Shown: positions 1 through 41,773 of the stretch, one piece after another
Numbering within the stretch: position 1 is the stretch's first letter
Layout of the letters: the number at the start of each line of letters is the position of its first letter
Source: a virus
Virus record (IMG/VR): IMGVR_UViG_3300020156_000051
Coordinates: 1 to 41,773 of that record
DNA: 41,773 nucleotides
Strand: one strand, 5' to 3'
Notes under the pieces: generated by a model
What the model was told of the DNA's origin: nothing
The model's input: only the letters and a program-made list of their open reading frames with translations
The model's database searches: none
Program-made: the position numbers and the translations under genes

Positions 1-298
1 CCGCACCCAGCTTGACGCCGAACGCGGCCTTCTGGAGACCCTGCGAGGTGGTGATCAGGGGGATCTCGCCGCCTTCTGCGACGACCGAGGGGTCCTCGTC
101 GGCGTAGAGCCCTTCGGACTCCGCGTAGGCGACGACACCGGAGTTGTTCTGCCCGGCGTTCCGGAGCAGATCCTCCATCATGAACTCGTTGCGCGCGATG
201 TCGAGCAGCCGAGCCCGCACGAACAGCGGGTCCTTGATCATCGCGTTGACGGTCAGCCGCATACCCTGCTGGCTGTAATTCCCCACTGCGAGTGGCAT
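1..298 (-). CDS. Major capsid protein, HK97-type, N-terminal part (runs off left edge)
   Basis: Only the first 99 codons are present; the gene continues beyond the left edge. The N-terminus (MPLAVGNYSQQGMRLTVNAM) and the later segment AEGGEIPLITTSQG are typical of actinophage HK97-fold major capsid proteins, where an N-terminal arm precedes a stretch ending in a conserved E-G-G-E-I-P-like turn. The ATG at 298 follows a strong AAGGAGG with good spacing. It is the last gene visible in the terminase-portal-protease-decoration series, which is the standard slot for the capsid subunit. Identification rests on context plus these motifs. Confidence 0.85.
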   Translation of the reverse strand, partial: MPLAVGNYSQQGMRLTVNAMIKDPLFVRARLLDIARNEFMMEDLLRNAGQNNSGVVAYAESEGLYADEDPSVVAEGGEIPLITTSQGLQKAAFGVKLGA

Positions 299-313
299 GG
301 TCTAGTCCTCCTT

Positions 314-760
314 CTACTGGAACAGGCGGACGTAGCCGCTGCCGGACGAGGCGATACCGCCGGGGTTGACGACGATGCCGACCGGGCGCCCCGTGGTGGT
401 GGCCTTCTGGATCAGACCGCCCGCACCGCAGTACACGATGTCGCCCTGGGCCAGCGCGGCGGCGGTCGCGGTCAGCTTGTAGACGCCGATCCACGCCACG
501 GCGACCTCGGGCCGGTTGACCGCCAGGGTCACGCCGGGGTTGCCCAGCGCATCCACGGTGGCCGGATCGAACGTCGGCTGGCCGTCGTACAGCGCGACGC
601 CGAGCCACTTCGTGGAGTCGACGACCGCCAGCTTGATCTTGCCAGTGGTGCCGTCGAACTCGACGAGCTTGCCGCCGACCACACTGGCCGAGCCGGTCGC
701 GCCATCGGACACGTAGTACGTGTCCGGGCCGAGCCGCTGCTTACCGATCACTGCAACCAT
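314..760 (-). CDS. Capsid decoration (cement) protein-like, 148 aa
   Basis: A 148-residue protein rich in Gly, Ala, Thr and Val, predicted mostly beta, lying directly upstream of the major capsid gene. The pattern of VGVALYDG, GDIVYCGAGGLIQ and a closing VRLF resembles the small beta-rich DUF2190-type proteins that sit next to many phage capsid genes and stabilise the shell. Only 15 bp separate it from the capsid start, so it is cotranscribed. The role is inferred from position and composition; a minor structural protein of another kind is possible. Confidence 0.7.
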   Translation of the reverse strand: MVAVIGKQRLGPDTYYVSDGATGSASVVGGKLVEFDGTTGKIKLAVVDSTKWLGVALYDGQPTFDPATVDALGNPGVTLAVNRPEVAVAWIGVYKLTATAAALAQGDIVYCGAGGLIQKATTTGRPVGIVVNPGGIASSGSGYVRLFQ

Positions 761-775
761 CGTTGCTTCTCCCTA

Positions 776-1918
776 TCAGTCGTACTGCCGCGCGGCGGCG
801 AGCATCGCGTCCCGCTGCTTCTGGACGCTGTCGGTACCGATCAGGACACCGCTCTGGGTGTCCAGGTCGAGGATGTCGTGACCGGTGCGCGCCAGCTCGA
901 CGACCTCACGAAGCACGTTCCGCATGACCGTCGCGGAATCGGTCTTCTTGCCGTTGGACAGCTCGACAATCTGCGAGGCTCCTTCGAGCAGCGGCCGGGC
1001 GGCGTCGATGATGGCGGGCGCGAGCCCGGTGCCCTGGAACTCGGCGATCTCGCGCTCGACACGGGCCGAGTTGAGCTGACGACTGAGCTCGACGACCTGG
1101 TTCTGGGCCGCTTCGGCGGTCGCCCGTGCCAGCTCGATGGCCTCGGTCTGGTGCCGGGACAGCGTGACCGTCCCCGTGCCATCGTCGTCCTCGTCGTCAT
1201 CCTCGTCGTCAAGGCCATCACCCTCGCCGCCGTTCTCAGCGTTGGTGAAGTCTTCCGGCTTGAGGTTGAGGGCCTTGACGTCCTCGTGGTCGGCTGCCAG
1301 CTGAAGCAGCGTGTCCCGCTGTTCCGCGGTCAACTCCAGCGTGACCTTGGTGTCGTTCATGCTTCCCTCCGATGCGCCGAGGTACTCCGCGGCGGACAGA
1401 TCGATGGTTTCCGTGACGCCTTCCCGGTCCGCGGACAGGGAGACGGCTTCCCAGGGCTTCATGCCCTGGACATGCGGGTCGTCGGTGACCAGCACATGCT
1501 GCATCGCCGCCGCGAACGCTCGGCCGTCGGGCTGCTCGACGTTCTCGAAGATCCGAGCCGAGACGCCCACGTGCCCGTCCGACGATTCGACGGCCTTGTA
1601 CCCGTCGTCGTTGAGCTCGAACACACCGATGAGACCGTCCGAATCGGACAGTTCCAGACCGGCCAGCTTTCCCCCGGTGCGCAGGACGTCGTTCGTGTGC
1701 GAGTTGTCTCCCGGCGCCAGCTTCAGCGGGATATAGGGGAACGCGCCCGCATCGAACGACTCCTTCACGGTGCGGAGGTACGACATGTCGAACTTCTTCT
1801 GCTTGCCGCCGTACTTCACCTCCGTGATCGGGAGGATCTGCTTCTTGAACTTACGGCGCGCGAGGTCCACGATCTCGCCCTTGGTGGCGTTGATCGGTGT
1901 GAGGAGCTCTGTGCTCAT
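776..1918 (-). CDS. Prohead protease/scaffold-like protein, 380 aa
   Basis: The N-terminal 180 residues contain GVSARIFENV and a later LVTDDPHVQGMKPWEAVSLS segment. Head-maturation proteases of actinophages carry a similar serine-containing motif just after a D-x-P turn. A very acidic linker (DDEDDDEDDD, about residue 245) is followed by a long Ala/Glu/Arg-rich helical part like a scaffolding domain. A fused protease-scaffold in front of the capsid gene is a common head arrangement. I chose the ATG at 1918 (MSTELL) because AGGACGG precedes it; an upstream ATG at 1939 has no ribosome site. Catalytic residues are not assigned. Confidence 0.65.
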   Translation of the reverse strand: MSTELLTPINATKGEIVDLARRKFKKQILPITEVKYGGKQKKFDMSYLRTVKESFDAGAFPYIPLKLAPGDNSHTNDVLRTGGKLAGLELSDSDGLIGVFELNDDGYKAVESSDGHVGVSARIFENVEQPDGRAFAAAMQHVLVTDDPHVQGMKPWEAVSLSADREGVTETIDLSAAEYLGASEGSMNDTKVTLELTAEQRDTLLQLAADHEDVKALNLKPEDFTNAENGGEGDGLDDEDDDEDDDGTGTVTLSRHQTEAIELARATAEAAQNQVVELSRQLNSARVEREIAEFQGTGLAPAIIDAARPLLEGASQIVELSNGKKTDSATVMRNVLREVVELARTGHDILDLDTQSGVLIGTDSVQKQRDAMLAAARQYD

Positions 1919-1985
1919 GGGACCGTCCTGACTGATCATCTCGTGCGAATTCAGCGTAACAGTGTTACCGCGCGAATCAGCGCCT

Positions 1986-2729
1986 TCACCTGGTCGTCTT
2001 CTTGAGCTGCGCGATCACCCGGTTCAGCTCGGCCCTTTCTGCCGGACTGGCCGTCCCGTTGGTGATCTTCTTCTCCAGCACACTCCTGCGGGCCTTGAGG
2101 GTCACTTTGCTGGGAGTCTTCTTGTCCGGTTTCGTAACGGTGTTTTTGGTGACGGGGGTCTTCTCCGCGGACGTCCGCACTTCGTCCGTTTTGGACTTGG
2201 TCAGATGAGGAGGAACCGGCTTGTTCATCTCATCCTGCTTGCCCGCCTTGGGTTTTCCGGTCGGCGTCAAGTCCTTTGTGGACAGATGCTTAGCTTTTAC
2301 GGCGTACGCGACCTTGGTCATCGGCTGGTACCCATGGCGCCAATCAGCCTTGGACTTGAGATCGCCCTTCTTCCGCCCGTGCTGCTTCGTGTGCGTCACG
2401 TGTCGTTCGTACGGCCCGCGTTTGGCGCCCAGCTCTACAGCGAGAATCCGGCGAGCCGACAGCTTGACCGCTTGGCGGGCCTTGTTCTTGCCCTTGAGCG
2501 CCTCCCACTGGGCAATCGCCCGGATGGCCTCCTTGTTCCCCTTCGCGGCCCACTTCCGCACCTGGGAGATGGCCATGGCGATGGCCGTGGAGATCGGCTT
2601 GCCGCCCTCGTAGTGGATGTGCTTGGCGACGCGTTCGATGAACCGGGGCAGGCCGCCGGACGCCTCCACCCAGTTGTCCTTCTTGCCCGGTGCTCGTTCC
2701 AGGTCCGGGTAGGCGCTGGAGCTGACCAT
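1986..2729 (-). CDS. Basic head-module protein of unknown role, 247 aa
   Basis: The start at 2729 has a textbook AAGGAG. Residues about 18-75 hold the motif GGLPRFIERVAKHIHYEGG, then AIAMAISQVRKWA and AIAQWEALK. This resembles a small helical module that recurs in actinophage head genes, often as a tail on proteases or as a separate protein. The rest is Lys/Thr/Pro-rich and unstructured, ending in a short helical segment with KKIT and RAELNRVIAQLKK. It begins 10 bp after MuF stops. It could bind DNA or act in assembly; I cannot assign a biochemical role. Confidence 0.75.
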   Translation of the reverse strand: MVSSSAYPDLERAPGKKDNWVEASGGLPRFIERVAKHIHYEGGKPISTAIAMAISQVRKWAAKGNKEAIRAIAQWEALKGKNKARQAVKLSARRILAVELGAKRGPYERHVTHTKQHGRKKGDLKSKADWRHGYQPMTKVAYAVKAKHLSTKDLTPTGKPKAGKQDEMNKPVPPHLTKSKTDEVRTSAEKTPVTKNTVTKPDKKTPSKVTLKARRSVLEKKITNGTASPAERAELNRVIAQLKKTTR

Positions 2730-2739
2730 GACATCTCCT

Positions 2740-3453
2740 TCAGTGCACGGGCGGTGTTCCGTGCTCGACTCGACGTTTCGTGGGGTACGGCGGCACTGGG
2801 CGGCACCGGCACCACAGGTGCACGGTGCCGGGGTAACCGATCGGCGGCGGCTGGAGCGCGTTGAAGTTGCGGCCATTGGCCCAGCGGCAGTCGGCCGACG
2901 TCTTGGAGTCCAGCGTGGCCTTCCAGCCGAGCAGGAGCTCCCCGTTCTTGTCGACACCGAACGGCGCGACCGTCTCGGCAACCCGGAGCGTGGCCGCGCC
3001 CCGGCGGTCCTCGGCTTGGAGATGGGCTTCCAGGTACCTCGCCTCGGTGGCCTGCGCCCGGTAGATTCGGTCGACGTCCCCGGACGCGACCGCGGGTGCC
3101 AGCCGCCGGGAGGCGTTGATCAGGTACGTGGCCCGGCGGAACGCCGCCACCGTGGCACCCTGATGCAGCACTCGGACGGCAGGGGTCTCGTACCGGGGTA
3201 GGATCGACAGCTCCTCGGCGGTCGCGCGCAGGAGCGCGTCCCAGCCCTGGAGCCGGAGGATCTGTCCGGCGAGCCTCGTCGTCAGGCCCGCGAACCGGCC
3301 CAGGATCCGCGCGAGGACGTCGACCGCGGCGCCCGCGATCAACGCCGCCACGAGCGCGGCGATGAGTTCCCCGTCCGGCGCACCCTCGGGAGGGATCGCG
3401 ACCGATTCGACGGGGAGCTCAGTGTCCGCGGGCGCCTGGATCGGCTCGGCCAT
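2740..3453 (-). CDS. MuF-like minor head protein, 237 aa
   Basis: An Ala/Leu-rich helical N-terminal half is followed by the MuF signature: ATLDSKTSADCRWANGRNF and then GYPGTVHLWCRCRP. These give the spaced Cys, His and Cys-x-Cys residues of the phage Mu F head-morphogenesis fold. MuF proteins attach to the portal and enter the capsid. The start overlaps the stop of the upstream gene (TGATG) and the gene lies in the portal-to-protease interval, as expected. Confidence 0.82.
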   Translation of the reverse strand: MAEPIQAPADTELPVESVAIPPEGAPDGELIAALVAALIAGAAVDVLARILGRFAGLTTRLAGQILRLQGWDALLRATAEELSILPRYETPAVRVLHQGATVAAFRRATYLINASRRLAPAVASGDVDRIYRAQATEARYLEAHLQAEDRRGAATLRVAETVAPFGVDKNGELLLGWKATLDSKTSADCRWANGRNFNALQPPPIGYPGTVHLWCRCRPVPPYPTKRRVEHGTPPVH

Positions 3454-3842
3454 CAGGAACCCGGATTCGGCGGTACCTGCACGCAGGAGAACCGCGCGGC
3501 CTGGACGACGAAGGAGTTCTTCGCCTCCCAGAGCTTGCGTAGGCCCACCGTCAGCTCAGGGCCGTCGGAAAGGTGTCCCAGCATCGCGTGTGCCAACGCG
3601 GCACAGACCTTGCTGACTTCCTTGTGCGTACCTTCACTCAGGTGATCGAACTTGAACAGCTCCTCGAAATGCTGCACGGACGGGTGCCGCTTACTCCACG
3701 CGCCGTAGCTCCTGCGCGGGGTGACGATGAACTGATCAAGGATCTCGTCCGCGATCTCGACACCGGATGCTACGGCGGGTCGTGCCGGGTCGATGACTGC
3801 GGCCAACGCGAGCCGAATGTCCTGGGGATGTGTGTCGCTCAC
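3453..3842 (-). CDS. Acb2/Tad1-hairpin-like protein, possible cyclic-nucleotide sponge, 129 aa
   Basis: GTG start at 3842 with AAGGAG upstream. The C-terminal 60 residues (FEELFKFDHL, then VSKVCAALAHAML, then ELTVGLRKLWEAK) follow the pattern of the small helical-hairpin domain of Acb2 anti-CBASS proteins: an aromatic-x-aromatic opening, a helix with a hydrophobic stripe, then E-L/S-x-A-L-x-K-L-x-E-A. Acb2 proteins bind cyclic oligonucleotides or cADPR-type signals and so blunt host CBASS or Thoeris defence. The N-terminal 60 residues are extra compared with the roughly 90-residue Acb2. The match is by eye and the function is inferred. Confidence 0.55.
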   Translation of the reverse strand: MSDTHPQDIRLALAAVIDPARPAVASGVEIADEILDQFIVTPRRSYGAWSKRHPSVQHFEELFKFDHLSEGTHKEVSKVCAALAHAMLGHLSDGPELTVGLRKLWEAKNSFVVQAARFSCVQVPPNPGS

Positions 3843-3858
3843 TGTCGCTCCTTGCCGA

Positions 3859-4230
3859 TCATGATGATTCCTGACGTTCCAAACCGACAGCCTTGCGCAG
3901 CTCCCCGGCCTCCTCGTCGTCGACCAGCGTCACCAGTGCCGCGGCCATCGCGTTGAGCTTCTGCTGCACTGCGCGGTTCGCACGTTCCTGTGTGTTCTGC
4001 ATGAGCCCGACCAGCAGGAACGTGACGATGGTCGTGGCGGTATTAATGATCAATTGCCAGGTGTCGATGTCGCCGATGAACAGGATGCTCGGAGCCCATA
4101 CCGCGACCAACGCAACGCAGGCGGCGAAGAACCAGGCTTTGGCCGTCACCCGGGCGACCGCGTCGGCGAAGCGATCGAACACGCCGACATGGCCGCTGTC
4201 CTCACCGCTGGGCATCACGGAGTTGCTCAC
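3859..4230 (-). CDS. Low-affinity iron permease-like membrane protein, 123 aa
   Basis: Two hydrophobic segments (KAWFFAACVALVAVWAPSIL and INTATTIVTFLLVGLMQNTQ) with the linking DTWQLIINT are a close match to the bacterial low-affinity iron permease family (PF04120). That family also has W-Q-L-x-I-N-T-x-T-T-I-V-T-F followed by Q-N-T-Q and a soluble helix. The start is GTG at 4230, overlapping the upstream stop as GTGA, with GGAGG upstream. Its place between the 66-aa gene and the Acb2-like gene is unusual for a metal transporter; in a phage the fold may have another membrane role. Confidence 0.75.
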   Translation of the reverse strand: MSNSVMPSGEDSGHVGVFDRFADAVARVTAKAWFFAACVALVAVWAPSILFIGDIDTWQLIINTATTIVTFLLVGLMQNTQERANRAVQQKLNAMAAALVTLVDDEEAGELRKAVGLERQESS

Positions 4231-4427
4231 CGAGCCACCTGCCTCCGCGGCATCCGGTACAGCGCGACGTAGCTGCGCCGGAACCCGACGCAGACGCCGT
4301 CCACCACATTCTCCCGGTTGAGTACCCGGCTGACGTGGAGCCCGTGCCGACCTTCCTTCCGCTTGCCCAGACCCAGGAGCAGTTCCCAGCCCCGGGCTCG
4401 CATGGCCTTGTGACCCTTGATCATCAC
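4227..4427 (-). CDS. Small basic protein of unknown function, 66 aa
   Basis: Very rich in Arg, Lys and Gly, with no recognisable domain. Either the GTG at 4427 (GTGA overlap with the portal stop) or the ATG at 4424 (TGATG overlap) can serve as start; AGGAGAAG lies upstream of both. It is coupled to the portal on one side and the iron permease-like gene on the other. No function assigned. Confidence 0.6.
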   Translation of the reverse strand: MMIKGHKAMRARGWELLLGLGKRKEGRHGLHVSRVLNRENVVDGVCVGFRRSYVALYRMPRRQVAR

Positions 4428-6025
4428 TGCTTCTCCTGTCGATCTTGCTTGAGCTGTTCGAGCGCCGGGCTCGTGCCTTGTGCGCGGAGTTGCTCACGGT
4501 TAATGGGACGGCCGTTCTGTTTCGCCTCGACGAGGTCCTTGGCCGCGTTCACGTTATCCGTGATCTGGCCATCCGGGGACGCACTCTCCTGCTGCGTCCG
4601 GCCGAGGAGCTCGGCCTGCTTACGCCGGAACTCGGCCTGCTCGGCGAGCAGCTTCTCGACCTTCTCGTCCGGCAGATCGAGGAACTGGCTCACGCGCTCG
4701 ATGAGCAGGTCCAGGAAGCCCGGCGGGACACTCACGTTCTGCGCCGAGCCGAGTTGCTGGAGCATCTGCATGGCCTTGTCGCTCTGCTCCTGGCCCATCT
4801 GCTCGAACACGAGCCGGGGGATGGCCGCATCGTGCCCGAAGTTCACCCGCACGAGCGGGGCGATGAGCTGGTCGTTGACGGTCGCGGCCAGCTCTTTGGC
4901 CGCGGACTGCCGACTGGTCAGAAACAGGCCAGATTGGTCCGCGCTGAGCGCGTAGGAGCCGATGCCGCGGGTCGCATTGCTGGTCAGGTCCAGGAACCCG
5001 GCCAGCACGCTCTTGGTCATGCACTGCTCGAAGTACTGGACCGCCTCGGCGAACTGGGCGGCGCCGGAGCCGGAGGTGTCCAAGGTCTCGAACAACTTGA
5101 TCGTGGGGTCCAGGCCGCCGTCCCGGGCGACGCCGACGACGCCGGAGCCGCGCAGGCTCGCGATCGTCCGCGCGAGCTTGTTCGCCTTGCCGTCGTCCTC
5201 GCCGTACGCGACGACCTTGGGCTGGCTCTGGCCGTCGAGGAACGTGGCCCAGAGCATGAGGATCTTCTGCTGCATGGTCCAGGCCCAGTGCGTCACGGCC
5301 AGGTCCGACGTGCCGTTGATCGGGTCCCGGTGCTGTCCGTGGATGTGCACGACGGCACGGGAGGCGGGGATCCGGACGTACCCGTAGTCCAGATCGTCAT
5401 GGGAGCCGACCTGGGCGATGTCCCGGTCCTGGCCCAGCTCCATGGCCGTCTGCCAGTCGATGTACTGCCGGAATCCGCGTAGCTCCCCGGACACGCGGTG
5501 CCGGATCGCCTCGCAGGTGGACGGGGGCCGCCACGCAACCTGCGAGTATCCGACCCGACCGTCCTTGCGGCGGTCGAACACCAGCTCGTGAAAGGTCTTC
5601 TTGCTCACGATCGCGTACGCCATCTGCGAGACGACGGCGACCAGGTCCGGCTTCATCCCGGACGTCTGGCCGGAGCTGTAGAGGACCTCACGCACGAACT
5701 CGGTCTGACCCTTGTCCTTCTCCGGCTTCTCGATCGTGAGGTTCGCCGAGCGGAGCGGGAGCGTGAGCCCCTTCTCGACGGCCGCGGGCTGGCCACCGCG
5801 GTCCAGCATCCGCTCGACATCGGCGATCCATTCCCGGTCCGACGGCGCGACGACCAGCTCCCGGTCGTCATACAGGTCCGTCCACGGGCGCTCGGGGCGC
5901 TGCCAGTCAAACGGGGTACCGCGCTCCAGCCCTTCGGCGCGGACGGCTTCCTCCTTGGACAGGACGACCGTCGGGTCTTCCTCACGCGCCTGGGTGCGCG
6001 TCACGCCTCCGGATCGCTTCGCCAT
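4424..6025 (-). CDS. Portal protein (DUF935-like), 533 aa
   Basis: The sequence follows the Mu gp29/DUF935 type of portal: an N-terminal WIADVERMLDRGGQPAAVEK segment, a tract of alternating helices, the central ISKKTFHELVF-like stretch (VSKKTFHELVFDRR), RAVVHIHGQH, and a helical C-terminal region rich in Gln and Glu. The portal dodecamer forms the DNA entry vertex and is the docking site for terminase. ATG at 6025 overlaps the terminase stop by one base (TGATG) and has AGGAG at correct spacing; an ATG at 6043 inside terminase lacks a ribosome site. A MuF gene downstream supports the call. Confidence 0.88.
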   Translation of the reverse strand: MAKRSGGVTRTQAREEDPTVVLSKEEAVRAEGLERGTPFDWQRPERPWTDLYDDRELVVAPSDREWIADVERMLDRGGQPAAVEKGLTLPLRSANLTIEKPEKDKGQTEFVREVLYSSGQTSGMKPDLVAVVSQMAYAIVSKKTFHELVFDRRKDGRVGYSQVAWRPPSTCEAIRHRVSGELRGFRQYIDWQTAMELGQDRDIAQVGSHDDLDYGYVRIPASRAVVHIHGQHRDPINGTSDLAVTHWAWTMQQKILMLWATFLDGQSQPKVVAYGEDDGKANKLARTIASLRGSGVVGVARDGGLDPTIKLFETLDTSGSGAAQFAEAVQYFEQCMTKSVLAGFLDLTSNATRGIGSYALSADQSGLFLTSRQSAAKELAATVNDQLIAPLVRVNFGHDAAIPRLVFEQMGQEQSDKAMQMLQQLGSAQNVSVPPGFLDLLIERVSQFLDLPDEKVEKLLAEQAEFRRKQAELLGRTQQESASPDGQITDNVNAAKDLVEAKQNGRPINREQLRAQGTSPALEQLKQDRQEKQ

Positions 6026-7749
6026 CAGAACTCCTGACTCCACTGGTGGAAGGATGCGGACTCACCGGCGCCGAAGGCGATCGCCCCCGGCCCGCCGACG
6101 CCGGGTTCGTAGTTCTCCAGCTCGGCGGTCTGGTGGAAACGGTACGTCTCCAGCAGGTGCTGAGCCTCGGTGGTCGTGCGGGTGTCGCTCGCGCTCTCCG
6201 GACTGGTCCACGTCGACAGCACGGCGTCGGCGGTGTCCGTCGAGCGGCCGAGCCGCTCCTTGATGTCGTCCTTGCTCTCGACCTTGATCTTGCTGGACGG
6301 CGTGATGTCCCAGTGCGGCGCCGCCAGCTCGCCGATCATGTCGTCGTCCGGCGGCAGGCACACGTCCGGGTCGAACGCCGGGTCAAGGAGCTCACGCATC
6401 CCCCACCACATCTCGGCGCGTCGGTTGTGGAACCCGAGCTGCGTCGAGCGGTCCTTCTTCCAGCTCTTCTTGCTCGCGGTGAAGGGGCGGACGTTCAGGC
6501 CGCGCTCACGCGCCTGGTCGAACACGCCGCCACCGACGCCGACGACGTCGATCACGGCCTGGTCGCCGGGCTTCATCCGGACCTGGATCGCGGCGACGAC
6601 GGCCGTGGTGCTGGCGGTGTTCAGCTTGTCGATCTTCTCGATCACGCTCCCCCGCCGCCGGGCGATCGCGGTGAGGTCGGCACCGCCGCGGGCGACGTCG
6701 ACACCATGCACGAGCGTGGTGGCCTGCTTCCGGCCGCCGGTGCGCTTCCACTCGTGCCAGCGCTCCACCGCGGCCTCGATCCAGCTCAGCGGGATGACGG
6801 CGTCGTCGGCACTAGCGTGGAACTCACCCAGCACGCGGTTGGCGTACAGCGCACTGTCCGGACCCCACTGCCGCTCGCGCGCAGCGCGCCAGTCCTCGGA
6901 GATCCGGCCGCAGGCCATGACTTCGCTGACCTTGACGTGCCGGACCTTCCAGTCCTCGAACCCGGGCTTACGGACGTGGATGTCGTAGAAGCGCCCGTTC
7001 GGCTCGCCCGGCGTGGATGTGGCGACGGCGAGCGCTTCCAAGCCGCGCTTCTCCGGCGGCGTGGTCGGCCGCTCGCCGGTGGATCCCATGGCACCGGAGA
7101 ACGCACCTTCCGCGGCGTCGAACACCGCGGGCCGGATTGCCTTGGACTCGTCGAAGATGTACAGAACGCGGTCCGCGTGCACACCCTCGATCTTCTTCTC
7201 GTCCGAGCTGGCGACCGCGAAAGCGCTACCGTATTTGAGGTTCAGACTCAGCGCGAGCAGATCCTGACCATCGCGCCAGGGCGTCATGCCGAGCTTGTCC
7301 CAGCGGATCTTGCGTGACCACTTCTTGATCTCAGGCCAAAGGTAGTGCTCCAGCTGACGCCACGCGCCCGCGGTCGTCGCACACTTCCAGTCCTTCTTCG
7401 CGGCCTCACTGGTGATCGCGAACCAGATCACGGTGAGCGCGTTAGTGGTCGTCTTGCCGAGACCGTGAGGACCGCGCACGGCCATCCGGCCGTGCTTCGG
7501 GAGATCGTCCATGATCTCCTGCTGGTACTCGGTCAGACCCGCTTCAGTTCCTTCGGCAGGCGTGCCGAAGTCGATGAATTCGGTGACGAATCCGACAGGG
7601 TCGTCGTAAAACTCGATGACCGGAATGGCGACGTTTTCGAACGCGTCGGCGGCAAAAGCGAACGGGTCCTGTTCGGACACAGCCATGCCCTGGTCCATGC
7701 CCGGAGTCCAGCTTTTCGCCCGCATTCTCTCATGGTAAGCGGCGATCAT
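6025..7749 (-). CDS. terL: Terminase large subunit, 574 aa
   Basis: ATP-driven DNA packaging motor and headful nuclease. Walker A is GPHGLGKT (residues 93-100), Walker B VLYIFDES (195-202), and a coupling motif AVATSTPGEPNG follows near 241. The RNase H-like nuclease carries GVDVARGG (Asp351), IDVVGVGGG (Asp401) and DTADAVL (near 505-510). The longest ORF starts at 7749, two bases after a terminator stem and inside a TATGAT -10-like hexamer, and it has no Shine-Dalgarno; internal ATGs at 7725, 7698 and 7686 are therefore plausible true starts. The portal gene overlaps its stop by one base. Confidence 0.93.
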   Translation of the reverse strand: MIAAYHERMRAKSWTPGMDQGMAVSEQDPFAFAADAFENVAIPVIEFYDDPVGFVTEFIDFGTPAEGTEAGLTEYQQEIMDDLPKHGRMAVRGPHGLGKTTTNALTVIWFAITSEAAKKDWKCATTAGAWRQLEHYLWPEIKKWSRKIRWDKLGMTPWRDGQDLLALSLNLKYGSAFAVASSDEKKIEGVHADRVLYIFDESKAIRPAVFDAAEGAFSGAMGSTGERPTTPPEKRGLEALAVATSTPGEPNGRFYDIHVRKPGFEDWKVRHVKVSEVMACGRISEDWRAARERQWGPDSALYANRVLGEFHASADDAVIPLSWIEAAVERWHEWKRTGGRKQATTLVHGVDVARGGADLTAIARRRGSVIEKIDKLNTASTTAVVAAIQVRMKPGDQAVIDVVGVGGGVFDQARERGLNVRPFTASKKSWKKDRSTQLGFHNRRAEMWWGMRELLDPAFDPDVCLPPDDDMIGELAAPHWDITPSSKIKVESKDDIKERLGRSTDTADAVLSTWTSPESASDTRTTTEAQHLLETYRFHQTAELENYEPGVGGPGAIAFGAGESASFHQWSQEF

Positions 7750-7752
7750 AGG

Positions 7753-7795
7753 AAAACCCGGCTCCAGGAGCGGCCTGAGCTCCTGGAGCCGGGTT
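7753..7795 (-). terminator. Strong rho-independent-type terminator before terminase
   Basis: A perfect 17-bp stem, AACCCGGCTCCAGGAGC (7755-7771) with its complement (7779-7795), closes a 7-nt loop. In the minus-strand direction the stem is followed by TTTTCC. It should end transcription of the recombination operon just before the terminase gene, so late transcription must start downstream of it or read through it. Confidence 0.85.
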
Positions 7796-7798
7796 CAA

Positions 7799-7890
7799 GG
7801 GGCATCCCCACGCCCTGCCATGCAGGACCATTACACCACAGTGCTGGCGCCGTCCCATTCCACTAGGAGTTGCCAGCACCAGCACTGTGG
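7799..7890 (-). other. Densely structured non-coding leader with two competing stems
   Basis: Between the 7938 stop and the terminator are three further dyads: GGGG-CAT-CCCC (7799-7809), CCTGC-CAT-GCAGG (7814-7826), and a larger one in which 7841-7847 can pair either with 7872-7879 (GTGCTGGC/GCCAGCAC) or, as 7836-7847, with 7879-7890 (CCACAGTGCTGG/CCAGCACTGTGG). The two large stems exclude each other. No ORF or tRNA fits here. Position next to terminase suits a packaging-site or attenuator role; this is inference. Confidence 0.6.
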
Positions 7891-7937
7891 AGCTTCACAT
7901 CCGGGCTCAACGACCTGACCCTGGAGAAGGACTCAGC

Positions 7938-8849
7938 CTACATCTGCTGGAGCCTCGCCTGAAGGGCCGCGACGCTCTGATCCGTCACCGCGCCCGGAGC
8001 CGCCGGTGCCTGGGGCATCTGGGGAGCCTGCGGTGCCGCCGGTGCCTGGGGCGCAGCGGGCGCCTGGGGCATCTGCGGGACGGCCGGAGCCGCGGGCATC
8101 TGCGGCACCTGGGGCGCCGCCGGGGCCTGCGGAACAGCCGGAGCGGGCGCCTGCGGCACCTGGGGCGCCGCGGGGGCCGCCGGGGCCTGCTGGAACTGCG
8201 GAGCCGCCGGAGCGGCGGCCGGAGCCTGGGGCATCTGCGGCACCTGAGGCGTCGCCGGAGCCTGGAACTGCTGCGGAGCCGGAGCCTGGGGCACCGCGGG
8301 CGCGGGCGCCTGCGGGACCTGGGCCTGCTGCGGTGCCGGACCGGCGAGCCCCTGGATCTGGACCGCGCCGGGCGCCGGGGGTGCCTGGGGGACGCCCGCC
8401 GCAGCCTGGGCCGCCGCCCATTCCGCCTCCTTGACCGCCTTCAGGTCCGTGATGAACGTCGGGTACGCGTTGAACCAGTCGCTGGCGTACTGGAGCACCG
8501 GACCTTCCAGCGCCTGCGGCTGGATGTAGGTGTTCCCGCCGCCCTGGGGCGTGACCTCGACGAGCATCACCGGAAGCGGCTGGTTCGTGCCGACGTACTG
8601 CTTGAAGCCGTCCCGGACCGCGCCGCCCATCCAGAGGACGCTGATATAGCCCTGGTTCGTGGTGAGGTCCACGACATCGACGATGATGCCCTCGCCGGTG
8701 CCCTGGGGGTTGTGCTTGGTCTTGAGCCCGGTCTTGTACTCGCGCGCCCAGACGAGCAGGGGCTTGTTCAGGTTCATGTTCGCCTGGAACCGGTCGCCGC
8801 CCTGGACCTGCGGCTTGACGAAGGTGCCGAGACTGTTCGGAGCCGTCAT
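7938..8849 (-). CDS. Possible ssDNA-binding protein with Pro/Ala/Gln-rich tail, 303 aa
   Basis: The first about 145 residues look like a compact beta-rich domain: MNLNKPLLVWAREYKTG, GIIVDVVDL, ISVLWMGGAV, LPVMLVEV. This is compatible with an OB fold. From about residue 150 on it is an extended low-complexity tract of P, A, Q and M (units such as QMPQAPAAP), ending VAALQARLQQM. The gene is the last of the operon with the Cas4-like nuclease and helicase, where actinophages often keep a single-strand binding protein. The DNA-binding role is inferred from fold impression and context; no diagnostic motif is present. Confidence 0.6.
   Translation of the reverse strand: MTAPNSLGTFVKPQVQGGDRFQANMNLNKPLLVWAREYKTGLKTKHNPQGTGEGIIVDVVDLTTNQGYISVLWMGGAVRDGFKQYVGTNQPLPVMLVEVTPQGGGNTYIQPQALEGPVLQYASDWFNAYPTFITDLKAVKEAEWAAAQAAAGVPQAPPAPGAVQIQGLAGPAPQQAQVPQAPAPAVPQAPAPQQFQAPATPQVPQMPQAPAAAPAAPQFQQAPAAPAAPQVPQAPAPAVPQAPAAPQVPQMPAAPAVPQMPQAPAAPQAPAAPQAPQMPQAPAAPGAVTDQSVAALQARLQQM
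7970..8400. repeat. Imperfect GC-rich repeats encoding a P-A-Q-M tail
   Basis: About 430 bp of degenerate short repeats (units around GGAGCCTGGGGCATCTGCGG) inside the 3' part of the 7938-8849 gene. They encode repeated QAP, PQMPQ and APAAP blocks. Such tracts are prone to slippage and length change. Confidence 0.75.
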
Positions 8850-8867
8850 TCTCGTTCTCTTTTCTCG

Positions 8868-9665
8868 TTACATTTTCACGTTCCCGGGGCAAGTGACCCC
8901 GGAATCCTGGCCCGGACGGAACCACGGGCAGTACTGACACTCGTCCGATGGGAACTTCCGGAACTCGGTGAAGCGAATGGGATCTCCGAGCGGGTTCAGC
9001 AACTTGACCAGCTGAGCGATGATCTCCAACCGCTCCAACGCCTTGTACACAATGGACGGATTGAACGGCTCCGACCAGACGTACATGGACTTGGTGAGGT
9101 AGTTGTGTCGCGGGTAGAGCGCGATGGCGATGAGATCCACTTCGTAGCCCTGTCGGACCATCCCGAGCCCGTAGGCATGACCCTGAACCCGGTACCCGGT
9201 CTTCGGGCCGTGCTTCCGCGTCTTCTCCTGCGACGTCTTGCCGACCAGCTTGTGGTCCAGCACCATCCGTTTCCAGATGTTGTACGCGTCCGTCGTGCCG
9301 GTGATTCCCGGCGCGACCTCCACGCGGTGCTCGATCAGCCACGGCGGCGAATACCCCGCGGCCTTCGCGAGGTTGTTCTGCTCGGCCAGCGCGTCCGCGA
9401 TGATCGCGTGAATCCCGGTGCCGAGCATCGCGAACCATGGATCGTCCACAAAGGATTCTGGTTCAGGAAAACCCGATATCTTGTACGCCAGCGACCGGTC
9501 GCACGGGTCACCGATCTCCGACGGGCCGAGCGCCTTCTGCATGGTGCGCGGCCGTCGTTTCTCGTGCTCCAGAAGGATGTCCACGAGAAGATCGCGAACC
9601 TCGGTGTTGCCACCGTTCTGGGTGCCACGGGGAGACTGGTACGTGCCCAGTTGCGGGACGGTCAC
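8868..9665 (-). CDS. Cas4/RecB-like PD-(D/E)XK exonuclease with Fe-S cysteines, 265 aa
   Basis: Hallmarks in order: an early cysteine in GPSEIGDPCDRSLAY, GTGIHAIIADAL (the His motif), GTTDAYN and MVLDHKLVGK (catalytic Asp and D-x-K), then CQYCPWF and GVTCPG near the C-terminus. One N-terminal plus three C-terminal cysteines is the Cas4-type iron-sulfur arrangement. The enzyme probably resects DNA ends for phage recombination. I place the start at GTG 9665, a GTGA overlap with the upstream stop, rather than the longer ATG at 9704. Confidence 0.85.
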   Translation of the reverse strand: MTVPQLGTYQSPRGTQNGGNTEVRDLLVDILLEHEKRRPRTMQKALGPSEIGDPCDRSLAYKISGFPEPESFVDDPWFAMLGTGIHAIIADALAEQNNLAKAAGYSPPWLIEHRVEVAPGITGTTDAYNIWKRMVLDHKLVGKTSQEKTRKHGPKTGYRVQGHAYGLGMVRQGYEVDLIAIALYPRHNYLTKSMYVWSEPFNPSIVYKALERLEIIAQLVKLLNPLGDPIRFTEFRKFPSDECQYCPWFRPGQDSGVTCPGNVKM

Positions 9666-9907
9666 GTTTCCACCGAGCCGGTACAGCGGTATTGGAGCTT
9701 CCACGAGTCATCGGTGTCCCACGGCTCTTCGGGGTACCACTTGCCGTCCATGCCCTGAGCTTCCCACGTGTACTCGGGGGCAGGAAGACCTCGGTCATAG
9801 AAGGCTTTCCTGAGCTTCGTCTCCGTGGCCCGTCGAAGGTCCACTGACGACTGACGCATCGCGGCCCTGGTCACCAGTACCGCGAGCGACCACAGTTCCC
9901 CGGTCAC
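9662..9907 (-). CDS. Unknown protein, 81 aa
   Basis: GTG start at 9907 overlaps the upstream TAG (TAGTG) and has GGGAG upstream. An N-terminal helical half (ELWSLAVLVTRAAM, then LRRATETKLRKAFYDRG) is followed by a Trp/Tyr/Glu-rich tail (WEAQGMDGKWYPEEPW). No family recognised. It is coupled on both sides within the recombination operon. Confidence 0.65.
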   Translation of the reverse strand: MTGELWSLAVLVTRAAMRQSSVDLRRATETKLRKAFYDRGLPAPEYTWEAQGMDGKWYPEEPWDTDDSWKLQYRCTGSVET

Positions 9908-10137
9908 TAGGACTCCCGGCACACATGCTCGGCCTCTCCCCATGGGAACAGGCGATGACGTTCGACTTCTTCGGCAGTGACGTCGAGCCACTCCCGCCCG
10001 TTGTACGTCTGCCAGACGGTGCCGTCACTACGGAACGTCTGTCCGCAGGAACCGTACCCGGTCTCTCCCTCGAACCAGACTCCCGTGCAGTAGTACTGCA
10101 CCCAGGGCTCAGGGAGAACCCAACCTCGGCCCTTCAT
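9907..10137 (-). CDS. Unknown Trp/Cys-containing protein, 76 aa
   Basis: Aromatic-rich (VQYYCTGVWFEG, TVWQTYNGREWLDV) with three cysteines, none in a clear zinc pattern. The ATG at 10137 overlaps the upstream stop as ATGA. It sits between the helper gene at 10134-10868 and the 81-aa gene before the nuclease. No function assigned. Confidence 0.68.
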   Translation of the reverse strand: MKGRGWVLPEPWVQYYCTGVWFEGETGYGSCGQTFRSDGTVWQTYNGREWLDVTAEEVERHRLFPWGEAEHVCRES

Positions 10138-10868
10138 CCGACGAACTCACTGCGGTAATGGTGCGTCGTGACCTCGTACGCGCCCTGGAGCTCGGGGTGA
10201 TCGGCGTAGAGCTTGTCCTTGCTGAGACTGGTCTTCGGCACCCAGGTCCGTCGATACACCGGCTTTCCGTTGAGGTACGCGATCTTCGACTTGTCCGGGC
10301 CACCTTCCTGGTCGAGGTAGGCTGCGACGTTGTCCTTGGCCATCTGCTCCATGGCCTCGATCTCGGTCTTCTTCTCCTTGGCCATCTTGAGCAGGTTCAG
10401 CCAGTCCTCGACCGGACTGGCATCGATCTGCGCCGGGGTGTTCGGGTCCACGGCCGGGGTCATCGCCGCCTGCATGACGGCCATCTGGTCGAGACCCTGG
10501 GACATGGCCAGCGCCGCGGCTTCCAGATTCGCGTGCTGCGACTGGCTTCCGTCGGCCGCCGGAGCGACGTACACCGGCTCCGGCGCGGGCGCTGCGGCCC
10601 CCGGCTGCGTGCTGGGGTCGGGGGCCGCCGTCTGAGCCTCCGCGGGCTCGGTAAGCGCGGGACCTGAGAACCATGCGGTCAACAGGCCGTCGACCGTGAC
10701 TTCGATCGGGTACGTATCGTTCCTGATCCCGGTGTCGACACTGTCCAGGAGATCGTCCAGCGACTGTCCATCGTTCAGGCGAAACTTGCCCTCCACGAGG
10801 GCCTCGGTCAGTTCCTTGCGCAAGGTCGCGCGCCTGGTCTTGGTGAGCATTTTCCGTTTGCCGCCCAT
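10134..10868 (-). CDS. Recombination-operon protein of unknown role, 244 aa
   Basis: A basic N-terminus (MGGKRKMLTKTRRATLRKEL) leads into a helical region, a Pro/Ala linker (about 78-112), a second helical region (DWLNLLKMAKEKKTEIEAM), and a C-terminal block: IAYLNGKPVYRRTWVPKTSL, then LYADHPELQGAYE. This end resembles the tail found in phage nuclease-associated proteins, where a catalytic-site-like strand is followed by a K-L-x-x-x-H/F-P-E motif. It is probably an accessory factor for the downstream nuclease. Start at 10868 is preceded by AGGTAGGG. Confidence 0.65.
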   Translation of the reverse strand: MGGKRKMLTKTRRATLRKELTEALVEGKFRLNDGQSLDDLLDSVDTGIRNDTYPIEVTVDGLLTAWFSGPALTEPAEAQTAAPDPSTQPGAAAPAPEPVYVAPAADGSQSQHANLEAAALAMSQGLDQMAVMQAAMTPAVDPNTPAQIDASPVEDWLNLLKMAKEKKTEIEAMEQMAKDNVAAYLDQEGGPDKSKIAYLNGKPVYRRTWVPKTSLSKDKLYADHPELQGAYEVTTHHYRSEFVG

Positions 10869-10895
10869 GTTCCCTACCTCGTTCGTCGTTTCTCG

Positions 10896-12770
10896 TTACC
10901 GCGCAAGGAAGAGCCTAGCAGAGTCCTTAGCCCCAGCGGTAATCTCATCGGCAAATTTATCCACTTTCCTGTGCCACTTGGCCCAGGTGATGAAATCGGA
11001 CACCTGGCCACGGTAGTGGTACTCCTCGAAGTCCACGTTTGCGGTCAAACTCTCGGCGTACTCGATCTGTCCCTCGGACGCGGGCTTGCGTCGCCAGTGC
11101 GCGTCCGGGTCCACCTGGAACCGTTCCATCGCCTGCTCGACGATGCCCAGCGTGAGGTCGATCGCGTACCGGGTGGCGTCAGCGTCGTCGGAGAACGTCT
11201 CCAGGATCTTGGTGGTGACGCCGGTCAGCTCCAGGCCGACCACGAACGTACCGTCGTCCTGTTCGGCGACGACGACGAACCCTTCCTGCTTGGCCTGGGT
11301 CTCCAAGTGGATGAACCAGCGGCCCTTGATCGTGTGCAGGAACCAACCCCGGCGCATCGGAACGTGCTTGTATCGGCGCTTCAGCTTGAGCTCGCGCTCT
11401 TCCTCCTTGCGCTGTCGCTCCAGCTCGCGTTGGCGGGCCTGCTCGGCGAGCTCCTCATCCGAGAGCGGTTCACCGGTGGCCCTACGCGGTCGTCCGCGAT
11501 TCCGCTCGATCTCCCACGGGTCGATGTCGACGGCGATCAGCGAGCCGGACACCAGCCCATCGCCGTCGGCCGTCGGCTCCCGCGGGCCGCTCTCGGCGAT
11601 CGCCCGGCGTGCCGCCTGGTCGATCGTCTCGCCCTCCTGAGCCTCGATCGCGAGATCTGTGACGTCGTTCAACGTGCGCAGGTCGTTGCGCCCGGTCGCA
11701 CCGACAACATCGAGCACGAGGCAGTCGGTCTTGCCCGGATGCAGCCGCAGGCCGCGACCGACCATCTGCCGAAAGAGGGTCTTGCTCATCGTCGGCCGGG
11801 CGATGACAATGCAGCTCGTCCGCGGAGCGTCCACGCCTTCGCCGAGCAGCGCGGCGTTGGTGATCACCTGGATCTTGCCCTCGGCGTAGTCGGCCAACGC
11901 CCGGCGGCGGTCGCGCGCCGAGGTCTTGCCCGACAGCATGACCGCGGTGATGCCAATCTGCCGGAACGCCTCGGCGACGTGCTCGGCGCTGGCGACGGTC
12001 GGCGTGAACACCATCCCGGCGCGGTCGCCCGCGTGCTTGGCGTACGCCGCTGCGACGACGCCGGGCGCTCCGGCGCGGTCCATCGCCTCGCCGAGGTCGG
12101 CCGCCGCCAGGTCCTTACCCCCGGCGAGCCGGGACATCGGGATGCCGGACAGGTCCAGGCCCTCGATCAGGACCCGCTTGAACTTCGGCGGTGCCAGGTA
12201 GCTCATCCCTGTGACAGGGTCCGGCAGGATCAGGTCCACGATGTCCAGGGAGAACGGTACGGCCTGGTAAAAATCCGTGAGCCGCTTGGAGTCCTCCCGG
12301 GTGAACGTCGCCGTCACGCCGAGCGTGTACGGGCCATCCGGAGCCAAGCAGCCCAGCCTCTCCAGCAGGGCCAGATAGCTCGTGCCCATGCTGCGGTGGC
12401 ACTCGTCCACGATCACCAGTCCGAACCTCGGCAGACGCGCGACCCGACTCTCTCGGACGAGTGTCTGCTGACTGGCCACGATTACTGGGTGATGGACTTG
12501 GTTGCGAGCGGCCTTGACGATGCCGACGCGCAGATCCGGCGCCCAGAGCTGGATCTTCTCCGCGGCCTGGCTGAGCAGCTCCTCGCGGTGCGCGAGCACG
12601 AGTACGGGGTATGGGCCGACAACCTCGCGGAAGTGGCGGATGATCTCGGAGAACACCACCGTTTTCCCAGCGCCGGTCGGCAGCACGAGCGCGAGCCGCC
12701 GGAGTCCCGCCGCCCAATCACGGAACACGTTGTCCCGCGCCTCGATCTGGTACGGACGAAGTATGGTCAA
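10896..12770 (-). CDS. Superfamily 2 DECH-box helicase, 624 aa
   Basis: Motifs in order: LRPYQ at the N-terminus (Q-like motif), Walker A PTGAGKT (31-37), VLAHREEL (Ia), VIVDECHRSMG (motif II, DECH at 122-125), GVTATF (motif III, TAT), TNAALLGEGVDAP (motif V) and QMVGRGLRLHPGK (motif VI, near 335-347). This is a RadD/SSL2-like DNA helicase architecture with an Arg/Glu-rich linker after 480. The start is TTG at 12770, a TTGA overlap with the upstream stop, with GGGAGGGAG ideally placed; upstream in-frame codons overlap the previous gene. Confidence 0.9.
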   Translation of the reverse strand: MTILRPYQIEARDNVFRDWAAGLRRLALVLPTGAGKTVVFSEIIRHFREVVGPYPVLVLAHREELLSQAAEKIQLWAPDLRVGIVKAARNQVHHPVIVASQQTLVRESRVARLPRFGLVIVDECHRSMGTSYLALLERLGCLAPDGPYTLGVTATFTREDSKRLTDFYQAVPFSLDIVDLILPDPVTGMSYLAPPKFKRVLIEGLDLSGIPMSRLAGGKDLAAADLGEAMDRAGAPGVVAAAYAKHAGDRAGMVFTPTVASAEHVAEAFRQIGITAVMLSGKTSARDRRRALADYAEGKIQVITNAALLGEGVDAPRTSCIVIARPTMSKTLFRQMVGRGLRLHPGKTDCLVLDVVGATGRNDLRTLNDVTDLAIEAQEGETIDQAARRAIAESGPREPTADGDGLVSGSLIAVDIDPWEIERNRGRPRRATGEPLSDEELAEQARQRELERQRKEEERELKLKRRYKHVPMRRGWFLHTIKGRWFIHLETQAKQEGFVVVAEQDDGTFVVGLELTGVTTKILETFSDDADATRYAIDLTLGIVEQAMERFQVDPDAHWRRKPASEGQIEYAESLTANVDFEEYHYRGQVSDFITWAKWHRKVDKFADEITAGAKDSARLFLAR

Positions 12771-12964
12771 TTCTCCCTCCCGCAATCGCACACGGACCCA
12801 CTGCCCTTTCGTCGGCGGTAATAGTGCGGAGCATCCAAGTGTGCGTGACTTAGACACGCGTATTCGACGTATCCCGCTTGCTCGTGCCCGAGCGGCGCAG
12901 AATCGGAAGGGCAAGGAGTGTTCACCGGAGCTGATCTGCTCTTCTTGAACGGGTTGATCGGCAT
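12767..12964 (-). CDS. Small Cys/His (zinc-ribbon-like) protein, 65 aa
   Basis: Conserved-looking metal ligands: PCPSDSAPLGHEQAG, EYACLSHAHLDAPH and a final SVCDCG. The ATG lies immediately after the TAA of the preceding gene and its stop overlaps the helicase start. Likely a zinc-binding accessory protein; exact role unknown. Confidence 0.7.
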   Translation of the reverse strand: MPINPFKKSRSAPVNTPCPSDSAPLGHEQAGYVEYACLSHAHLDAPHYYRRRKGSGSVCDCGREN

Positions 12965-13231
12965 TTACTTCGCCAGCCCCTCGACGATCAGCTGCCGGAT
13001 CCGGGACACCGTGATTATCGGCGTCCGGCCGCGGGACGAATTGGCCTCGGCGTCGTTGCACGCGTTAAGCAGCTCGATAAACGTGTCCCTGGCCTCGCCT
13101 GCGAACTGATTCAGCCACGGCTCGTAGCCAAGACTGCTGAACTCGCCCAGGTCATGTGTCTCATTTAGCTCCTGGCCGAAGTACTGATCAACCACTTTAC
13201 GTGTCGCTCGGTCAAAATTCTCTGTGACCAT
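12965..13231 (-). CDS. Unknown helical protein, 88 aa
   Basis: Acidic N-terminal half with ETHDLGEFSSLGYEPW, then a helix (AGEARDTFIELLNACNDAEA) and a hydrophobic end (ISRIRQ-like VSRIRQLIVEGLAK). ATG overlaps the upstream TAA by one base (TAATG). No family recognised; cotranscribed with the helicase. Confidence 0.68.
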   Translation of the reverse strand: MVTENFDRATRKVVDQYFGQELNETHDLGEFSSLGYEPWLNQFAGEARDTFIELLNACNDAEANSSRGRTPIITVSRIRQLIVEGLAK

Positions 13232-13500
13232 TACTTGTCTTCCTCAAAGTATAGATGAATGAATGCGTCGTCCTCGGTCGCGCGCAATTTGATCGGGATA
13301 CCTAGATCCATGACCGTCGGCAAAATAGCGGCTATATGCTCAAGTCGCAGTGACTCGGAGTCCAAGTCAAAATGGATCGTGACCATGCCAAAAGGGCCAT
13401 TCGTGACGAATACCCCCTCCCGTTTCCGATCTTGTCGGAAAATGACCGTATGACCGGCTTTACGGAGAGTTCGGGACACTGTCCCCGCACGGTTGTTCAT
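13231..13500 (-). CDS. Unknown protein, 89 aa
   Basis: Short alternating strands and helices (TVSRTLRKAGHTVIFRQDRK, MVTIHFDLDSESLRLEHIAA, AFIHLYFEEDK), suggesting a small alpha/beta fold. ATGA overlap with the preceding gene. Slightly more AT-rich than its neighbours. No function assigned. Confidence 0.68.
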   Translation of the reverse strand: MNNRAGTVSRTLRKAGHTVIFRQDRKREGVFVTNGPFGMVTIHFDLDSESLRLEHIAAILPTVMDLGIPIKLRATEDDAFIHLYFEEDK

Positions 13501-13781
13501 GAGAAATCCACCTCGCTCGGGTCCACATAAGACAGATCTTCGAGACGGCGGCCAATGGCCTTGAACAGCACCAGAAGCTGCTTCGGGTCCAGAACCGTGA
13601 TCCCGCTCATGGGGTCGCCGGTTCGCGTGCTGAAGACCTGGAGACCGGTCATGGTCGAGGTGTCCGGGAAACAGCCACCCTCGTCGATTTCCGGCTCCAG
13701 CTGCAACTCGACGCGGCCCCTGCCCGCGACACCGTTGCGGGTATTCCAGTATCGGGCCGCCGTGATGTACTGCGTGCGCAT
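13497..13781 (-). CDS. Unknown protein, first gene of the leftward operon, 94 aa
   Basis: ATG at 13781 with AAGGAG upstream, and no gene between it and the divergent region, so it opens the 13.8-7.9 kb transcription unit. Segments: GRVELQLEPEIDEGG, GLQVFSTRTGDPMSG, LLVLFKAIGRRLEDLSY. No domain recognised. Confidence 0.72.
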   Translation of the reverse strand: MRTQYITAARYWNTRNGVAGRGRVELQLEPEIDEGGCFPDTSTMTGLQVFSTRTGDPMSGITVLDPKQLLVLFKAIGRRLEDLSYVDPSEVDFS

Positions 13782-13878
13782 TGAGGCTCCTTCGATCGGT
13801 GTGGGAGCGACACTATCGTACGCCTCAGCGATATACAAGCGTATGTCGCACCGAGATACATCATGGTACGCTGCCGCC
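13782..13878. promoter_or_regulatory. Divergent promoter region with a 22-bp dyad
   Basis: This 97-bp gap separates the leftward recombination operon from the rightward replication operon and must contain both promoters. It is AT-richer than its flanks and holds an imperfect dyad at 13828-13849: GCGATATAC-AAGC-GTATGTCGC (8 of 9 positions paired). No unambiguous -35/-10 pair stands out. The first rightward gene encodes an RHH-like protein that could bind here. Confidence 0.6.
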
Positions 13879-14205
13879 ATGACGAATCCGAACACCACCG
13901 CGGCGGACCCCGTGCGCCCCTTCCGCGCGCCCGATGACCTGTGGAAACCGTTCGTCGAGCTGGCACGTGTGGCTGAACGACTGTCCGGCGCCGACGTCCT
14001 GCGCCGCCTGATGCAGGAGTTCCTCGACAAATACCGGGTCTTCTGGGCGCCCGAGCATGAGGCCGTCGACCCGACCATGCCCATGATCGCCTGGTACGAA
14101 TGCGACGAATGCGACGATGTCCACCGGCTCAGCGGTGAGCACGCGCCGTGGGGGTGCAGCGTGGTCAAGGCGCTCCAGGACCGCGAAGCAAAGGCGGCAA
14201 GCTGA
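13879..14205 (+). CDS. Ribbon-helix-helix-like regulator with zinc knuckle, 108 aa
   Basis: The pattern FRAPDDLWKPFVELARVAE, then LSGADVLRRLMQEFLDKY matches a ribbon-helix-helix DNA-binding unit (short strand, x-P-D-x-L-W, helix, S-x-A/S-x-V-L-R-R helix). A C-terminal ECDECDDVHRLSG followed by WGC adds a C-x2-C...H...C zinc site. As first gene of the replication operon next to a dyad, autoregulation is plausible. Start at 13879 has no clear Shine-Dalgarno. DNA binding is inferred. Confidence 0.68.
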   Translation: MTNPNTTAADPVRPFRAPDDLWKPFVELARVAERLSGADVLRRLMQEFLDKYRVFWAPEHEAVDPTMPMIAWYECDECDDVHRLSGEHAPWGCSVVKALQDREAKAAS

Positions 14206-14390
14206 TGAATCCCTGGGACCTGTTCGTGCTCGGGCTGAACGCGCTCGGGATCGTTGCCAGCATCTACAACATGATCAAGTACCTGGGCTCTGGCGATTTC
14301 GTCCTGGCACAGATTCATGGATCCATCGGCATAGCCAATGTGATCGTCGTGATGGTCATCTGTGACCGTGTACGAAAGGCACACCCATGA
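14205..14390 (+). CDS. Small two-helix membrane protein, 61 aa
   Basis: Two hydrophobic stretches (LFVLGLNALGIVASIYNMI and IGIANVIVVMVICDRV) joined by YLGSGDFVLAQIHGS. ATG overlaps the upstream TGA by one base; AAGGCGG lies upstream. Size and topology recall small phage membrane proteins, but its place in the replication operon argues against a simple holin. No function assigned. Confidence 0.7.
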   Translation: MNPWDLFVLGLNALGIVASIYNMIKYLGSGDFVLAQIHGSIGIANVIVVMVICDRVRKAHP

Positions 14391-14695
14391 TCAAGCCCCG
14401 AAAACCTGTGCTACCAACGATTCCTGACGGTTACCGGCTCACGAACAAACTGACCTTCATCAAGGTGCCCGAGCTGACGGACAACTGGGTCATCAGCGGC
14501 CGGGCTCAGGATATGCCTATTGGGGAACTGATCTCCGTGTGGCGGTTCAGCACCAAGGAGTACTCCCGAGTCGAGATCACCGGTCACATCGCTGCGCGGA
14601 CCGTCCACCACCGGCCAGGCGGGTACACGCACAGCGTGTCCGGGGCGAGCACGGACTACGTTCTGGCCTCCTTCGTGAACGTGGACGACGAGTGA
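14387..14695 (+). CDS. Unknown protein, 102 aa
   Basis: Begins at an ATGA overlap and ends in a GTGA overlap with the DNA polymerase gene, so it is translationally coupled at both ends. Basic N-terminus (MIKPRKPVLPTIPDGYRLTN) followed by beta-rich sequence (NWVISGRAQDM, VWRFSTKEYSRVEITGHIAA). No family recognised. Confidence 0.7.
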   Translation: MIKPRKPVLPTIPDGYRLTNKLTFIKVPELTDNWVISGRAQDMPIGELISVWRFSTKEYSRVEITGHIAARTVHHRPGGYTHSVSGASTDYVLASFVNVDDE

Positions 14696-16569
14696 CCGCC
14701 GTATTCCGGCCCGCGGTCGTCCCGTGCCACCAGGGCACGCTCTGGATCGAGTCCATTGGCACCACGGTCATCGTCGGCCGTGAGCACGCGATCGAGGGCG
14801 TGAACGAGCTCCTGCGCCGCCGGGTGCCGGTCGCCTGCGACATCGAGACCGCGGGCCTCGGTGCGATGGCCCGCCTGATCAAGTGCGTGATCTTCTCGCC
14901 GTACCCAGACGGCGACTGCGCGGTCATCCTCGACCCGCGGGATCCCTGGCAAGCCCAGGCGATCCGGCTCATGCTCCGTGAGGCACCGTGGCTGTTCTTC
15001 CACAACAGCCCGTTCGACGTACCCAACCTCGGCGTGAACGGGCTGTTCGAGCCGGAATGGTGCGCGCGGGTCGAGGACACCATGCTCACCGCCCGGCTTG
15101 CCGAGCCCGCCAACACCGTCTCCAAGAAACTGTCCGCGTGCGGCCAGCGATACCTCGGCTACGATTTCGACGACTCCGGAATGCTGACCGCGGCCAAGGC
15201 CGTCGGCATGCGGTCCGAGTCCGAGATGTACCGCGAGTTCGACCTGGACCGACCGGTGTACCTGCGCGGTGCTGCCACCGACGCCGTGGTCACCGCACGG
15301 GTACGTGATCCCCTGCGGGCGGCGGCGGCACGGCGGCTCACCGACCATCCGTTCCCCGGTTGGGGCGTAGAGGGCGACGAGGTCACCGCGCTGATCGAGC
15401 GCGAGCAGATCCTCAATCGGATGTCGCTCCGGCGCGCGGTCAAGGGCTACGCCGCCGACATGGACTACCTCGACCAGTACAATGAGAAGTTCGACGCGGC
15501 ACTGCACGAAGCCGCTGACGCCTTGACCGCGCGCGGGGTGACGCCGGGCAACGCGCAGACCTTGGTCAAGAAACTGGATCGCGAGGGCTTCATCCCCGAC
15601 GGCTACCCGCGGACCAAGAAGACCGGCGTACTGTCCGGCAAGAAGGACGACCTCGCACTGCTCCAGCACCCACTCGCGCAGATTTTCGTGTGGCAAAAGG
15701 AGCACGAGAAGGTCTTTCGCGACTACCTCGCGAAGGCCCGTGATCTGGCCGTGGAGGATCGCTACGGCGTTCTTCGTCTCCACCCGACCATGAAGTACTT
15801 CGGGGCCACCACTGGCCGCCAGAGCGTCGGGGACCCGCCGCTCCAACAGTTCCCCGAACTCGCGCGCGGCGTCATCCTGTTCGACGGCGACGGGACCTCC
15901 ATCGACTGGTCGCAGATCGAGCCCGTAGTGGTCGCGAACGTCGCCGGGGATGAGCAGCTACTTGGACCCTACGAGTCGATCACCGACGAGACGCCGGAGG
16001 AGATCCGCAAGGAGCTCTCGGTCTATGGGACCATCGGCCGCCTGGCCGGGGTGAAGTACAAGCAGGCCAAGACTCAGACCTTGGGCACCTTGTACGGCCA
16101 GGGATTGACCTTGACAGCGTCCAAACTCGGCGTGGACATCCCGCGCGCCAAGGAGATCAAGGAAGCCGTGTTCGGAGCCATGCCGAAGGTTCGCGAACTG
16201 ACCTACACGCTCCGGCAGCTCGGCGAGGACTACCGGCTCATTCCCACGGTGTCCGGTCGCATCATCCCTATCCCGATGGGATTCTACGAGGGCCGCCAAA
16301 GCGTGGCCACGCACAAGGCGGTGAATTACTTCGTCCAGGGATCGGCGTACGACGTGCTGGCCGAGGCTCTGATCCAGGTAGAGCGGTCTGGACTCGGCGA
16401 CGCGGTATATTTCCCGATGCATGACGAAGTGATTTGTGCAACCGAGGCTGCCTACGACATCCGGCGCATCATGCAGACACCACCGGAGCGCCTGATCAGG
16501 CATTCCAATCGCATTCCCATTCTCCGCACCGACCTGGCCCATCTCGGCGAGCGCTGGGCCGTTGCGTAG
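14692..16569 (+). CDS. polA: Family A DNA polymerase with 3'-5' exonuclease, 625 aa
   Basis: The exonuclease domain has ExoI ACDIETAG (D50, E52), ExoII HNSPFD (N105, D109) and ExoIII Y190 with D197. Polymerase motif A is SIDWSQIE (D405), motif B KTQTLGTLYGQG (K460, L464, Y468), motif C FPMHDEV (HDE 577-579). No 5'-nuclease domain, as usual in phage. The residue matching E. coli Pol I Phe762 is Leu464, a variant reported mostly in temperate or slower phages. The Arg754-equivalent site reads Tyr456. GTG start overlaps the upstream stop (GTGA). It probably works with the primase-helicase in the same operon. Confidence 0.95.
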   Translation: MTAVFRPAVVPCHQGTLWIESIGTTVIVGREHAIEGVNELLRRRVPVACDIETAGLGAMARLIKCVIFSPYPDGDCAVILDPRDPWQAQAIRLMLREAPWLFFHNSPFDVPNLGVNGLFEPEWCARVEDTMLTARLAEPANTVSKKLSACGQRYLGYDFDDSGMLTAAKAVGMRSESEMYREFDLDRPVYLRGAATDAVVTARVRDPLRAAAARRLTDHPFPGWGVEGDEVTALIEREQILNRMSLRRAVKGYAADMDYLDQYNEKFDAALHEAADALTARGVTPGNAQTLVKKLDREGFIPDGYPRTKKTGVLSGKKDDLALLQHPLAQIFVWQKEHEKVFRDYLAKARDLAVEDRYGVLRLHPTMKYFGATTGRQSVGDPPLQQFPELARGVILFDGDGTSIDWSQIEPVVVANVAGDEQLLGPYESITDETPEEIRKELSVYGTIGRLAGVKYKQAKTQTLGTLYGQGLTLTASKLGVDIPRAKEIKEAVFGAMPKVRELTYTLRQLGEDYRLIPTVSGRIIPIPMGFYEGRQSVATHKAVNYFVQGSAYDVLAEALIQVERSGLGDAVYFPMHDEVICATEAAYDIRRIMQTPPERLIRHSNRIPILRTDLAHLGERWAVA

Positions 16570-16588
16570 TCCACAAAGGAGAGTGAGT

Positions 16589-16834
16589 ATGAGGGGAATT
16601 CGTTCCCAGTCCGTCGAACCGGCCTACGAACTGGTCGGCAACGCGCACGACGGGGCCACCGGGCATATGGCCGTTCTCCGGCCACACATCAGCAGACCAC
16701 TGGAGATCAACGGAAAGCTGGTATTGGTGGTGTACAAGCACCACGAATACAGTTCCAAGAAACAGAGGCATATCTACCGATACGAAAGGACAACGGACAA
16801 TGACACAACGGTGCAGGACACCCGAGAAGGTTGA
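16589..16834 (+). CDS. Unknown basic protein, 81 aa
   Basis: ATG at 16589 follows AAAGGAG. Composition is rich in His, Arg and Tyr with a central LEINGKLVLVVYKHHEY segment, suggesting a small beta fold. Its last 35 bases overlap the next gene's start. No family recognised. Confidence 0.68.
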   Translation: MRGIRSQSVEPAYELVGNAHDGATGHMAVLRPHISRPLEINGKLVLVVYKHHEYSSKKQRHIYRYERTTDNDTTVQDTREG

Positions 16835-17129
16835 ATTCTTATCCGAGGACGAAGCCCGCACCCGACTACGGGAAATACGGGAAAACCCTCGAACCGAGAT
16901 CATCCCCAAAGGAGTTTATGAATGTCCCTGCGGCTATTGGCACCTGAAAAGCACATTTACCTGTCCCACGCCTCGTCGTCATCAGTTTCCGACGAGGAAA
17001 GATGCGCGAAACGCTCTGACCTTACCCCCGTGGAAGGGGATACCGGGACTGGTGATCGAGTACTGCTCGTGCAGGTCCTGGCACATCGGGCCGCGAGCTC
17101 GGCCGGAAACGGAACGAAAGGTATCGTGA
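16800..17129 (+). CDS. Double CxC-x-x-WH zinc-binding protein, 109 aa
   Basis: Two similar motifs, YECPCGYWHL (about residue 40) and YCSCRSWHI (about 88), each a C-x-C-x2-W-H, plus another Cys after the first. Small phage proteins with C-x-C-x2-W-H usually form a zinc ribbon; here the unit appears twice. The N-terminal LSEDEARTRLREIRENP is a helix. The role is unknown, though the position between polymerase and primase suggests a replication link. Confidence 0.72.
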   Translation: MTQRCRTPEKVEFLSEDEARTRLREIRENPRTEIIPKGVYECPCGYWHLKSTFTCPTPRRHQFPTRKDARNALTLPPWKGIPGLVIEYCSCRSWHIGPRARPETERKVS

Positions 17130-17137
17130 TCCAGACG

Positions 17138-17175
17138 CACGTTGACCCCGAGGTGGACGTCTCGGGGTCAACGTG
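17138..17175 (+). terminator. 15-bp perfect hairpin before the primase gene
   Basis: CACGTTGACCCCGAG (17138-17152) pairs perfectly with 17161-17175 around an 8-nt loop. There is no U-run after it, so it may be a U-less actinobacterial-type terminator, an mRNA stabiliser or an attenuator separating polymerase from primase expression. A GTG start for the primase at 17173 would lie inside the stem. Confidence 0.55.
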
Positions 17176-17202
17176 TCGCCGTCCGTGAGAAAGGCTTGCC
17201 CG

Positions 17203-20200
17203 ATGATAGCAGAATCGTCTTTCGCGACCATTTTCGGCGCAGCAGTGCCCGGAGGAGATGACTCGCTCGTCCACCTGGCCCGGTACGCGATCCGGAGCGG
17301 GTTCGCGATCATCCCGTGCTGGCCCGGAACCAAGCGCCCGATGTGCACGCTTCCCCAGCGTGAGGTAAAGAAGGCCGACGACGCCGCCAAGGAGGCCGCG
17401 CGCCAGGCCGGGCGCCGCCGCTGGGACATCGCCGCGCACGACTGCGGCGTCAAGCACGCCATGACCGACGAGAAAGAGTCCGACCGGGTCCTCCGTCGCC
17501 TGATCAAGGCGCACGGGCCGATCAACCTCGGTGTCGAGCTCGGGCGGTCGCGCGTGATCGTGGTCGACGTCGACACCGCGGCCGAGGACGCCGGGTTCCG
17601 GCAGAGTTGGTTCGAGGCGACCGGCCAGCCGATGCCACACCAGATGACCGTGGCGTCGCCCGGCGTGCAGGACGAGGCCGACGGCACCTGGAAGCACAAG
17701 AACGGCGGCCACTACTGGTTCCGGCTGCCGGACGATTTGAACCTGCCGAACTCCGACGGCGCGATGAAGCATGAATCCGGCTGGATCGCGATGTGGGCCG
17801 ACCGGCAGGTGCTTGTGCCGCCGTCCGTCCGGCGCGAGGGGCCGTACCGGCTCGTGGGCGACATCATCCCGGCGCCGGGCTGGTTGCTCACCCAGGTCGT
17901 CGACTTCATCGTGCAGCGCACCCAGCGGGCCGCGGAGCAGCAAGCGCGGCGGGTCGCCAACCAGAGCGGTGAGGACGCGCACATCGACACCTGGTCGACG
18001 TCCACGAGCTGGGCCGAGATCCTGGAGCCGGACGGCTGGTTCATGACCGGCCTGCCGGACACCTGCGGCTGCGAGATCTGGACAGCGCCGGGCGTCCACG
18101 CGTCGCCGAAAAGCGCGACCGCGCACGACGTCGGCTGCGCGCTGTACGACGACTCGCCGGGACACGCTCCCCTGCACGTCTGGACCGACAACCCGCCGGA
18201 CTGGCTCTTCGGCCAGAACAAGACCGTCACCAAGATCCAGTACATCGCGTTCCGGGACCACGCGGGCTCGATCCCGCTGGCCTGTCGCGCCGAAGGCATC
18301 GCGCGCGAGGAAGCACCCCTGGTGCCGTTGCCCGGCGTGCCGAATCACCTCGGCGGGCCGCTGGCGCCGTCGACCGGGCTCGCGGGTCTCCGGCCTCCGG
18401 CGGGCGCTCCGTACAGCCCGTTCGCCGCACCGATGCCGCCGGATGTCTCCGGGGAGCTTCTGGACGTCAGCCAGCCGATTGGGACCGCGCTCACGGGCGG
18501 TCCCGCCGGGAGCACCGTGGAGGTTCAGCTCGGCGGTCCGATCGCCTCGGCGCCCGCGCGGGCGTCAGCAACGATCGACGCGCTCTGGAATCACCCGGAC
18601 ACCCAGGCGGCGATCGCGCAAGTGCCGCCGCTCCCCGACGAGCCGTACCCGGTGTGCCAGCACGGGGTGTCGCAGGCCGCGAGCTGCTCGACGTGCCTGC
18701 CCGCTGAGACGGCGGCGTGGTACGAGGCCCAAGGCTGGCCGGAGCGCGTCTACTACGACGACACCGGCGTCCAGTGGGTGGTCCCCGCGGGCACGGACGA
18801 CGCTGAGGCCGCGCGCCAGGGCTGTTACCCGACGCTGGCGGCGGCACAGGCCGCTACCGCAGCCGAACGCGGCGGTATCCAGCCGCCACCGCCGCCGGGC
18901 TCACCTCCCAGCGAACTCCCAGCTCCTCCCAATCTGGGAGTTCAGGGACCGCCGGGGGTGGTGGCGGACGACCCTTTTGAGCGCCTGGTCCGCTCCGAGT
19001 TGCAGCGGCGCGTGGTCGCCGCGGAGGCGGACCGCAGGCACACCGAGATCCGGTTCCCGTTCGCGCACAAGATCGGTCAGCGTGGGTTCCAGCCGATGCG
19101 GGACGTGCTCAAGGAGGCACTGGAGACGCCGCCGGAGTACCTGGTCGACCGGGTGCTCCGGCGGGGCTCCTACGGCGTGCTCGGCGCGCAGTACAAGGCG
19201 GGCAAGACCTGGCTCGCCGGTGACCTCGCGCTGTCGATCGCGGGCGGTCGCCCGTGGCTTGGCCTCATACCCGTGCAGACCGGGCGAGCGGCGATCATGC
19301 ACAACGAGGGCGACAAGGTCGAGTTCGCCGAGCGCCTGCGCGCGATCGCGGCGAACCGGAACGTGCCGCTCACGGACGAGGTGCTCGACCGGCTCATGCT
19401 CCAGGAAGGCGCCTCGAAACTGGATCAGCCGGAGGCGGTCAACCGGCTCTACGAGAACCTCTCCGAGTTCCGTCCCGACCTGCTCGTGATCGACCCGTGG
19501 TACCTGTCCGCCGGTGACGACGCCGACGGCAAGACGCTCTCGAAGATGGGCACCGTGCTCGGTAACTTGCAGGGGGTCGCGCAGGAACTCGGGACGGCGC
19601 TCCTCATCACGGCGCATTGGAACAAGAGCGGGGACGGCAAGGGCGTCGAGCGCTGGAGCGGCAGCGGCCTGGCCGAGTGGGGCCGGGTGCTGATCAACGT
19701 GGCGATCGACAAGCTGATCCCCGCGGCTCCGTACGCCGAGGACAAGACCGGTAAAACGGTCGTTGATCTGCACATCTCGATCACCGGCCAGACCACCGGC
19801 TCGTACTGGCTGCACCGCGAGGTGTGGCGGGACGACGCGGCCGACCTGACCACGCCCATGCGGTACCTGGTCGTCGCCCGCGAGCAGGAGGACCCCGCCT
19901 CGGCGAAGTCGGACGTGCACAAGGACACGACGAAGTCGATGCGCGAGATCCTGCTGGAGATCTACGTCGGAATCCCCGACGGTATGTCCAAGTCCAAGGC
20001 GATCGACACGGCCAAGGGCAACACCAGCCGCGGCGGACGTGCCTACCGGGTCTGGAACGAGGCGTTCGACGAGCTGGTGCGCGACGAACTGATCATCGAC
20101 GCAGGCGAAATCCTGGTCACCGGTGCCGACGGCCAGGAGAAGACCGTCCCCGGCGTCAAGTACGCCATCACCGAGGCGGGTAAAGCGGCCCTGACCTCCC

Positions 20201-20286
20201 TCACCACGTCGCGAGCGACAGGGGATACGTCCCGATTCACCGCGCTCGTGCCACTCGCTACCGCCGAACAACCGAAGGAGAAATGA
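17203..20286 (+). CDS. Primase-polymerase / RepA-like helicase fusion, 1027 aa
   Basis: The N-terminal bifunctional primase-polymerase domain carries WPGTKRP (40-46), VVDVDT (metal-binding D122 and D124), NGGHYWF (His170) and RQVLVPPSVR. A Pro/Ala-rich linker with CQHGVSQAASCSTC follows (about 480-500). The C-terminal AAA ATPase has Walker A GAQYKAGKTW (about 660-669) and Walker B LLVIDPW (about 759) followed by TAHWNKSGDGKG, like RepA/DnaB-type hexameric helicases. It ends in a winged-helix-like segment with GIPDGMSKSKAID and VWNEAFDELVRDELI. One polypeptide thus can prime and unwind. I prefer ATG 17203 over GTG 17173, which lies in a hairpin. Confidence 0.92.
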   Translation: MIAESSFATIFGAAVPGGDDSLVHLARYAIRSGFAIIPCWPGTKRPMCTLPQREVKKADDAAKEAARQAGRRRWDIAAHDCGVKHAMTDEKESDRVLRRLIKAHGPINLGVELGRSRVIVVDVDTAAEDAGFRQSWFEATGQPMPHQMTVASPGVQDEADGTWKHKNGGHYWFRLPDDLNLPNSDGAMKHESGWIAMWADRQVLVPPSVRREGPYRLVGDIIPAPGWLLTQVVDFIVQRTQRAAEQQARRVANQSGEDAHIDTWSTSTSWAEILEPDGWFMTGLPDTCGCEIWTAPGVHASPKSATAHDVGCALYDDSPGHAPLHVWTDNPPDWLFGQNKTVTKIQYIAFRDHAGSIPLACRAEGIAREEAPLVPLPGVPNHLGGPLAPSTGLAGLRPPAGAPYSPFAAPMPPDVSGELLDVSQPIGTALTGGPAGSTVEVQLGGPIASAPARASATIDALWNHPDTQAAIAQVPPLPDEPYPVCQHGVSQAASCSTCLPAETAAWYEAQGWPERVYYDDTGVQWVVPAGTDDAEAARQGCYPTLAAAQAATAAERGGIQPPPPPGSPPSELPAPPNLGVQGPPGVVADDPFERLVRSELQRRVVAAEADRRHTEIRFPFAHKIGQRGFQPMRDVLKEALETPPEYLVDRVLRRGSYGVLGAQYKAGKTWLAGDLALSIAGGRPWLGLIPVQTGRAAIMHNEGDKVEFAERLRAIAANRNVPLTDEVLDRLMLQEGASKLDQPEAVNRLYENLSEFRPDLLVIDPWYLSAGDDADGKTLSKMGTVLGNLQGVAQELGTALLITAHWNKSGDGKGVERWSGSGLAEWGRVLINVAIDKLIPAAPYAEDKTGKTVVDLHISITGQTTGSYWLHREVWRDDAADLTTPMRYLVVAREQEDPASAKSDVHKDTTKSMREILLEIYVGIPDGMSKSKAIDTAKGNTSRGGRAYRVWNEAFDELVRDELIIDAGEILVTGADGQEKTVPGVKYAITEAGKAALTSLTTSRATGDTSRFTALVPLATAEQPKEK

Positions 20287-20288
20287 TC

Positions 20289-20543
20289 ATGGAGCACAAC
20301 GAGTCCGACTACGCCGTCAAGGAGTGCGGCCACGCGTTCTGGCGCTCGTGCGACTGCCCACCGGAGCTGGTGTCCGCGCTCGACGCCGCGGAGCACACGG
20401 CCCAGAAGCTGAACCGGGAGACCTGGAGCCAGGCGCCGGGTCACGTCGGCGCGATCGAAGAACCGACTCCGGAGCAGCTGGCGGCGACGCACGCCGAGCC
20501 GCACTTCACGGGATGCCCGGACAAGGAGGATGCGCCAGCATGA
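20289..20543 (+). CDS. Unknown Cys-containing protein, 84 aa
   Basis: AAGGAG is too close to the first ATG (20283) and correctly spaced for the second (20289), which I use. An early KECGHAFWRSCDCPPEL gives C-x-x-H...C-x-C, a possible metal site, followed by an amphipathic helix and a final HFTGCPDKED. No family recognised; directly follows the primase. Confidence 0.65.
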   Translation: MEHNESDYAVKECGHAFWRSCDCPPELVSALDAAEHTAQKLNRETWSQAPGHVGAIEEPTPEQLAATHAEPHFTGCPDKEDAPA

Positions 20544-20659
20544 GTGACGACAAGCAGCGCAATAACACGACCCGGGCGCTCATCGCGGTGATGGTCGGCG
20601 TGATCATCGCCGTCGCCCTGTTCGCCATCTTCGTTTTCGTGCTGGGAGGACCACGATGA
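20540..20659 (+). CDS. Tiny single-span membrane protein, 39 aa
   Basis: A polar N-terminus (MSDDKQRNNTTR) followed by one transmembrane helix (IAVMVGVIIAVALFAIFVFV). ATGA overlap on both ends and AAGGAGG upstream support translation. Probably N-in. Function unknown. Confidence 0.65.
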   Translation: MSDDKQRNNTTRALIAVMVGVIIAVALFAIFVFVLGGPR

Positions 20660-21087
20660 ACGATCAGGAGCAGGTGACGTGGGCGCTGGAGCAGGCGGAC
20701 CTCGGCGAGCCGCTCGGCCTGGTGGCGGAACGGGCGATGGTGATCCTGGCCGCGGAGGTGCGGGCGCTCCGGGCTGTCGAGTCCGGTCACCAGGACTCTC
20801 CGGGTGGCTTCTGGGAGCAGCGCCGGATCGAGGACCGGGATCTCGTGCAGGAGCGACTGGCCGAGCGGAATCGGCGAGCCAGCGAGGACTGGGACCGCGG
20901 CATCACAAGCCAGACGATCGCTGACGCCGCCGTGGATACGCTCCGGCGCGCGCTGAACGAGGTCCTGGTGACGCACGCGCCGATCCAGAACGAAGGAACG
21001 CCGATTCCGATCTGCATGGCGGGCTGCACGGACTGGCCGTGCGTGACCTACGTCCGGTTGGAGCGCACTCTCGGTGGTGGGCGATGA
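20656..21087 (+). CDS. Unknown helical acidic protein, 143 aa
   Basis: Mostly helical and charged (EQVTWALEQADLGEPL, VILAAEVRALRAVESG, VQERLAERNRRASEDWD), ending in a Cys-containing ICMAGCTDWPCVTY segment. ATGA overlaps on both sides. No family recognised. Confidence 0.7.
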   Translation: MNDQEQVTWALEQADLGEPLGLVAERAMVILAAEVRALRAVESGHQDSPGGFWEQRRIEDRDLVQERLAERNRRASEDWDRGITSQTIADAAVDTLRRALNEVLVTHAPIQNEGTPIPICMAGCTDWPCVTYVRLERTLGGGR

Positions 21088-21155
21088 GCGACACGGTCTG
21101 TACCCGGTGCGGCGAGCCCTGGCCGCAGTGCAACTGCAACCGGCCGATTCGATGA
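21084..21155 (+). CDS. Miniature zinc-knuckle protein, 23 aa
   Basis: A complete 23-codon gene between two ATGA overlaps. It holds C-x2-C (CTRC) and C-x-C (CNC) separated by GEPWPQ, enough for one zinc site. Its tight coupling to both neighbours argues that it is translated, but a leader-peptide role cannot be excluded. Confidence 0.5.
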   Translation: MSDTVCTRCGEPWPQCNCNRPIR

Positions 21156-21313
21156 GACTGTTCACCACGTTCCGTGACTGGCTCTGGCAGCGCAAGCGGT
21201 ACTGCTACTGCTGCCGGAGCCATCACGACAAGTCACTGATGCGTCGTCACCCGCGCATTGCCGCCGAGCACGTGTGTCGGTTCTGCTGGCGCCTGACGGG
21301 AGGAAGGTTCTGA
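21152..21313 (+). CDS. Small CxxC/HH zinc protein, 53 aa
   Basis: After an Arg/Trp-rich start (MRLFTTFRDWLWQRKRY) come CYCCRSHH and later VCRFCWR, giving two Cys-pairs and a His pair, consistent with one zinc-binding module. Coupled to the 23-aa gene by ATGA and to the next gene by TGATG. Confidence 0.65.
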   Translation: MRLFTTFRDWLWQRKRYCYCCRSHHDKSLMRRHPRIAAEHVCRFCWRLTGGRF

Positions 21314-21660
21314 TGGGCTTCGAGGAGCGTGAGCTCCGGGTGCAGCTGAGCCGGGACCTGTTCGCCGTTGATCTGGGGTTCCACTCTGATGATTCACCGA
21401 GGGTGCGGAAACTGGTCCAGATGGGATGGCGCAAAGTGGCGCCGGTAGACGCTGACGAGTCAGAGTCTACCGGCGTTGTCAAGGAGGCGAAGTTACTTCG
21501 CGCAAATTTCCCGGACAAGTGCATCGTGATCGCGTCGTCGGGCAGGCACGTTGTCCCATGGGATCCGTATCGCCGTATCTGCGGCATGGAGACCATGAAC
21601 GGCGCCGACCGCTGCACCTGGCACGGTGGGCCGGGCGCATACACGGAGACGACACCGTGA
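21313..21660 (+). CDS. Unknown protein, 115 aa
   Basis: Helical N-terminus (EERELRVQLSRDLFAVDLG) and a C-terminal RRICGMETMNGADRCTWHG segment resembling a C...C-x-W-H metal knuckle. Codons 43-55 coincide with a long near-palindrome (21440-21475). GGAAGG precedes the ATG. No family recognised. Confidence 0.7.
   Translation: MGFEERELRVQLSRDLFAVDLGFHSDDSPRVRKLVQMGWRKVAPVDADESESTGVVKEAKLLRANFPDKCIVIASSGRHVVPWDPYRRICGMETMNGADRCTWHGGPGAYTETTP
21440..21475. repeat. 36-bp near-palindrome inside a gene
   Basis: CGCCGGTAGAC (21440-21450) and its perfect complement (21465-21475) enclose a second dyad, CTGAC-GA-GTCAG. Thirty-two of 36 positions are symmetric. It is strong enough to fold in DNA or RNA and lies in-frame in the 115-aa gene. 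Confidence 0.8.
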
Positions 21661-21749
21661 CCGGGTGGGAATTCGTCGGCATCGTGGCGACGTTTGGACT
21701 GGTCACAGGTTTCGTGGGCCTGGTGCTCGACGAGATCCGGCGCGGGTAG
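21657..21749 (+). CDS. Tiny hydrophobic protein, 30 aa
   Basis: GTG start overlaps the upstream TGA. One hydrophobic stretch (EFVGIVATFGLVTGFVGLVL) followed by DEIRRG gives a single-span peptide with a positive end. Last gene of the rightward operon, just before the terminator. Small size lowers certainty. Confidence 0.5.
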   Translation: MTGWEFVGIVATFGLVTGFVGLVLDEIRRG

Positions 21750-21777
21750 TTCCGATCCGGAGTGATGTCCGGACGGT

Positions 21778-21806
21778 GGCCCGGGAGTTGACGCTCCCGG
21801 GCCTTT
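21778..21806 (+). terminator. Rho-independent terminator of the replication operon
   Basis: GGCCCGGGAG (21778-21787) and CTCCCGGGCC (21794-21803) form a perfect 10-bp stem with a 6-nt loop, followed by TTTGTC. It ends the rightward operon 28 bp after the last stop codon. Confidence 0.88.
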
Positions 21807-21874
21807 GTCATGTCCAGAGGTGGTCTAAACCAGTGACTAGTCCATTTGACCTAGGGAAGCGCTGGAAGCACCCC

Positions 21875-22040
21875 GGAATCACGAGGCGGAATCACGAGGA
21901 ATCGCCCAGCGTGTTCGTACGGGCACTATGTGATCGTGATTCCCGGAAGCTGCTTCCGTACGTGCTTCCTCGTGATTCCCTGATCATGAAAAGTGCTTCC
22001 GTTGCAGGTCAGCTCGTGATTCCGCGTTTGTCGTGATTCC
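21875..22040. repeat. Iteron-like array, unit CTCGTGATTCC
   Basis: Copies: 21875-21885 and 21888-21898 in inverted orientation (GGAATCACGAG, 13 bp apart), then TCGTGATTCC at 21934-21943, CTCGTGATTCC at 21969-21979 and 22013-22023, and TCGTGATTCC at 22031-22040. Related GTGCTTCC variants lie at 21962 and 21993, and a CGGAAGC-T-GCTTCCG palindrome starts at 21944. Together with the second cluster this resembles a phage or plasmid replication origin. Confidence 0.7.
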
Positions 22041-22519
22041 GTACGCCGACCCATACCCCCATCCCCGGGGGAGGAGCGTCAGCGACTCCCGGAGGGGTGG
22101 GTCCAGCCCGGAGGGCCGTGCGCGTGACGCAGGCACGTGTACGCGTACGACGTACGAGGCGCGTACACGTACGCGAGGCGGCGTTCCCGAGGTCGTCCAC
22201 GCCGGGCGAAGGAGCTCGATCCCGCCGGTCCGCGGATGCTTCAGGCCGTGCGTCGTGATCCTCCGGCTGGCGATAGCGAGAGGCCGGGCGCTGAGAGCGT
22301 TTCTCCCGCGTTGGAACTCGTTCGCCGGTACATCGACCCTGGGAAGCCCGTTCAGCTCGTCTCCGGCACGACTGGACGGGCAAATGGATGCTTCCCGAGG
22401 TACGTGGGAGCCGCATTCCCGGCTCTGAGCGGTCTCTGGAGCCCTGAACCACCGGCCAGCCGATTCAGGCCGGGAACGAGCGACCTGAGCCCGCGCCTTC
22501 CGGCCGTGCGACGTCACCC

Positions 22520-22590
22520 CTCGTGATTCCGGCTCGTGTTTCCGAAGGCTGCTTCCGTGATTCCGCCGCAGGTCACGACGTGTTTCCGCG
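22520..22590. repeat. Second iteron-like cluster
   Basis: CTCGTGATTCC at 22520-22530, CTCGTGTTTCC at 22533-22543, CCGTGATTCC at 22555-22564 and CGTGTTTCC at 22579-22587, all in direct orientation, followed within 40 bp by an AT-rich stretch (AAAACGGAAATTTG and AAAAAA near 22640-22665) that could be an unwinding element. Confidence 0.65.
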
Positions 22591-22727
22591 GTTCGCTGAC
22601 GCGTTCTCCAGAGCTCCTCGGATTCCATGATCAACTAGGGAAAACGGAAATTTGTACGCGCAAAAAAGTGCCTCAGGCGCCAGCTCCCCAGGTTCTGAAC
22701 AAACAGGCCGGGGGGTCTCTTCGTTAC

Positions 22728-22774
22728 TTGACAACGATCACTGTGCGTGAGCCTAAGGCTCAACCTCAGGTTGA
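22728..22774 (+). promoter_or_regulatory. TTGACA hexamer with two overlapping 15-bp palindromes
   Basis: A consensus -35 (TTGACA, 22728-22733) is followed by TGAGCCT-A-AGGCTCA (22748-22762) and TCAACCT-C-AGGTTGA (22760-22774), sharing TCA. A -10 is weak (TAAGGC at 20-bp spacing). Downstream there is no gene before the terminator at 23291, so any transcript would be a roughly 540-nt non-coding RNA. Confidence 0.45.
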
Positions 22775-23234
22775 GAGTTCATGACGCATAGGCACATGTG
22801 CATGTGACACACAGTGATGGTGTGCCGTAGGCGCATGGATACAGGATCGTGATCTGTGTGGGGTGTACACAGTGGACAGTGCACGAGCGTGTGTCCACAT
22901 AGGACACATGTACCAGTGCAAGCCCATGCACTTGTGCACGTAGATGTAACAGTGCTGTTGCGTCGTGGAGGGAGTACCTAGGTGCCTCTGGTACAAGTGC
23001 CCCGTCCCTGCGCCCCCTGCTTCCACGTACCCCACCCACCGCAGTACGGCGCCCCCGAGTACCCGCGTCCCTCAGCACCCCCGTACCAGGGAGCCCCATC
23101 TGGTAACCTCGATTACCGCCTAGAATCGCCCCTCAGGCACCCTGAGCACCCTTCCTGATACAGGACACCCACCCCCTGGGAAAACGCCCCTCAGAGGCAC
23201 ACTCAGCACGCCGTGCGCAGGTACCCTGGTGCAC

Positions 23235-23279
23235 GCCCCTCGGTACGCGCTATCCCGGGTAGTGGCGTACCAAGGGGCT
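23235..23279. repeat. Large dyad with CCCGGG centre
   Basis: GCCCCTCGGTACGC pairs with GCGTACCAAGGGGC (13 of 14 positions), separated by 16 bases that contain CCCGGG. It lies 12 bp before the terminator and could form a cruciform or a second transcription stop. Confidence 0.6.
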
Positions 23280-23290
23280 CGGACACGACG

Positions 23291-23324
23291 AAACCGGGCA
23301 CCCTGTTCGGGTACCCGGTTTCTC
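23291..23324. terminator. Bidirectional terminator between converging operons
   Basis: AAACCGGGCACCC (23291-23303) and GGGTACCCGGTTT (23309-23321) form a 13-bp stem with one mismatch and a TGTTC loop. It is followed by TCTCT on the plus strand and preceded by an A-run that supplies a short U-run for the minus strand. It can stop rightward transcripts from the non-coding region and leftward ones from the accessory genes. Confidence 0.8.
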
Positions 23325-23363
23325 TGTGCCGTGTGTTCGATTGCCGATCCGGTCAGGCCGTGC

Positions 23364-23510
23364 TCACAGGAACATCAGGCCCGGAATATCGGACGCGTGC
23401 CCTGACTCCACCTTGTCCGGGTACTGCTCGTGCAGATGATCCGCGCACAGCGGCTCACCGTTCAGCGTGACATCGGCGGCGGTCGTGCACTCCCGTGTGC
23501 AGGTGATCAC
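23364..23510 (-). CDS. Small Cys/His protein, 48 aa
   Basis: GTG start overlapping the upstream TGA (GTGA), with a GGGGGAAA site upstream. Ligand-like residues: ITCTRECTT and EPLCADHLHE, a possible C-x3-C...C-x2-H zinc knuckle. Last gene of the right-arm leftward transcription before the bidirectional terminator. Function unknown. Confidence 0.6.
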   Translation of the reverse strand: MITCTRECTTAADVTLNGEPLCADHLHEQYPDKVESGHASDIPGLMFL

Positions 23511-23632
23511 TTCGTTTCCCCCTGCTCCGTTTCCCGTGCTTCCTGCTCCTTGGTGCGTCGTTCCGCCGCTTTCGCGAGTTCCTCCTTCACCCGTTCCTGT
23601 TCCACCATGCGACTGATCCTGTCGTCTCCCAC
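23507..23632 (-). CDS. Short charged coiled-coil protein, 41 aa
   Basis: Almost entirely Glu, Lys, Arg and Gln in a helical pattern (MVEQERVKEELAKAAERRTK). I use GTG 23632 with GGGAG upstream; an ATG nine codons further in is an alternative. Coupled to the next gene by GTGA. Confidence 0.5.
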   Translation of the reverse strand: MGDDRISRMVEQERVKEELAKAAERRTKEQEARETEQGETK

Positions 23633-23684
23633 GTGCCTCACTCCCTCGCTTCTCTCGCCACGACCGCACGGCCGTGTCAGTGCC

Positions 23685-23843
23685 TTACCCGAATACCGTG
23701 ACCCACCCCGCGCACGCGACCACAAACAGCACGAGGGCACATACCGTGCCGCTGATCGTTTCCGCGAACAGGGCTCCATACGCCAACGTGACGATTGCGA
23801 CGGCCCACCCGATCATGAGCACGTAATGCCAGAACTCGGCCAT
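23685..23843 (-). CDS. Small two-span membrane protein, 52 aa
   Basis: Two hydrophobic helices (VLMIGWAVAIVTLAYGALFA and SGTVCALVLFVVACAGWVTV) with a short polar turn. ATG at 23843 has only a weak ribosome site. Next to another small membrane protein gene; the pair may act together at the membrane. No function assigned. Confidence 0.62.
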   Translation of the reverse strand: MAEFWHYVLMIGWAVAIVTLAYGALFAETISGTVCALVLFVVACAGWVTVFG

Positions 23844-23850
23844 CACGGAT

Positions 23851-24006
23851 TCACTGTCCCTGCATCGTCGTGCACGGTGTGACCGACACCGTGACGGGCT
23901 CGTCGCCGAACAGAATGATCGGCACCAGTGCAACGAGGATCAGGGCGAGTACCACCGCCAGAATCACGATCACCTCGGCCCGGTCCTCGCGCGGTATCCA
24001 GCTCAT
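23851..24006 (-). CDS. Small single-span membrane protein, 51 aa
   Basis: A charged N-terminus (MSWIPREDRAE) is followed by one long hydrophobic helix (VIVILAVVLALILVALVPII) and a polar C-terminal tail with one Cys. ATG overlaps the upstream TGA by one base. Adjacent to the two-span membrane gene. Confidence 0.62.
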   Translation of the reverse strand: MSWIPREDRAEVIVILAVVLALILVALVPIILFGDEPVTVSVTPCTTMQGQ

Positions 24007-24194
24007 CACAGTTCCTCGGTTCCGTACACCTCGACCGTGTCAGAGTTCGCCGTCCAGAGCACCTGCGTCACGCGCATCGGCTGCTCTGCCCACCGCGCCC
24101 GCTCCCCGATGCGAGGCACACCGGGTAGCCACGCCACGCCCCACGTGCCACCGTCGCAGATCAGCTTGACGGCTACTCTCGTCTCCGGGCTCAC
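24006..24194 (-). CDS. Unknown protein, 62 aa
   Basis: GTG start with GTGA overlap to the upstream gene. Beta-rich with GVAWLPGVPRIGERARW and VTQVLWTANSDTVEVYG, reminiscent of a small barrel. The GE/GD turn also occurs in the upstream protein's C-terminus, so the two may be related. No family recognised. Confidence 0.66.
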   Translation of the reverse strand: MSPETRVAVKLICDGGTWGVAWLPGVPRIGERARWAEQPMRVTQVLWTANSDTVEVYGTEEL

Positions 24195-24646
24195 AGTTGC
24201 CTCACTTGGATGTCCACTTCGGACATGTCGTCATGCGCCCCGAACACAGCGCGTTCGACGATGTAGTCCGCACACCCGACATAGACGATGTCCCCGGTAC
24301 GCGGCACTACGGGGAGTTTGCACGTCGCCACCTTCATGCCGTTCGGATTCTTCCGGGACAGCTCGATAACGTGAACCGTGATCATCGCACGTACCTCCGT
24401 ATCTGGACGGTTCGCGTCGGACAGCTCCTCTGCGTTGGTCGACTCGAACTCGCGCGCGGCGTTCGTGATCACGTCCGCCACCTTCTGAGCGACGTCCGTG
24501 GGCAAGGTGAGCCACTTGGTCTCCGGAAAGTCCGAAACGTTGAGCAGTTCCGGTACACTGATCATCTTGACACGCAGCTTGCTACGTCCGCTGTAGTCCA
24601 GCTTGCCGAGTTCGTAACTGACATAACCGTGGTCCATTGTGGACAC
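24191..24646 (-). CDS. Unknown protein, 151 aa
   Basis: GTG at 24646 with AGAGAGGAAC. The C-terminus (VVPRTGDIVYVGCADYIVER) has the P-x-x-G-D-x-V-x-V pattern seen in the neighbouring 62-aa protein. The middle is helical (VAQKVADVITNAAREFE). A GTCCA-N3-TGGAC site (24632-24644) covers its first codons, so binding there could affect its translation or transcription. No family recognised. Confidence 0.68.
   Translation of the reverse strand: MSTMDHGYVSYELGKLDYSGRSKLRVKMISVPELLNVSDFPETKWLTLPTDVAQKVADVITNAAREFESTNAEELSDANRPDTEVRAMITVHVIELSRKNPNGMKVATCKLPVVPRTGDIVYVGCADYIVERAVFGAHDDMSEVDIQVRQL
24632..24644. repeat. Dispersed palindrome GTCCA-N3-TGGAC, exact copy
   Basis: GTCCATTGTGGAC; lies over the first codons of the 151-aa gene. 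One of four exact copies in the right half. Confidence 0.75.
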
Positions 24647-24654
24647 GTTCCTCT

Positions 24655-24888
24655 CTACTTGGTGCCCGAAGTCGGGACTTTGGTCCAGCCCTGCTGAGCG
24701 ATGTCCGCGCGCATGTCGCCGTACTCGCGCGGCGTGAGCGTCACGGAGAACGGCCGCACGTCGTCCCCCTCCGGGGTCACAGTGGCACTGATGCGGTCAC
24801 CGGACGCGTGGTTCCCCGACACAGAGACGTTGAACGTGTAGTCCCTCTCCACCTTGACCACCCGAGGGGCGAAGTGTCCCGGTGCCAT
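24655..24888 (-). CDS. Unknown beta-rich protein, 77 aa
   Basis: A pattern of strands (VVKVERDYTFNVSVSGNHA, DRISATVTPEGD, FSVTLTPREY) and a closing helix. It begins with MAPGHFAP and ends eight bases before the next gene. No family recognised. Confidence 0.64.
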   Translation of the reverse strand: MAPGHFAPRVVKVERDYTFNVSVSGNHASGDRISATVTPEGDDVRPFSVTLTPREYGDMRADIAQQGWTKVPTSGTK

Positions 24889-24891
24889 GGT

Positions 24892-25047
24892 TCAGCCCCC
24901 GATCCGCACGCTGTAGGTGTAGTGACGGGTCGACGGCTGCGCGAGGAACCTCACGCGACGACAGCCAAGGTCACGCTGCGCCTTGCGCGCGGCCTCACTC
25001 CGATTGGCGGCCCGGACGGTACGGATGACGGTACGCGACATGGTCAT
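24892..25047 (-). CDS. Small Arg-rich protein, 51 aa
   Basis: AAGGAG is correctly spaced for the ATG at 25047 and too close for the one at 25053. Basic helix (VIRTVRAANRSEAARKAQRD) then a strand-like end (HYTYSVRIGG). The 75-bp region upstream holds a GTCC/GGAC-type dyad. Possible nucleic-acid binding; unproven. Confidence 0.6.
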   Translation of the reverse strand: MTMSRTVIRTVRAANRSEAARKAQRDLGCRRVRFLAQPSTRHYTYSVRIGG

Positions 25048-25081
25048 GATCATTTCTCCTTTGGTCGTACGGGGGTGGCGT

Positions 25082-25108
25082 GTGCACTCTCCACAGTGGA
25101 CAGTGCAC
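25082..25108. repeat. Nested dyad carrying a duplicated 17-mer
   Basis: GTGCACT-C-TCCAC-A-GTGGA-C-AGTGCAC is symmetric at 24 of 26 paired positions. Its last 17 bases (CACAGTGGACAGTGCAC, 25092-25108) recur exactly at 22868-22884 in the non-coding region. It lies upstream of the 51-aa gene. Confidence 0.7.
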
Positions 25109-25125
25109 CGCCATCGGCCGGACGA

Positions 25126-25374
25126 TCAGTCTCTGTACCGCAGCTTCCGGATCACTGCGTGGAGCGACTGGTACGGGTGCCCACGTGTGCCGTAGGCGGC
25201 CCCCGCGCGCCCCTGTGCCTGCTGCACCATGTTCAGGGCATCCGTGCCCAGCATGTCGAATTCAGCCGTTGTACGGCCCAGTGTGACGGACCGCAGTTCG
25301 TCCGGCGTCAGAGTCTCCTTGAGCGCCCAGATGTTGTTATCCGTCAGGCGAGTGATCTTGATTTTGGCAGGCAT
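25126..25374 (-). CDS. Unknown protein, 82 aa
   Basis: Basic start (MPAKIKITRL), then a mainly helical body (NNIWALKETLTPDEL, DALNMVQQAQGRAGAA). AGGAGG upstream of the ATG. No family recognised. Confidence 0.66.
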   Translation of the reverse strand: MPAKIKITRLTDNNIWALKETLTPDELRSVTLGRTTAEFDMLGTDALNMVQQAQGRAGAAYGTRGHPYQSLHAVIRKLRYRD

Positions 25375-25376
25375 GA

Positions 25377-25940
25377 TCAGTCCTCCTCGTTTTCCGCACC
25401 GTGACGCCAGGCATCGGTGACCCTGATCGCGCGTCGTTGGCCTTTGGGCGACTTACGCTCGTACTCCGCGTACAGCGCGCCGATACCGAGGGTTTTGGTT
25501 TTGGAGCTGTACACGTGCTCACCGGCGTCGGTGTAGTAACTGGTCTGGATCTCTACCTCGAACCGATCGAACACGGAACGGGCGAGACACGCGGCGACGT
25601 TGTGCGGCGTACGCCCGAACGCGCAGGGGACCAGGCGACCATCCCTGTGCAGGCTATAGCCCTTGTTGAGACCATCTTGCGTGTCGTACAGCCCATCGGC
25701 TCGACGCTGCCACACGGTGGTGATCGAGTACCCCTGGGCAACGTAGTGAGCCTGGTCCGGTTCATAGTCGCGCCGATCGAGTTCGGCAAGGATGTTGTCC
25801 ACGTTGGACAGTGCTTCTCTGATTTCGTTGCCGCTCAGGGAGTCCATACGCAGGGCCGAGACGGTATCCCGGACAGTGGCCCGGAGATCGCGCGAGGTGA
25901 GCGGCCGGAGAACTTCCGGCGTGTAGACGTTAGTGATCAT
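25377..25940 (-). CDS. Unknown protein, 187 aa
   Basis: I place the start at ATG 25940 (MITNVYTPEVLRP) with AAGAGGATC, not the longer 26000 version. Helical N-terminal half (LRATVRDTVSALRMD, IREALSNVDNILAELDRRD) and a mixed C-terminal half with ATTCG-free GYSITTVWQRR and FEVEIQTSYYT strands. It contains an exact GTCCA-N3-TGGAC site (25797-25809). No family recognised. Confidence 0.7.
   Translation of the reverse strand: MITNVYTPEVLRPLTSRDLRATVRDTVSALRMDSLSGNEIREALSNVDNILAELDRRDYEPDQAHYVAQGYSITTVWQRRADGLYDTQDGLNKGYSLHRDGRLVPCAFGRTPHNVAACLARSVFDRFEVEIQTSYYTDAGEHVYSSKTKTLGIGALYAEYERKSPKGQRRAIRVTDAWRHGAENEED
25797..25809. repeat. Dispersed palindrome GTCCA-N3-TGGAC, exact copy
   Basis: GTCCACGTTGGAC inside the 187-aa gene. 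Confidence 0.75.
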
Positions 25941-25999
25941 GATCCTCTTTTCTCGACTGTCGGTAGTACTTACATGGTTGATCAGCGGCAAGAACGACA

Positions 26000-26242
26000 T
26001 CAGTCCCCCGCCTCTTCCTCAGCCTGAACACAATTGATCAAATCCTGAACAAAAACACCATCCGCCGGATCATGCGGGAACGGCATGTTGTCCTGTTGGG
26101 GATCTGGGCAGGACCCTCGATCGGATTCGTCAACGTAAATCACTTCACCGCCGAGGGCGGTACCGAGGCCAATGGGGTTGCCACATGCGGTGCAGTTAGT
26201 CGTGAACTGGACCTGTTCGCCAAATTTCGCCGCCCGTACCAT
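26000..26242 (-). CDS. Small Cys-containing protein, first gene of an operator-controlled unit, 80 aa
   Basis: ATG 26242 has GGAGG at ideal spacing and lies about 33 nt after the predicted transcription start; longer versions would begin upstream of the promoter. CTACGNP gives a C-x2-C, with further Cys at about 47 and 69, compatible with a zinc knuckle; the C-terminus is acidic. First gene of the 26.2-23.4 kb unit. Confidence 0.66.
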   Translation of the reverse strand: MVRAAKFGEQVQFTTNCTACGNPIGLGTALGGEVIYVDESDRGSCPDPQQDNMPFPHDPADGVFVQDLINCVQAEEEAGD

Positions 26243-26281
26243 CCCCTGAACCTCCGCACTAGCGTGACTCTGACTCCACAC

Positions 26282-26310
26282 ACTTAACCACACTGGTTAA
26301 CGGTATGGGT
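26282..26310 (-). promoter_or_regulatory. Promoter with TTAACCA/TGGTTAA operator
   Basis: Minus strand: -10 TTAAGT (26287-26282), 17-bp spacer, and ACCCAT at the -35 position. The palindrome TTAACCACACTGGTTAA (26284-26300) covers the spacer and -10. The -35 side (ATGGGT on the plus strand, then CACGG) is shared with the 29249 promoter. Confidence 0.6.
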
Positions 26311-26582
26311 CACGGGACGGTAACGTTGTGACTCTCGTACAGGTGCACGTGAAACCGCTTCTCCGTGCTCCACACCGCCGCCGTGCTCCACGGGTTCACC
26401 GGCTGCGCGTCCGGGTCGCGGACACATGCCCCACCAGGCCCCAGATGGCCCACGTACCGCAGAAGCACGCGGCGGGTACCCAGACACCCGGTGACCCTCA
26501 GGACGTCGTACACGGCCGGTAGGCCGCTGGAATCGACCCGTCGGGCGACCGCGCGCCCGACGGGTGCCGTCACGGTGGTCAT
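26310..26582 (-). CDS. Unknown protein, 90 aa
   Basis: Starts MTTVTAPVGRAVARRV and continues with a strand/helix mix (VYDVLRVTGCLGTRRVLLRY, STEKRFHVHLYESHNV). It ends exactly at the next promoter's -35 side. No family recognised. Confidence 0.62.
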   Translation of the reverse strand: MTTVTAPVGRAVARRVDSSGLPAVYDVLRVTGCLGTRRVLLRYVGHLGPGGACVRDPDAQPVNPWSTAAVWSTEKRFHVHLYESHNVTVP

Positions 26583-26585
26583 GAT

Positions 26586-26744
26586 CTAACCACCCGTTAC
26601 GACGTCGCGTGCTAATGAAAGTAAAGTGTCCAATTCATCCTCGGCGCCCTCGAACACGGACCAACCGTCAGAGACTGATGATCGTGCGCATACGTGCCAC
26701 TCTTGGTAGTACGGGGACCACATCACCGTCATGAGTTCTTCCAT
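26586..26744 (-). CDS. Small acidic protein, 52 aa
   Basis: ATG 26744 (MEELMTVMWSPYYQEWHV) has GGGAGG at good spacing. Two parts: an aromatic N-terminus and an acidic helix (EDELDTLLSLARDVV). Two bases downstream of the 375-aa gene. Function unknown. Confidence 0.62.
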   Translation of the reverse strand: MEELMTVMWSPYYQEWHVCARSSVSDGWSVFEGAEDELDTLLSLARDVVTGG

Positions 26745-26746
26745 GG

Positions 26747-27874
26747 TCAGACCTCCCACAGGAACACGGTGCGCGCGACGTACTTCACAGCGTCCTTGTG
26801 ACGGAGGTTGATCGCTGACGTGGCGGACTCGAACGTCCATTCGTTATCCTCGTACGAGTAGTACGCGTCCCGCACGGCGTCATCACCGTCCAACCCCCTG
26901 CGCGGGTCCTCACTGTCCAAAGTGGAATAGTAGGGGAGATGGTTGGCGGAGACACTGAGGTACGCGTCCACCAAGTCGTACGCGTCCTCGCAGGTTTCCC
27001 CGTCCACGGTCACCGGGAAATCGTCCTCGGAGAGGGGACACACGTCCCGCAAGTCACCTCGGATGTCCGAGCGAATGAACGCGTCCCACGTGTCCTCGGA
27101 CACTTCCCGTTCGTACTCGGACAGGGTTTCGTCGTTGAACACAGGGTAGTCGATCAGCCCTTCCAGCATGTTGACAAGACTGCGCATCCACATCAGTGCG
27201 TCCTCTGTGGACGGATATGGGTCATCCTGCTGATTGGCGAACGGCGACGTCTCGCCGACATATACTGTCGACACGTTGAACACGGAGCCATGGCCGCCCG
27301 TGTTCGGTTCCCGCACGGTGACCCCGGGATGACTCTCCAATGTGCGGTTATTGGCTGCGTCGTACTCGTTCCCGTGGTAATCGCCGCACGAGATGAGCGT
27401 AAGCTCGATGGGATCGAGTGCGTGCCCACAGACGTACGGGTTGTTGCCCACTGTGGACAGTTCTTCGCGGTCACGTGGCATGAGGGTTTCGGCACCATCG
27501 GACAAGATCAGCGCGCCGATCGTGTCCCGGGTGGGCATGGGGTACGTGTACGGCCACGACGGTTCCTGCGACAGGCGACGTCCCGACGATTCCCCTTCCG
27601 AAGCACACGACACGATGCGTTGCCACAGGTCCACTGCTTCCGCGAACTGTGCGGGGGTGTACTCCATGTCCGAATCATCCGTGTGATCCATGATGAGGGT
27701 AGTCTGGTCCACTATCGCCTCTGCCCAGCCGTCTTCGTACTCGTCACGAAGGATGACGTGAGCCCCACCATCGGTGAACCGTGTGAAGTAGCCAGTGAAC
27801 ATGGCAGACCCATAGAGCTTGCGTCCGCTCATTTTGAACTGTCGAGCGACTTCGGGAATGTCCGGGGTACTCAT
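26747..27874 (-). CDS. Large acidic protein of unknown function, 375 aa
   Basis: Asp and Glu outnumber Lys and Arg several-fold, spread along the whole chain (EYEDGWAEAIVDQTT, TDDSDMEYTPAQFAEA, DGDDAVRDAYYSYEDNEW). No catalytic motif is visible. Such charge could indicate a DNA-mimic or anti-restriction protein, but that is only a compositional guess. Contains GTCC/GGAC-type sites at 26915, 27200 and 27446. AAAGG upstream of the ATG. Largest gene of the 29.2-26.3 kb unit. Confidence 0.72.
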   Translation of the reverse strand: MSTPDIPEVARQFKMSGRKLYGSAMFTGYFTRFTDGGAHVILRDEYEDGWAEAIVDQTTLIMDHTDDSDMEYTPAQFAEAVDLWQRIVSCASEGESSGRRLSQEPSWPYTYPMPTRDTIGALILSDGAETLMPRDREELSTVGNNPYVCGHALDPIELTLISCGDYHGNEYDAANNRTLESHPGVTVREPNTGGHGSVFNVSTVYVGETSPFANQQDDPYPSTEDALMWMRSLVNMLEGLIDYPVFNDETLSEYEREVSEDTWDAFIRSDIRGDLRDVCPLSEDDFPVTVDGETCEDAYDLVDAYLSVSANHLPYYSTLDSEDPRRGLDGDDAVRDAYYSYEDNEWTFESATSAINLRHKDAVKYVARTVFLWEV

Positions 27875-27919
27875 ACCGGTAAACCTTTCTGATCTTGTTA
27901 GAGGTGGTCTGAGGGCCTG

Positions 27920-28138
27920 TCAGTCGATGGTCAGGTGATCGTCGACAAGACGCGCGTTCCCCTCCCAATTACGCTCGATCACTTCGGCGATGGTTTCCGA
28001 CTCACCAGTGAGGTAGTGCAGCGTCGTGGCGACCATGAGGTTGATCAGGTCCGTCGGCTCATCGGCGGTGATCTCCTCCACATCGTCAGCCGCCGCGTGG
28101 AGCGCGTCCCGAACTTGCTTCTCGAAATACGTAGCCAT
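27920..28138 (-). CDS. Unknown acidic helical protein, 72 aa
   Basis: Helical throughout (MATYFEKQVRDALHAAADDV, LINLMVATTLHYLTG, ETIAEVIERNWEG), with an acidic middle. Might be a small partner protein. No family recognised. Confidence 0.66.
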   Translation of the reverse strand: MATYFEKQVRDALHAAADDVEEITADEPTDLINLMVATTLHYLTGESETIAEVIERNWEGNARLVDDHLTID

Positions 28139-28153
28139 GATCGTTTTTCCTTG

Positions 28154-28681
28154 TCAGTCGTTGGGGCTGAGGAACATGGACCCGCTCACGCGGAGGAGGT
28201 TCGCGTGCTCCTCCGGAACCGAGATCATGAGCGCGCCCGGGTGGTGAATGTCGTCCTCGGGCAGTCGCTTCACGGTGAGCTGGAAAGTGGACGCGTCGGT
28301 GCTCACGCTCACCTGTACGGTGTCGCGTTCTTCGTCGATCCGAATGCACGCGTTGGTGAACCATTCAAGGGGCGCTTCGACGAGTTCGTGCGCGTCCGGG
28401 TGGTCGGTACTCCAGTCACACCGGCAATCCGGGTCCTCGCACACGTTGTTCGCCGACTGACACTCCATGCCCTCAGCGTCCTCGGGATAGTCGAAACGCT
28501 CCTCGCAAAGTTTGCACATCACGCGGCCCCGATCCTCGTTGTCGACCTCAACCTTACGGAGATCATCCGCGTAGGAACCAGGTTCCATGGCAATCTTCTC
28601 GCGGTAGCCGTCGGCAGGATCGAGGAACGTGGTGGCCATGTTGCTGGCAAGGTCACCGTTGATAGACGCGCTCATCCACAT
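28154..28681 (-). CDS. Zinc-finger-containing protein, 175 aa
   Basis: GAGAGGAC precedes ATG 28681. Central Cys cluster: VMCKLCEERF (C-x2-C), then MECQSANNVCEDPDCRCDW (four more Cys), followed by His residues. This looks like one or two zinc sites. The C-terminal half is beta-rich (TVQVSVSTDASTFQLTVKRL). The first 29 bases overlap the preceding small gene. Function unknown. Confidence 0.7.
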   Translation of the reverse strand: MWMSASINGDLASNMATTFLDPADGYREKIAMEPGSYADDLRKVEVDNEDRGRVMCKLCEERFDYPEDAEGMECQSANNVCEDPDCRCDWSTDHPDAHELVEAPLEWFTNACIRIDEERDTVQVSVSTDASTFQLTVKRLPEDDIHHPGALMISVPEEHANLLRVSGSMFLSPND

Positions 28682-28796
28682 GGGACAGTCCTCTCATGTC
28701 GTTGACTTCGGTGGTGTTGAGCTGTGCGAAAGGGTCGAGCATGCCGCCCGGGGGCTGGTGCAGCACCAGCCCCACGGGGATGTGCACGAGGATCAC
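28653..28796 (-). CDS. Possible small protein, 47 aa
   Basis: GTG start overlaps the upstream TGA (GTGA). Hydrophobic start (ILVHIPVGLVLHQPPGG) then polar. It runs 29 bases into the next gene, a long overlap, so it may instead be a translated leader. No family recognised. Confidence 0.42.
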   Translation of the reverse strand: MILVHIPVGLVLHQPPGGMLDPFAQLNTTEVNDMRGLSHVDERVYQR

Positions 28797-29212
28797 GTCT
28801 CCACGTACTTGGAAACGGACTCTCGCGCGGCCTGTAGTTCGAGTTTGGCCAGTTCGGTACGGAGTTCGTGCATACGCTCGTGGTCGCGGTCGTCGTGCGC
28901 GACCTGGTCCAGTAACGCGAGTTCGGAGATAATGTCCTTGGTGCGGGAGTAGGTGTCGTCCTCGGGCACCGTTTCCGCGTTGAGCGTGGCAGCGTGCTCC
29001 ACTGCTTCAGCGGTCTCCGGGTCGAGCCACTTCCACACGTCGTCAGCCATGTCGTACCCGTAGGCGTACGCCTTGCCCTCGCGGAGAAAGAACACGCGCT
29101 CCCCGTTCTCGTCGTTCTGCCGCACGACGTTGTACGCGTCCCGCATGAACTCGGGGAGTTCGTCGCGGAATAGGTGCTGGGGAGCGCTGTAGTCGGTCGG
29201 CGCGAGTTCCAT
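28793..29212 (-). CDS. Coiled-coil protein, first gene of an operator-controlled unit, 139 aa
   Basis: ATG 29212 (MELAPTDYS) has AAGGAA upstream and lies about 30 nt after the predicted start of transcription. N-terminal aromatic part (VFFLREGKAYAYGYD) and a long C-terminal coiled coil (IISELALLDQVAHDD, MHELRTELAKLELQAARESV). First gene after the 29249 promoter. No family recognised. Confidence 0.7.
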   Translation of the reverse strand: MELAPTDYSAPQHLFRDELPEFMRDAYNVVRQNDENGERVFFLREGKAYAYGYDMADDVWKWLDPETAEAVEHAATLNAETVPEDDTYSRTKDIISELALLDQVAHDDRDHERMHELRTELAKLELQAARESVSKYVET

Positions 29213-29248
29213 GGGATTCCTTCCGGTCGGGGGTGAAGCAACCAGGTC

Positions 29249-29277
29249 AGTTAACCACATCGGCTAAGGCTATGGGT
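29249..29277 (-). promoter_or_regulatory. Promoter with degenerate TTAACC/GGCTAA operator
   Basis: Minus strand: -10 TTAACT (29254-29249), 17-bp spacer, ACCCAT at -35, as in the 26282 promoter. The dyad TTAACCACATCGGCTAA (29251-29267) matches the 26284 site at 14 of 17 positions, and TATGGGT and ACGG beyond it are also conserved between the two. Confidence 0.6.
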
Positions 29278-29461
29278 AACGAAACGGTATACATCGGGGT
29301 GAGTTTCCGGGGAGGGTCCCCCATGCTGTGAGGACAGGAACGGGCACGCGGATAGACCGTAACCCGTTGACCTGTCAAGGGTCTTCCGTCACGTTGACGA
29401 TCTGTGATGATCAACAACGACCATGATCAAGTCCACTTAGGACATTCATGATCATTAACGT

Positions 29462-29514
29462 CGTTCAAGATCAACACTAGATCAAGATCGACTTCACTAG
29501 GTTGATCTTGAACG
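29462..29514. repeat. 14-bp perfect inverted repeat
   Basis: CGTTCAAGATCAAC and GTTGATCTTGAACG flank a 25-bp loop that itself begins and ends with CTAG. Together they could extrude as a cruciform in the GATC-rich region. Confidence 0.75.
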
Positions 29515-29516
29515 TG

Positions 29517-29576
29517 AAAAGACCCCCATGGATCCACTCCAGCGGCTAGTGGGCCGGAGGCGGAGGCACGGGGGTC
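29517..29576 (-). terminator. Possible long-loop terminator
   Basis: Minus strand: GACCCCC (29576-29570) pairs with GGGGGTC (29527-29521), followed by TTTTC. The loop is long (42 nt), so confidence is low. It would end the 35.8-29.6 kb unit. Confidence 0.4.
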
Positions 29577-29602
29577 GGGTAGCGCCAAGCCGGTGAGGGG
29601 GC

Positions 29603-29995
29603 CTATGGCTCCACTCCGGGCGCGGGCGGCGGGACAGCGCCAAGGTCGCGCAGAGGCTGGTAGACGGCCGAGTAGACGCGATTGCGCGCCTCGTGCAGAC
29701 TCGCCAGGTATCGTTCCGCGGAAGACTTCCACCAGAACCTCTTCGTCCGCACACGCACAGTCGGAGCAAATTGCTCCACTCCATATCGCGCGTGTGTCAG
29801 GTGCGCGACATGATGGCGCCGCCTCCATGTCGGAAGAAACTCGGCAAAGTAGAGAACCGGTCCCATAGCCGGAATCACCTGAATGATCTGTGTGTCATCG
29901 ATGAGATGGTGACGGCCCTCCGAACGGTGGGCGGATTCGTCTACATCGGACACAGGCCACTCTGAACGGTGGGCGGATTCCGGCTCTGGGGACAC
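29603..29995 (-). CDS. Unknown protein with ESAHRSE repeats, 130 aa
   Basis: The N-terminus has two copies of ESAHRSE, encoded by the same 17-bp direct repeat as the end of the upstream gene. The rest is an Arg/Trp-rich alpha/beta part (VLYFAEFLPTWRRRHHVAHL, RTKRFWWKSSAERYLASLHE) with a Pro-rich tail. No family recognised. Confidence 0.66.
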   Translation of the reverse strand: MSPEPESAHRSEWPVSDVDESAHRSEGRHHLIDDTQIIQVIPAMGPVLYFAEFLPTWRRRHHVAHLTHARYGVEQFAPTVRVRTKRFWWKSSAERYLASLHEARNRVYSAVYQPLRDLGAVPPPAPGVEP

Positions 29996-30036
29996 GATGC
30001 CTACTCCTGTGACTCTGACGAACGGTGGGCGGATTC
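29922..30036. repeat. Three direct repeats of GAACGGTGGGCGGATTC
   Basis: Exact 17-bp copies at 29922-29938, 29964-29980 and 30020-30036; copies 2 and 3 share further flanking bases (CCGG). They cross the boundary between two genes and encode ESAHRS units in both. Confidence 0.85.
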
Positions 30037-30363
30037 CGGTTCGCGGTATACGAAATGTCCACGAGCAGACTTAGTCTGCTCCTTGATTGCGGCCTTGAAC
30101 TTCTCAATCTCCTGCGCCGTTGGATCTTCGGTGGTCTGATGCCGGATCTCCTGCGGCGGCGTGACAAGCGCCTCGACCATTGGGAGCATGATCTTCAGGG
30201 CCGCGGCGATCTCGTACAGGCTCGCAGCGGCCGACGCCTGGAACAGCACATCGGCGCGTCGGAGAGACTGCTCATGGTGCCCAGCGCCTTCGAACGTATC
30301 CTGCCCTTCAGACAGGTACAGTGCGGCGTAGTCGACCGGCCCGCTTTCCTCCTCAGTGCTCAT
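30001..30363 (-). CDS. Unknown helical protein with ESAHRS tail, 120 aa
   Basis: ATG 30363 (MSTEEESGPVDY) is in ATGA overlap with the preceding gene. Helical centre (ADVLFQASAAASLYEIAAAL, EIEKFKAAIKEQ). Its last residues repeat ESAHRSS from the 17-bp repeat. Possibly related by duplication at its end to the next gene. Function unknown. Confidence 0.66.
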   Translation of the reverse strand: MSTEEESGPVDYAALYLSEGQDTFEGAGHHEQSLRRADVLFQASAAASLYEIAAALKIMLPMVEALVTPPQEIRHQTTEDPTAQEIEKFKAAIKEQTKSARGHFVYREPESAHRSSESQE

Positions 30364-30470
30364 TTGCCTGCGCCCTTTCCATGCTTCTCCTCGAACTCCT
30401 TGTCGTGGCGTTCGATGTCTTTCTGAGCTTTCTCCCACGCCTTTTCAGCGTCAGTCTTATCGTCGCTCAC
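30360..30470 (-). CDS. Short charged helical protein, 36 aa
   Basis: GTG start 30470 with GGAGG. Almost all Lys, Glu and Asp in helical register (DAEKAWEKAQKDIERHDKEF). Both junctions are coupled. Small size limits certainty. Confidence 0.5.
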   Translation of the reverse strand: MSDDKTDAEKAWEKAQKDIERHDKEFEEKHGKGAGK

Positions 30471-30472
30471 GA

Positions 30473-30562
30473 CTATTCCTCCATACTCCGGCCGAGGGAT
30501 TCCAGGATCTCCTCGTCGGTCAGTTCGCGGTCTGGATCACGTTCGGGGTTCGTCTTACTCAT
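30473..30562 (-). CDS. Very small acidic protein, 29 aa
   Basis: Complete gene in ATGA overlap with the 116-aa gene upstream. Acidic with LTDEEILESLGRSMEE at its end. Function unknown; could be a leader-like peptide. Confidence 0.45.
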   Translation of the reverse strand: MSKTNPERDPDRELTDEEILESLGRSMEE

Positions 30563-30909
30563 GCTGTCACCTTCGTCTTGATCTCGTACTTGCGCTCCAG
30601 GAGATCGGCGACCTCCTGGGGGATCGCCAGCAGGTTCGGCGGTGGCGTGAGCCCACGTTCCTCGAACCATTTCTGGTTGTTGTCCCGGAGGACTTGCTCC
30701 AGGAACGCCTCGTACCCTCGCTCCAGCTCGACCACGCGCTCCGGCAAAAGCACCGACGGCGCCGTGCACGCTCGGTGCACCCAGTCGCCGTAGCAGAAGC
30801 GGCAGAGCCACACCGTGGCGCCGGGGAACTTGCACACCCACTTGATGACCGCGGGCCGCTCGTCCCAGTTGCACCGGGTCTGCTTCGTCGTCACTCCGTC
30901 GGCGGCCAC
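30559..30909 (-). CDS. Zinc-binding protein, 116 aa
   Basis: GTG 30909 has GGAG at correct spacing. Metal ligands RCNWDE, WVCKFPG, WLCRFCYGDWVHRAC: Cys pairs plus His for a small zinc ribbon in the first 50 residues. The C-terminal half is helical (ERVVELERGYEAFLEQVLRD). Function unknown. Confidence 0.66.
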   Translation of the reverse strand: MAADGVTTKQTRCNWDERPAVIKWVCKFPGATVWLCRFCYGDWVHRACTAPSVLLPERVVELERGYEAFLEQVLRDNNQKWFEERGLTPPPNLLAIPQEVADLLERKYEIKTKVTA

Positions 30910-30965
30910 AGAAACTCCGTCTCCTTGACTTCGGCCCAGGCGATGGACTCCTGGTTGTATTTCAT
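30891..30965 (-). CDS. Tiny protein, 24 aa
   Basis: ATG 30965 with GGAGGACGCG, an excellent ribosome site, and ATGA coupling to the upstream gene. Overlaps the next gene's start by 19 bases. Function unknown; could be a leader peptide for the zinc protein. Confidence 0.45.
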   Translation of the reverse strand: MKYNQESIAWAEVKETEFLWPPTE

Positions 30966-31078
30966 CGCGTCCTCCGCTTCCAGCGAATCACGAGTGTCGG
31001 GAGTGGACAGACGTAATGGTGCGTGTCGCCACGATAGTAGCCAATCCACCAGTCCCGCCGCTCGAAGTAGATCGTCAT
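30962..31078 (-). CDS. Small Trp/Tyr-rich basic protein, 38 aa
   Basis: Pattern ERRDWWIGYYRGDTHHYVC, then LPTLVIRWKRR, resembling short phage proteins of the form D-x-W-x-G-x-Y...C-L-P-x-x-V-x-R-W. ATGA overlaps on both sides. Likely real despite its size; function unknown. Confidence 0.62.
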   Translation of the reverse strand: MTIYFERRDWWIGYYRGDTHHYVCPLPTLVIRWKRRTR

Positions 31079-31482
31079 CGGAGCTCCACCTTCGCTTCCC
31101 TTACACCGGGCATTTTCCGGAGATCGCTCAACTCAGTGTGTGCGTCTTCGGCGTTCGCGCCGGGGATCGGGTACTCGTCCGTGCTGCCGTCCTTGTACAG
31201 GGCGACCATCCACCACGTCGGCTTCCAGGTCTTGATCTCTTGCGCCTTCTGGCTGAGGTGATAGGCCACGTTGTTCGGCGCGATCATCCCGCTCCGGGAG
31301 ATGTACCGGTGCGCCAGCTTCTCCAGCTCGGTCGCGGCCACCTGGTGCACGAGCGTGTAGATGTCGGTCAGCTCCAGGGGATGGACCCGAAGATAGCTGG
31401 GAGCTAACCGGTTGATCGTGTCCGATGTGGACTCACCGACGTACCGTGCCCAGTCGTGATTCGGAACTCCGGCGTCGGTCAT
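31075..31482 (-). CDS. Unknown protein, 135 aa
   Basis: Mainly helical (ELTDIYTLVHQVAATELEKL, AYHLSQKAQEIKTWK) with a beta-like end (KMPGVREAKVELR). Contains a GTCC/GGAC-type site (31420-31432) near its 5' end. ATGA and TGATG overlaps. No family recognised. Confidence 0.68.
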   Translation of the reverse strand: MTDAGVPNHDWARYVGESTSDTINRLAPSYLRVHPLELTDIYTLVHQVAATELEKLAHRYISRSGMIAPNNVAYHLSQKAQEIKTWKPTWWMVALYKDGSTDEYPIPGANAEDAHTELSDLRKMPGVREAKVELR

Positions 31483-31682
31483 CAGTCCCCCTTGTCGAGT
31501 TTGAGCGTGAGCTGGACCGTTCCGCTCCGATGAATGGCTTCATGCGCGACGTACATGCGCCCGGCCGTCACGATGATGTAACTGTCCTCGGGCACGTACG
31601 AGGACTCACTCTTATTCGTCTCGACGTCCTCGACCGTCACCTTGATCGGGCTGAGTTTCCTGCTCGTCTTCGGTTCCGCCAT
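31482..31682 (-). CDS. Unknown beta-rich protein, 66 aa
   Basis: Strand-rich sequence (SPIKVTVEDVETNK, SYIIVTAGRMYVAHEA, GTVQLTLKLDK). The ATG follows GAGGTGAAC. It lies partly inside the preceding 50-aa frame (71-bp overlap). No family recognised. Confidence 0.65.
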   Translation of the reverse strand: MAEPKTSRKLSPIKVTVEDVETNKSESSYVPEDSYIIVTAGRMYVAHEAIHRSGTVQLTLKLDKGD

Positions 31683-31764
31683 TGCAGTTCACCTCGTGTA
31701 CGTCTCGTGCGGTTCTGGATAGGAACGGTTGCCCGCACCCGACTTCGCAGTAGTAGGTCGGCAT
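31612..31764 (-). CDS. Possible C2HC zinc-finger protein, 50 aa
   Basis: ATG overlaps the upstream TGA (TGATG). Ligands CEVGCGQPF...VHEVNC form a C-x3-C...H-x3-C finger; the rest is an acidic Gln-rich tail. It overlaps the following gene by 71 bases in another frame, so its C-terminal part is uncertain. Confidence 0.5.
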   Translation of the reverse strand: MPTYYCEVGCGQPFLSRTARDVHEVNCNGGTEDEQETQPDQGDGRGRRDE

Positions 31765-32048
31765 CAGTCTTCTGATCTCCATTTCTCGCTATACCGCATA
31801 TCGTGAGGATGGAAGACATTCCACAGGTTCAGCGAGTCCTCGGCGGGCTGAACGTGGCTGGCGTAGAGAAACGTACCGTCCACTCCGTACACATCGATCG
31901 AGGTGTGCTGCCCGATCGCGCGATTGACGCTGTCCGCGGCGTACGTGGTCGCGATCTGGATGATCTGGTTGAACGCCGGGTGGGTCGGGTCCACCCAGTG
32001 ACTGAGATCCTCCTGGAACCGCTCCTCAGCCATTTCCTCAGCGCTCAC
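31764..32048 (-). CDS. Unknown protein, 94 aa
   Basis: Acidic N-terminal helix (MSAEEMAEERFQEDLSHW), then IIQIATTYAADSVNRAIG and a Tyr/His-rich end. No family recognised. Overlaps the upstream gene end by 11 bases. Confidence 0.66.
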   Translation of the reverse strand: MSAEEMAEERFQEDLSHWVDPTHPAFNQIIQIATTYAADSVNRAIGQHTSIDVYGVDGTFLYASHVQPAEDSLNLWNVFHPHDMRYSEKWRSED

Positions 32049-32385
32049 GGGGCACCTTCCTCCAATCCTCGACGACGATGACCCGGCGCTTGTACACCGG
32101 AGTGCCGTTGTTCTGTTGATGCTTGATCCATTCGGCGAGCGGGTAGACCTGTTCGAGTTCGGGATCGTTCGGCCGGGTCAGCATCCGGCCACCGGTGAAC
32201 TCTGTAGCATGCTCCACGATCGTGTCGCTCGGCGGTGTCCAGCCTGCCTTGAGCAGAGCCGCCACCATCCGGTCCGCATCACCGCGGAGGCCGGGCGGCG
32301 GGGAGCCGATGTACGACGATGTCATCGCCTTGTGCGCCAGCTCGATGGCCTCGTCACGCTCGCGCTCGAACTCGTCAGCACTCAC
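32038..32385 (-). CDS. Unknown protein, 115 aa
   Basis: GTG start, 11-base overlap with the upstream gene. Helical start (EFERERDEAIELAHKAM), a Gly/Pro turn, then DRMVAALLKAGW and a basic tail (KRRVIVVEDWRKVPRER). No family recognised. Confidence 0.66.
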   Translation of the reverse strand: MSADEFERERDEAIELAHKAMTSSYIGSPPPGLRGDADRMVAALLKAGWTPPSDTIVEHATEFTGGRMLTRPNDPELEQVYPLAEWIKHQQNNGTPVYKRRVIVVEDWRKVPRER

Positions 32386-32986
32386 GTTGCATCACGTCCA
32401 TCAGCGTCTCGCGTGTGACACCGGTGTGCGTGTCATCGACGAGCTCCAGGAGCGGTGCATTGCCCTCGCCCTCGATCCCCTGACCACAGACGAACGGCAT
32501 CTCATCCTCAATCTCCACGTTGGCGGTGAAACCTCCGCGGGCCTGTTGGAGCACGACCCGCTCCCGGATATCGGCGAAGGTGTCCGTGGCAGCCAGCGCC
32601 GCGACACCCATTCGCCGGAATGTCTCGGACAGCCCCTGGAGCGCCCGGCCGTAGTTGGGCATGGCGAGCGGGAACCCGACACCGGCCTGGACGAAGGTGA
32701 CACCGCGCGGAGCCGGGCGCCCGTGCCGCTGGCCGCGCCTGTCGCGCCTCTTCCGGGCGCTGGCCAGGTTCTGGGCCGCCCGCATCGCTGCACGCGTCTC
32801 GTAGCTCTCCAGGCCCCCGGGACGGCGTGCCCGGATGCCGATGATCTGGTCCTGGCGAACGGCCTCGATCTTCGAGACGAGGTGATCGCGCATGAACAGG
32901 CGAGCCGGGTCCATTCTGGACATCAGCTTCCGCTCCTCCCAGCGTCGATGGGCTTCGGCGATCTCGGCGGGTGTGTGGCCGGTCAT
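32375..32986 (-). CDS. Unknown basic protein, 203 aa
   Basis: Helical N-terminus (MTGHTPAEIAEAHRRWEERK), a strongly basic Arg/Ala stretch near 80-95 (RKRRDRRGQRHGRP), then MPNYGRALQGLSETFRRMG and an acidic C-terminal part. Contains an exact GTCCA-N3-TGGAC site (32909-32921) in its first codons. ATGA overlap to the previous gene. No family recognised. Confidence 0.68.
   Translation of the reverse strand: MTGHTPAEIAEAHRRWEERKLMSRMDPARLFMRDHLVSKIEAVRQDQIIGIRARRPGGLESYETRAAMRAAQNLASARKRRDRRGQRHGRPAPRGVTFVQAGVGFPLAMPNYGRALQGLSETFRRMGVAALAATDTFADIRERVVLQQARGGFTANVEIEDEMPFVCGQGIEGEGNAPLLELVDDTHTGVTRETLMDVMQREC
32909..32921. repeat. Dispersed palindrome GTCCA-N3-TGGAC, exact copy
   Basis: GTCCATTCTGGAC inside the 5' part of the 203-aa gene. 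Confidence 0.75.
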
Positions 32987-33417
32987 CGGCTCTCTCCCGA
33001 CGCGAAGGGGTTCGCGGTGTAGAGCTCACGGACCTCGGGATGGGTGCGGACGAGGTACTCCAGGATGGCAACGGCGACACCGGCCGCCTGGAGCGCCTCG
33101 GCGGCCTGCTTGAGCGGTTCCGTCTCGGCGAACGTCTCGTGCATCTCCTCGGCGAGGATGCCGTCCCAGGCGCATCCCTCGGTGTCCGGGATCCCGCGGC
33201 CCTTGCTCCGGCTGACGCGGCAGTCGTTCTCCCTCTTCCACATGTCCGCGATGGCCCCGTGGTAGTCGGTGTCGAACAGGCCGCGGGGGTACGTCATCGG
33301 GTGGTTCTGCTGGCCCCAACGCTCGTCCTGACGGCCGCGCTCTTCGGCGATGCGCCAGAACAGGTGCTGACGGATCTCGGCGGCTTCGGCCGCCTGCTCG
33401 ACGCTGACGTTGCTCAT
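32983..33417 (-). CDS. MazG-like nucleotide pyrophosphohydrolase-type protein, 144 aa
   Basis: RGRQDERWGQQNHP is the phage motif R-Q-x-x-K/R-W-G-x-Q-N-H-P found with all-alpha NTP pyrophosphohydrolases; ILAEEMHETFAE supplies an E-E-x-x-E metal motif, and the helix AALQAAGVAVAILEYLV ends the fold. Such enzymes hydrolyse (d)NTPs or protect from nucleotide signals. The second metal motif is not obvious, so activity is uncertain. ATG 33417 is chosen over longer frames; ATGA coupling on both ends. Confidence 0.58.
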   Translation of the reverse strand: MSNVSVEQAAEAAEIRQHLFWRIAEERGRQDERWGQQNHPMTYPRGLFDTDYHGAIADMWKRENDCRVSRSKGRGIPDTEGCAWDGILAEEMHETFAETEPLKQAAEALQAAGVAVAILEYLVRTHPEVRELYTANPFASGESR

Positions 33418-34007
33418 GTCCGGTTTCCCTTCTGGTAACGCTCGGCCGCGGCGCGCTGGACAGCGGCTTCCCATTCCTCTTCGGTCAGGGTCTCGACGAT
33501 CGTGCCCATGTGATTGGTCCAGCTCTCGTAGGCTTCGGCGCGCTCGTAGAATGCCTGCACACCGTCGCTGTCGGTCGCCAGCGCTCCGGCGGGCACCGTA
33601 TCTTCGTCCCACCAGACCCGCCGCGGCCGGAGCCAGCCCATGTGCACAGCCGCGTCTTCGAAGTTCGCCATGCCGATGAGCTGGAGCCCGCAGTGGGGCT
33701 CGTGAGCGTCGTTGGTTTCGAGCAGCCCCGACGCCGCGCAGGTGCAGTCACCGGTTTGCTGGACGACGGCGACCTGCGGCCCAGCGGCGAGCTGCGCGGC
33801 TTCGAGCGCTCGCCGGAGCAGCGACGCGTTGTTCGCGTCGGCCTCGGCCTCAACAGCCCGCCATTGACGCTCTTGCTCCTCGGTCATGACTCGTTTCCCG
33901 GTGACGTGATCAAGGTACGAGTAATAGCCGACGTGGGCCGTGAACGCGGGCTCCATGTGCTCGCGCAGCACGTTCCACAGGGCGTTGATCTGCTTCTCGG
34001 TGATCAC
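33414..34007 (-). CDS. Unknown Cys-cluster protein, 197 aa
   Basis: GTG 34007 overlaps the upstream TGA. An N-terminal part (INALWNVLREHMEPAF, ERQWRAVEAEADANNAS) leads to GDCTCAASGLLE and EPHCGLQL, three Cys and His that may bind metal, then a Trp-rich helical end (MGWLRPRRVWWDED, LTEEEWEAAVQRAAAERY). No family recognised. Confidence 0.68.
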   Translation of the reverse strand: MITEKQINALWNVLREHMEPAFTAHVGYYSYLDHVTGKRVMTEEQERQWRAVEAEADANNASLLRRALEAAQLAAGPQVAVVQQTGDCTCAASGLLETNDAHEPHCGLQLIGMANFEDAAVHMGWLRPRRVWWDEDTVPAGALATDSDGVQAFYERAEAYESWTNHMGTIVETLTEEEWEAAVQRAAAERYQKGNRT

Positions 34008-35257
34008 AGCTTGTCCATCTCCTTCTCCAACCGCTCCTTGGTCGCGATGCTGCGCAACCACTTCGCGAACTTGCGCTGTTCGTCGTCCTCGTCCGCCCGC
34101 TCCAGACCCTCGGCGAGCTCATCGGCGAAGTTAGCCCGAATCTCCCGGGAAAGCTGCGCCATGGCTTTTTCGCCGGAGTTGTGCTCGAACATGTCCCGCT
34201 CGCGTACGACCCGCCGGGCTGCGTCCTGTGCGGACTCACCCGGGGTGTAACCATCGTCGCTCTCGAACTCATCCTCCGCTTCGAGGATCTCGCGCATTTC
34301 CCTACGGAACCTGGAAAAGTCCTCGGCCGAGCTCTGGTACATTGCGGCGTTGCTCTTGGCCACCTGCACCACCTCATGCACCTTGGCCAACAGTGTGTTG
34401 CCGCGGTAATCCTTGAGGATCTCCAGGAGTCTGTTCGCCGCGTGGATCTCCAAGGAGTCCGGGCCAGTCGCCTCGGTAGAATTCACCTTGGTACGGAGTT
34501 CGTTGTTCTCCCGGGCCATGGCCTTGACCGCGTCGAGCAGCTTCAGTTCCGGCTCACCGACCACTTCCCGGATACCGATGCACAGCTCGTCGAGTTCCTC
34601 GATCTCCTTCCGGAGATTGTTGCGCTCGGTCACCAGTCGCTGAACCGCGTCCACTGTGGACTCGCGCTGATTCTCACCGACCCCGTCCCACTCGGACACC
34701 GCGCCGGTGAGCCGACGGACCTCCTGCATCTCGCCGAACAGTTGGTCGTACCTCTCGCCGAGCAGCTTCGTCTGATTGGGGAAAAGCTGTGCCTTCGATG
34801 CCTTGGTCAGTTCTTCGAGCGCCACCTGGTGATTGACCTCGATCTTGTCGACGGGGACCACAATCGTGTTGGGGTCGCCCTCGACCGGTGTACCCATCTG
34901 CTTGAGCCACTCCGGAACGGACCAGGGTTGACTGGCCTGGGTCAGGTAGTTCATGGCCTTGGCGGGAGTGGCCGGTGTCGGGCGCGTGTCGTTAGCCACG
35001 CGAATCTGCCAGCCGTACTTTCCCTTCTCCACGACACCGGCGCTGAAGTAATCGACCCCGTGATGTGGCAGCACGACCGCGACATTATGGCCCACTTTCA
35101 CAGGCCACACATTGACGGGGGTCGGCTGAAGCTCCTTCTGCGGCACGGTCTTCAGGACCTCTCGGCCCATGTCCCAGATGTTCTGGTCGGCCATGTCGTC
35201 GGCGTGCACGCGGATCGCGCCGACAACCTTACGCAGGATCTTGTCGTAGTCGCTCAC
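34004..35257 (-). CDS. Long coiled-coil protein, 417 aa
   Basis: GTG 35257 in GTGA overlap. N-terminal beta part about 55-130 (VGHNVAVVLPHHGVDYFSAG, YGWQIRVANDTRP) then long helical repeats (VQRLVTERNNLRKEIEELDE, LLDAVKAMARENNELRTKV, FRREMREILEAEDEFE). The C-terminus is acidic then basic (EQRKFAKWLRSIATKERLEK). Possibly a scaffold or SMC-like helper; no signature confirms it. Contains an exact GTCCACTGTGGAC site (34649-34661). Confidence 0.7.
   Translation of the reverse strand: MSDYDKILRKVVGAIRVHADDMADQNIWDMGREVLKTVPQKELQPTPVNVWPVKVGHNVAVVLPHHGVDYFSAGVVEKGKYGWQIRVANDTRPTPATPAKAMNYLTQASQPWSVPEWLKQMGTPVEGDPNTIVVPVDKIEVNHQVALEELTKASKAQLFPNQTKLLGERYDQLFGEMQEVRRLTGAVSEWDGVGENQRESTVDAVQRLVTERNNLRKEIEELDELCIGIREVVGEPELKLLDAVKAMARENNELRTKVNSTEATGPDSLEIHAANRLLEILKDYRGNTLLAKVHEVVQVAKSNAAMYQSSAEDFSRFRREMREILEAEDEFESDDGYTPGESAQDAARRVVRERDMFEHNSGEKAMAQLSREIRANFADELAEGLERADEDDEQRKFAKWLRSIATKERLEKEMDKL
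34649..34661. repeat. Dispersed palindrome GTCCA-N3-TGGAC, exact copy
   Basis: GTCCACTGTGGAC inside the long coiled-coil gene; the arms extend to 6 bp. Confidence 0.75.
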
Positions 35258-35451
35258 GGCTTCTCCTCCCCGGCGAACTTGTGCGCGGCGTCCTGAATGG
35301 CCCACGCTCCCTCGACGAACGCCCGGCCCTCCTTGGTCCGCTTGTCGTGCGGGCACTGGTCCACGGCCCATGTGCAGATCTCGTGCAGGTCTTCGAGGTC
35401 AATGAGAATGATCTTGTCCCGGTTGCGGGACGGGATCTTGATGGCGGTCAT
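35254..35451 (-). CDS. Unknown protein, 65 aa
   Basis: Hydrophobic-acidic segments (DKIILIDLEDLHEICTWAV, EGRAFVEGAWAIQDAAHKF) and a CPHDKR in between. ATGA/GTGA coupled. No family recognised. Confidence 0.66.
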   Translation of the reverse strand: MTAIKIPSRNRDKIILIDLEDLHEICTWAVDQCPHDKRTKEGRAFVEGAWAIQDAAHKFAGEEKP

Positions 35452-35660
35452 TTATGAACCTTTCGTGTGCCTGTGCATGTTGGACATTGGCCGGGGACTC
35501 CGCCACTGCACAATGGGCATGGGATATCGGTTTTAGCGTTTCCGTTCAGTGCACCGCTTCCACTGCATGGGGAACAATCTCCGTTGACGCAATCCGGACA
35601 ATCTTTGGTGTTCCTCGGACCTTCGTCCGGTGAGGCTGCGATTTTCTGCCAGAAGGCCAT
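35448..35660 (-). CDS. DnaJ-type zinc-finger protein, 70 aa
   Basis: Repeated CPxCxGxG-like units: CPDCVNGDCSPCSGSGA and CPLCSGGVPGQCPTCTGT, eight Cys in four pairs, as in the central domain of DnaJ. No J domain. Could serve as a zinc or protein-binding module. Function in the phage unknown. Confidence 0.75.
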   Translation of the reverse strand: MAFWQKIAASPDEGPRNTKDCPDCVNGDCSPCSGSGALNGNAKTDIPCPLCSGGVPGQCPTCTGTRKVHK

Positions 35661-35846
35661 CTACTTGTTCGACCATCCGCGTTTGTCGGCGTACGCCTGA
35701 GATCCCGGAACCGGCTTGTCGGGATTGCGGCCGGTGGTATCGCGGTCGAGTTCCTTCTGCTTGGTCACTGCCTCGGCCCGTTTCGTCTCAGGGCTCTTGG
35801 AAGTGTTCTTGCCCGACGGGTTGTGAACTTCGCCCTTCTTGGTCAT
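35661..35846 (-). CDS. Small basic protein, first gene of an operator-controlled unit, 61 aa
   Basis: Lys-rich and probably disordered (MTKKGEVHNPSGKNTSKSPE, TKQKELDRDTTGRNPDKP), ending AYADKRGWSNK. Starts about 50 bp downstream of the 35905 promoter and abuts the DnaJ-type gene (TAG-ATG). Function unknown. Confidence 0.62.
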   Translation of the reverse strand: MTKKGEVHNPSGKNTSKSPETKRAEAVTKQKELDRDTTGRNPDKPVPGSQAYADKRGWSNK

Positions 35847-35904
35847 CGCTGCGAGGCCCTTCCTTGATCGGAAACGTTGGTAACTCTGAACTTCGTGTAC
35901 GAGC

Positions 35905-35933
35905 AGTTAACCAGACTGGTTAAGTCAGCGCAA
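35905..35933 (-). promoter_or_regulatory. Promoter with perfect TTAACCAG/CTGGTTAA operator
   Basis: Minus strand: -35 TTGCGC (35933-35928), 17-bp spacer, -10 TTAACT (35910-35905). The palindrome TTAACCAGACTGGTTAA (35907-35923) has 8-bp perfect arms about one central base and occupies the spacer. The GGTTAAG...GCAACCCC arrangement is shared with the 37538 promoter. Confidence 0.62.
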
Positions 35934-35937
35934 CCCC

Positions 35938-36123
35938 TTACGGGACATCGAGGCCGAGCATATCGAGCAAGAGCGCACAGTCCTGTTCGTCCTGCGCCGA
36001 CCGCGCCACGTACTGGGTGGCCAGTACCCGTTCAGCTGGTGTGGATTTGGAGGCGACAAGGTTCAGCCTCCGCTCAGGGATCGGCGCCCCGTGCGGATCC
36101 CTAGGGTCTCGGATCACCGTCAC
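35938..36123 (-). CDS. Unknown protein, 61 aa
   Basis: I use GTG 36123, where AAGGAC lies at good spacing; the longer ATG 36153 has no ribosome site and overlaps the upstream gene by 53 bases. Basic start (TVIRDPRDPHGAP), helical end (ERVLATQYVARSAQDEQDC, LLLDMLGL). No family recognised. Confidence 0.58.
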   Translation of the reverse strand: MTVIRDPRDPHGAPIPERRLNLVASKSTPAERVLATQYVARSAQDEQDCALLLDMLGLDVP

Positions 36124-36295
36124 TGGTCTGTCCTTCTTCGGTCGTCTCGACATGGATCTTGAGCGGGCACCAGGACTCGAACTCCTCGGCCTGCTCCGGG
36201 GTGATGCCCTCCGGCGGCGTGACCCGGCTCCAGGGCGTCATTTCCCGTGTCCGCGGGAAGTCACCCCAGACCACCCAGACGTGGACCCTGGTCAC
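36101..36295 (-). CDS. Unknown protein, 64 aa
   Basis: GTG 36295 with GAGGAC upstream. Beta-start (MTRVHVWVVWGDFPR) then Pro/Glu-rich (WSRVTPPEGITPEQAEEFE) and CPLKIHVETTEEG. No family recognised. Confidence 0.62.
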   Translation of the reverse strand: MTRVHVWVVWGDFPRTREMTPWSRVTPPEGITPEQAEEFESWCPLKIHVETTEEGQTSDGDPRP

Positions 36296-36298
36296 CGC

Positions 36299-36679
36299 TC
36301 AGTCCTCTTTGAACTCGGTGCCGCCGACAATTTCGTCCTGGTCGTTTTTGACGTAGTAGATTTCCACGTCGCCATCAGTGTCGTAGTCGTCTCCGGCTTT
36401 CGGGCCGAAATCCCCCAGCTTGGCGGCAAGCGTTTCGAGATCTTCCACGGTCGCGTCTTCTGGCGCCTCGAACTCGACGATCTGAGACATGGCCTGGATC
36501 AGGTATGCGGTGTACTTCTTCATCAATTTCTCCTTCAAGTCGGTGCGACGCCGCGCCTTCTCCACACAGCAGGGTCCGACGAACCAGCAGCGACCCGGGT
36601 ATCGCAGACTCTCGAACATGAACTGCTGCCCGCCGCTCGGCTGGAATCTCTGGCAGTCACAGCACTTCCATGCTCGCAT
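36299..36679 (-). CDS. Cys-rich N-terminus plus acidic domain, 126 aa (possible internal start)
   Basis: The longest frame starts at ATG 36679, coupled to the upstream stop (TGATG); it carries WKCCDCQRFQP and CWFVGPCCVEK, a possible zinc site. Codon 53 is an ATG at 36523 preceded by an excellent AAGGAG, so a 74-residue acidic protein (MKKYTAYLIQAMSQIVEFEA onward) is probably also or mainly made. The C-terminal domain with TVEDLETLAAKLGDFG may act alone. Function unknown. Confidence 0.6.
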   Translation of the reverse strand: MRAWKCCDCQRFQPSGGQQFMFESLRYPGRCWFVGPCCVEKARRRTDLKEKLMKKYTAYLIQAMSQIVEFEAPEDATVEDLETLAAKLGDFGPKAGDDYDTDGDVEIYYVKNDQDEIVGGTEFKED

Positions 36680-36924
36680 CAGAACACCGTAACGGGTCGA
36701 TCCTTGAACGCCTTCTCGACGGCGTTCGGGTCGAGACAGATGATTTGTCCCAAAGGGACAAAAGGACTTTCCTTGACCTCCCAGTAACTGGGCCAGTAAA
36801 GGATCCGGTCCGCCACCCCACGTACCCGGTCGATGTCGTCAGGGTGGCAGAAGAAGATCCGGGCGTGTTCCTTCTGGATCCGCTCGATCTCGATCACCAG
36901 CTCATTAAGCGTCGACATGGTCAC
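36679..36924 (-). CDS. Unknown protein, 81 aa
   Basis: GTG 36924 in GTGA overlap with the upstream gene; ATG 36918 two codons later is an alternative. Helical start (TLNELVIEIERIQKEHARIF), then ADRILYWPSYWEVKESPFVP and a C-terminal helix. No family recognised. Confidence 0.64.
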   Translation of the reverse strand: MTMSTLNELVIEIERIQKEHARIFFCHPDDIDRVRGVADRILYWPSYWEVKESPFVPLGQIICLDPNAVEKAFKDRPVTVF

Positions 36925-37091
36925 CAGTCTCTTTCCCGCGCGACGTCGTACTGCGCGTCGGCGTCATCGTCCTGCATGCTGTGTTCCGGGCACTCCGGAT
37001 CCGGCATACGTTGCTGGAGCCGGTACCGCGGGTCGCCGAACGGCACGTAGGCACACGTGCATTCGACGTCCAGCGAGTCTTCAGGCGACAC
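36921..37091 (-). CDS. Small Cys-containing acidic protein, 56 aa
   Basis: GTG 37091 overlaps the end of the previous gene by 11 bases and has GGGGGTG upstream. VECTCAYVPFGDPRY and PDPECPEHSMQDDDADAQ give three Cys, one His and an acidic tail. Possible metal binding. Function unknown. Confidence 0.58.
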   Translation of the reverse strand: MSPEDSLDVECTCAYVPFGDPRYRLQQRMPDPECPEHSMQDDDADAQYDVARERDW

Positions 37092-37497
37092 CGGGCACCC
37101 CCAGCTCCCGCGCGGTCATGCGCAACAGCCGCTGAGCCTCCGCCAACGACGCGATCGCATGGATCGGGCTGTCGAGCAGCCGGAGCTCCTGGGCGTGCGT
37201 CAGATCCGCGTCCAGGGCCTCGAAGTGCTCGCGCATGTCCTCGAACACGTCCGACGTGCGGGTGAACTCGACGACCTCCTGAAGCTCCACTCCGACCCAC
37301 CGTCCGTGTGGATCGTGGTGGTTGAGGCTCTTCCAGATGAACACGGCCTGGTCGCCGGTCCGGGTCCAGCACTCGAAGTCGTCCCGGTGGTACAGCTCGC
37401 CGGTGTACGTGTTCCGCATCGCGCGGATGAACGTCGGCGGCTTGGGCGAATTCGGAGGGAAGATGCGACCGGTTCTGTGAGGCTCCTGCTCGGACAT
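37081..37497 (-). CDS. Unknown protein, first gene of an operator-controlled unit, 138 aa
   Basis: ATG 37497 (MSEQEPHRTGRIFPP) has GAGAGGACC and lies about 33 nt after the predicted transcription start. Aromatic middle (DDFECWTRTGDQAVFIWKSL), then helices (DVFEDMREHFEALDADLT, AIASLAEAQRLLRMTARELG). No family recognised. Confidence 0.7.
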   Translation of the reverse strand: MSEQEPHRTGRIFPPNSPKPPTFIRAMRNTYTGELYHRDDFECWTRTGDQAVFIWKSLNHHDPHGRWVGVELQEVVEFTRTSDVFEDMREHFEALDADLTHAQELRLLDSPIHAIASLAEAQRLLRMTARELGVPGVA

Positions 37498-37537
37498 TAT
37501 GGTCCTCTCATCGGTTTCCCGTGATCTCGGACCCCCG

Positions 37538-37566
37538 ACTTTACCTCTACGGTTAAGCGATGGCAA
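37538..37566 (-). promoter_or_regulatory. Strong promoter with TTTACC/GGTTAA operator
   Basis: Minus strand: -35 TTGCCA (37566-37561), 17-bp spacer, -10 TAAAGT (37543-37538), a near-consensus pair. The spacer carries the dyad TTTACC-TCTAC-GGTTAA (37540-37556). It lies between a terminator and the 37497 start. Confidence 0.72.
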
Positions 37567-37577
37567 CCCCCGAATAA

Positions 37578-37617
37578 AAGAAGCCCCCGGGAGTGCGTGC
37601 TCCCGGGGGTTTTTCGC
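37578..37617. terminator. Bidirectional rho-independent terminator
   Basis: CCCCCGGGAG and CTCCCGGGGG form a 10-bp perfect stem around TGCGTG; TTTTT follows on the plus strand and CTTCTTTTA on the minus. It stops the 39.4-37.7 kb leftward unit and separates it from the next promoter. Confidence 0.85.
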
Positions 37618-37670
37618 GTAGGTTTTGGCTGCCACACCTGAACCTGACGCTGACGACATTACCACGGCGG

Positions 37671-38453
37671 TTATACGCCGTCACGCATCGGCGGTTGTTC
37701 GATCTGCATCACAGACTGCGGTTGGGTGAGCTCGCGCAGGACCCGGGGTACGACCTGAGGGATCAGACGGCGCTGCTCCACCGTCAGGCCGAGCGCATCG
37801 AAAATCTGGTTCAGGGCACCGACCAAGTTCATGCCCTGTTCCCGTGCCAGCCGGACCCTTTCCTCAGCCACCCCGGCATCAAGCGCCGTCTTCGCGACCT
37901 TGGTGAGCAGGATCCGTTCCTTGTGGTAAAGCTCCAGCCACTCCTGCTCGACCGCGGTCAGTGCGCGGAGTTTCTGGTCCTTGCCCTGGCCCTCGACGAG
38001 CTGCCAGAAGTTGATTCGGTCGGCGATCCAAGCGACGTGTCCCCCGGCGCGACGGACCTCTTGCAACAGTGCCTCGTGCGGGTCAAGGTCGATTGGCCCG
38101 CCGTACCCGTAGCTGTTTGTCATGCGATCGATGATCTCCCCACCCATGTAGCGCGCGGCGTTCGTCCGCAGCGTCGGCGTGTTCCCGCCGTGGAAGGAGC
38201 ATCGGCCCCAGCCTTCATGATCAGTGCGTTGCCCCGCTGGTAGCTGGCAGTGCAGCCCATTCGACTTCTCCGCGTAGCAGATATTCTGGCCCTGCTCGTT
38301 CTTCGGGTGCTCCCGAAACGTCGCGCTGTCCTTCTCCGCTCTTGCGGGGTCGGTTTTTCGCGCCGACTGCCGGTTGACCTCGGACGGCTTTTCCGGGTTG
38401 TTCTGCCAGCTCTTGTTCGTTGTCCGCGGATGCTTTCTCTTCTGTGGCGGCAT
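37671..38453 (-). CDS. terS: Terminase small subunit-like protein, 260 aa
   Basis: Basic N-terminus followed by a Cys/His cluster (QNICYAEKSNGLHCQLPAGQ, EGWGRCSFHGG), then helices LYHKERILLTKVAKTALDAG, EERVRLAREQGMNLVGALN and VEQRRLIPQVVPRVLREL. This combination (zinc-like cluster plus helices with an A-L-x-A-G-V-x-E-x-x-V motif) is typical of actinophage small terminases, which recognise packaging sites. It lies far from the large subunit in this window. ATG 38453 has GGAGGAG; the first 77 codons overlap the WhiB-like gene in another frame. Other DNA-binding roles are possible. Confidence 0.68.
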   Translation of the reverse strand: MPPQKRKHPRTTNKSWQNNPEKPSEVNRQSARKTDPARAEKDSATFREHPKNEQGQNICYAEKSNGLHCQLPAGQRTDHEGWGRCSFHGGNTPTLRTNAARYMGGEIIDRMTNSYGYGGPIDLDPHEALLQEVRRAGGHVAWIADRINFWQLVEGQGKDQKLRALTAVEQEWLELYHKERILLTKVAKTALDAGVAEERVRLAREQGMNLVGALNQIFDALGLTVEQRRLIPQVVPRVLRELTQPQSVMQIEQPPMRDGV

Positions 38454-38841
38454 TTTTCTCCTCCTGCACCCGCTTAGTCCGCTGCTTCTCCACCATAGCT
38501 TGGTTGATCAACCGTCCACCATGGATTCCCGTCTGCTCGGCTTCGAGCGCCTCGGCGAAGCAAGCTTCCCGGACCGGGCACGGATTGTCGAACCCCGGCG
38601 CCCCGTTGCAGATCCGCAGTGCCTTCGCCTCACGGTAATTGATCTCTGCGATCTGTGCGGGCGTCTGGCCCACCCGGCTCTGATACAGGAACAGGTCGCC
38701 GTCGGCCGGGGTGCACTTGGCGGCTTCCCGGATCACGTAACCGAGCTTCGGCCGATGCAGCCAGGGCGGCAGGGTCACCTTCCGGCCACCCGCGTCCGGG
38801 AACAGCCCTCGGAACCCTTCCAGCCCGCCGCGCCGCGTCAC
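38221..38841 (-). CDS. WhiB-like iron-sulfur protein with long C-terminal tail, 206 aa
   Basis: Core: AAKCTPADGDLFL, then ALRICNGAPGFDNPCPVREA, then CFAEAL and GIHGG. Four Cys with a G-x-x-G-G turn is the WhiB [4Fe-4S] family, here with the Cys-x8-Cys insertion common in phage versions. WhiB proteins are actinobacterial redox-sensitive regulators that bind sigma factor. GTG 38841 overlaps the upstream stop (GTGA). After the core a charged tail continues for about 90 residues and overlaps the terminase-like gene by 233 bases. Confidence 0.82.
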   Translation of the reverse strand: MTRRGGLEGFRGLFPDAGGRKVTLPPWLHRPKLGYVIREAAKCTPADGDLFLYQSRVGQTPAQIAEINYREAKALRICNGAPGFDNPCPVREACFAEALEAEQTGIHGGRLINQAMVEKQRTKRVQEEKNAATEEKASADNEQELAEQPGKAVRGQPAVGAKNRPRKSGEGQRDVSGAPEERAGPEYLLRGEVEWAALPATSGATH

Positions 38842-39407
38842 GAACCACCTCGCTGGCACTCCGGCTGGAACTGGAAGCACACGCGCCCGGTCACGGGATC
38901 GTAGTTGAAGACCGTGAGCTCCTCGTCGAACGTCAGGCCGGTCTCGGCGAAACACTGGCTCGCCGTCCCGCGGCATGTCGCCGCTGGCGCCTCCTGAATC
39001 GATTCAGGAAGGGAGGTTTTCGGCGGCGAAACAATCCGGTCAGCCGATGAGCCCGGGGAAGTCCGTGAGCGGCCGGTCGATGCGGCCGTGGACGGGGCAG
39101 CGGACGCCACCTTCCGGAACGAACTCTTGGGGGACGAGGATGAAGGTCTCTGGACGGGGGCACTCGCAGAGGGCTTCTCCACCACGATCACAGGGGCCGT
39201 CGGGAGGGAAGTCTCGATCGTTGAAAGCGGCCAGGGCTGTTGCAGTGAACTGCTCTCGGGGTGTGCGGGGGTCCATGCGTCTGCCTCCGGAGTGTCGCGC
39301 TGAAACAGGGCGATGACGGCGAGCAGTGCCGTCAGGATCGGAACAAGCAGTATCTGGGCGCCGTGGTAGCGCGGACTGCGTACCCTCGGCTTGTAATGCT
39401 TTCCCAT
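38838..39407 (-). CDS. Membrane-anchored Ser/Pro-rich protein, 189 aa
   Basis: Basic start (MGKHYKPRVRSPRYHGAQ), one transmembrane helix (ILLVPILTALLAVIALF), a long Ser/Pro/Thr/Ala linker and a C-terminal domain with ATCRGTASQCFAETG and VTGRVCFQFQPECQRG (four Cys). ATG 39407 follows a GAGG. Inside its linker another frame encodes the 78-aa gene, so the linker may partly reflect that gene's shadow. First gene after the 39445 promoter. Confidence 0.55.
   Translation of the reverse strand: MGKHYKPRVRSPRYHGAQILLVPILTALLAVIALFQRDTPEADAWTPAHPESSSLQQPWPLSTIETSLPTAPVIVVEKPSASAPVQRPSSSSPKSSFRKVASAAPSTAASTGRSRTSPGSSADRIVSPPKTSLPESIQEAPAATCRGTASQCFAETGLTFDEELTVFNYDPVTGRVCFQFQPECQRGGS
39040..39276 (-). 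CDS. Nested Cys/His protein, 78 aa
   Basis: A separate frame inside the membrane-protein gene, with GGAGG well placed before ATG 39276 and GC-rich third codon positions. GPCDRGGEALCECPRPETF and VRCPVHGRIDRPLTDFPG give four Cys and a His, a likely zinc ribbon. It is probably the better-supported coding frame in this stretch. Confidence 0.65.
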   Translation of the reverse strand: MDPRTPREQFTATALAAFNDRDFPPDGPCDRGGEALCECPRPETFILVPQEFVPEGGVRCPVHGRIDRPLTDFPGLIG

Positions 39408-39444
39408 GGCGGGCCTCGTTCTGTCGTAGGGATTACTGAGCGCG

Positions 39445-39473
39445 ACTTTACCTCCCAGGCTATGCACGGTCAA
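39445..39473 (-). promoter_or_regulatory. Strong leftward promoter beside the HTH gene
   Basis: Minus strand: -35 TTGACC (39473-39468), exactly 17-bp spacer, -10 TAAAGT (39450-39445). The spacer includes TTTACC-TCCCA-GGCTAT (39447-39463), a weak form of the operator dyad. It drives the 39.4-37.7 kb unit. Confidence 0.72.
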
Positions 39474-39482
39474 CTTCACCCA

Positions 39483-39511
39483 GTAACATCGCTTAACCTG
39501 ACCGGTAAGGT
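39483..39511 (+). promoter_or_regulatory. Promoter of the HTH gene, probably leaderless
   Basis: Plus strand: -35 GTAACA (39483-39488), 17-bp spacer, -10 TAAGGT (39506-39511). The operator dyad TTAACC-TGACC-GGTAAG (39493-39509) fills the spacer and part of the -10. The ATG at 39519 starts 7 bases after the -10, so the transcript would be leaderless or nearly so. Confidence 0.65.
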
Positions 39512-39518
39512 GGTGAGC

Positions 39519-39782
39519 ATGCAGAACACGGAAATCGCGGCCATGCTGGACGTGCACCCCGTCACACTGAGTCGCTGGCGCATCGGCGATCGGTACCCGA
39601 GCCGGGACATGATGCTCCGCATCGAGCACGAGCTCGGCTGGCCTGTCGAACAGCAGATGGACGCGTTCAATCGCAGTGTGCCGGAGAACAAGACCGCGTA
39701 CGCCGTCGAGCTCAAGCAGTTCCTGAAGGAAGTATGGGATGTTCCTGATCCCGCCGAAGAGTCCAGTGTGGAGGATGCATGA
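39519..39782 (+). CDS. Helix-turn-helix repressor candidate, 87 aa
   Basis: Residues 4-40 form a Cro/CI-type HTH: NTEIAAMLDVHPVTLSRWRI, then GDRYPSRDMMLRIEHELGW. The C-terminal half may dimerise (AYAVELKQFLKEVWDVP). Its own promoter and five leftward promoters carry related dyads, so it is the natural candidate to bind them. No peptidase domain, so induction would not be LexA-like. ATGA overlap to the resolvase gene. Confidence 0.8.
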   Translation: MQNTEIAAMLDVHPVTLSRWRIGDRYPSRDMMLRIEHELGWPVEQQMDAFNRSVPENKTAYAVELKQFLKEVWDVPDPAEESSVEDA

Positions 39783-40360
39783 AGATCACAGGCATCGATC
39801 TTTCACTCACCGGCACGGGGGTCGCGGAGATTCACTGGAACGGGACCGCGGCCATGGTGGAGACGTCCGTGCTCACGAGCAAGGGCACGTTGAAGGACAC
39901 GCTGGCCCAGCGGTACGGCCGTCAGCACGGGTTGCTGTACTCAATCCTGGGCTACGCCCGCGGCAGTGACTTGGTCGTCATCGAGACCTTGTTCGCCGCG
40001 CAGAACGCCGGGAGCCTGATCGATCGCGCCGGGCTCTGGTGGCGCGTTGTCGGCGTGCTGATAGCTTGCGACGTCCCGGTGGTCTACATGACCGCGACCC
40101 AGGGCAAGAAGTTCCTCACCGGTAACGGCGGCGCCGACAAGGGAGCCATGGTCCACTGGGCCGGAAAGCTATGGCCGGAATGGATCCCCGCCACCGAGAA
40201 GAACGTCAACGACGAGGCCGACGCGATCGCCCTGGCCTCCACCGGCCTGGCGCTGATGGTCGATGACCACACGCCACTGTTCCCGATGCCGGAGTACCGG
40301 CGCAAGATCCTCGACGACCTGACCAAGCAGCAACAGATCAAGGAAGGTGTTCCCGCGTAG
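39779..40360 (+). CDS. RuvC-like Holliday junction resolvase, 193 aa
   Basis: RNase H-like fold with acidic residues in GIDLSLTGTGVA (Asp7), VVIETLF (Glu near 69) and NDEADAIALA (Asp near 144-147), plus GGADKGAMVHW between. RuvC-type enzymes cleave four-way junctions produced in phage recombination and packaging. Length is near the usual 160-190. Coupled to the HTH gene by ATGA. Confidence 0.88.
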   Translation: MKITGIDLSLTGTGVAEIHWNGTAAMVETSVLTSKGTLKDTLAQRYGRQHGLLYSILGYARGSDLVVIETLFAAQNAGSLIDRAGLWWRVVGVLIACDVPVVYMTATQGKKFLTGNGGADKGAMVHWAGKLWPEWIPATEKNVNDEADAIALASTGLALMVDDHTPLFPMPEYRRKILDDLTKQQQIKEGVPA

Positions 40361-40605
40361 TGCAGCTCCAGCACTGGTTCCCGGCGGCCATCGCCGTCGG
40401 CAACGTCTCGTCCCTCTGGCTCACCACCCGCGGCCGGGTGTCCGGCTTCGTCGTCCTCGCGGCTACCCAGCTGGCGTTCACCGCCTACAGCCTGTTCACC
40501 GGGCAACCGGGGTTCGTGATCCAGAACATCGTCATGACCATCATGGCCGCGCTTGGCGTGCGGAAGTGGCTCCGCGACGGAGTCCACCGAGACACGACCC
40601 ACTGA
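40360..40605 (+). CDS. Small membrane protein, 81 aa
   Basis: GTG start overlapping the TAG of the resolvase gene. Two or three hydrophobic segments (FPAAIAVGNVSSLWLTTRG, VSGFVVLAATQLAFTAYSLF, GFVIQNIVMTIMAALGVRKW). The pattern resembles short PnuC-like or phage holin-like membrane proteins, but no catalytic or gating motif is present. Confidence 0.72.
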   Translation: MQLQHWFPAAIAVGNVSSLWLTTRGRVSGFVVLAATQLAFTAYSLFTGQPGFVIQNIVMTIMAALGVRKWLRDGVHRDTTH

Positions 40606-40611
40606 CACGAA

Positions 40612-40650
40612 AGAGCCCCCGGCCAGATCGACACCGCCGGGGGCTCTCTT
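40612..40650 (+). terminator. Rho-independent terminator after the resolvase unit
   Basis: AGAGCCCCCGGC (40612-40623) and GCCGGGGGCTCT (40636-40647) form a 12-bp perfect stem with a 12-nt loop, followed by CTTCGG. It closes the short rightward unit and may also face leftward transcription of the structural gene beyond. Confidence 0.85.
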
Positions 40651-40711
40651 CGGTTCGCTACCAAACGTTCCGAACAGGTGAAGGAACCTGCACGACCAGA
40701 CTAACAGCCGG

Positions 40712-41773
40712 TCACGGGGTGTGTGGCTGACCTACCTCGACCAAATTTGCCTCCATCGGTGACCCTGTGTGCACAATCTCCGTGGTAACCGGCTCACCGA
40801 CCTCGACAAAGGACAGCTCGAACGATTGGCCCGCGCGCAGGGTCTGCGGATCGACAGTCGACTCTCCGGCGAAGCCGCTGACCGTGTCCCGCTCGACGGC
40901 GTACCCCAGTGCCATGACCTTGGTCCGCTGGAGCGGTAGCGCAGTGTCTGTCTCGATCGCCCGGCCGGGCATGAGCAGCTTGACCCGTTGGAATCCTGGC
41001 ACGGTGTCCGTCTCGACGGCGCGTCCCAGCGGCACGTCACCGTCCTGAACGAACCCGCTGACCGAGTCGAGCTCCAGCGCCCGGTGCAACGTGATGCTCT
41101 TGGCGCGCTGGAGCGCCGCCAGTGCGGTGTCGGTCTCCTGAGCCAGCCCGAGCGCCAGGCTTCGTGAGCGGCTCACTGCGGCTGCGGAATCCACCTCTGT
41201 CGACCAGCCGAGAGCCACGGCCTTCGTGCGACCGAGCGCGGATGCTGAGTCGGTCTCCTGAGCTCGTCCCAGCGCGGCGATCCGGGTGCGCGCGAGCACG
41301 CTCGTGGTGTCGGTTTCCGTGGCGCGGGCCAGCGCGGTCGCCTTGGATCGTGCGACGGCCGCCGCCGTGTCCGTCTCCTGCGCCCGGCCGACGGTGGCGA
41401 TCTTCGAGCGGCCGAATGCGGAGACGGTGTCCGTCTCGACGGCACGCCCCAGGGCCATGCTCTTGGTCCGGCCCAGGGCACTGACGCTGTCCGTCTCAGT
41501 GGCCCGGCCGAGCGCGGTCGTGTTGCCGAACGTCGGATCCGCGGCTGATGCCAGCGCCGTCGAACCTGCGGTCAGGTCGCGTGCGTTGCCGGAGACGTCA
41601 GCCAGCGACGCGGCGGCGAAGGGCCAGTTTCCCCAGGCTCCTGCCTTGACCGCCGTCGCGCTGTTGCTTTCGGCGAGGATCTCCGAATCCGTCAGGACAG
41701 AGGTCCAGAGCCGGACGAGCGATTCGGTGCCGTTTAGCCACTCGGAACCGTCCGCCGCCGAGCGGCCGAAGAA
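40712..41773 (-). CDS. Tail/fibre-like protein, C-terminal part: LamG end plus ETD repeats (runs off right edge)
   Basis: The frame is open to the right edge, so only the last 353 residues are seen. The first part (FFGRSAADGSEWLNGTESLV, RLWTSVLTDSEILAESN, PFAAASLADVSGNARDLTAG) looks like the end of a LamG/concanavalin-type domain, common in phage tail proteins. From about residue 85 an array of about ten 20-24-residue units begins, each with an A-L-G-R-A-x-E-T-D-T-x-S core. The protein closes with SFELSFVEVGEPVTTEIVHT. It is on the head-gene strand and probably belongs to the tail module of a genome that is circular or continues right. Confidence 0.72.
   Translation of the reverse strand, partial: FFGRSAADGSEWLNGTESLVRLWTSVLTDSEILAESNSATAVKAGAWGNWPFAAASLADVSGNARDLTAGSTALASAADPTFGNTTALGRATETDSVSALGRTKSMALGRAVETDTVSAFGRSKIATVGRAQETDTAAAVARSKATALARATETDTTSVLARTRIAALGRAQETDSASALGRTKAVALGWSTEVDSAAAVSRSRSLALGLAQETDTALAALQRAKSITLHRALELDSVSGFVQDGDVPLGRAVETDTVPGFQRVKLLMPGRAIETDTALPLQRTKVMALGYAVERDTVSGFAGESTVDPQTLRAGQSFELSFVEVGEPVTTEIVHTGSPMEANLVEVGQPHTP
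40840..41520 (-). repeat. Tandem protein repeat, core ALGRAxETDTxS
   Basis: About ten degenerate units of 60-72 bp (for example SAFGRSKIATVGRAQETDTA and VLARTRIAALGRAQETDSAS) in the structural gene. Spacing is regular and the ETD core nearly invariant. Similar ETD-type repeats are known in other phage and bacterial surface proteins. Confidence 0.8.

Follow-up and report, generated by a model that had tools for sequence, protein, structure and literature searches.

A conserved terminator-like hairpin and a probable leaderless terL promoter at a likely early/late operon boundary of an uncultivated phage

Why should several inverted repeats be crowded into the short non-coding region directly before the terminase gene of a virus? 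The DNA examined here (the window) is a virus record of 41,773 bases for which a DNA-level search finds no close match among annotated phages. The original prediction placed four dyads with mutually exclusive stems at positions 7753-7890, and suggested that they might form a transcription attenuator or antiterminator target for the late genes, or else the cos/pac site. The surrounding genes lie on the minus strand, so that it is the RNA read from this strand that matters here. On its upstream side the region is bordered by a replication/recombination block that includes a DEAD/ResIII helicase (10896-13061, minus), a Cas4-like exonuclease (8868-9704, minus) and, as its last gene, one for a Pro/Ala-rich protein of 303 residues (7938-8849, minus; phrog_14234, E 3.5e-21). 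Beyond an intergenic region of 212 nt lie the terminase large subunit gene terL (6025-7725, minus; 566 residues, phrog_2, E 1.2e-33) and the next gene of the structural operon, which encodes the portal protein (4424-6043, minus; PF06074, E 8e-35, phrog_113). Gene content therefore switches across the site, with exonuclease and helicase before it and terminase and portal after it. The same gene series is encoded in relatives, and five relative records have an orthologue of the Pro/Ala-rich gene immediately 5' of terL. A protein with a membrane domain of the low-affinity iron permease type (PF04120, phrog_3485) is encoded at 3859-4497 (minus), just past the end of the portal gene.

The best annotated relatives of the terminase, at 45-50% identity, are those of Actinoplanes phage phiAsp2 and Streptomyces phage TurkishDelight, and because these are its closest annotated homologues the host of the phage is probably an actinobacterium. 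Elsewhere in the window, the product of 38221-38976 (minus) weakly matches a PHROG for a WhiB-like transcriptional regulator (E 1.7e-5), which fits such a host.

The most prominent structure in the region is a hairpin at 7755-7795 (minus), the arms of which (7755-7771 and 7779-7795) are found by repeat search to pair perfectly over 17 bp around a loop of 7 nt. This is the longest perfect stem, for loops of 3-45 nt, in the whole 41.8-kb window, and 20 dinucleotide shuffles of the window yield no stem above 14 bp. Relative to dinucleotide shuffles, the fold of the 193-nt leader has a z of -6.7 for the minus strand and of -7.3 for the plus strand, and the 78-nt segment containing the hairpin has a z of -4.8, consistent with a stable, GC-rich hairpin on the transcribed strand. 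The stem is followed by TTCCTATGAT, and the RNA after it reads UUCCUAUGAU, with 5 U in 10 nt. Term-seq in Streptomyces shows that terminators there have 3-4 U in the next 10 nt and the longest and most stable hairpins (PMC12207403), and the tail seen here is U-enriched in this sense. A simple terminator scan does not list the site; the scan is geared to tails like those of E. coli, and the site would fail a rule of that type. Another stem, a perfect 15-bp hairpin (CACGTTGACCCCGAG/CTCGGGGTCAACGTG) at 17138-17175, lies just before and overlaps the start (17173) of a listed primase/helicase open reading frame.

Comparison with related phages, which had been proposed as a way of looking for compensatory changes, reveals them in this stem. 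A strong hairpin of different sequence occurs at the same distance before terL in all six close relatives compared (L003, L004/L116, L006/L118, L008/L151, L115 and L119), whose TerL proteins are 55-65% identical. When the stem arms were registered by hand and joined by a dummy loop, with L119 shifted to its own register, an arrangement that tests pairing given those stems and is not an independent alignment, 98% of cells paired over 12 stem pairs in the five distinct sequences from the window and the six relatives, and 8 of these 12 pairs were altered on both sides. None of 500 shuffles reached this level of compensatory change, and sliding the registers lowered the paired fraction to 32-48%. 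Moreover, the hairpin segments of the window and five relatives are individually stable (z = -3.5 to -5.8). The remaining relative, L116, fails on the 78-nt test segment; here the 3' half of the terminator is duplicated and the complete hairpin lies just upstream. In this phage (positions 2742-3000; G001) terL is preceded by 256 nt of intergenic DNA, an 11-nt repeat, ATCGGCTAAGC, recurs about 120 nt apart, and the duplication takes in the spacer as well as the terminator 3' half. The prediction of a terminator at this place is hence upheld, in that the 17-bp stem is real, conserved and compensated in relatives, and located at the border of the early and late genes. These features suggest an intrinsic terminator of the Streptomyces type, although the conserved hairpin could instead protect a 3' end after Rho-dependent termination.

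The same comparison bears on where terL begins. The terminator had been described as ending two bases before the longest terminase open reading frame, but 5 bases separate the stem from ATG 7749, and the 574-residue frame that opens there is merely the longest possible one. TerL proteins of the close relatives, which begin MRAKS or MRSKS, align from residue 1 at the codon that matches ATG 7725, from which the window protein starts MRAKSWTP and is 64-65% identical to its relatives from residue 1 onwards. Judged by these alignments, the true start of terL is ATG 7725, 29 nt past the terminator stem, and not ATG 7749.

With the start placed at ATG 7725, a promoter-like box becomes apparent in the interval between hairpin and gene. 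In all of the relatives TACG[AC]T precedes the ATG by 7 nt. Each of the six relative records contains a single instance of the pattern TACGNTN7ATG, every time at terL, and the reversed control pattern does not occur in any of them. The window has TACCAT (7732-7737, minus) separated by 6 nt from ATG 7725, a spacer one nucleotide shorter than that of the relatives, and MAFFT places this hexamer in the same columns as their TACGAT or TACGCT. In Streptomyces the -10 consensus is TANNNT, and 20-22% of mRNAs are leaderless with a preference for AUG (PMC8780764, PMC6742748); a TANNNT element about 7 nt before an AUG start is present in the window and in all six relatives. The TAC box may thus represent the -10 element of a leaderless terL promoter. 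Efforts to recognise a -35 element (BTGACN) about 17 nt upstream were unsuccessful; at this spacing the window reads CGGGTT and the relatives GGGGTT, a hexamer that forms the end of the terminator 3' arm. The -35 element is described as less conserved in Streptomyces (PMC8780764). A rival -10, TATGAT at 7745-7750 (minus), looks better than TACCAT, and would allow a short leader. When viral contigs were scanned for the promoter pattern with TACGATSATCNNNATGCG, 76 stretches were returned, with relatives already known among them. A literature search for late promoters or terminators of this kind in Streptomyces phages returned nothing specific.

Taken together, we regard it as very probable that the site is an ordinary boundary between early and late operons, at which a terminator is followed by a probable leaderless terL promoter. 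RNA polymerase moving along the minus strand would leave the replication/recombination block, with its genes for helicase, Cas4-like exonuclease and Pro-rich protein, and would terminate on meeting the 17-bp hairpin and short U-rich tail (7795-7755). Transcription would then begin anew under the -10 element TACCAT (7737-7732; TACGAT in relatives), 17 nt past the hairpin. With its first base on the terL ATG at 7725, or no more than one or two bases away, the mRNA of the structural operon would be leaderless. Because the 3' arm of the terminator sits where the -35 would be, terminator and promoter would be packed together. In an uncultivated phage of a probable actinobacterium, early and late transcription would thus be separated by a terminator immediately before an apparently leaderless terL promoter, an arrangement kept by phages whose TerL proteins are only 55-65% identical. 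The order GC hairpin, about 17 nt, TACGNT, N7 and ATG may serve as a late-promoter signature for this phage group. This reading calls for no new mechanism.

The remaining dyads belong to DNA that the relatives lack. Five of these have a compact intergenic region of 81-106 nt, versus 212 nt in the window, and an excision scan over lengths of 80-129 nt, scored against these five, shows that similarity is best restored by removing the roughly 103-nt segment 7797-7899 (minus), the summed score being 297 as against 111.5 without excision. This window-specific segment contains the large dyad (7836-7890, minus), in which two 15-nt arms (7836-7850 and 7876-7890) flank a 25-nt loop. Repeat search shows 14 of the 15 arm positions to be Watson-Crick pairs, the single mismatch becoming G.U on the minus-strand RNA, and a perfect 12-bp core lies within. 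The segment also holds the two small hairpins, CCTGC-ATG-GCAGG at 7814-7826 and GGGG-ATG-CCCC at 7799-7809 (both minus). The 17-bp stem and the large dyad are genuine members of the predicted group of four, whereas the two small hairpins, whose loops read CAT on the plus strand, exist but are at chance level: hairpins with 5 bp and a 3-nt loop number 88 in the window and those with 4 bp and a 3-nt loop 241, or 0.3 and 0.8 expected per 138 nt. Neither the large dyad nor the small hairpins are conserved in the relatives, and this is half of what the original prediction had named as counting against it, the other half being genome ends that map elsewhere.

Searches with the segment and its dyad were uniformly negative. 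Segment 7797-7899 has no meaningful DNA match in 8 relatives, annotated phages, plasmids or 296 actinobacterial genomes (the last searched without a positive control), the dyad core is absent from the viral contigs searched, and Rfam covariance models give only chance-level miRNA matches. An insertion with target-site duplication was considered and rejected, since the imperfect 10-nt direct repeat at the borders, TTGARCCCGG, lacks statistical significance (64 of 300 shuffles). The minus-strand string TGGTGTAATGG had hinted at a tRNA or a tRNA-like RNA, and this was likewise discarded; ARAGORN and Rfam report nothing, and near-copies of the string are at chance level. The site evidently tolerates extra DNA, because L116 carries a different long intergenic region there. 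The large dyad is a lineage-specific addition, which most likely would act as a tandem or backup terminator or as a hairpin stabilising the 3' end, or would simply be a tolerated insertion. A second, upstream terminator is the simplest functional guess because the large dyad is trailed by UGUAAUGGUC, with 4 U in 10.

Other roles for these dyads have to be weighed against the reading of the site as a terminator followed by a promoter. The large dyad might be a DNA operator or small palindromic element with a role independent of the terminator, an idea that we consider unlikely while giving it more weight than any other alternative. It draws support from the perfect core, from the absence of the whole segment in relatives and from the different extra segment that L116 has in the same intergenic region. 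Against it, the window has no second copy beyond chance, so that a repeated operator was rejected, and a dispersed element was rejected because no copy turned up in viral contigs, phages, plasmids, relatives or the 296 actinobacterial genomes; the flanking repeat is not significant, and a 25-nt gap is long for a single repressor dimer. A further reading, rather improbable, is that the late operon has newly gained segment 7797-7899 as a control element, in which a regulator-binding dyad, as DNA or RNA, would tune the pair of terminator and promoter in this lineage only. Attenuation or antitermination, in which alternative leader folds or a phage or host protein bound to the dyad RNA would decide passage into the late genes, is less probable still. 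Several stems do stand in series before a terminator at the entry to the late genes, and 7920-7926 offers a 7-nt complement to the terminator 3' arm. In addition, the pairing behind the proposed mutually exclusive stems exists, as an 8-nt alternative stem (7841-7848 with 7872-7879) detected by repeat search that arises because 6 nt are duplicated in tandem at 7873-7884 (CCAGCACCAGCA). Calculated pair probabilities for the minus-strand RNA are nevertheless 0.98-1.0 for the long dyad stem, about 0 for the short alternative and at least 0.94 for the terminator. Enforcing the alternative costs 9.2 kcal/mol, and unpairing the terminator 5' arm costs 24.5 kcal/mol without any strong replacement stem arising. 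The leader fold contains no competing anti-terminator stem that overlaps a terminator arm, so that with an alternative of almost no probability and no replacement for the terminator arm, no attenuation-like switch is visible. The dyad is, moreover, missing from relatives that retain the terminator, no Rfam element is detected, and the conserved promoter-like box downstream of the terminator implies that terL need not be reached by read-through.

Packaging sites often lie near terminase genes, and the dyads adjoin terL, which is the argument for their being recognition or cutting sites of the terminase at the genome ends. This proposal is the least probable of all. The window, G001-G005, L003 and L115 each cover the region in an unbroken contig, and the dyads within 7797-7899 are not conserved, unlike a site that would be expected to be shared by a 65%-identical terminase. 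Closures of the relatives' contigs lie elsewhere. G001 (60,386 bases) carries the same 127 nt in direct orientation at both ends, which marks it as a circular assembly; it closes about 19 kb from terL, and 127 nt is a common assembler k-mer length. G002 (59,210 bases; IMGVR_UViG_3300003320_000767) has a 14-nt direct terminal repeat, ACGCAGAGTCGTGC, about 17 kb upstream of terL, which may represent either a cohesive end or an overlap left by the assembly; joining its ends across this repeat gives a sequence whose alignment to G001 has no gap at the junction, and the 127-nt repeat of G001 is elsewhere. These observations leave a cos/pac site at 7753-7890 unsupported, although virion ends could still differ from contig closures. 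The homologue of the closures in the window falls within 20.3-26.3 kb, which includes a non-coding stretch at about 21.8-23.3 kb. At 21760-23330, two converging gene blocks are separated by some 1.5 kb in which no gene is obvious and which holds many GGAATCACGAG/CTCGTGATTCC-like repeats; both blocks end in hairpins that have short tails containing T (at about 21780-21810 and 23290-23322). The contig junctions of two relatives fall in or near the homologous interval, which is a candidate replication origin or packaging region.

Among known systems, lambda-type Q antitermination and leader attenuators place a terminator ahead of late genes, and so does the window, which differs in having no alternative fold, a conserved promoter-like box after the terminator and a dyad that is not conserved. 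The terminase regions of phiAsp2 and TurkishDelight contain the closest annotated TerL homologues. Their terL genes, however, overlap a preceding small gene, annotated as an HTH protein in TurkishDelight and as a putative terminase subunit in phiAsp2, and this intergenic boundary is absent; a literature search on packaging in the two phages returned nothing helpful. Closer likenesses are offered by intrinsic terminators of the Streptomyces type, which are very stable, long GC-rich hairpins that lie in a 3' UTR and are followed by few U (PMC12207403, PMC8780764, PMC6742748). The window has 5 U in 10 nt compared to the reported 3-4, and its hairpin stands about 140 nt past the stop codon in contrast to a reported median of 66-76 nt to the transcript end; in the compact relatives the hairpin begins about 15-40 nt after the stop codon. 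Finally, although the -35 is unrecognisable here, with the terminator 3' arm in its place, the putative TAC[GC]NT element 6-7 nt before ATG resembles leaderless actinobacterial promoters, which combine a TANNNT -10 with a 5' UTR of 0 nt and an AUG start (PMC8780764, PMC6742748).

Follow-up and report, generated by a model that had tools for sequence, protein, structure and literature searches.

The window analysed here is the whole 41,773-nucleotide stretch of IMG/VR record IMGVR_UViG_3300020156_000051, which comes from an uncultured actinobacterial phage. It contains a gene for an 87-residue, Xre/Cro-like helix-turn-helix (HTH) protein that adjoins a RuvC-like resolvase gene (52% and 50% identity to its relatives) and is divergent from a leftward operon encoding a WhiB-like transcription factor (Table 1). 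Two palindromes related to TTAACC-N5-GGTTAA flank the HTH gene. A divergent HTH gene for a protein of 87-93 residues, next to a RuvC-like gene and flanked by two operators, is found in three of three genomes, namely the window and two collinear IMG/VR contigs of 60 and 59 kb (G001 and G002).

Table 1. Predicted operators and associated features of the window, with the coordinates of counterpart operators in the two relatives
Feature	Coordinates	Strand	Details	G001	G002
Operator 39493, TTAACC-N5-GGTAAG, HTH gene promoter	39493..39511	+	-10 TAAGGT 39506-39511; -35-like GTAACA 39483-39488	46260	44093
87-aa Xre/Cro-like HTH protein, proposed regulator	39519..39782	+	HTH_3 above cut-off; phrog_5414		
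RuvC-like resolvase, downstream of HTH gene	39779..40360	+	phrog_159, PF02075		
Operator 39447, promoter of first leftward operon	39445..39463	-	-10 TAAAGT; -35 TTGACC 39468-39473	46298	44147
First leftward gene, no function assigned	38838..39410	-	26-37% identity to corresponding G001/G002 genes		
WhiB-like transcription factor, first leftward operon	38221..38976	-	PF02467 above cut-off; phrog_12112		
Conserved protein, weakly similar to phiAsp2 Pas58 (annotated small terminase)	37671..38453	-	56%, 53% identity in relatives		
Seventh operator, 37658	37656..37674	-	-10 TAATGT; -35 GTGACG 37679-37684	48281	46137
Candidate ~77-nt RNA, promoter 37658 to intrinsic terminator	37575..37651	-	terminator 37584-37609		
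Operator 37540, promoter of gene 37081-37500	37538..37556	-	-10 TAAAGT; -35 TTGCCA 37561-37566	48439	46261
Perfect-arm operator 35907, promoter of gene 35661-35846	35905..35923	-	-10 TTAACT; -35 TTGCGC 35928-35933	49045	46990
Operator 29251, class B promoter of gene 28793-29212	29249..29267	-	-10 TTAACT	55936	53655
Class B upstream element GTTACCCAT	29272..29280	-	GTTACC 20 bp from -10		
Perfect-arm operator 26284, class B promoter of gene 26000-26242	26282..26300	-	-10 TTAAGT		
Class B upstream element GTGACCCAT	26305..26313	-	at class B promoter 26284		
Probable eighth operator, 10927	10925..10943	-	3' end of helicase gene, upstream of RecE-like 10134-10868; rank 8 by PWM	15654	14137

Both profile and structural model give the protein a single HTH domain. 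Its match to the HTH_3 profile scores 25.0 bits against a curated cut-off of 23, and the profile is matched above this cut-off once in each of the three genomes. The AF2 model (pLDDT 83.7) has a compact helical fold of the Xre type and matches the cores of CylR2 and P22 c2 in the PDB at 1.1 Å over 42-44 columns, with weak Foldseek E-values (>0.1). Of the five helices usual in such a domain, the first seems to be absent. A MerR-type identity was rejected on both profile and fold. The -10 hexamer of the HTH gene is identical in the three genomes and lies 7 bp from the ATG in the window and 6 bp from it in both relatives, and the mRNA is predicted to be leaderless. The proposal of a preliminary description that one site controls the HTH gene itself agrees with the position of operator 39493 within the predicted HTH promoter and with the paired flanking operators. 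A fixed looping distance between these two operators was also considered and was rejected, the separations being 46, 36 and 52 bp in the three genomes.

The palindrome and its promoters

The preliminary description had recorded six such sites, at 26282, 29249, 35905, 37538, 39445 and 39483, and all six are present there, each of the five minus-strand coordinates marking the 3' end of a -10 hexamer. As described, 35907 and 26284 have perfect arms and those of 29251, 37540, 39447 and 39493 are degenerate. Matches to TTAACC-N5-GGTTAA in the window number 2 when exact and 4, 5 and 13 with up to one, two and three mismatches, against expectations of 0, 0.007, 0.14 and 3.0 from 300 dinucleotide shuffles. 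The motif is far above chance in the window. Blind counts of gapped palindromes by arm were swamped by GC-rich words. The scan of the whole contig with a position weight matrix (PWM) that had been proposed as a check was run in leave-one-out form, with 10927 scored by the matrix of the other sites, and the eight top-scoring positions are the six sites already recorded together with 37658 and 10927.

The first of these additions (minus strand, GTGACG-17-TAATGT, ATTACC-N5-GGTTAT) is a seventh promoter-operator which overlaps the stop codon of the conserved gene 37671..38453. It is followed by a candidate RNA of about 77 nt and an intrinsic terminator, with the same layout in G001 and G002; the candidate matches no Rfam family at gathering score. 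The second, within coding sequence, is probably an eighth operator, although it lies without a good -10 in the usual register. The regulon would thus extend beyond the accessory arm to which it had originally been assigned, taking in the HTH gene, the WhiB-like operon and perhaps the RecE-like gene.

The palindrome is built into at least seven predicted promoters of the phage, including that of the HTH gene. By the gene set of this analysis, 8.8% of the contig is non-coding; the six sites first recorded all fall in this fraction, and all overlap the -10 of a predicted promoter. Each operator is 17 bp in length with half-sites spaced at 11 bp, and its register is the same at every promoter; T stands at position 19, where the -10 ends outside the dyad, in 7/7 promoter sites. 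The coincidence of the right arm with the -10 could suggest that the shared sequence is only a sigma-factor promoter consensus read without any regulator. The left arm, however, lies in the spacer, where no such sigma preference is known, it varies with the genome, and exact 12-base dyads occur, so that this explanation is highly improbable.

It had been stated that all six promoters are spaced at exactly 17 bp. This holds for 39447, 39493, 37540 and 35907, and likewise for 37658, all five having a -35 of the TTG or GT type, but not for 26284 and 29251; there, ACCCAT occupies the 17-bp position and does not resemble a sigma-70 hexamer, and GTGACC or GTTACC is found at 20 bp. These two sites form a second, conserved promoter class (class B) characterised by GTKACCCAW and 20-bp spacing. 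Every class B promoter has GTNACC at 20 bp and lacks a sigma-70-like -35 at 17-18 bp. Since MerR-type activators likewise have their operator within a 20-bp spacer, the HTH protein might activate transcription, at least at this class. In class A promoters, however, spacing is the ordinary 17/18 bp and the -10 is overlapped by the same operator, and the protein resembles HTH_3 and Xre folds rather than MerR; activation is therefore very unlikely.

Matching places, changed sequence in two relatives

Operators were found in G001 and G002 at positions corresponding to those of the window (Table 1), but with the sequence GTNRTCCANNNGSTAACGT, the best copies being ACGTTACC-N5-GGTAACGT. The counterparts of 37658 each lie directly after the orthologue of gene 37671-38453. 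For 26284 there are several candidate distal counterparts, at 58249/59902/203/708 in G001 and 58293/57742 in G002. With a PWM trained on one relative, most of the corresponding sites in the other rank highest, and among 2.9 million viral contigs only G001 and G002 carry their operator pattern more than once. Between the window and the relatives the outer arms differ and the CC/GG core is mostly conserved, and the HTH recognition helix reads VHPVTLSRW in the window and VHRGTLFHW in both relatives, differing at exposed positions; this covariation of protein and operator rests on two operator classes. Conservation of place together with change of sequence points to an off-switch operated by one protein, the 'password' of which was changed everywhere together. 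Counting against this reading, the left operator half in the relatives (GTNRTC) has weak symmetry with the right half. The graded operator quality proposed in the preliminary description is conserved as a pattern in the three genomes, arm symmetry being poor at the operators adjoining the HTH gene (2-4 of 6 pairs), with 6/6 copies at other promoters.

The presence of a WhiB-like regulator in the first leftward operon counts against the reading of one dispersed regulon under the HTH protein, as does the location of one site in coding sequence. The dyads might instead be bound by a host regulator or by the phage's own WhiB-like protein. The class B element GTKACCCAW stays the same across genomes with different operators and may be recognised by a second factor or by a host sigma factor. 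On the other hand, an Xre dimer fits the dyad symmetry and the 11-bp half-site spacing, two operators flank the HTH gene in every genome, and a set-wide change of site would not obviously be expected of a host factor. Binding by such a factor is accordingly considered unlikely.

Scans of viral contigs with the HTH protein, the polymerase/primase, an HTH alignment and an alignment of the 37671-38453 product yielded no family members besides G001 and G002, and a portal alignment added only short contigs of the structural region. A RuvC alignment retrieved 52 loci, with a clearly related HTH protein in none except G001 and G002. Megablast against phage records returned nothing, and a tblastn comparison with the HTH protein found no match in phiAsp2 or TurkishDelight, the phages whose terminases are closest.

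Proposed mechanism and lifestyle

The dyads are probably the operators of one dispersed regulon in which an autoregulated, Cro-like repressor shuts the early promoters of a phage that is itself probably lytic. The 87-residue protein would bind each operator as a dimer on one face of the DNA and cover the spacer and the start of the -10, and it is proposed that RNA polymerase would thereby be blocked. The protein would be produced immediately on infection from its own leaderless promoter, accumulate, and shut the early promoters, probably those with perfect operators first and its own divergent promoter pair last, in the manner of a Cro-like early shut-off.

The preliminary description had envisaged a single repressor acting from many sites to silence the accessory arm. 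The shared operator tied to the HTH gene is supported, since operators flank this gene in three genomes and the set recurs at corresponding promoters, but silencing of the prophage type is not favoured. An immunity repressor keeping lytic genes silent in a lysogen would be in keeping with the dispersed repressor sites of the temperate actinophages of cluster A and R4 (PMC6550527, PMC10276819) and with the covering of predicted early promoters by operators. However, neither an integrase (tyrosine or serine) nor ParA was found in the three contigs, which have no match to Phage_integrase PF00589, Resolvase PF00239 or AAA_31 PF13614; these contigs may be fragments, G001 and G002 not being certified complete, and the phage may encode an integrase beyond the window. 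In addition, no relative of the HTH protein or the portal was found in a search of bacterial and archaeal genomes covering 84,980 species, and Arthrobacter cluster AK, whose members are the closest cultured phages to carry a related HTH protein, is reported to be lytic (PMC11468179). A prophage-type repressor is thus rather unlikely.

A more extended reading of the Cro-like shut-off is offered tentatively: in a lytic actinophage lineage, a single-domain, regulon-wide early off-switch and its approximately eight scattered operators may have shifted recognition together with positions fixed, and class B promoters (GTKACCCAW, 20 bp) may need another factor, perhaps the regulon's WhiB-like protein.

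Comparison with known systems

Repressors of the Xre fold that bind as dimers to dyad operators over promoters include lambda Cro and CI, P22 c2 and CylR2, although these form local switches with clustered operators whereas the regulon proposed here is spread along the genome. The c repressor of phiC31 likewise recognises inverted repeats of about 17 bp at many loci, often at early promoters, but it is much larger, has in-frame forms and belongs to a temperate phage with a serine integrase. The nearest cultured homologues are the HTH proteins of Arthrobacter cluster AK (Korravirus), such as HunterDalle gp24, with 38-44% identity over approximately 52-71 residues. The cluster AK protein has a longer N-terminus and is encoded close to a helicase gene, and in place of a TTAACC-type operator set these phages have four promoters with another inverted repeat, GGCTTG-N9-CAARCC.

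Phage repressors with many operators are already known. Dispersed sites as seen here occur in other actinophages, in the repressor-stoperator system of R4 and as 13-mers in Rhodococcus cluster CA (PMC10276819, PMC10986025), but those phages are temperate with an immunity repressor, and the WC1 site YGWCTATTGTCAA is unrelated to the operator of the window. In the cluster A mycobacteriophages (L5, Bxb1, TipsytheTRex) one repressor acts at many operators and stoperators throughout the genome, and the site consensus changes together with the repressor between relatives, as in the present case (PMC6550527, PMC9283540). The cluster A sites are asymmetric 13-mers, 20-30 in number and mostly outside promoters, where they stop elongation, and the repressor is a 183-residue two-domain monomer; the window has about eight dyads, 7/8 in predicted promoters, and a single-domain protein of 87 residues. 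Many sites of one consensus are thus shared with cluster A, while asymmetric, transcription-oriented sites outside promoters and a two-domain repressor of about 180 residues were not found in the window. How a regulator and many scattered sites change specificity jointly is an open question in the evolution of phage immunity. The window and its relatives provide a small case, with one protein of 87-93 residues and about eight or more sites per genome, fixed in position and changed in sequence, that is open to tests on synthetic DNA and purified protein and does not require phage isolation. If the proposed reading is true, genome-wide repressor sites do not have to imply lysogeny.

Operators and the promoters that carry them

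The window corresponds to one whole IMG/VR virus record, 41,773 bases long, and encodes a terminase, a portal, a helicase, a DNA polymerase, a polymerase/primase and a RuvC-like resolvase. Among annotated terminases, the closest to its own come from Actinoplanes phage phiAsp2 (50% identity) and Streptomyces phage TurkishDelight (47%). No tail genes were seen among the window proteins scanned, so the contig probably represents only part of a genome of ~60 kb. The six TTAACC-N5-GGTTAA-type dyads of the preliminary description (26284, 29251, 35907, 37540, 39447 and 39493) were all recovered, although the set proved incomplete, with 37658 and probably 10927 as further members. The motif is far commoner than expected by chance, there being two exact copies, four with at most one mismatch and five with at most two, against means of 0, 0.007 and 0.14 in 300 dinucleotide shuffles. 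In a whole-window scan with a position weight matrix (PWM) from which each site was left out in turn, the seven promoter sites all fell within the first seven ranks; 10927, never part of the training set, ranked eighth.

The six sites are wholly non-coding, though non-coding DNA makes up 8.8% of the contig in the gene set of this analysis. At each, read toward the downstream gene, the right arm overlies the start of the -10 hexamer. The hexamers under the operators are TTAACT, TTAAGT, TAAAGT and TAAGGT, and their final T, outside the dyad, is invariant in seven of seven sites (37658 included). Arm symmetry is a mere proxy for affinity, as the right arm doubles as a constrained -10; if it does reflect affinity, the regulator's own promoters would shut last.

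Operators, their counterparts in G001 and G002, and associated features
Feature	Window	G001	G002	Matching arm pairs (window)
HTH promoter operator	39493	46260	44093	4/6
First leftward operon operator	39447	46298	44147	3/6
Operator directly after gene 37671-38453	37658	48281	46137	5/6
Next operator after 37658	37540	48439	46261	5/6
Operator	35907	49045	46990	6/6
Operator	29251	55936	53655	5/6
Operator	10927	15654	14137	3/6
Distal operators, one-to-one pairing not settled	26284	58249, 59902, 203, 708	58293, 57742	6/6
WhiB-like transcription factor gene, first leftward operon, behind operator 39447	38221-38976 (minus)			
Candidate small RNA between operator-bearing promoter and intrinsic terminator	37575-37651 (minus)	48306-48430 (about 125 nt)	46162-46255 (about 94 nt)	

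Relatives and the likely regulator

Two uncultured relatives, G001 (IMGVR_UViG_3300048927_000480, 60,386 bp) and G002 (IMGVR_UViG_3300003320_000767, 59,210 bp), are collinear with the window in reversed orientation, their conserved proteins being mostly 30-70% identical. Both carry a different 19-bp sequence, GTNRTCCANNNGSTAACGT, in the same register over the -10. With site correspondence assigned by gene order, a PWM from one relative ranks most corresponding sites of the other at the top, the weakest being G001 59902 (rank 16). The best G001 copies are perfect dyads, ACGTTACC-N5-GGTAACGT, which indicates that operator geometry (17 bp, N5 centre, CC/GG core) is constant across the three genomes while the outer arms have changed. 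At the level of sequence, it can be regarded as established that promoter-borne operators are dispersed along the genome, that they are conserved, and that their sequence has changed in the relatives.

In all three genomes the divergent region adjoining a gene for an 87-93-aa helix-turn-helix (HTH) protein holds two operators, likewise of low symmetry in the relatives (2-3 of 6 pairs), and a RuvC-like gene lies downstream. Each genome has one HTH_3 match. The predicted structure (pLDDT 83.7) contains an HTH core of the Xre type that resembles CylR2 and P22 c2, with weak Foldseek E-values. An in-frame stop shortly before the ATG in both relatives, with three codons intervening, indicates that in these two genomes the N-terminus is genuinely short. 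All three genomes share the -10 of the HTH promoter, TAAGGT, with the ATG only 6-7 bp beyond it, so a leaderless message is predicted. The sequence of the recognition helix is VHPVTLSRW in the window versus VHRGTLFHW in both relatives; exposed residues differ in parallel with the operators, a single but suggestive contrast. The HTH protein is the likely regulator.

Promoter classes, a candidate small RNA and other repeats

The 17-bp -35/-10 spacing described for all six promoters holds near the HTH gene but not at 26284 and 29251, where GTNACC lies at 20 bp instead. Near the HTH gene the -35 is TTG- or GT-type in the window; in the relatives it is mostly TTG-type at 17-18 bp, although their HTH promoter shows no clear one. 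The GTNACC of the distal promoters and their counterparts lies mostly inside a GTKACCCAW element. This element is unchanged between genomes with differing operators. Its reader is therefore probably not the HTH protein and may be a host sigma factor. We conjecture that the reader could also be the phage WhiB-like protein, a possible partner of these promoters.

The promoter-operator at 37658 is followed by about 77 nt, an intrinsic terminator and the next promoter-operator. The layout recurs in both relatives with differing hairpins, and no Rfam family matched the candidate at threshold. Most simply, this would be a small RNA controlled by the proposed repressor of the operator set.

A second, unrelated dyad, TGTCCA-N3-TGGACA, reminiscent of the actinobacterial DnaA box, has 18 window sites (at most two mismatches) against 1.5 expected. 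Sixteen of them fall within 22864-36760, where the genes are small and on the minus strand, and these sites often lie within coding regions. Non-coding positions 29380-29520 contain many direct and inverted repeats of the GATCAA type, including one pair perfect over 14 nt, and are a possible replication origin or regulatory site. In the Arthrobacter cluster AK phage HunterDalle, the inverted repeat GGCTTG-N9-CAARCC overlies the -35 and spacer of four promoters (21003, 23219, 25347 and 33401), two of which recur in Pumancara; the repeats are possibly the sites of the related HTH protein gp24.

Proposed mechanism and comparison with known repressors

The HTH protein would bind its operators as a dimer, repress by blocking RNA polymerase, limit its own expression and turn off early genes in the course of infection. 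No tyrosine integrase, serine integrase or ParA was found in the window, G001 or G002, contigs that may be incomplete, and the bacterial genomes scanned held no relatives. Among cultured phages, the nearest ones that encode a related HTH protein are reported to be lytic (PMC11468179). For these reasons a lytic off-switch is provisionally preferred over the silencing of a prophage.

Phage phiC31 has inverted repeats at many loci. Many-site repressors are also known in actinophages of cluster A (PMC6550527, PMC9283540), R4 (PMC10276819) and cluster CA (PMC10986025), and the window system would work like all of these. The repressor of cluster A is a two-domain monomer whose 20-30 sites, asymmetric 13-mers, lie for the most part outside promoters (PMC6550527, PMC9283540), and from this definition the window system departs in site symmetry, site location and protein architecture.
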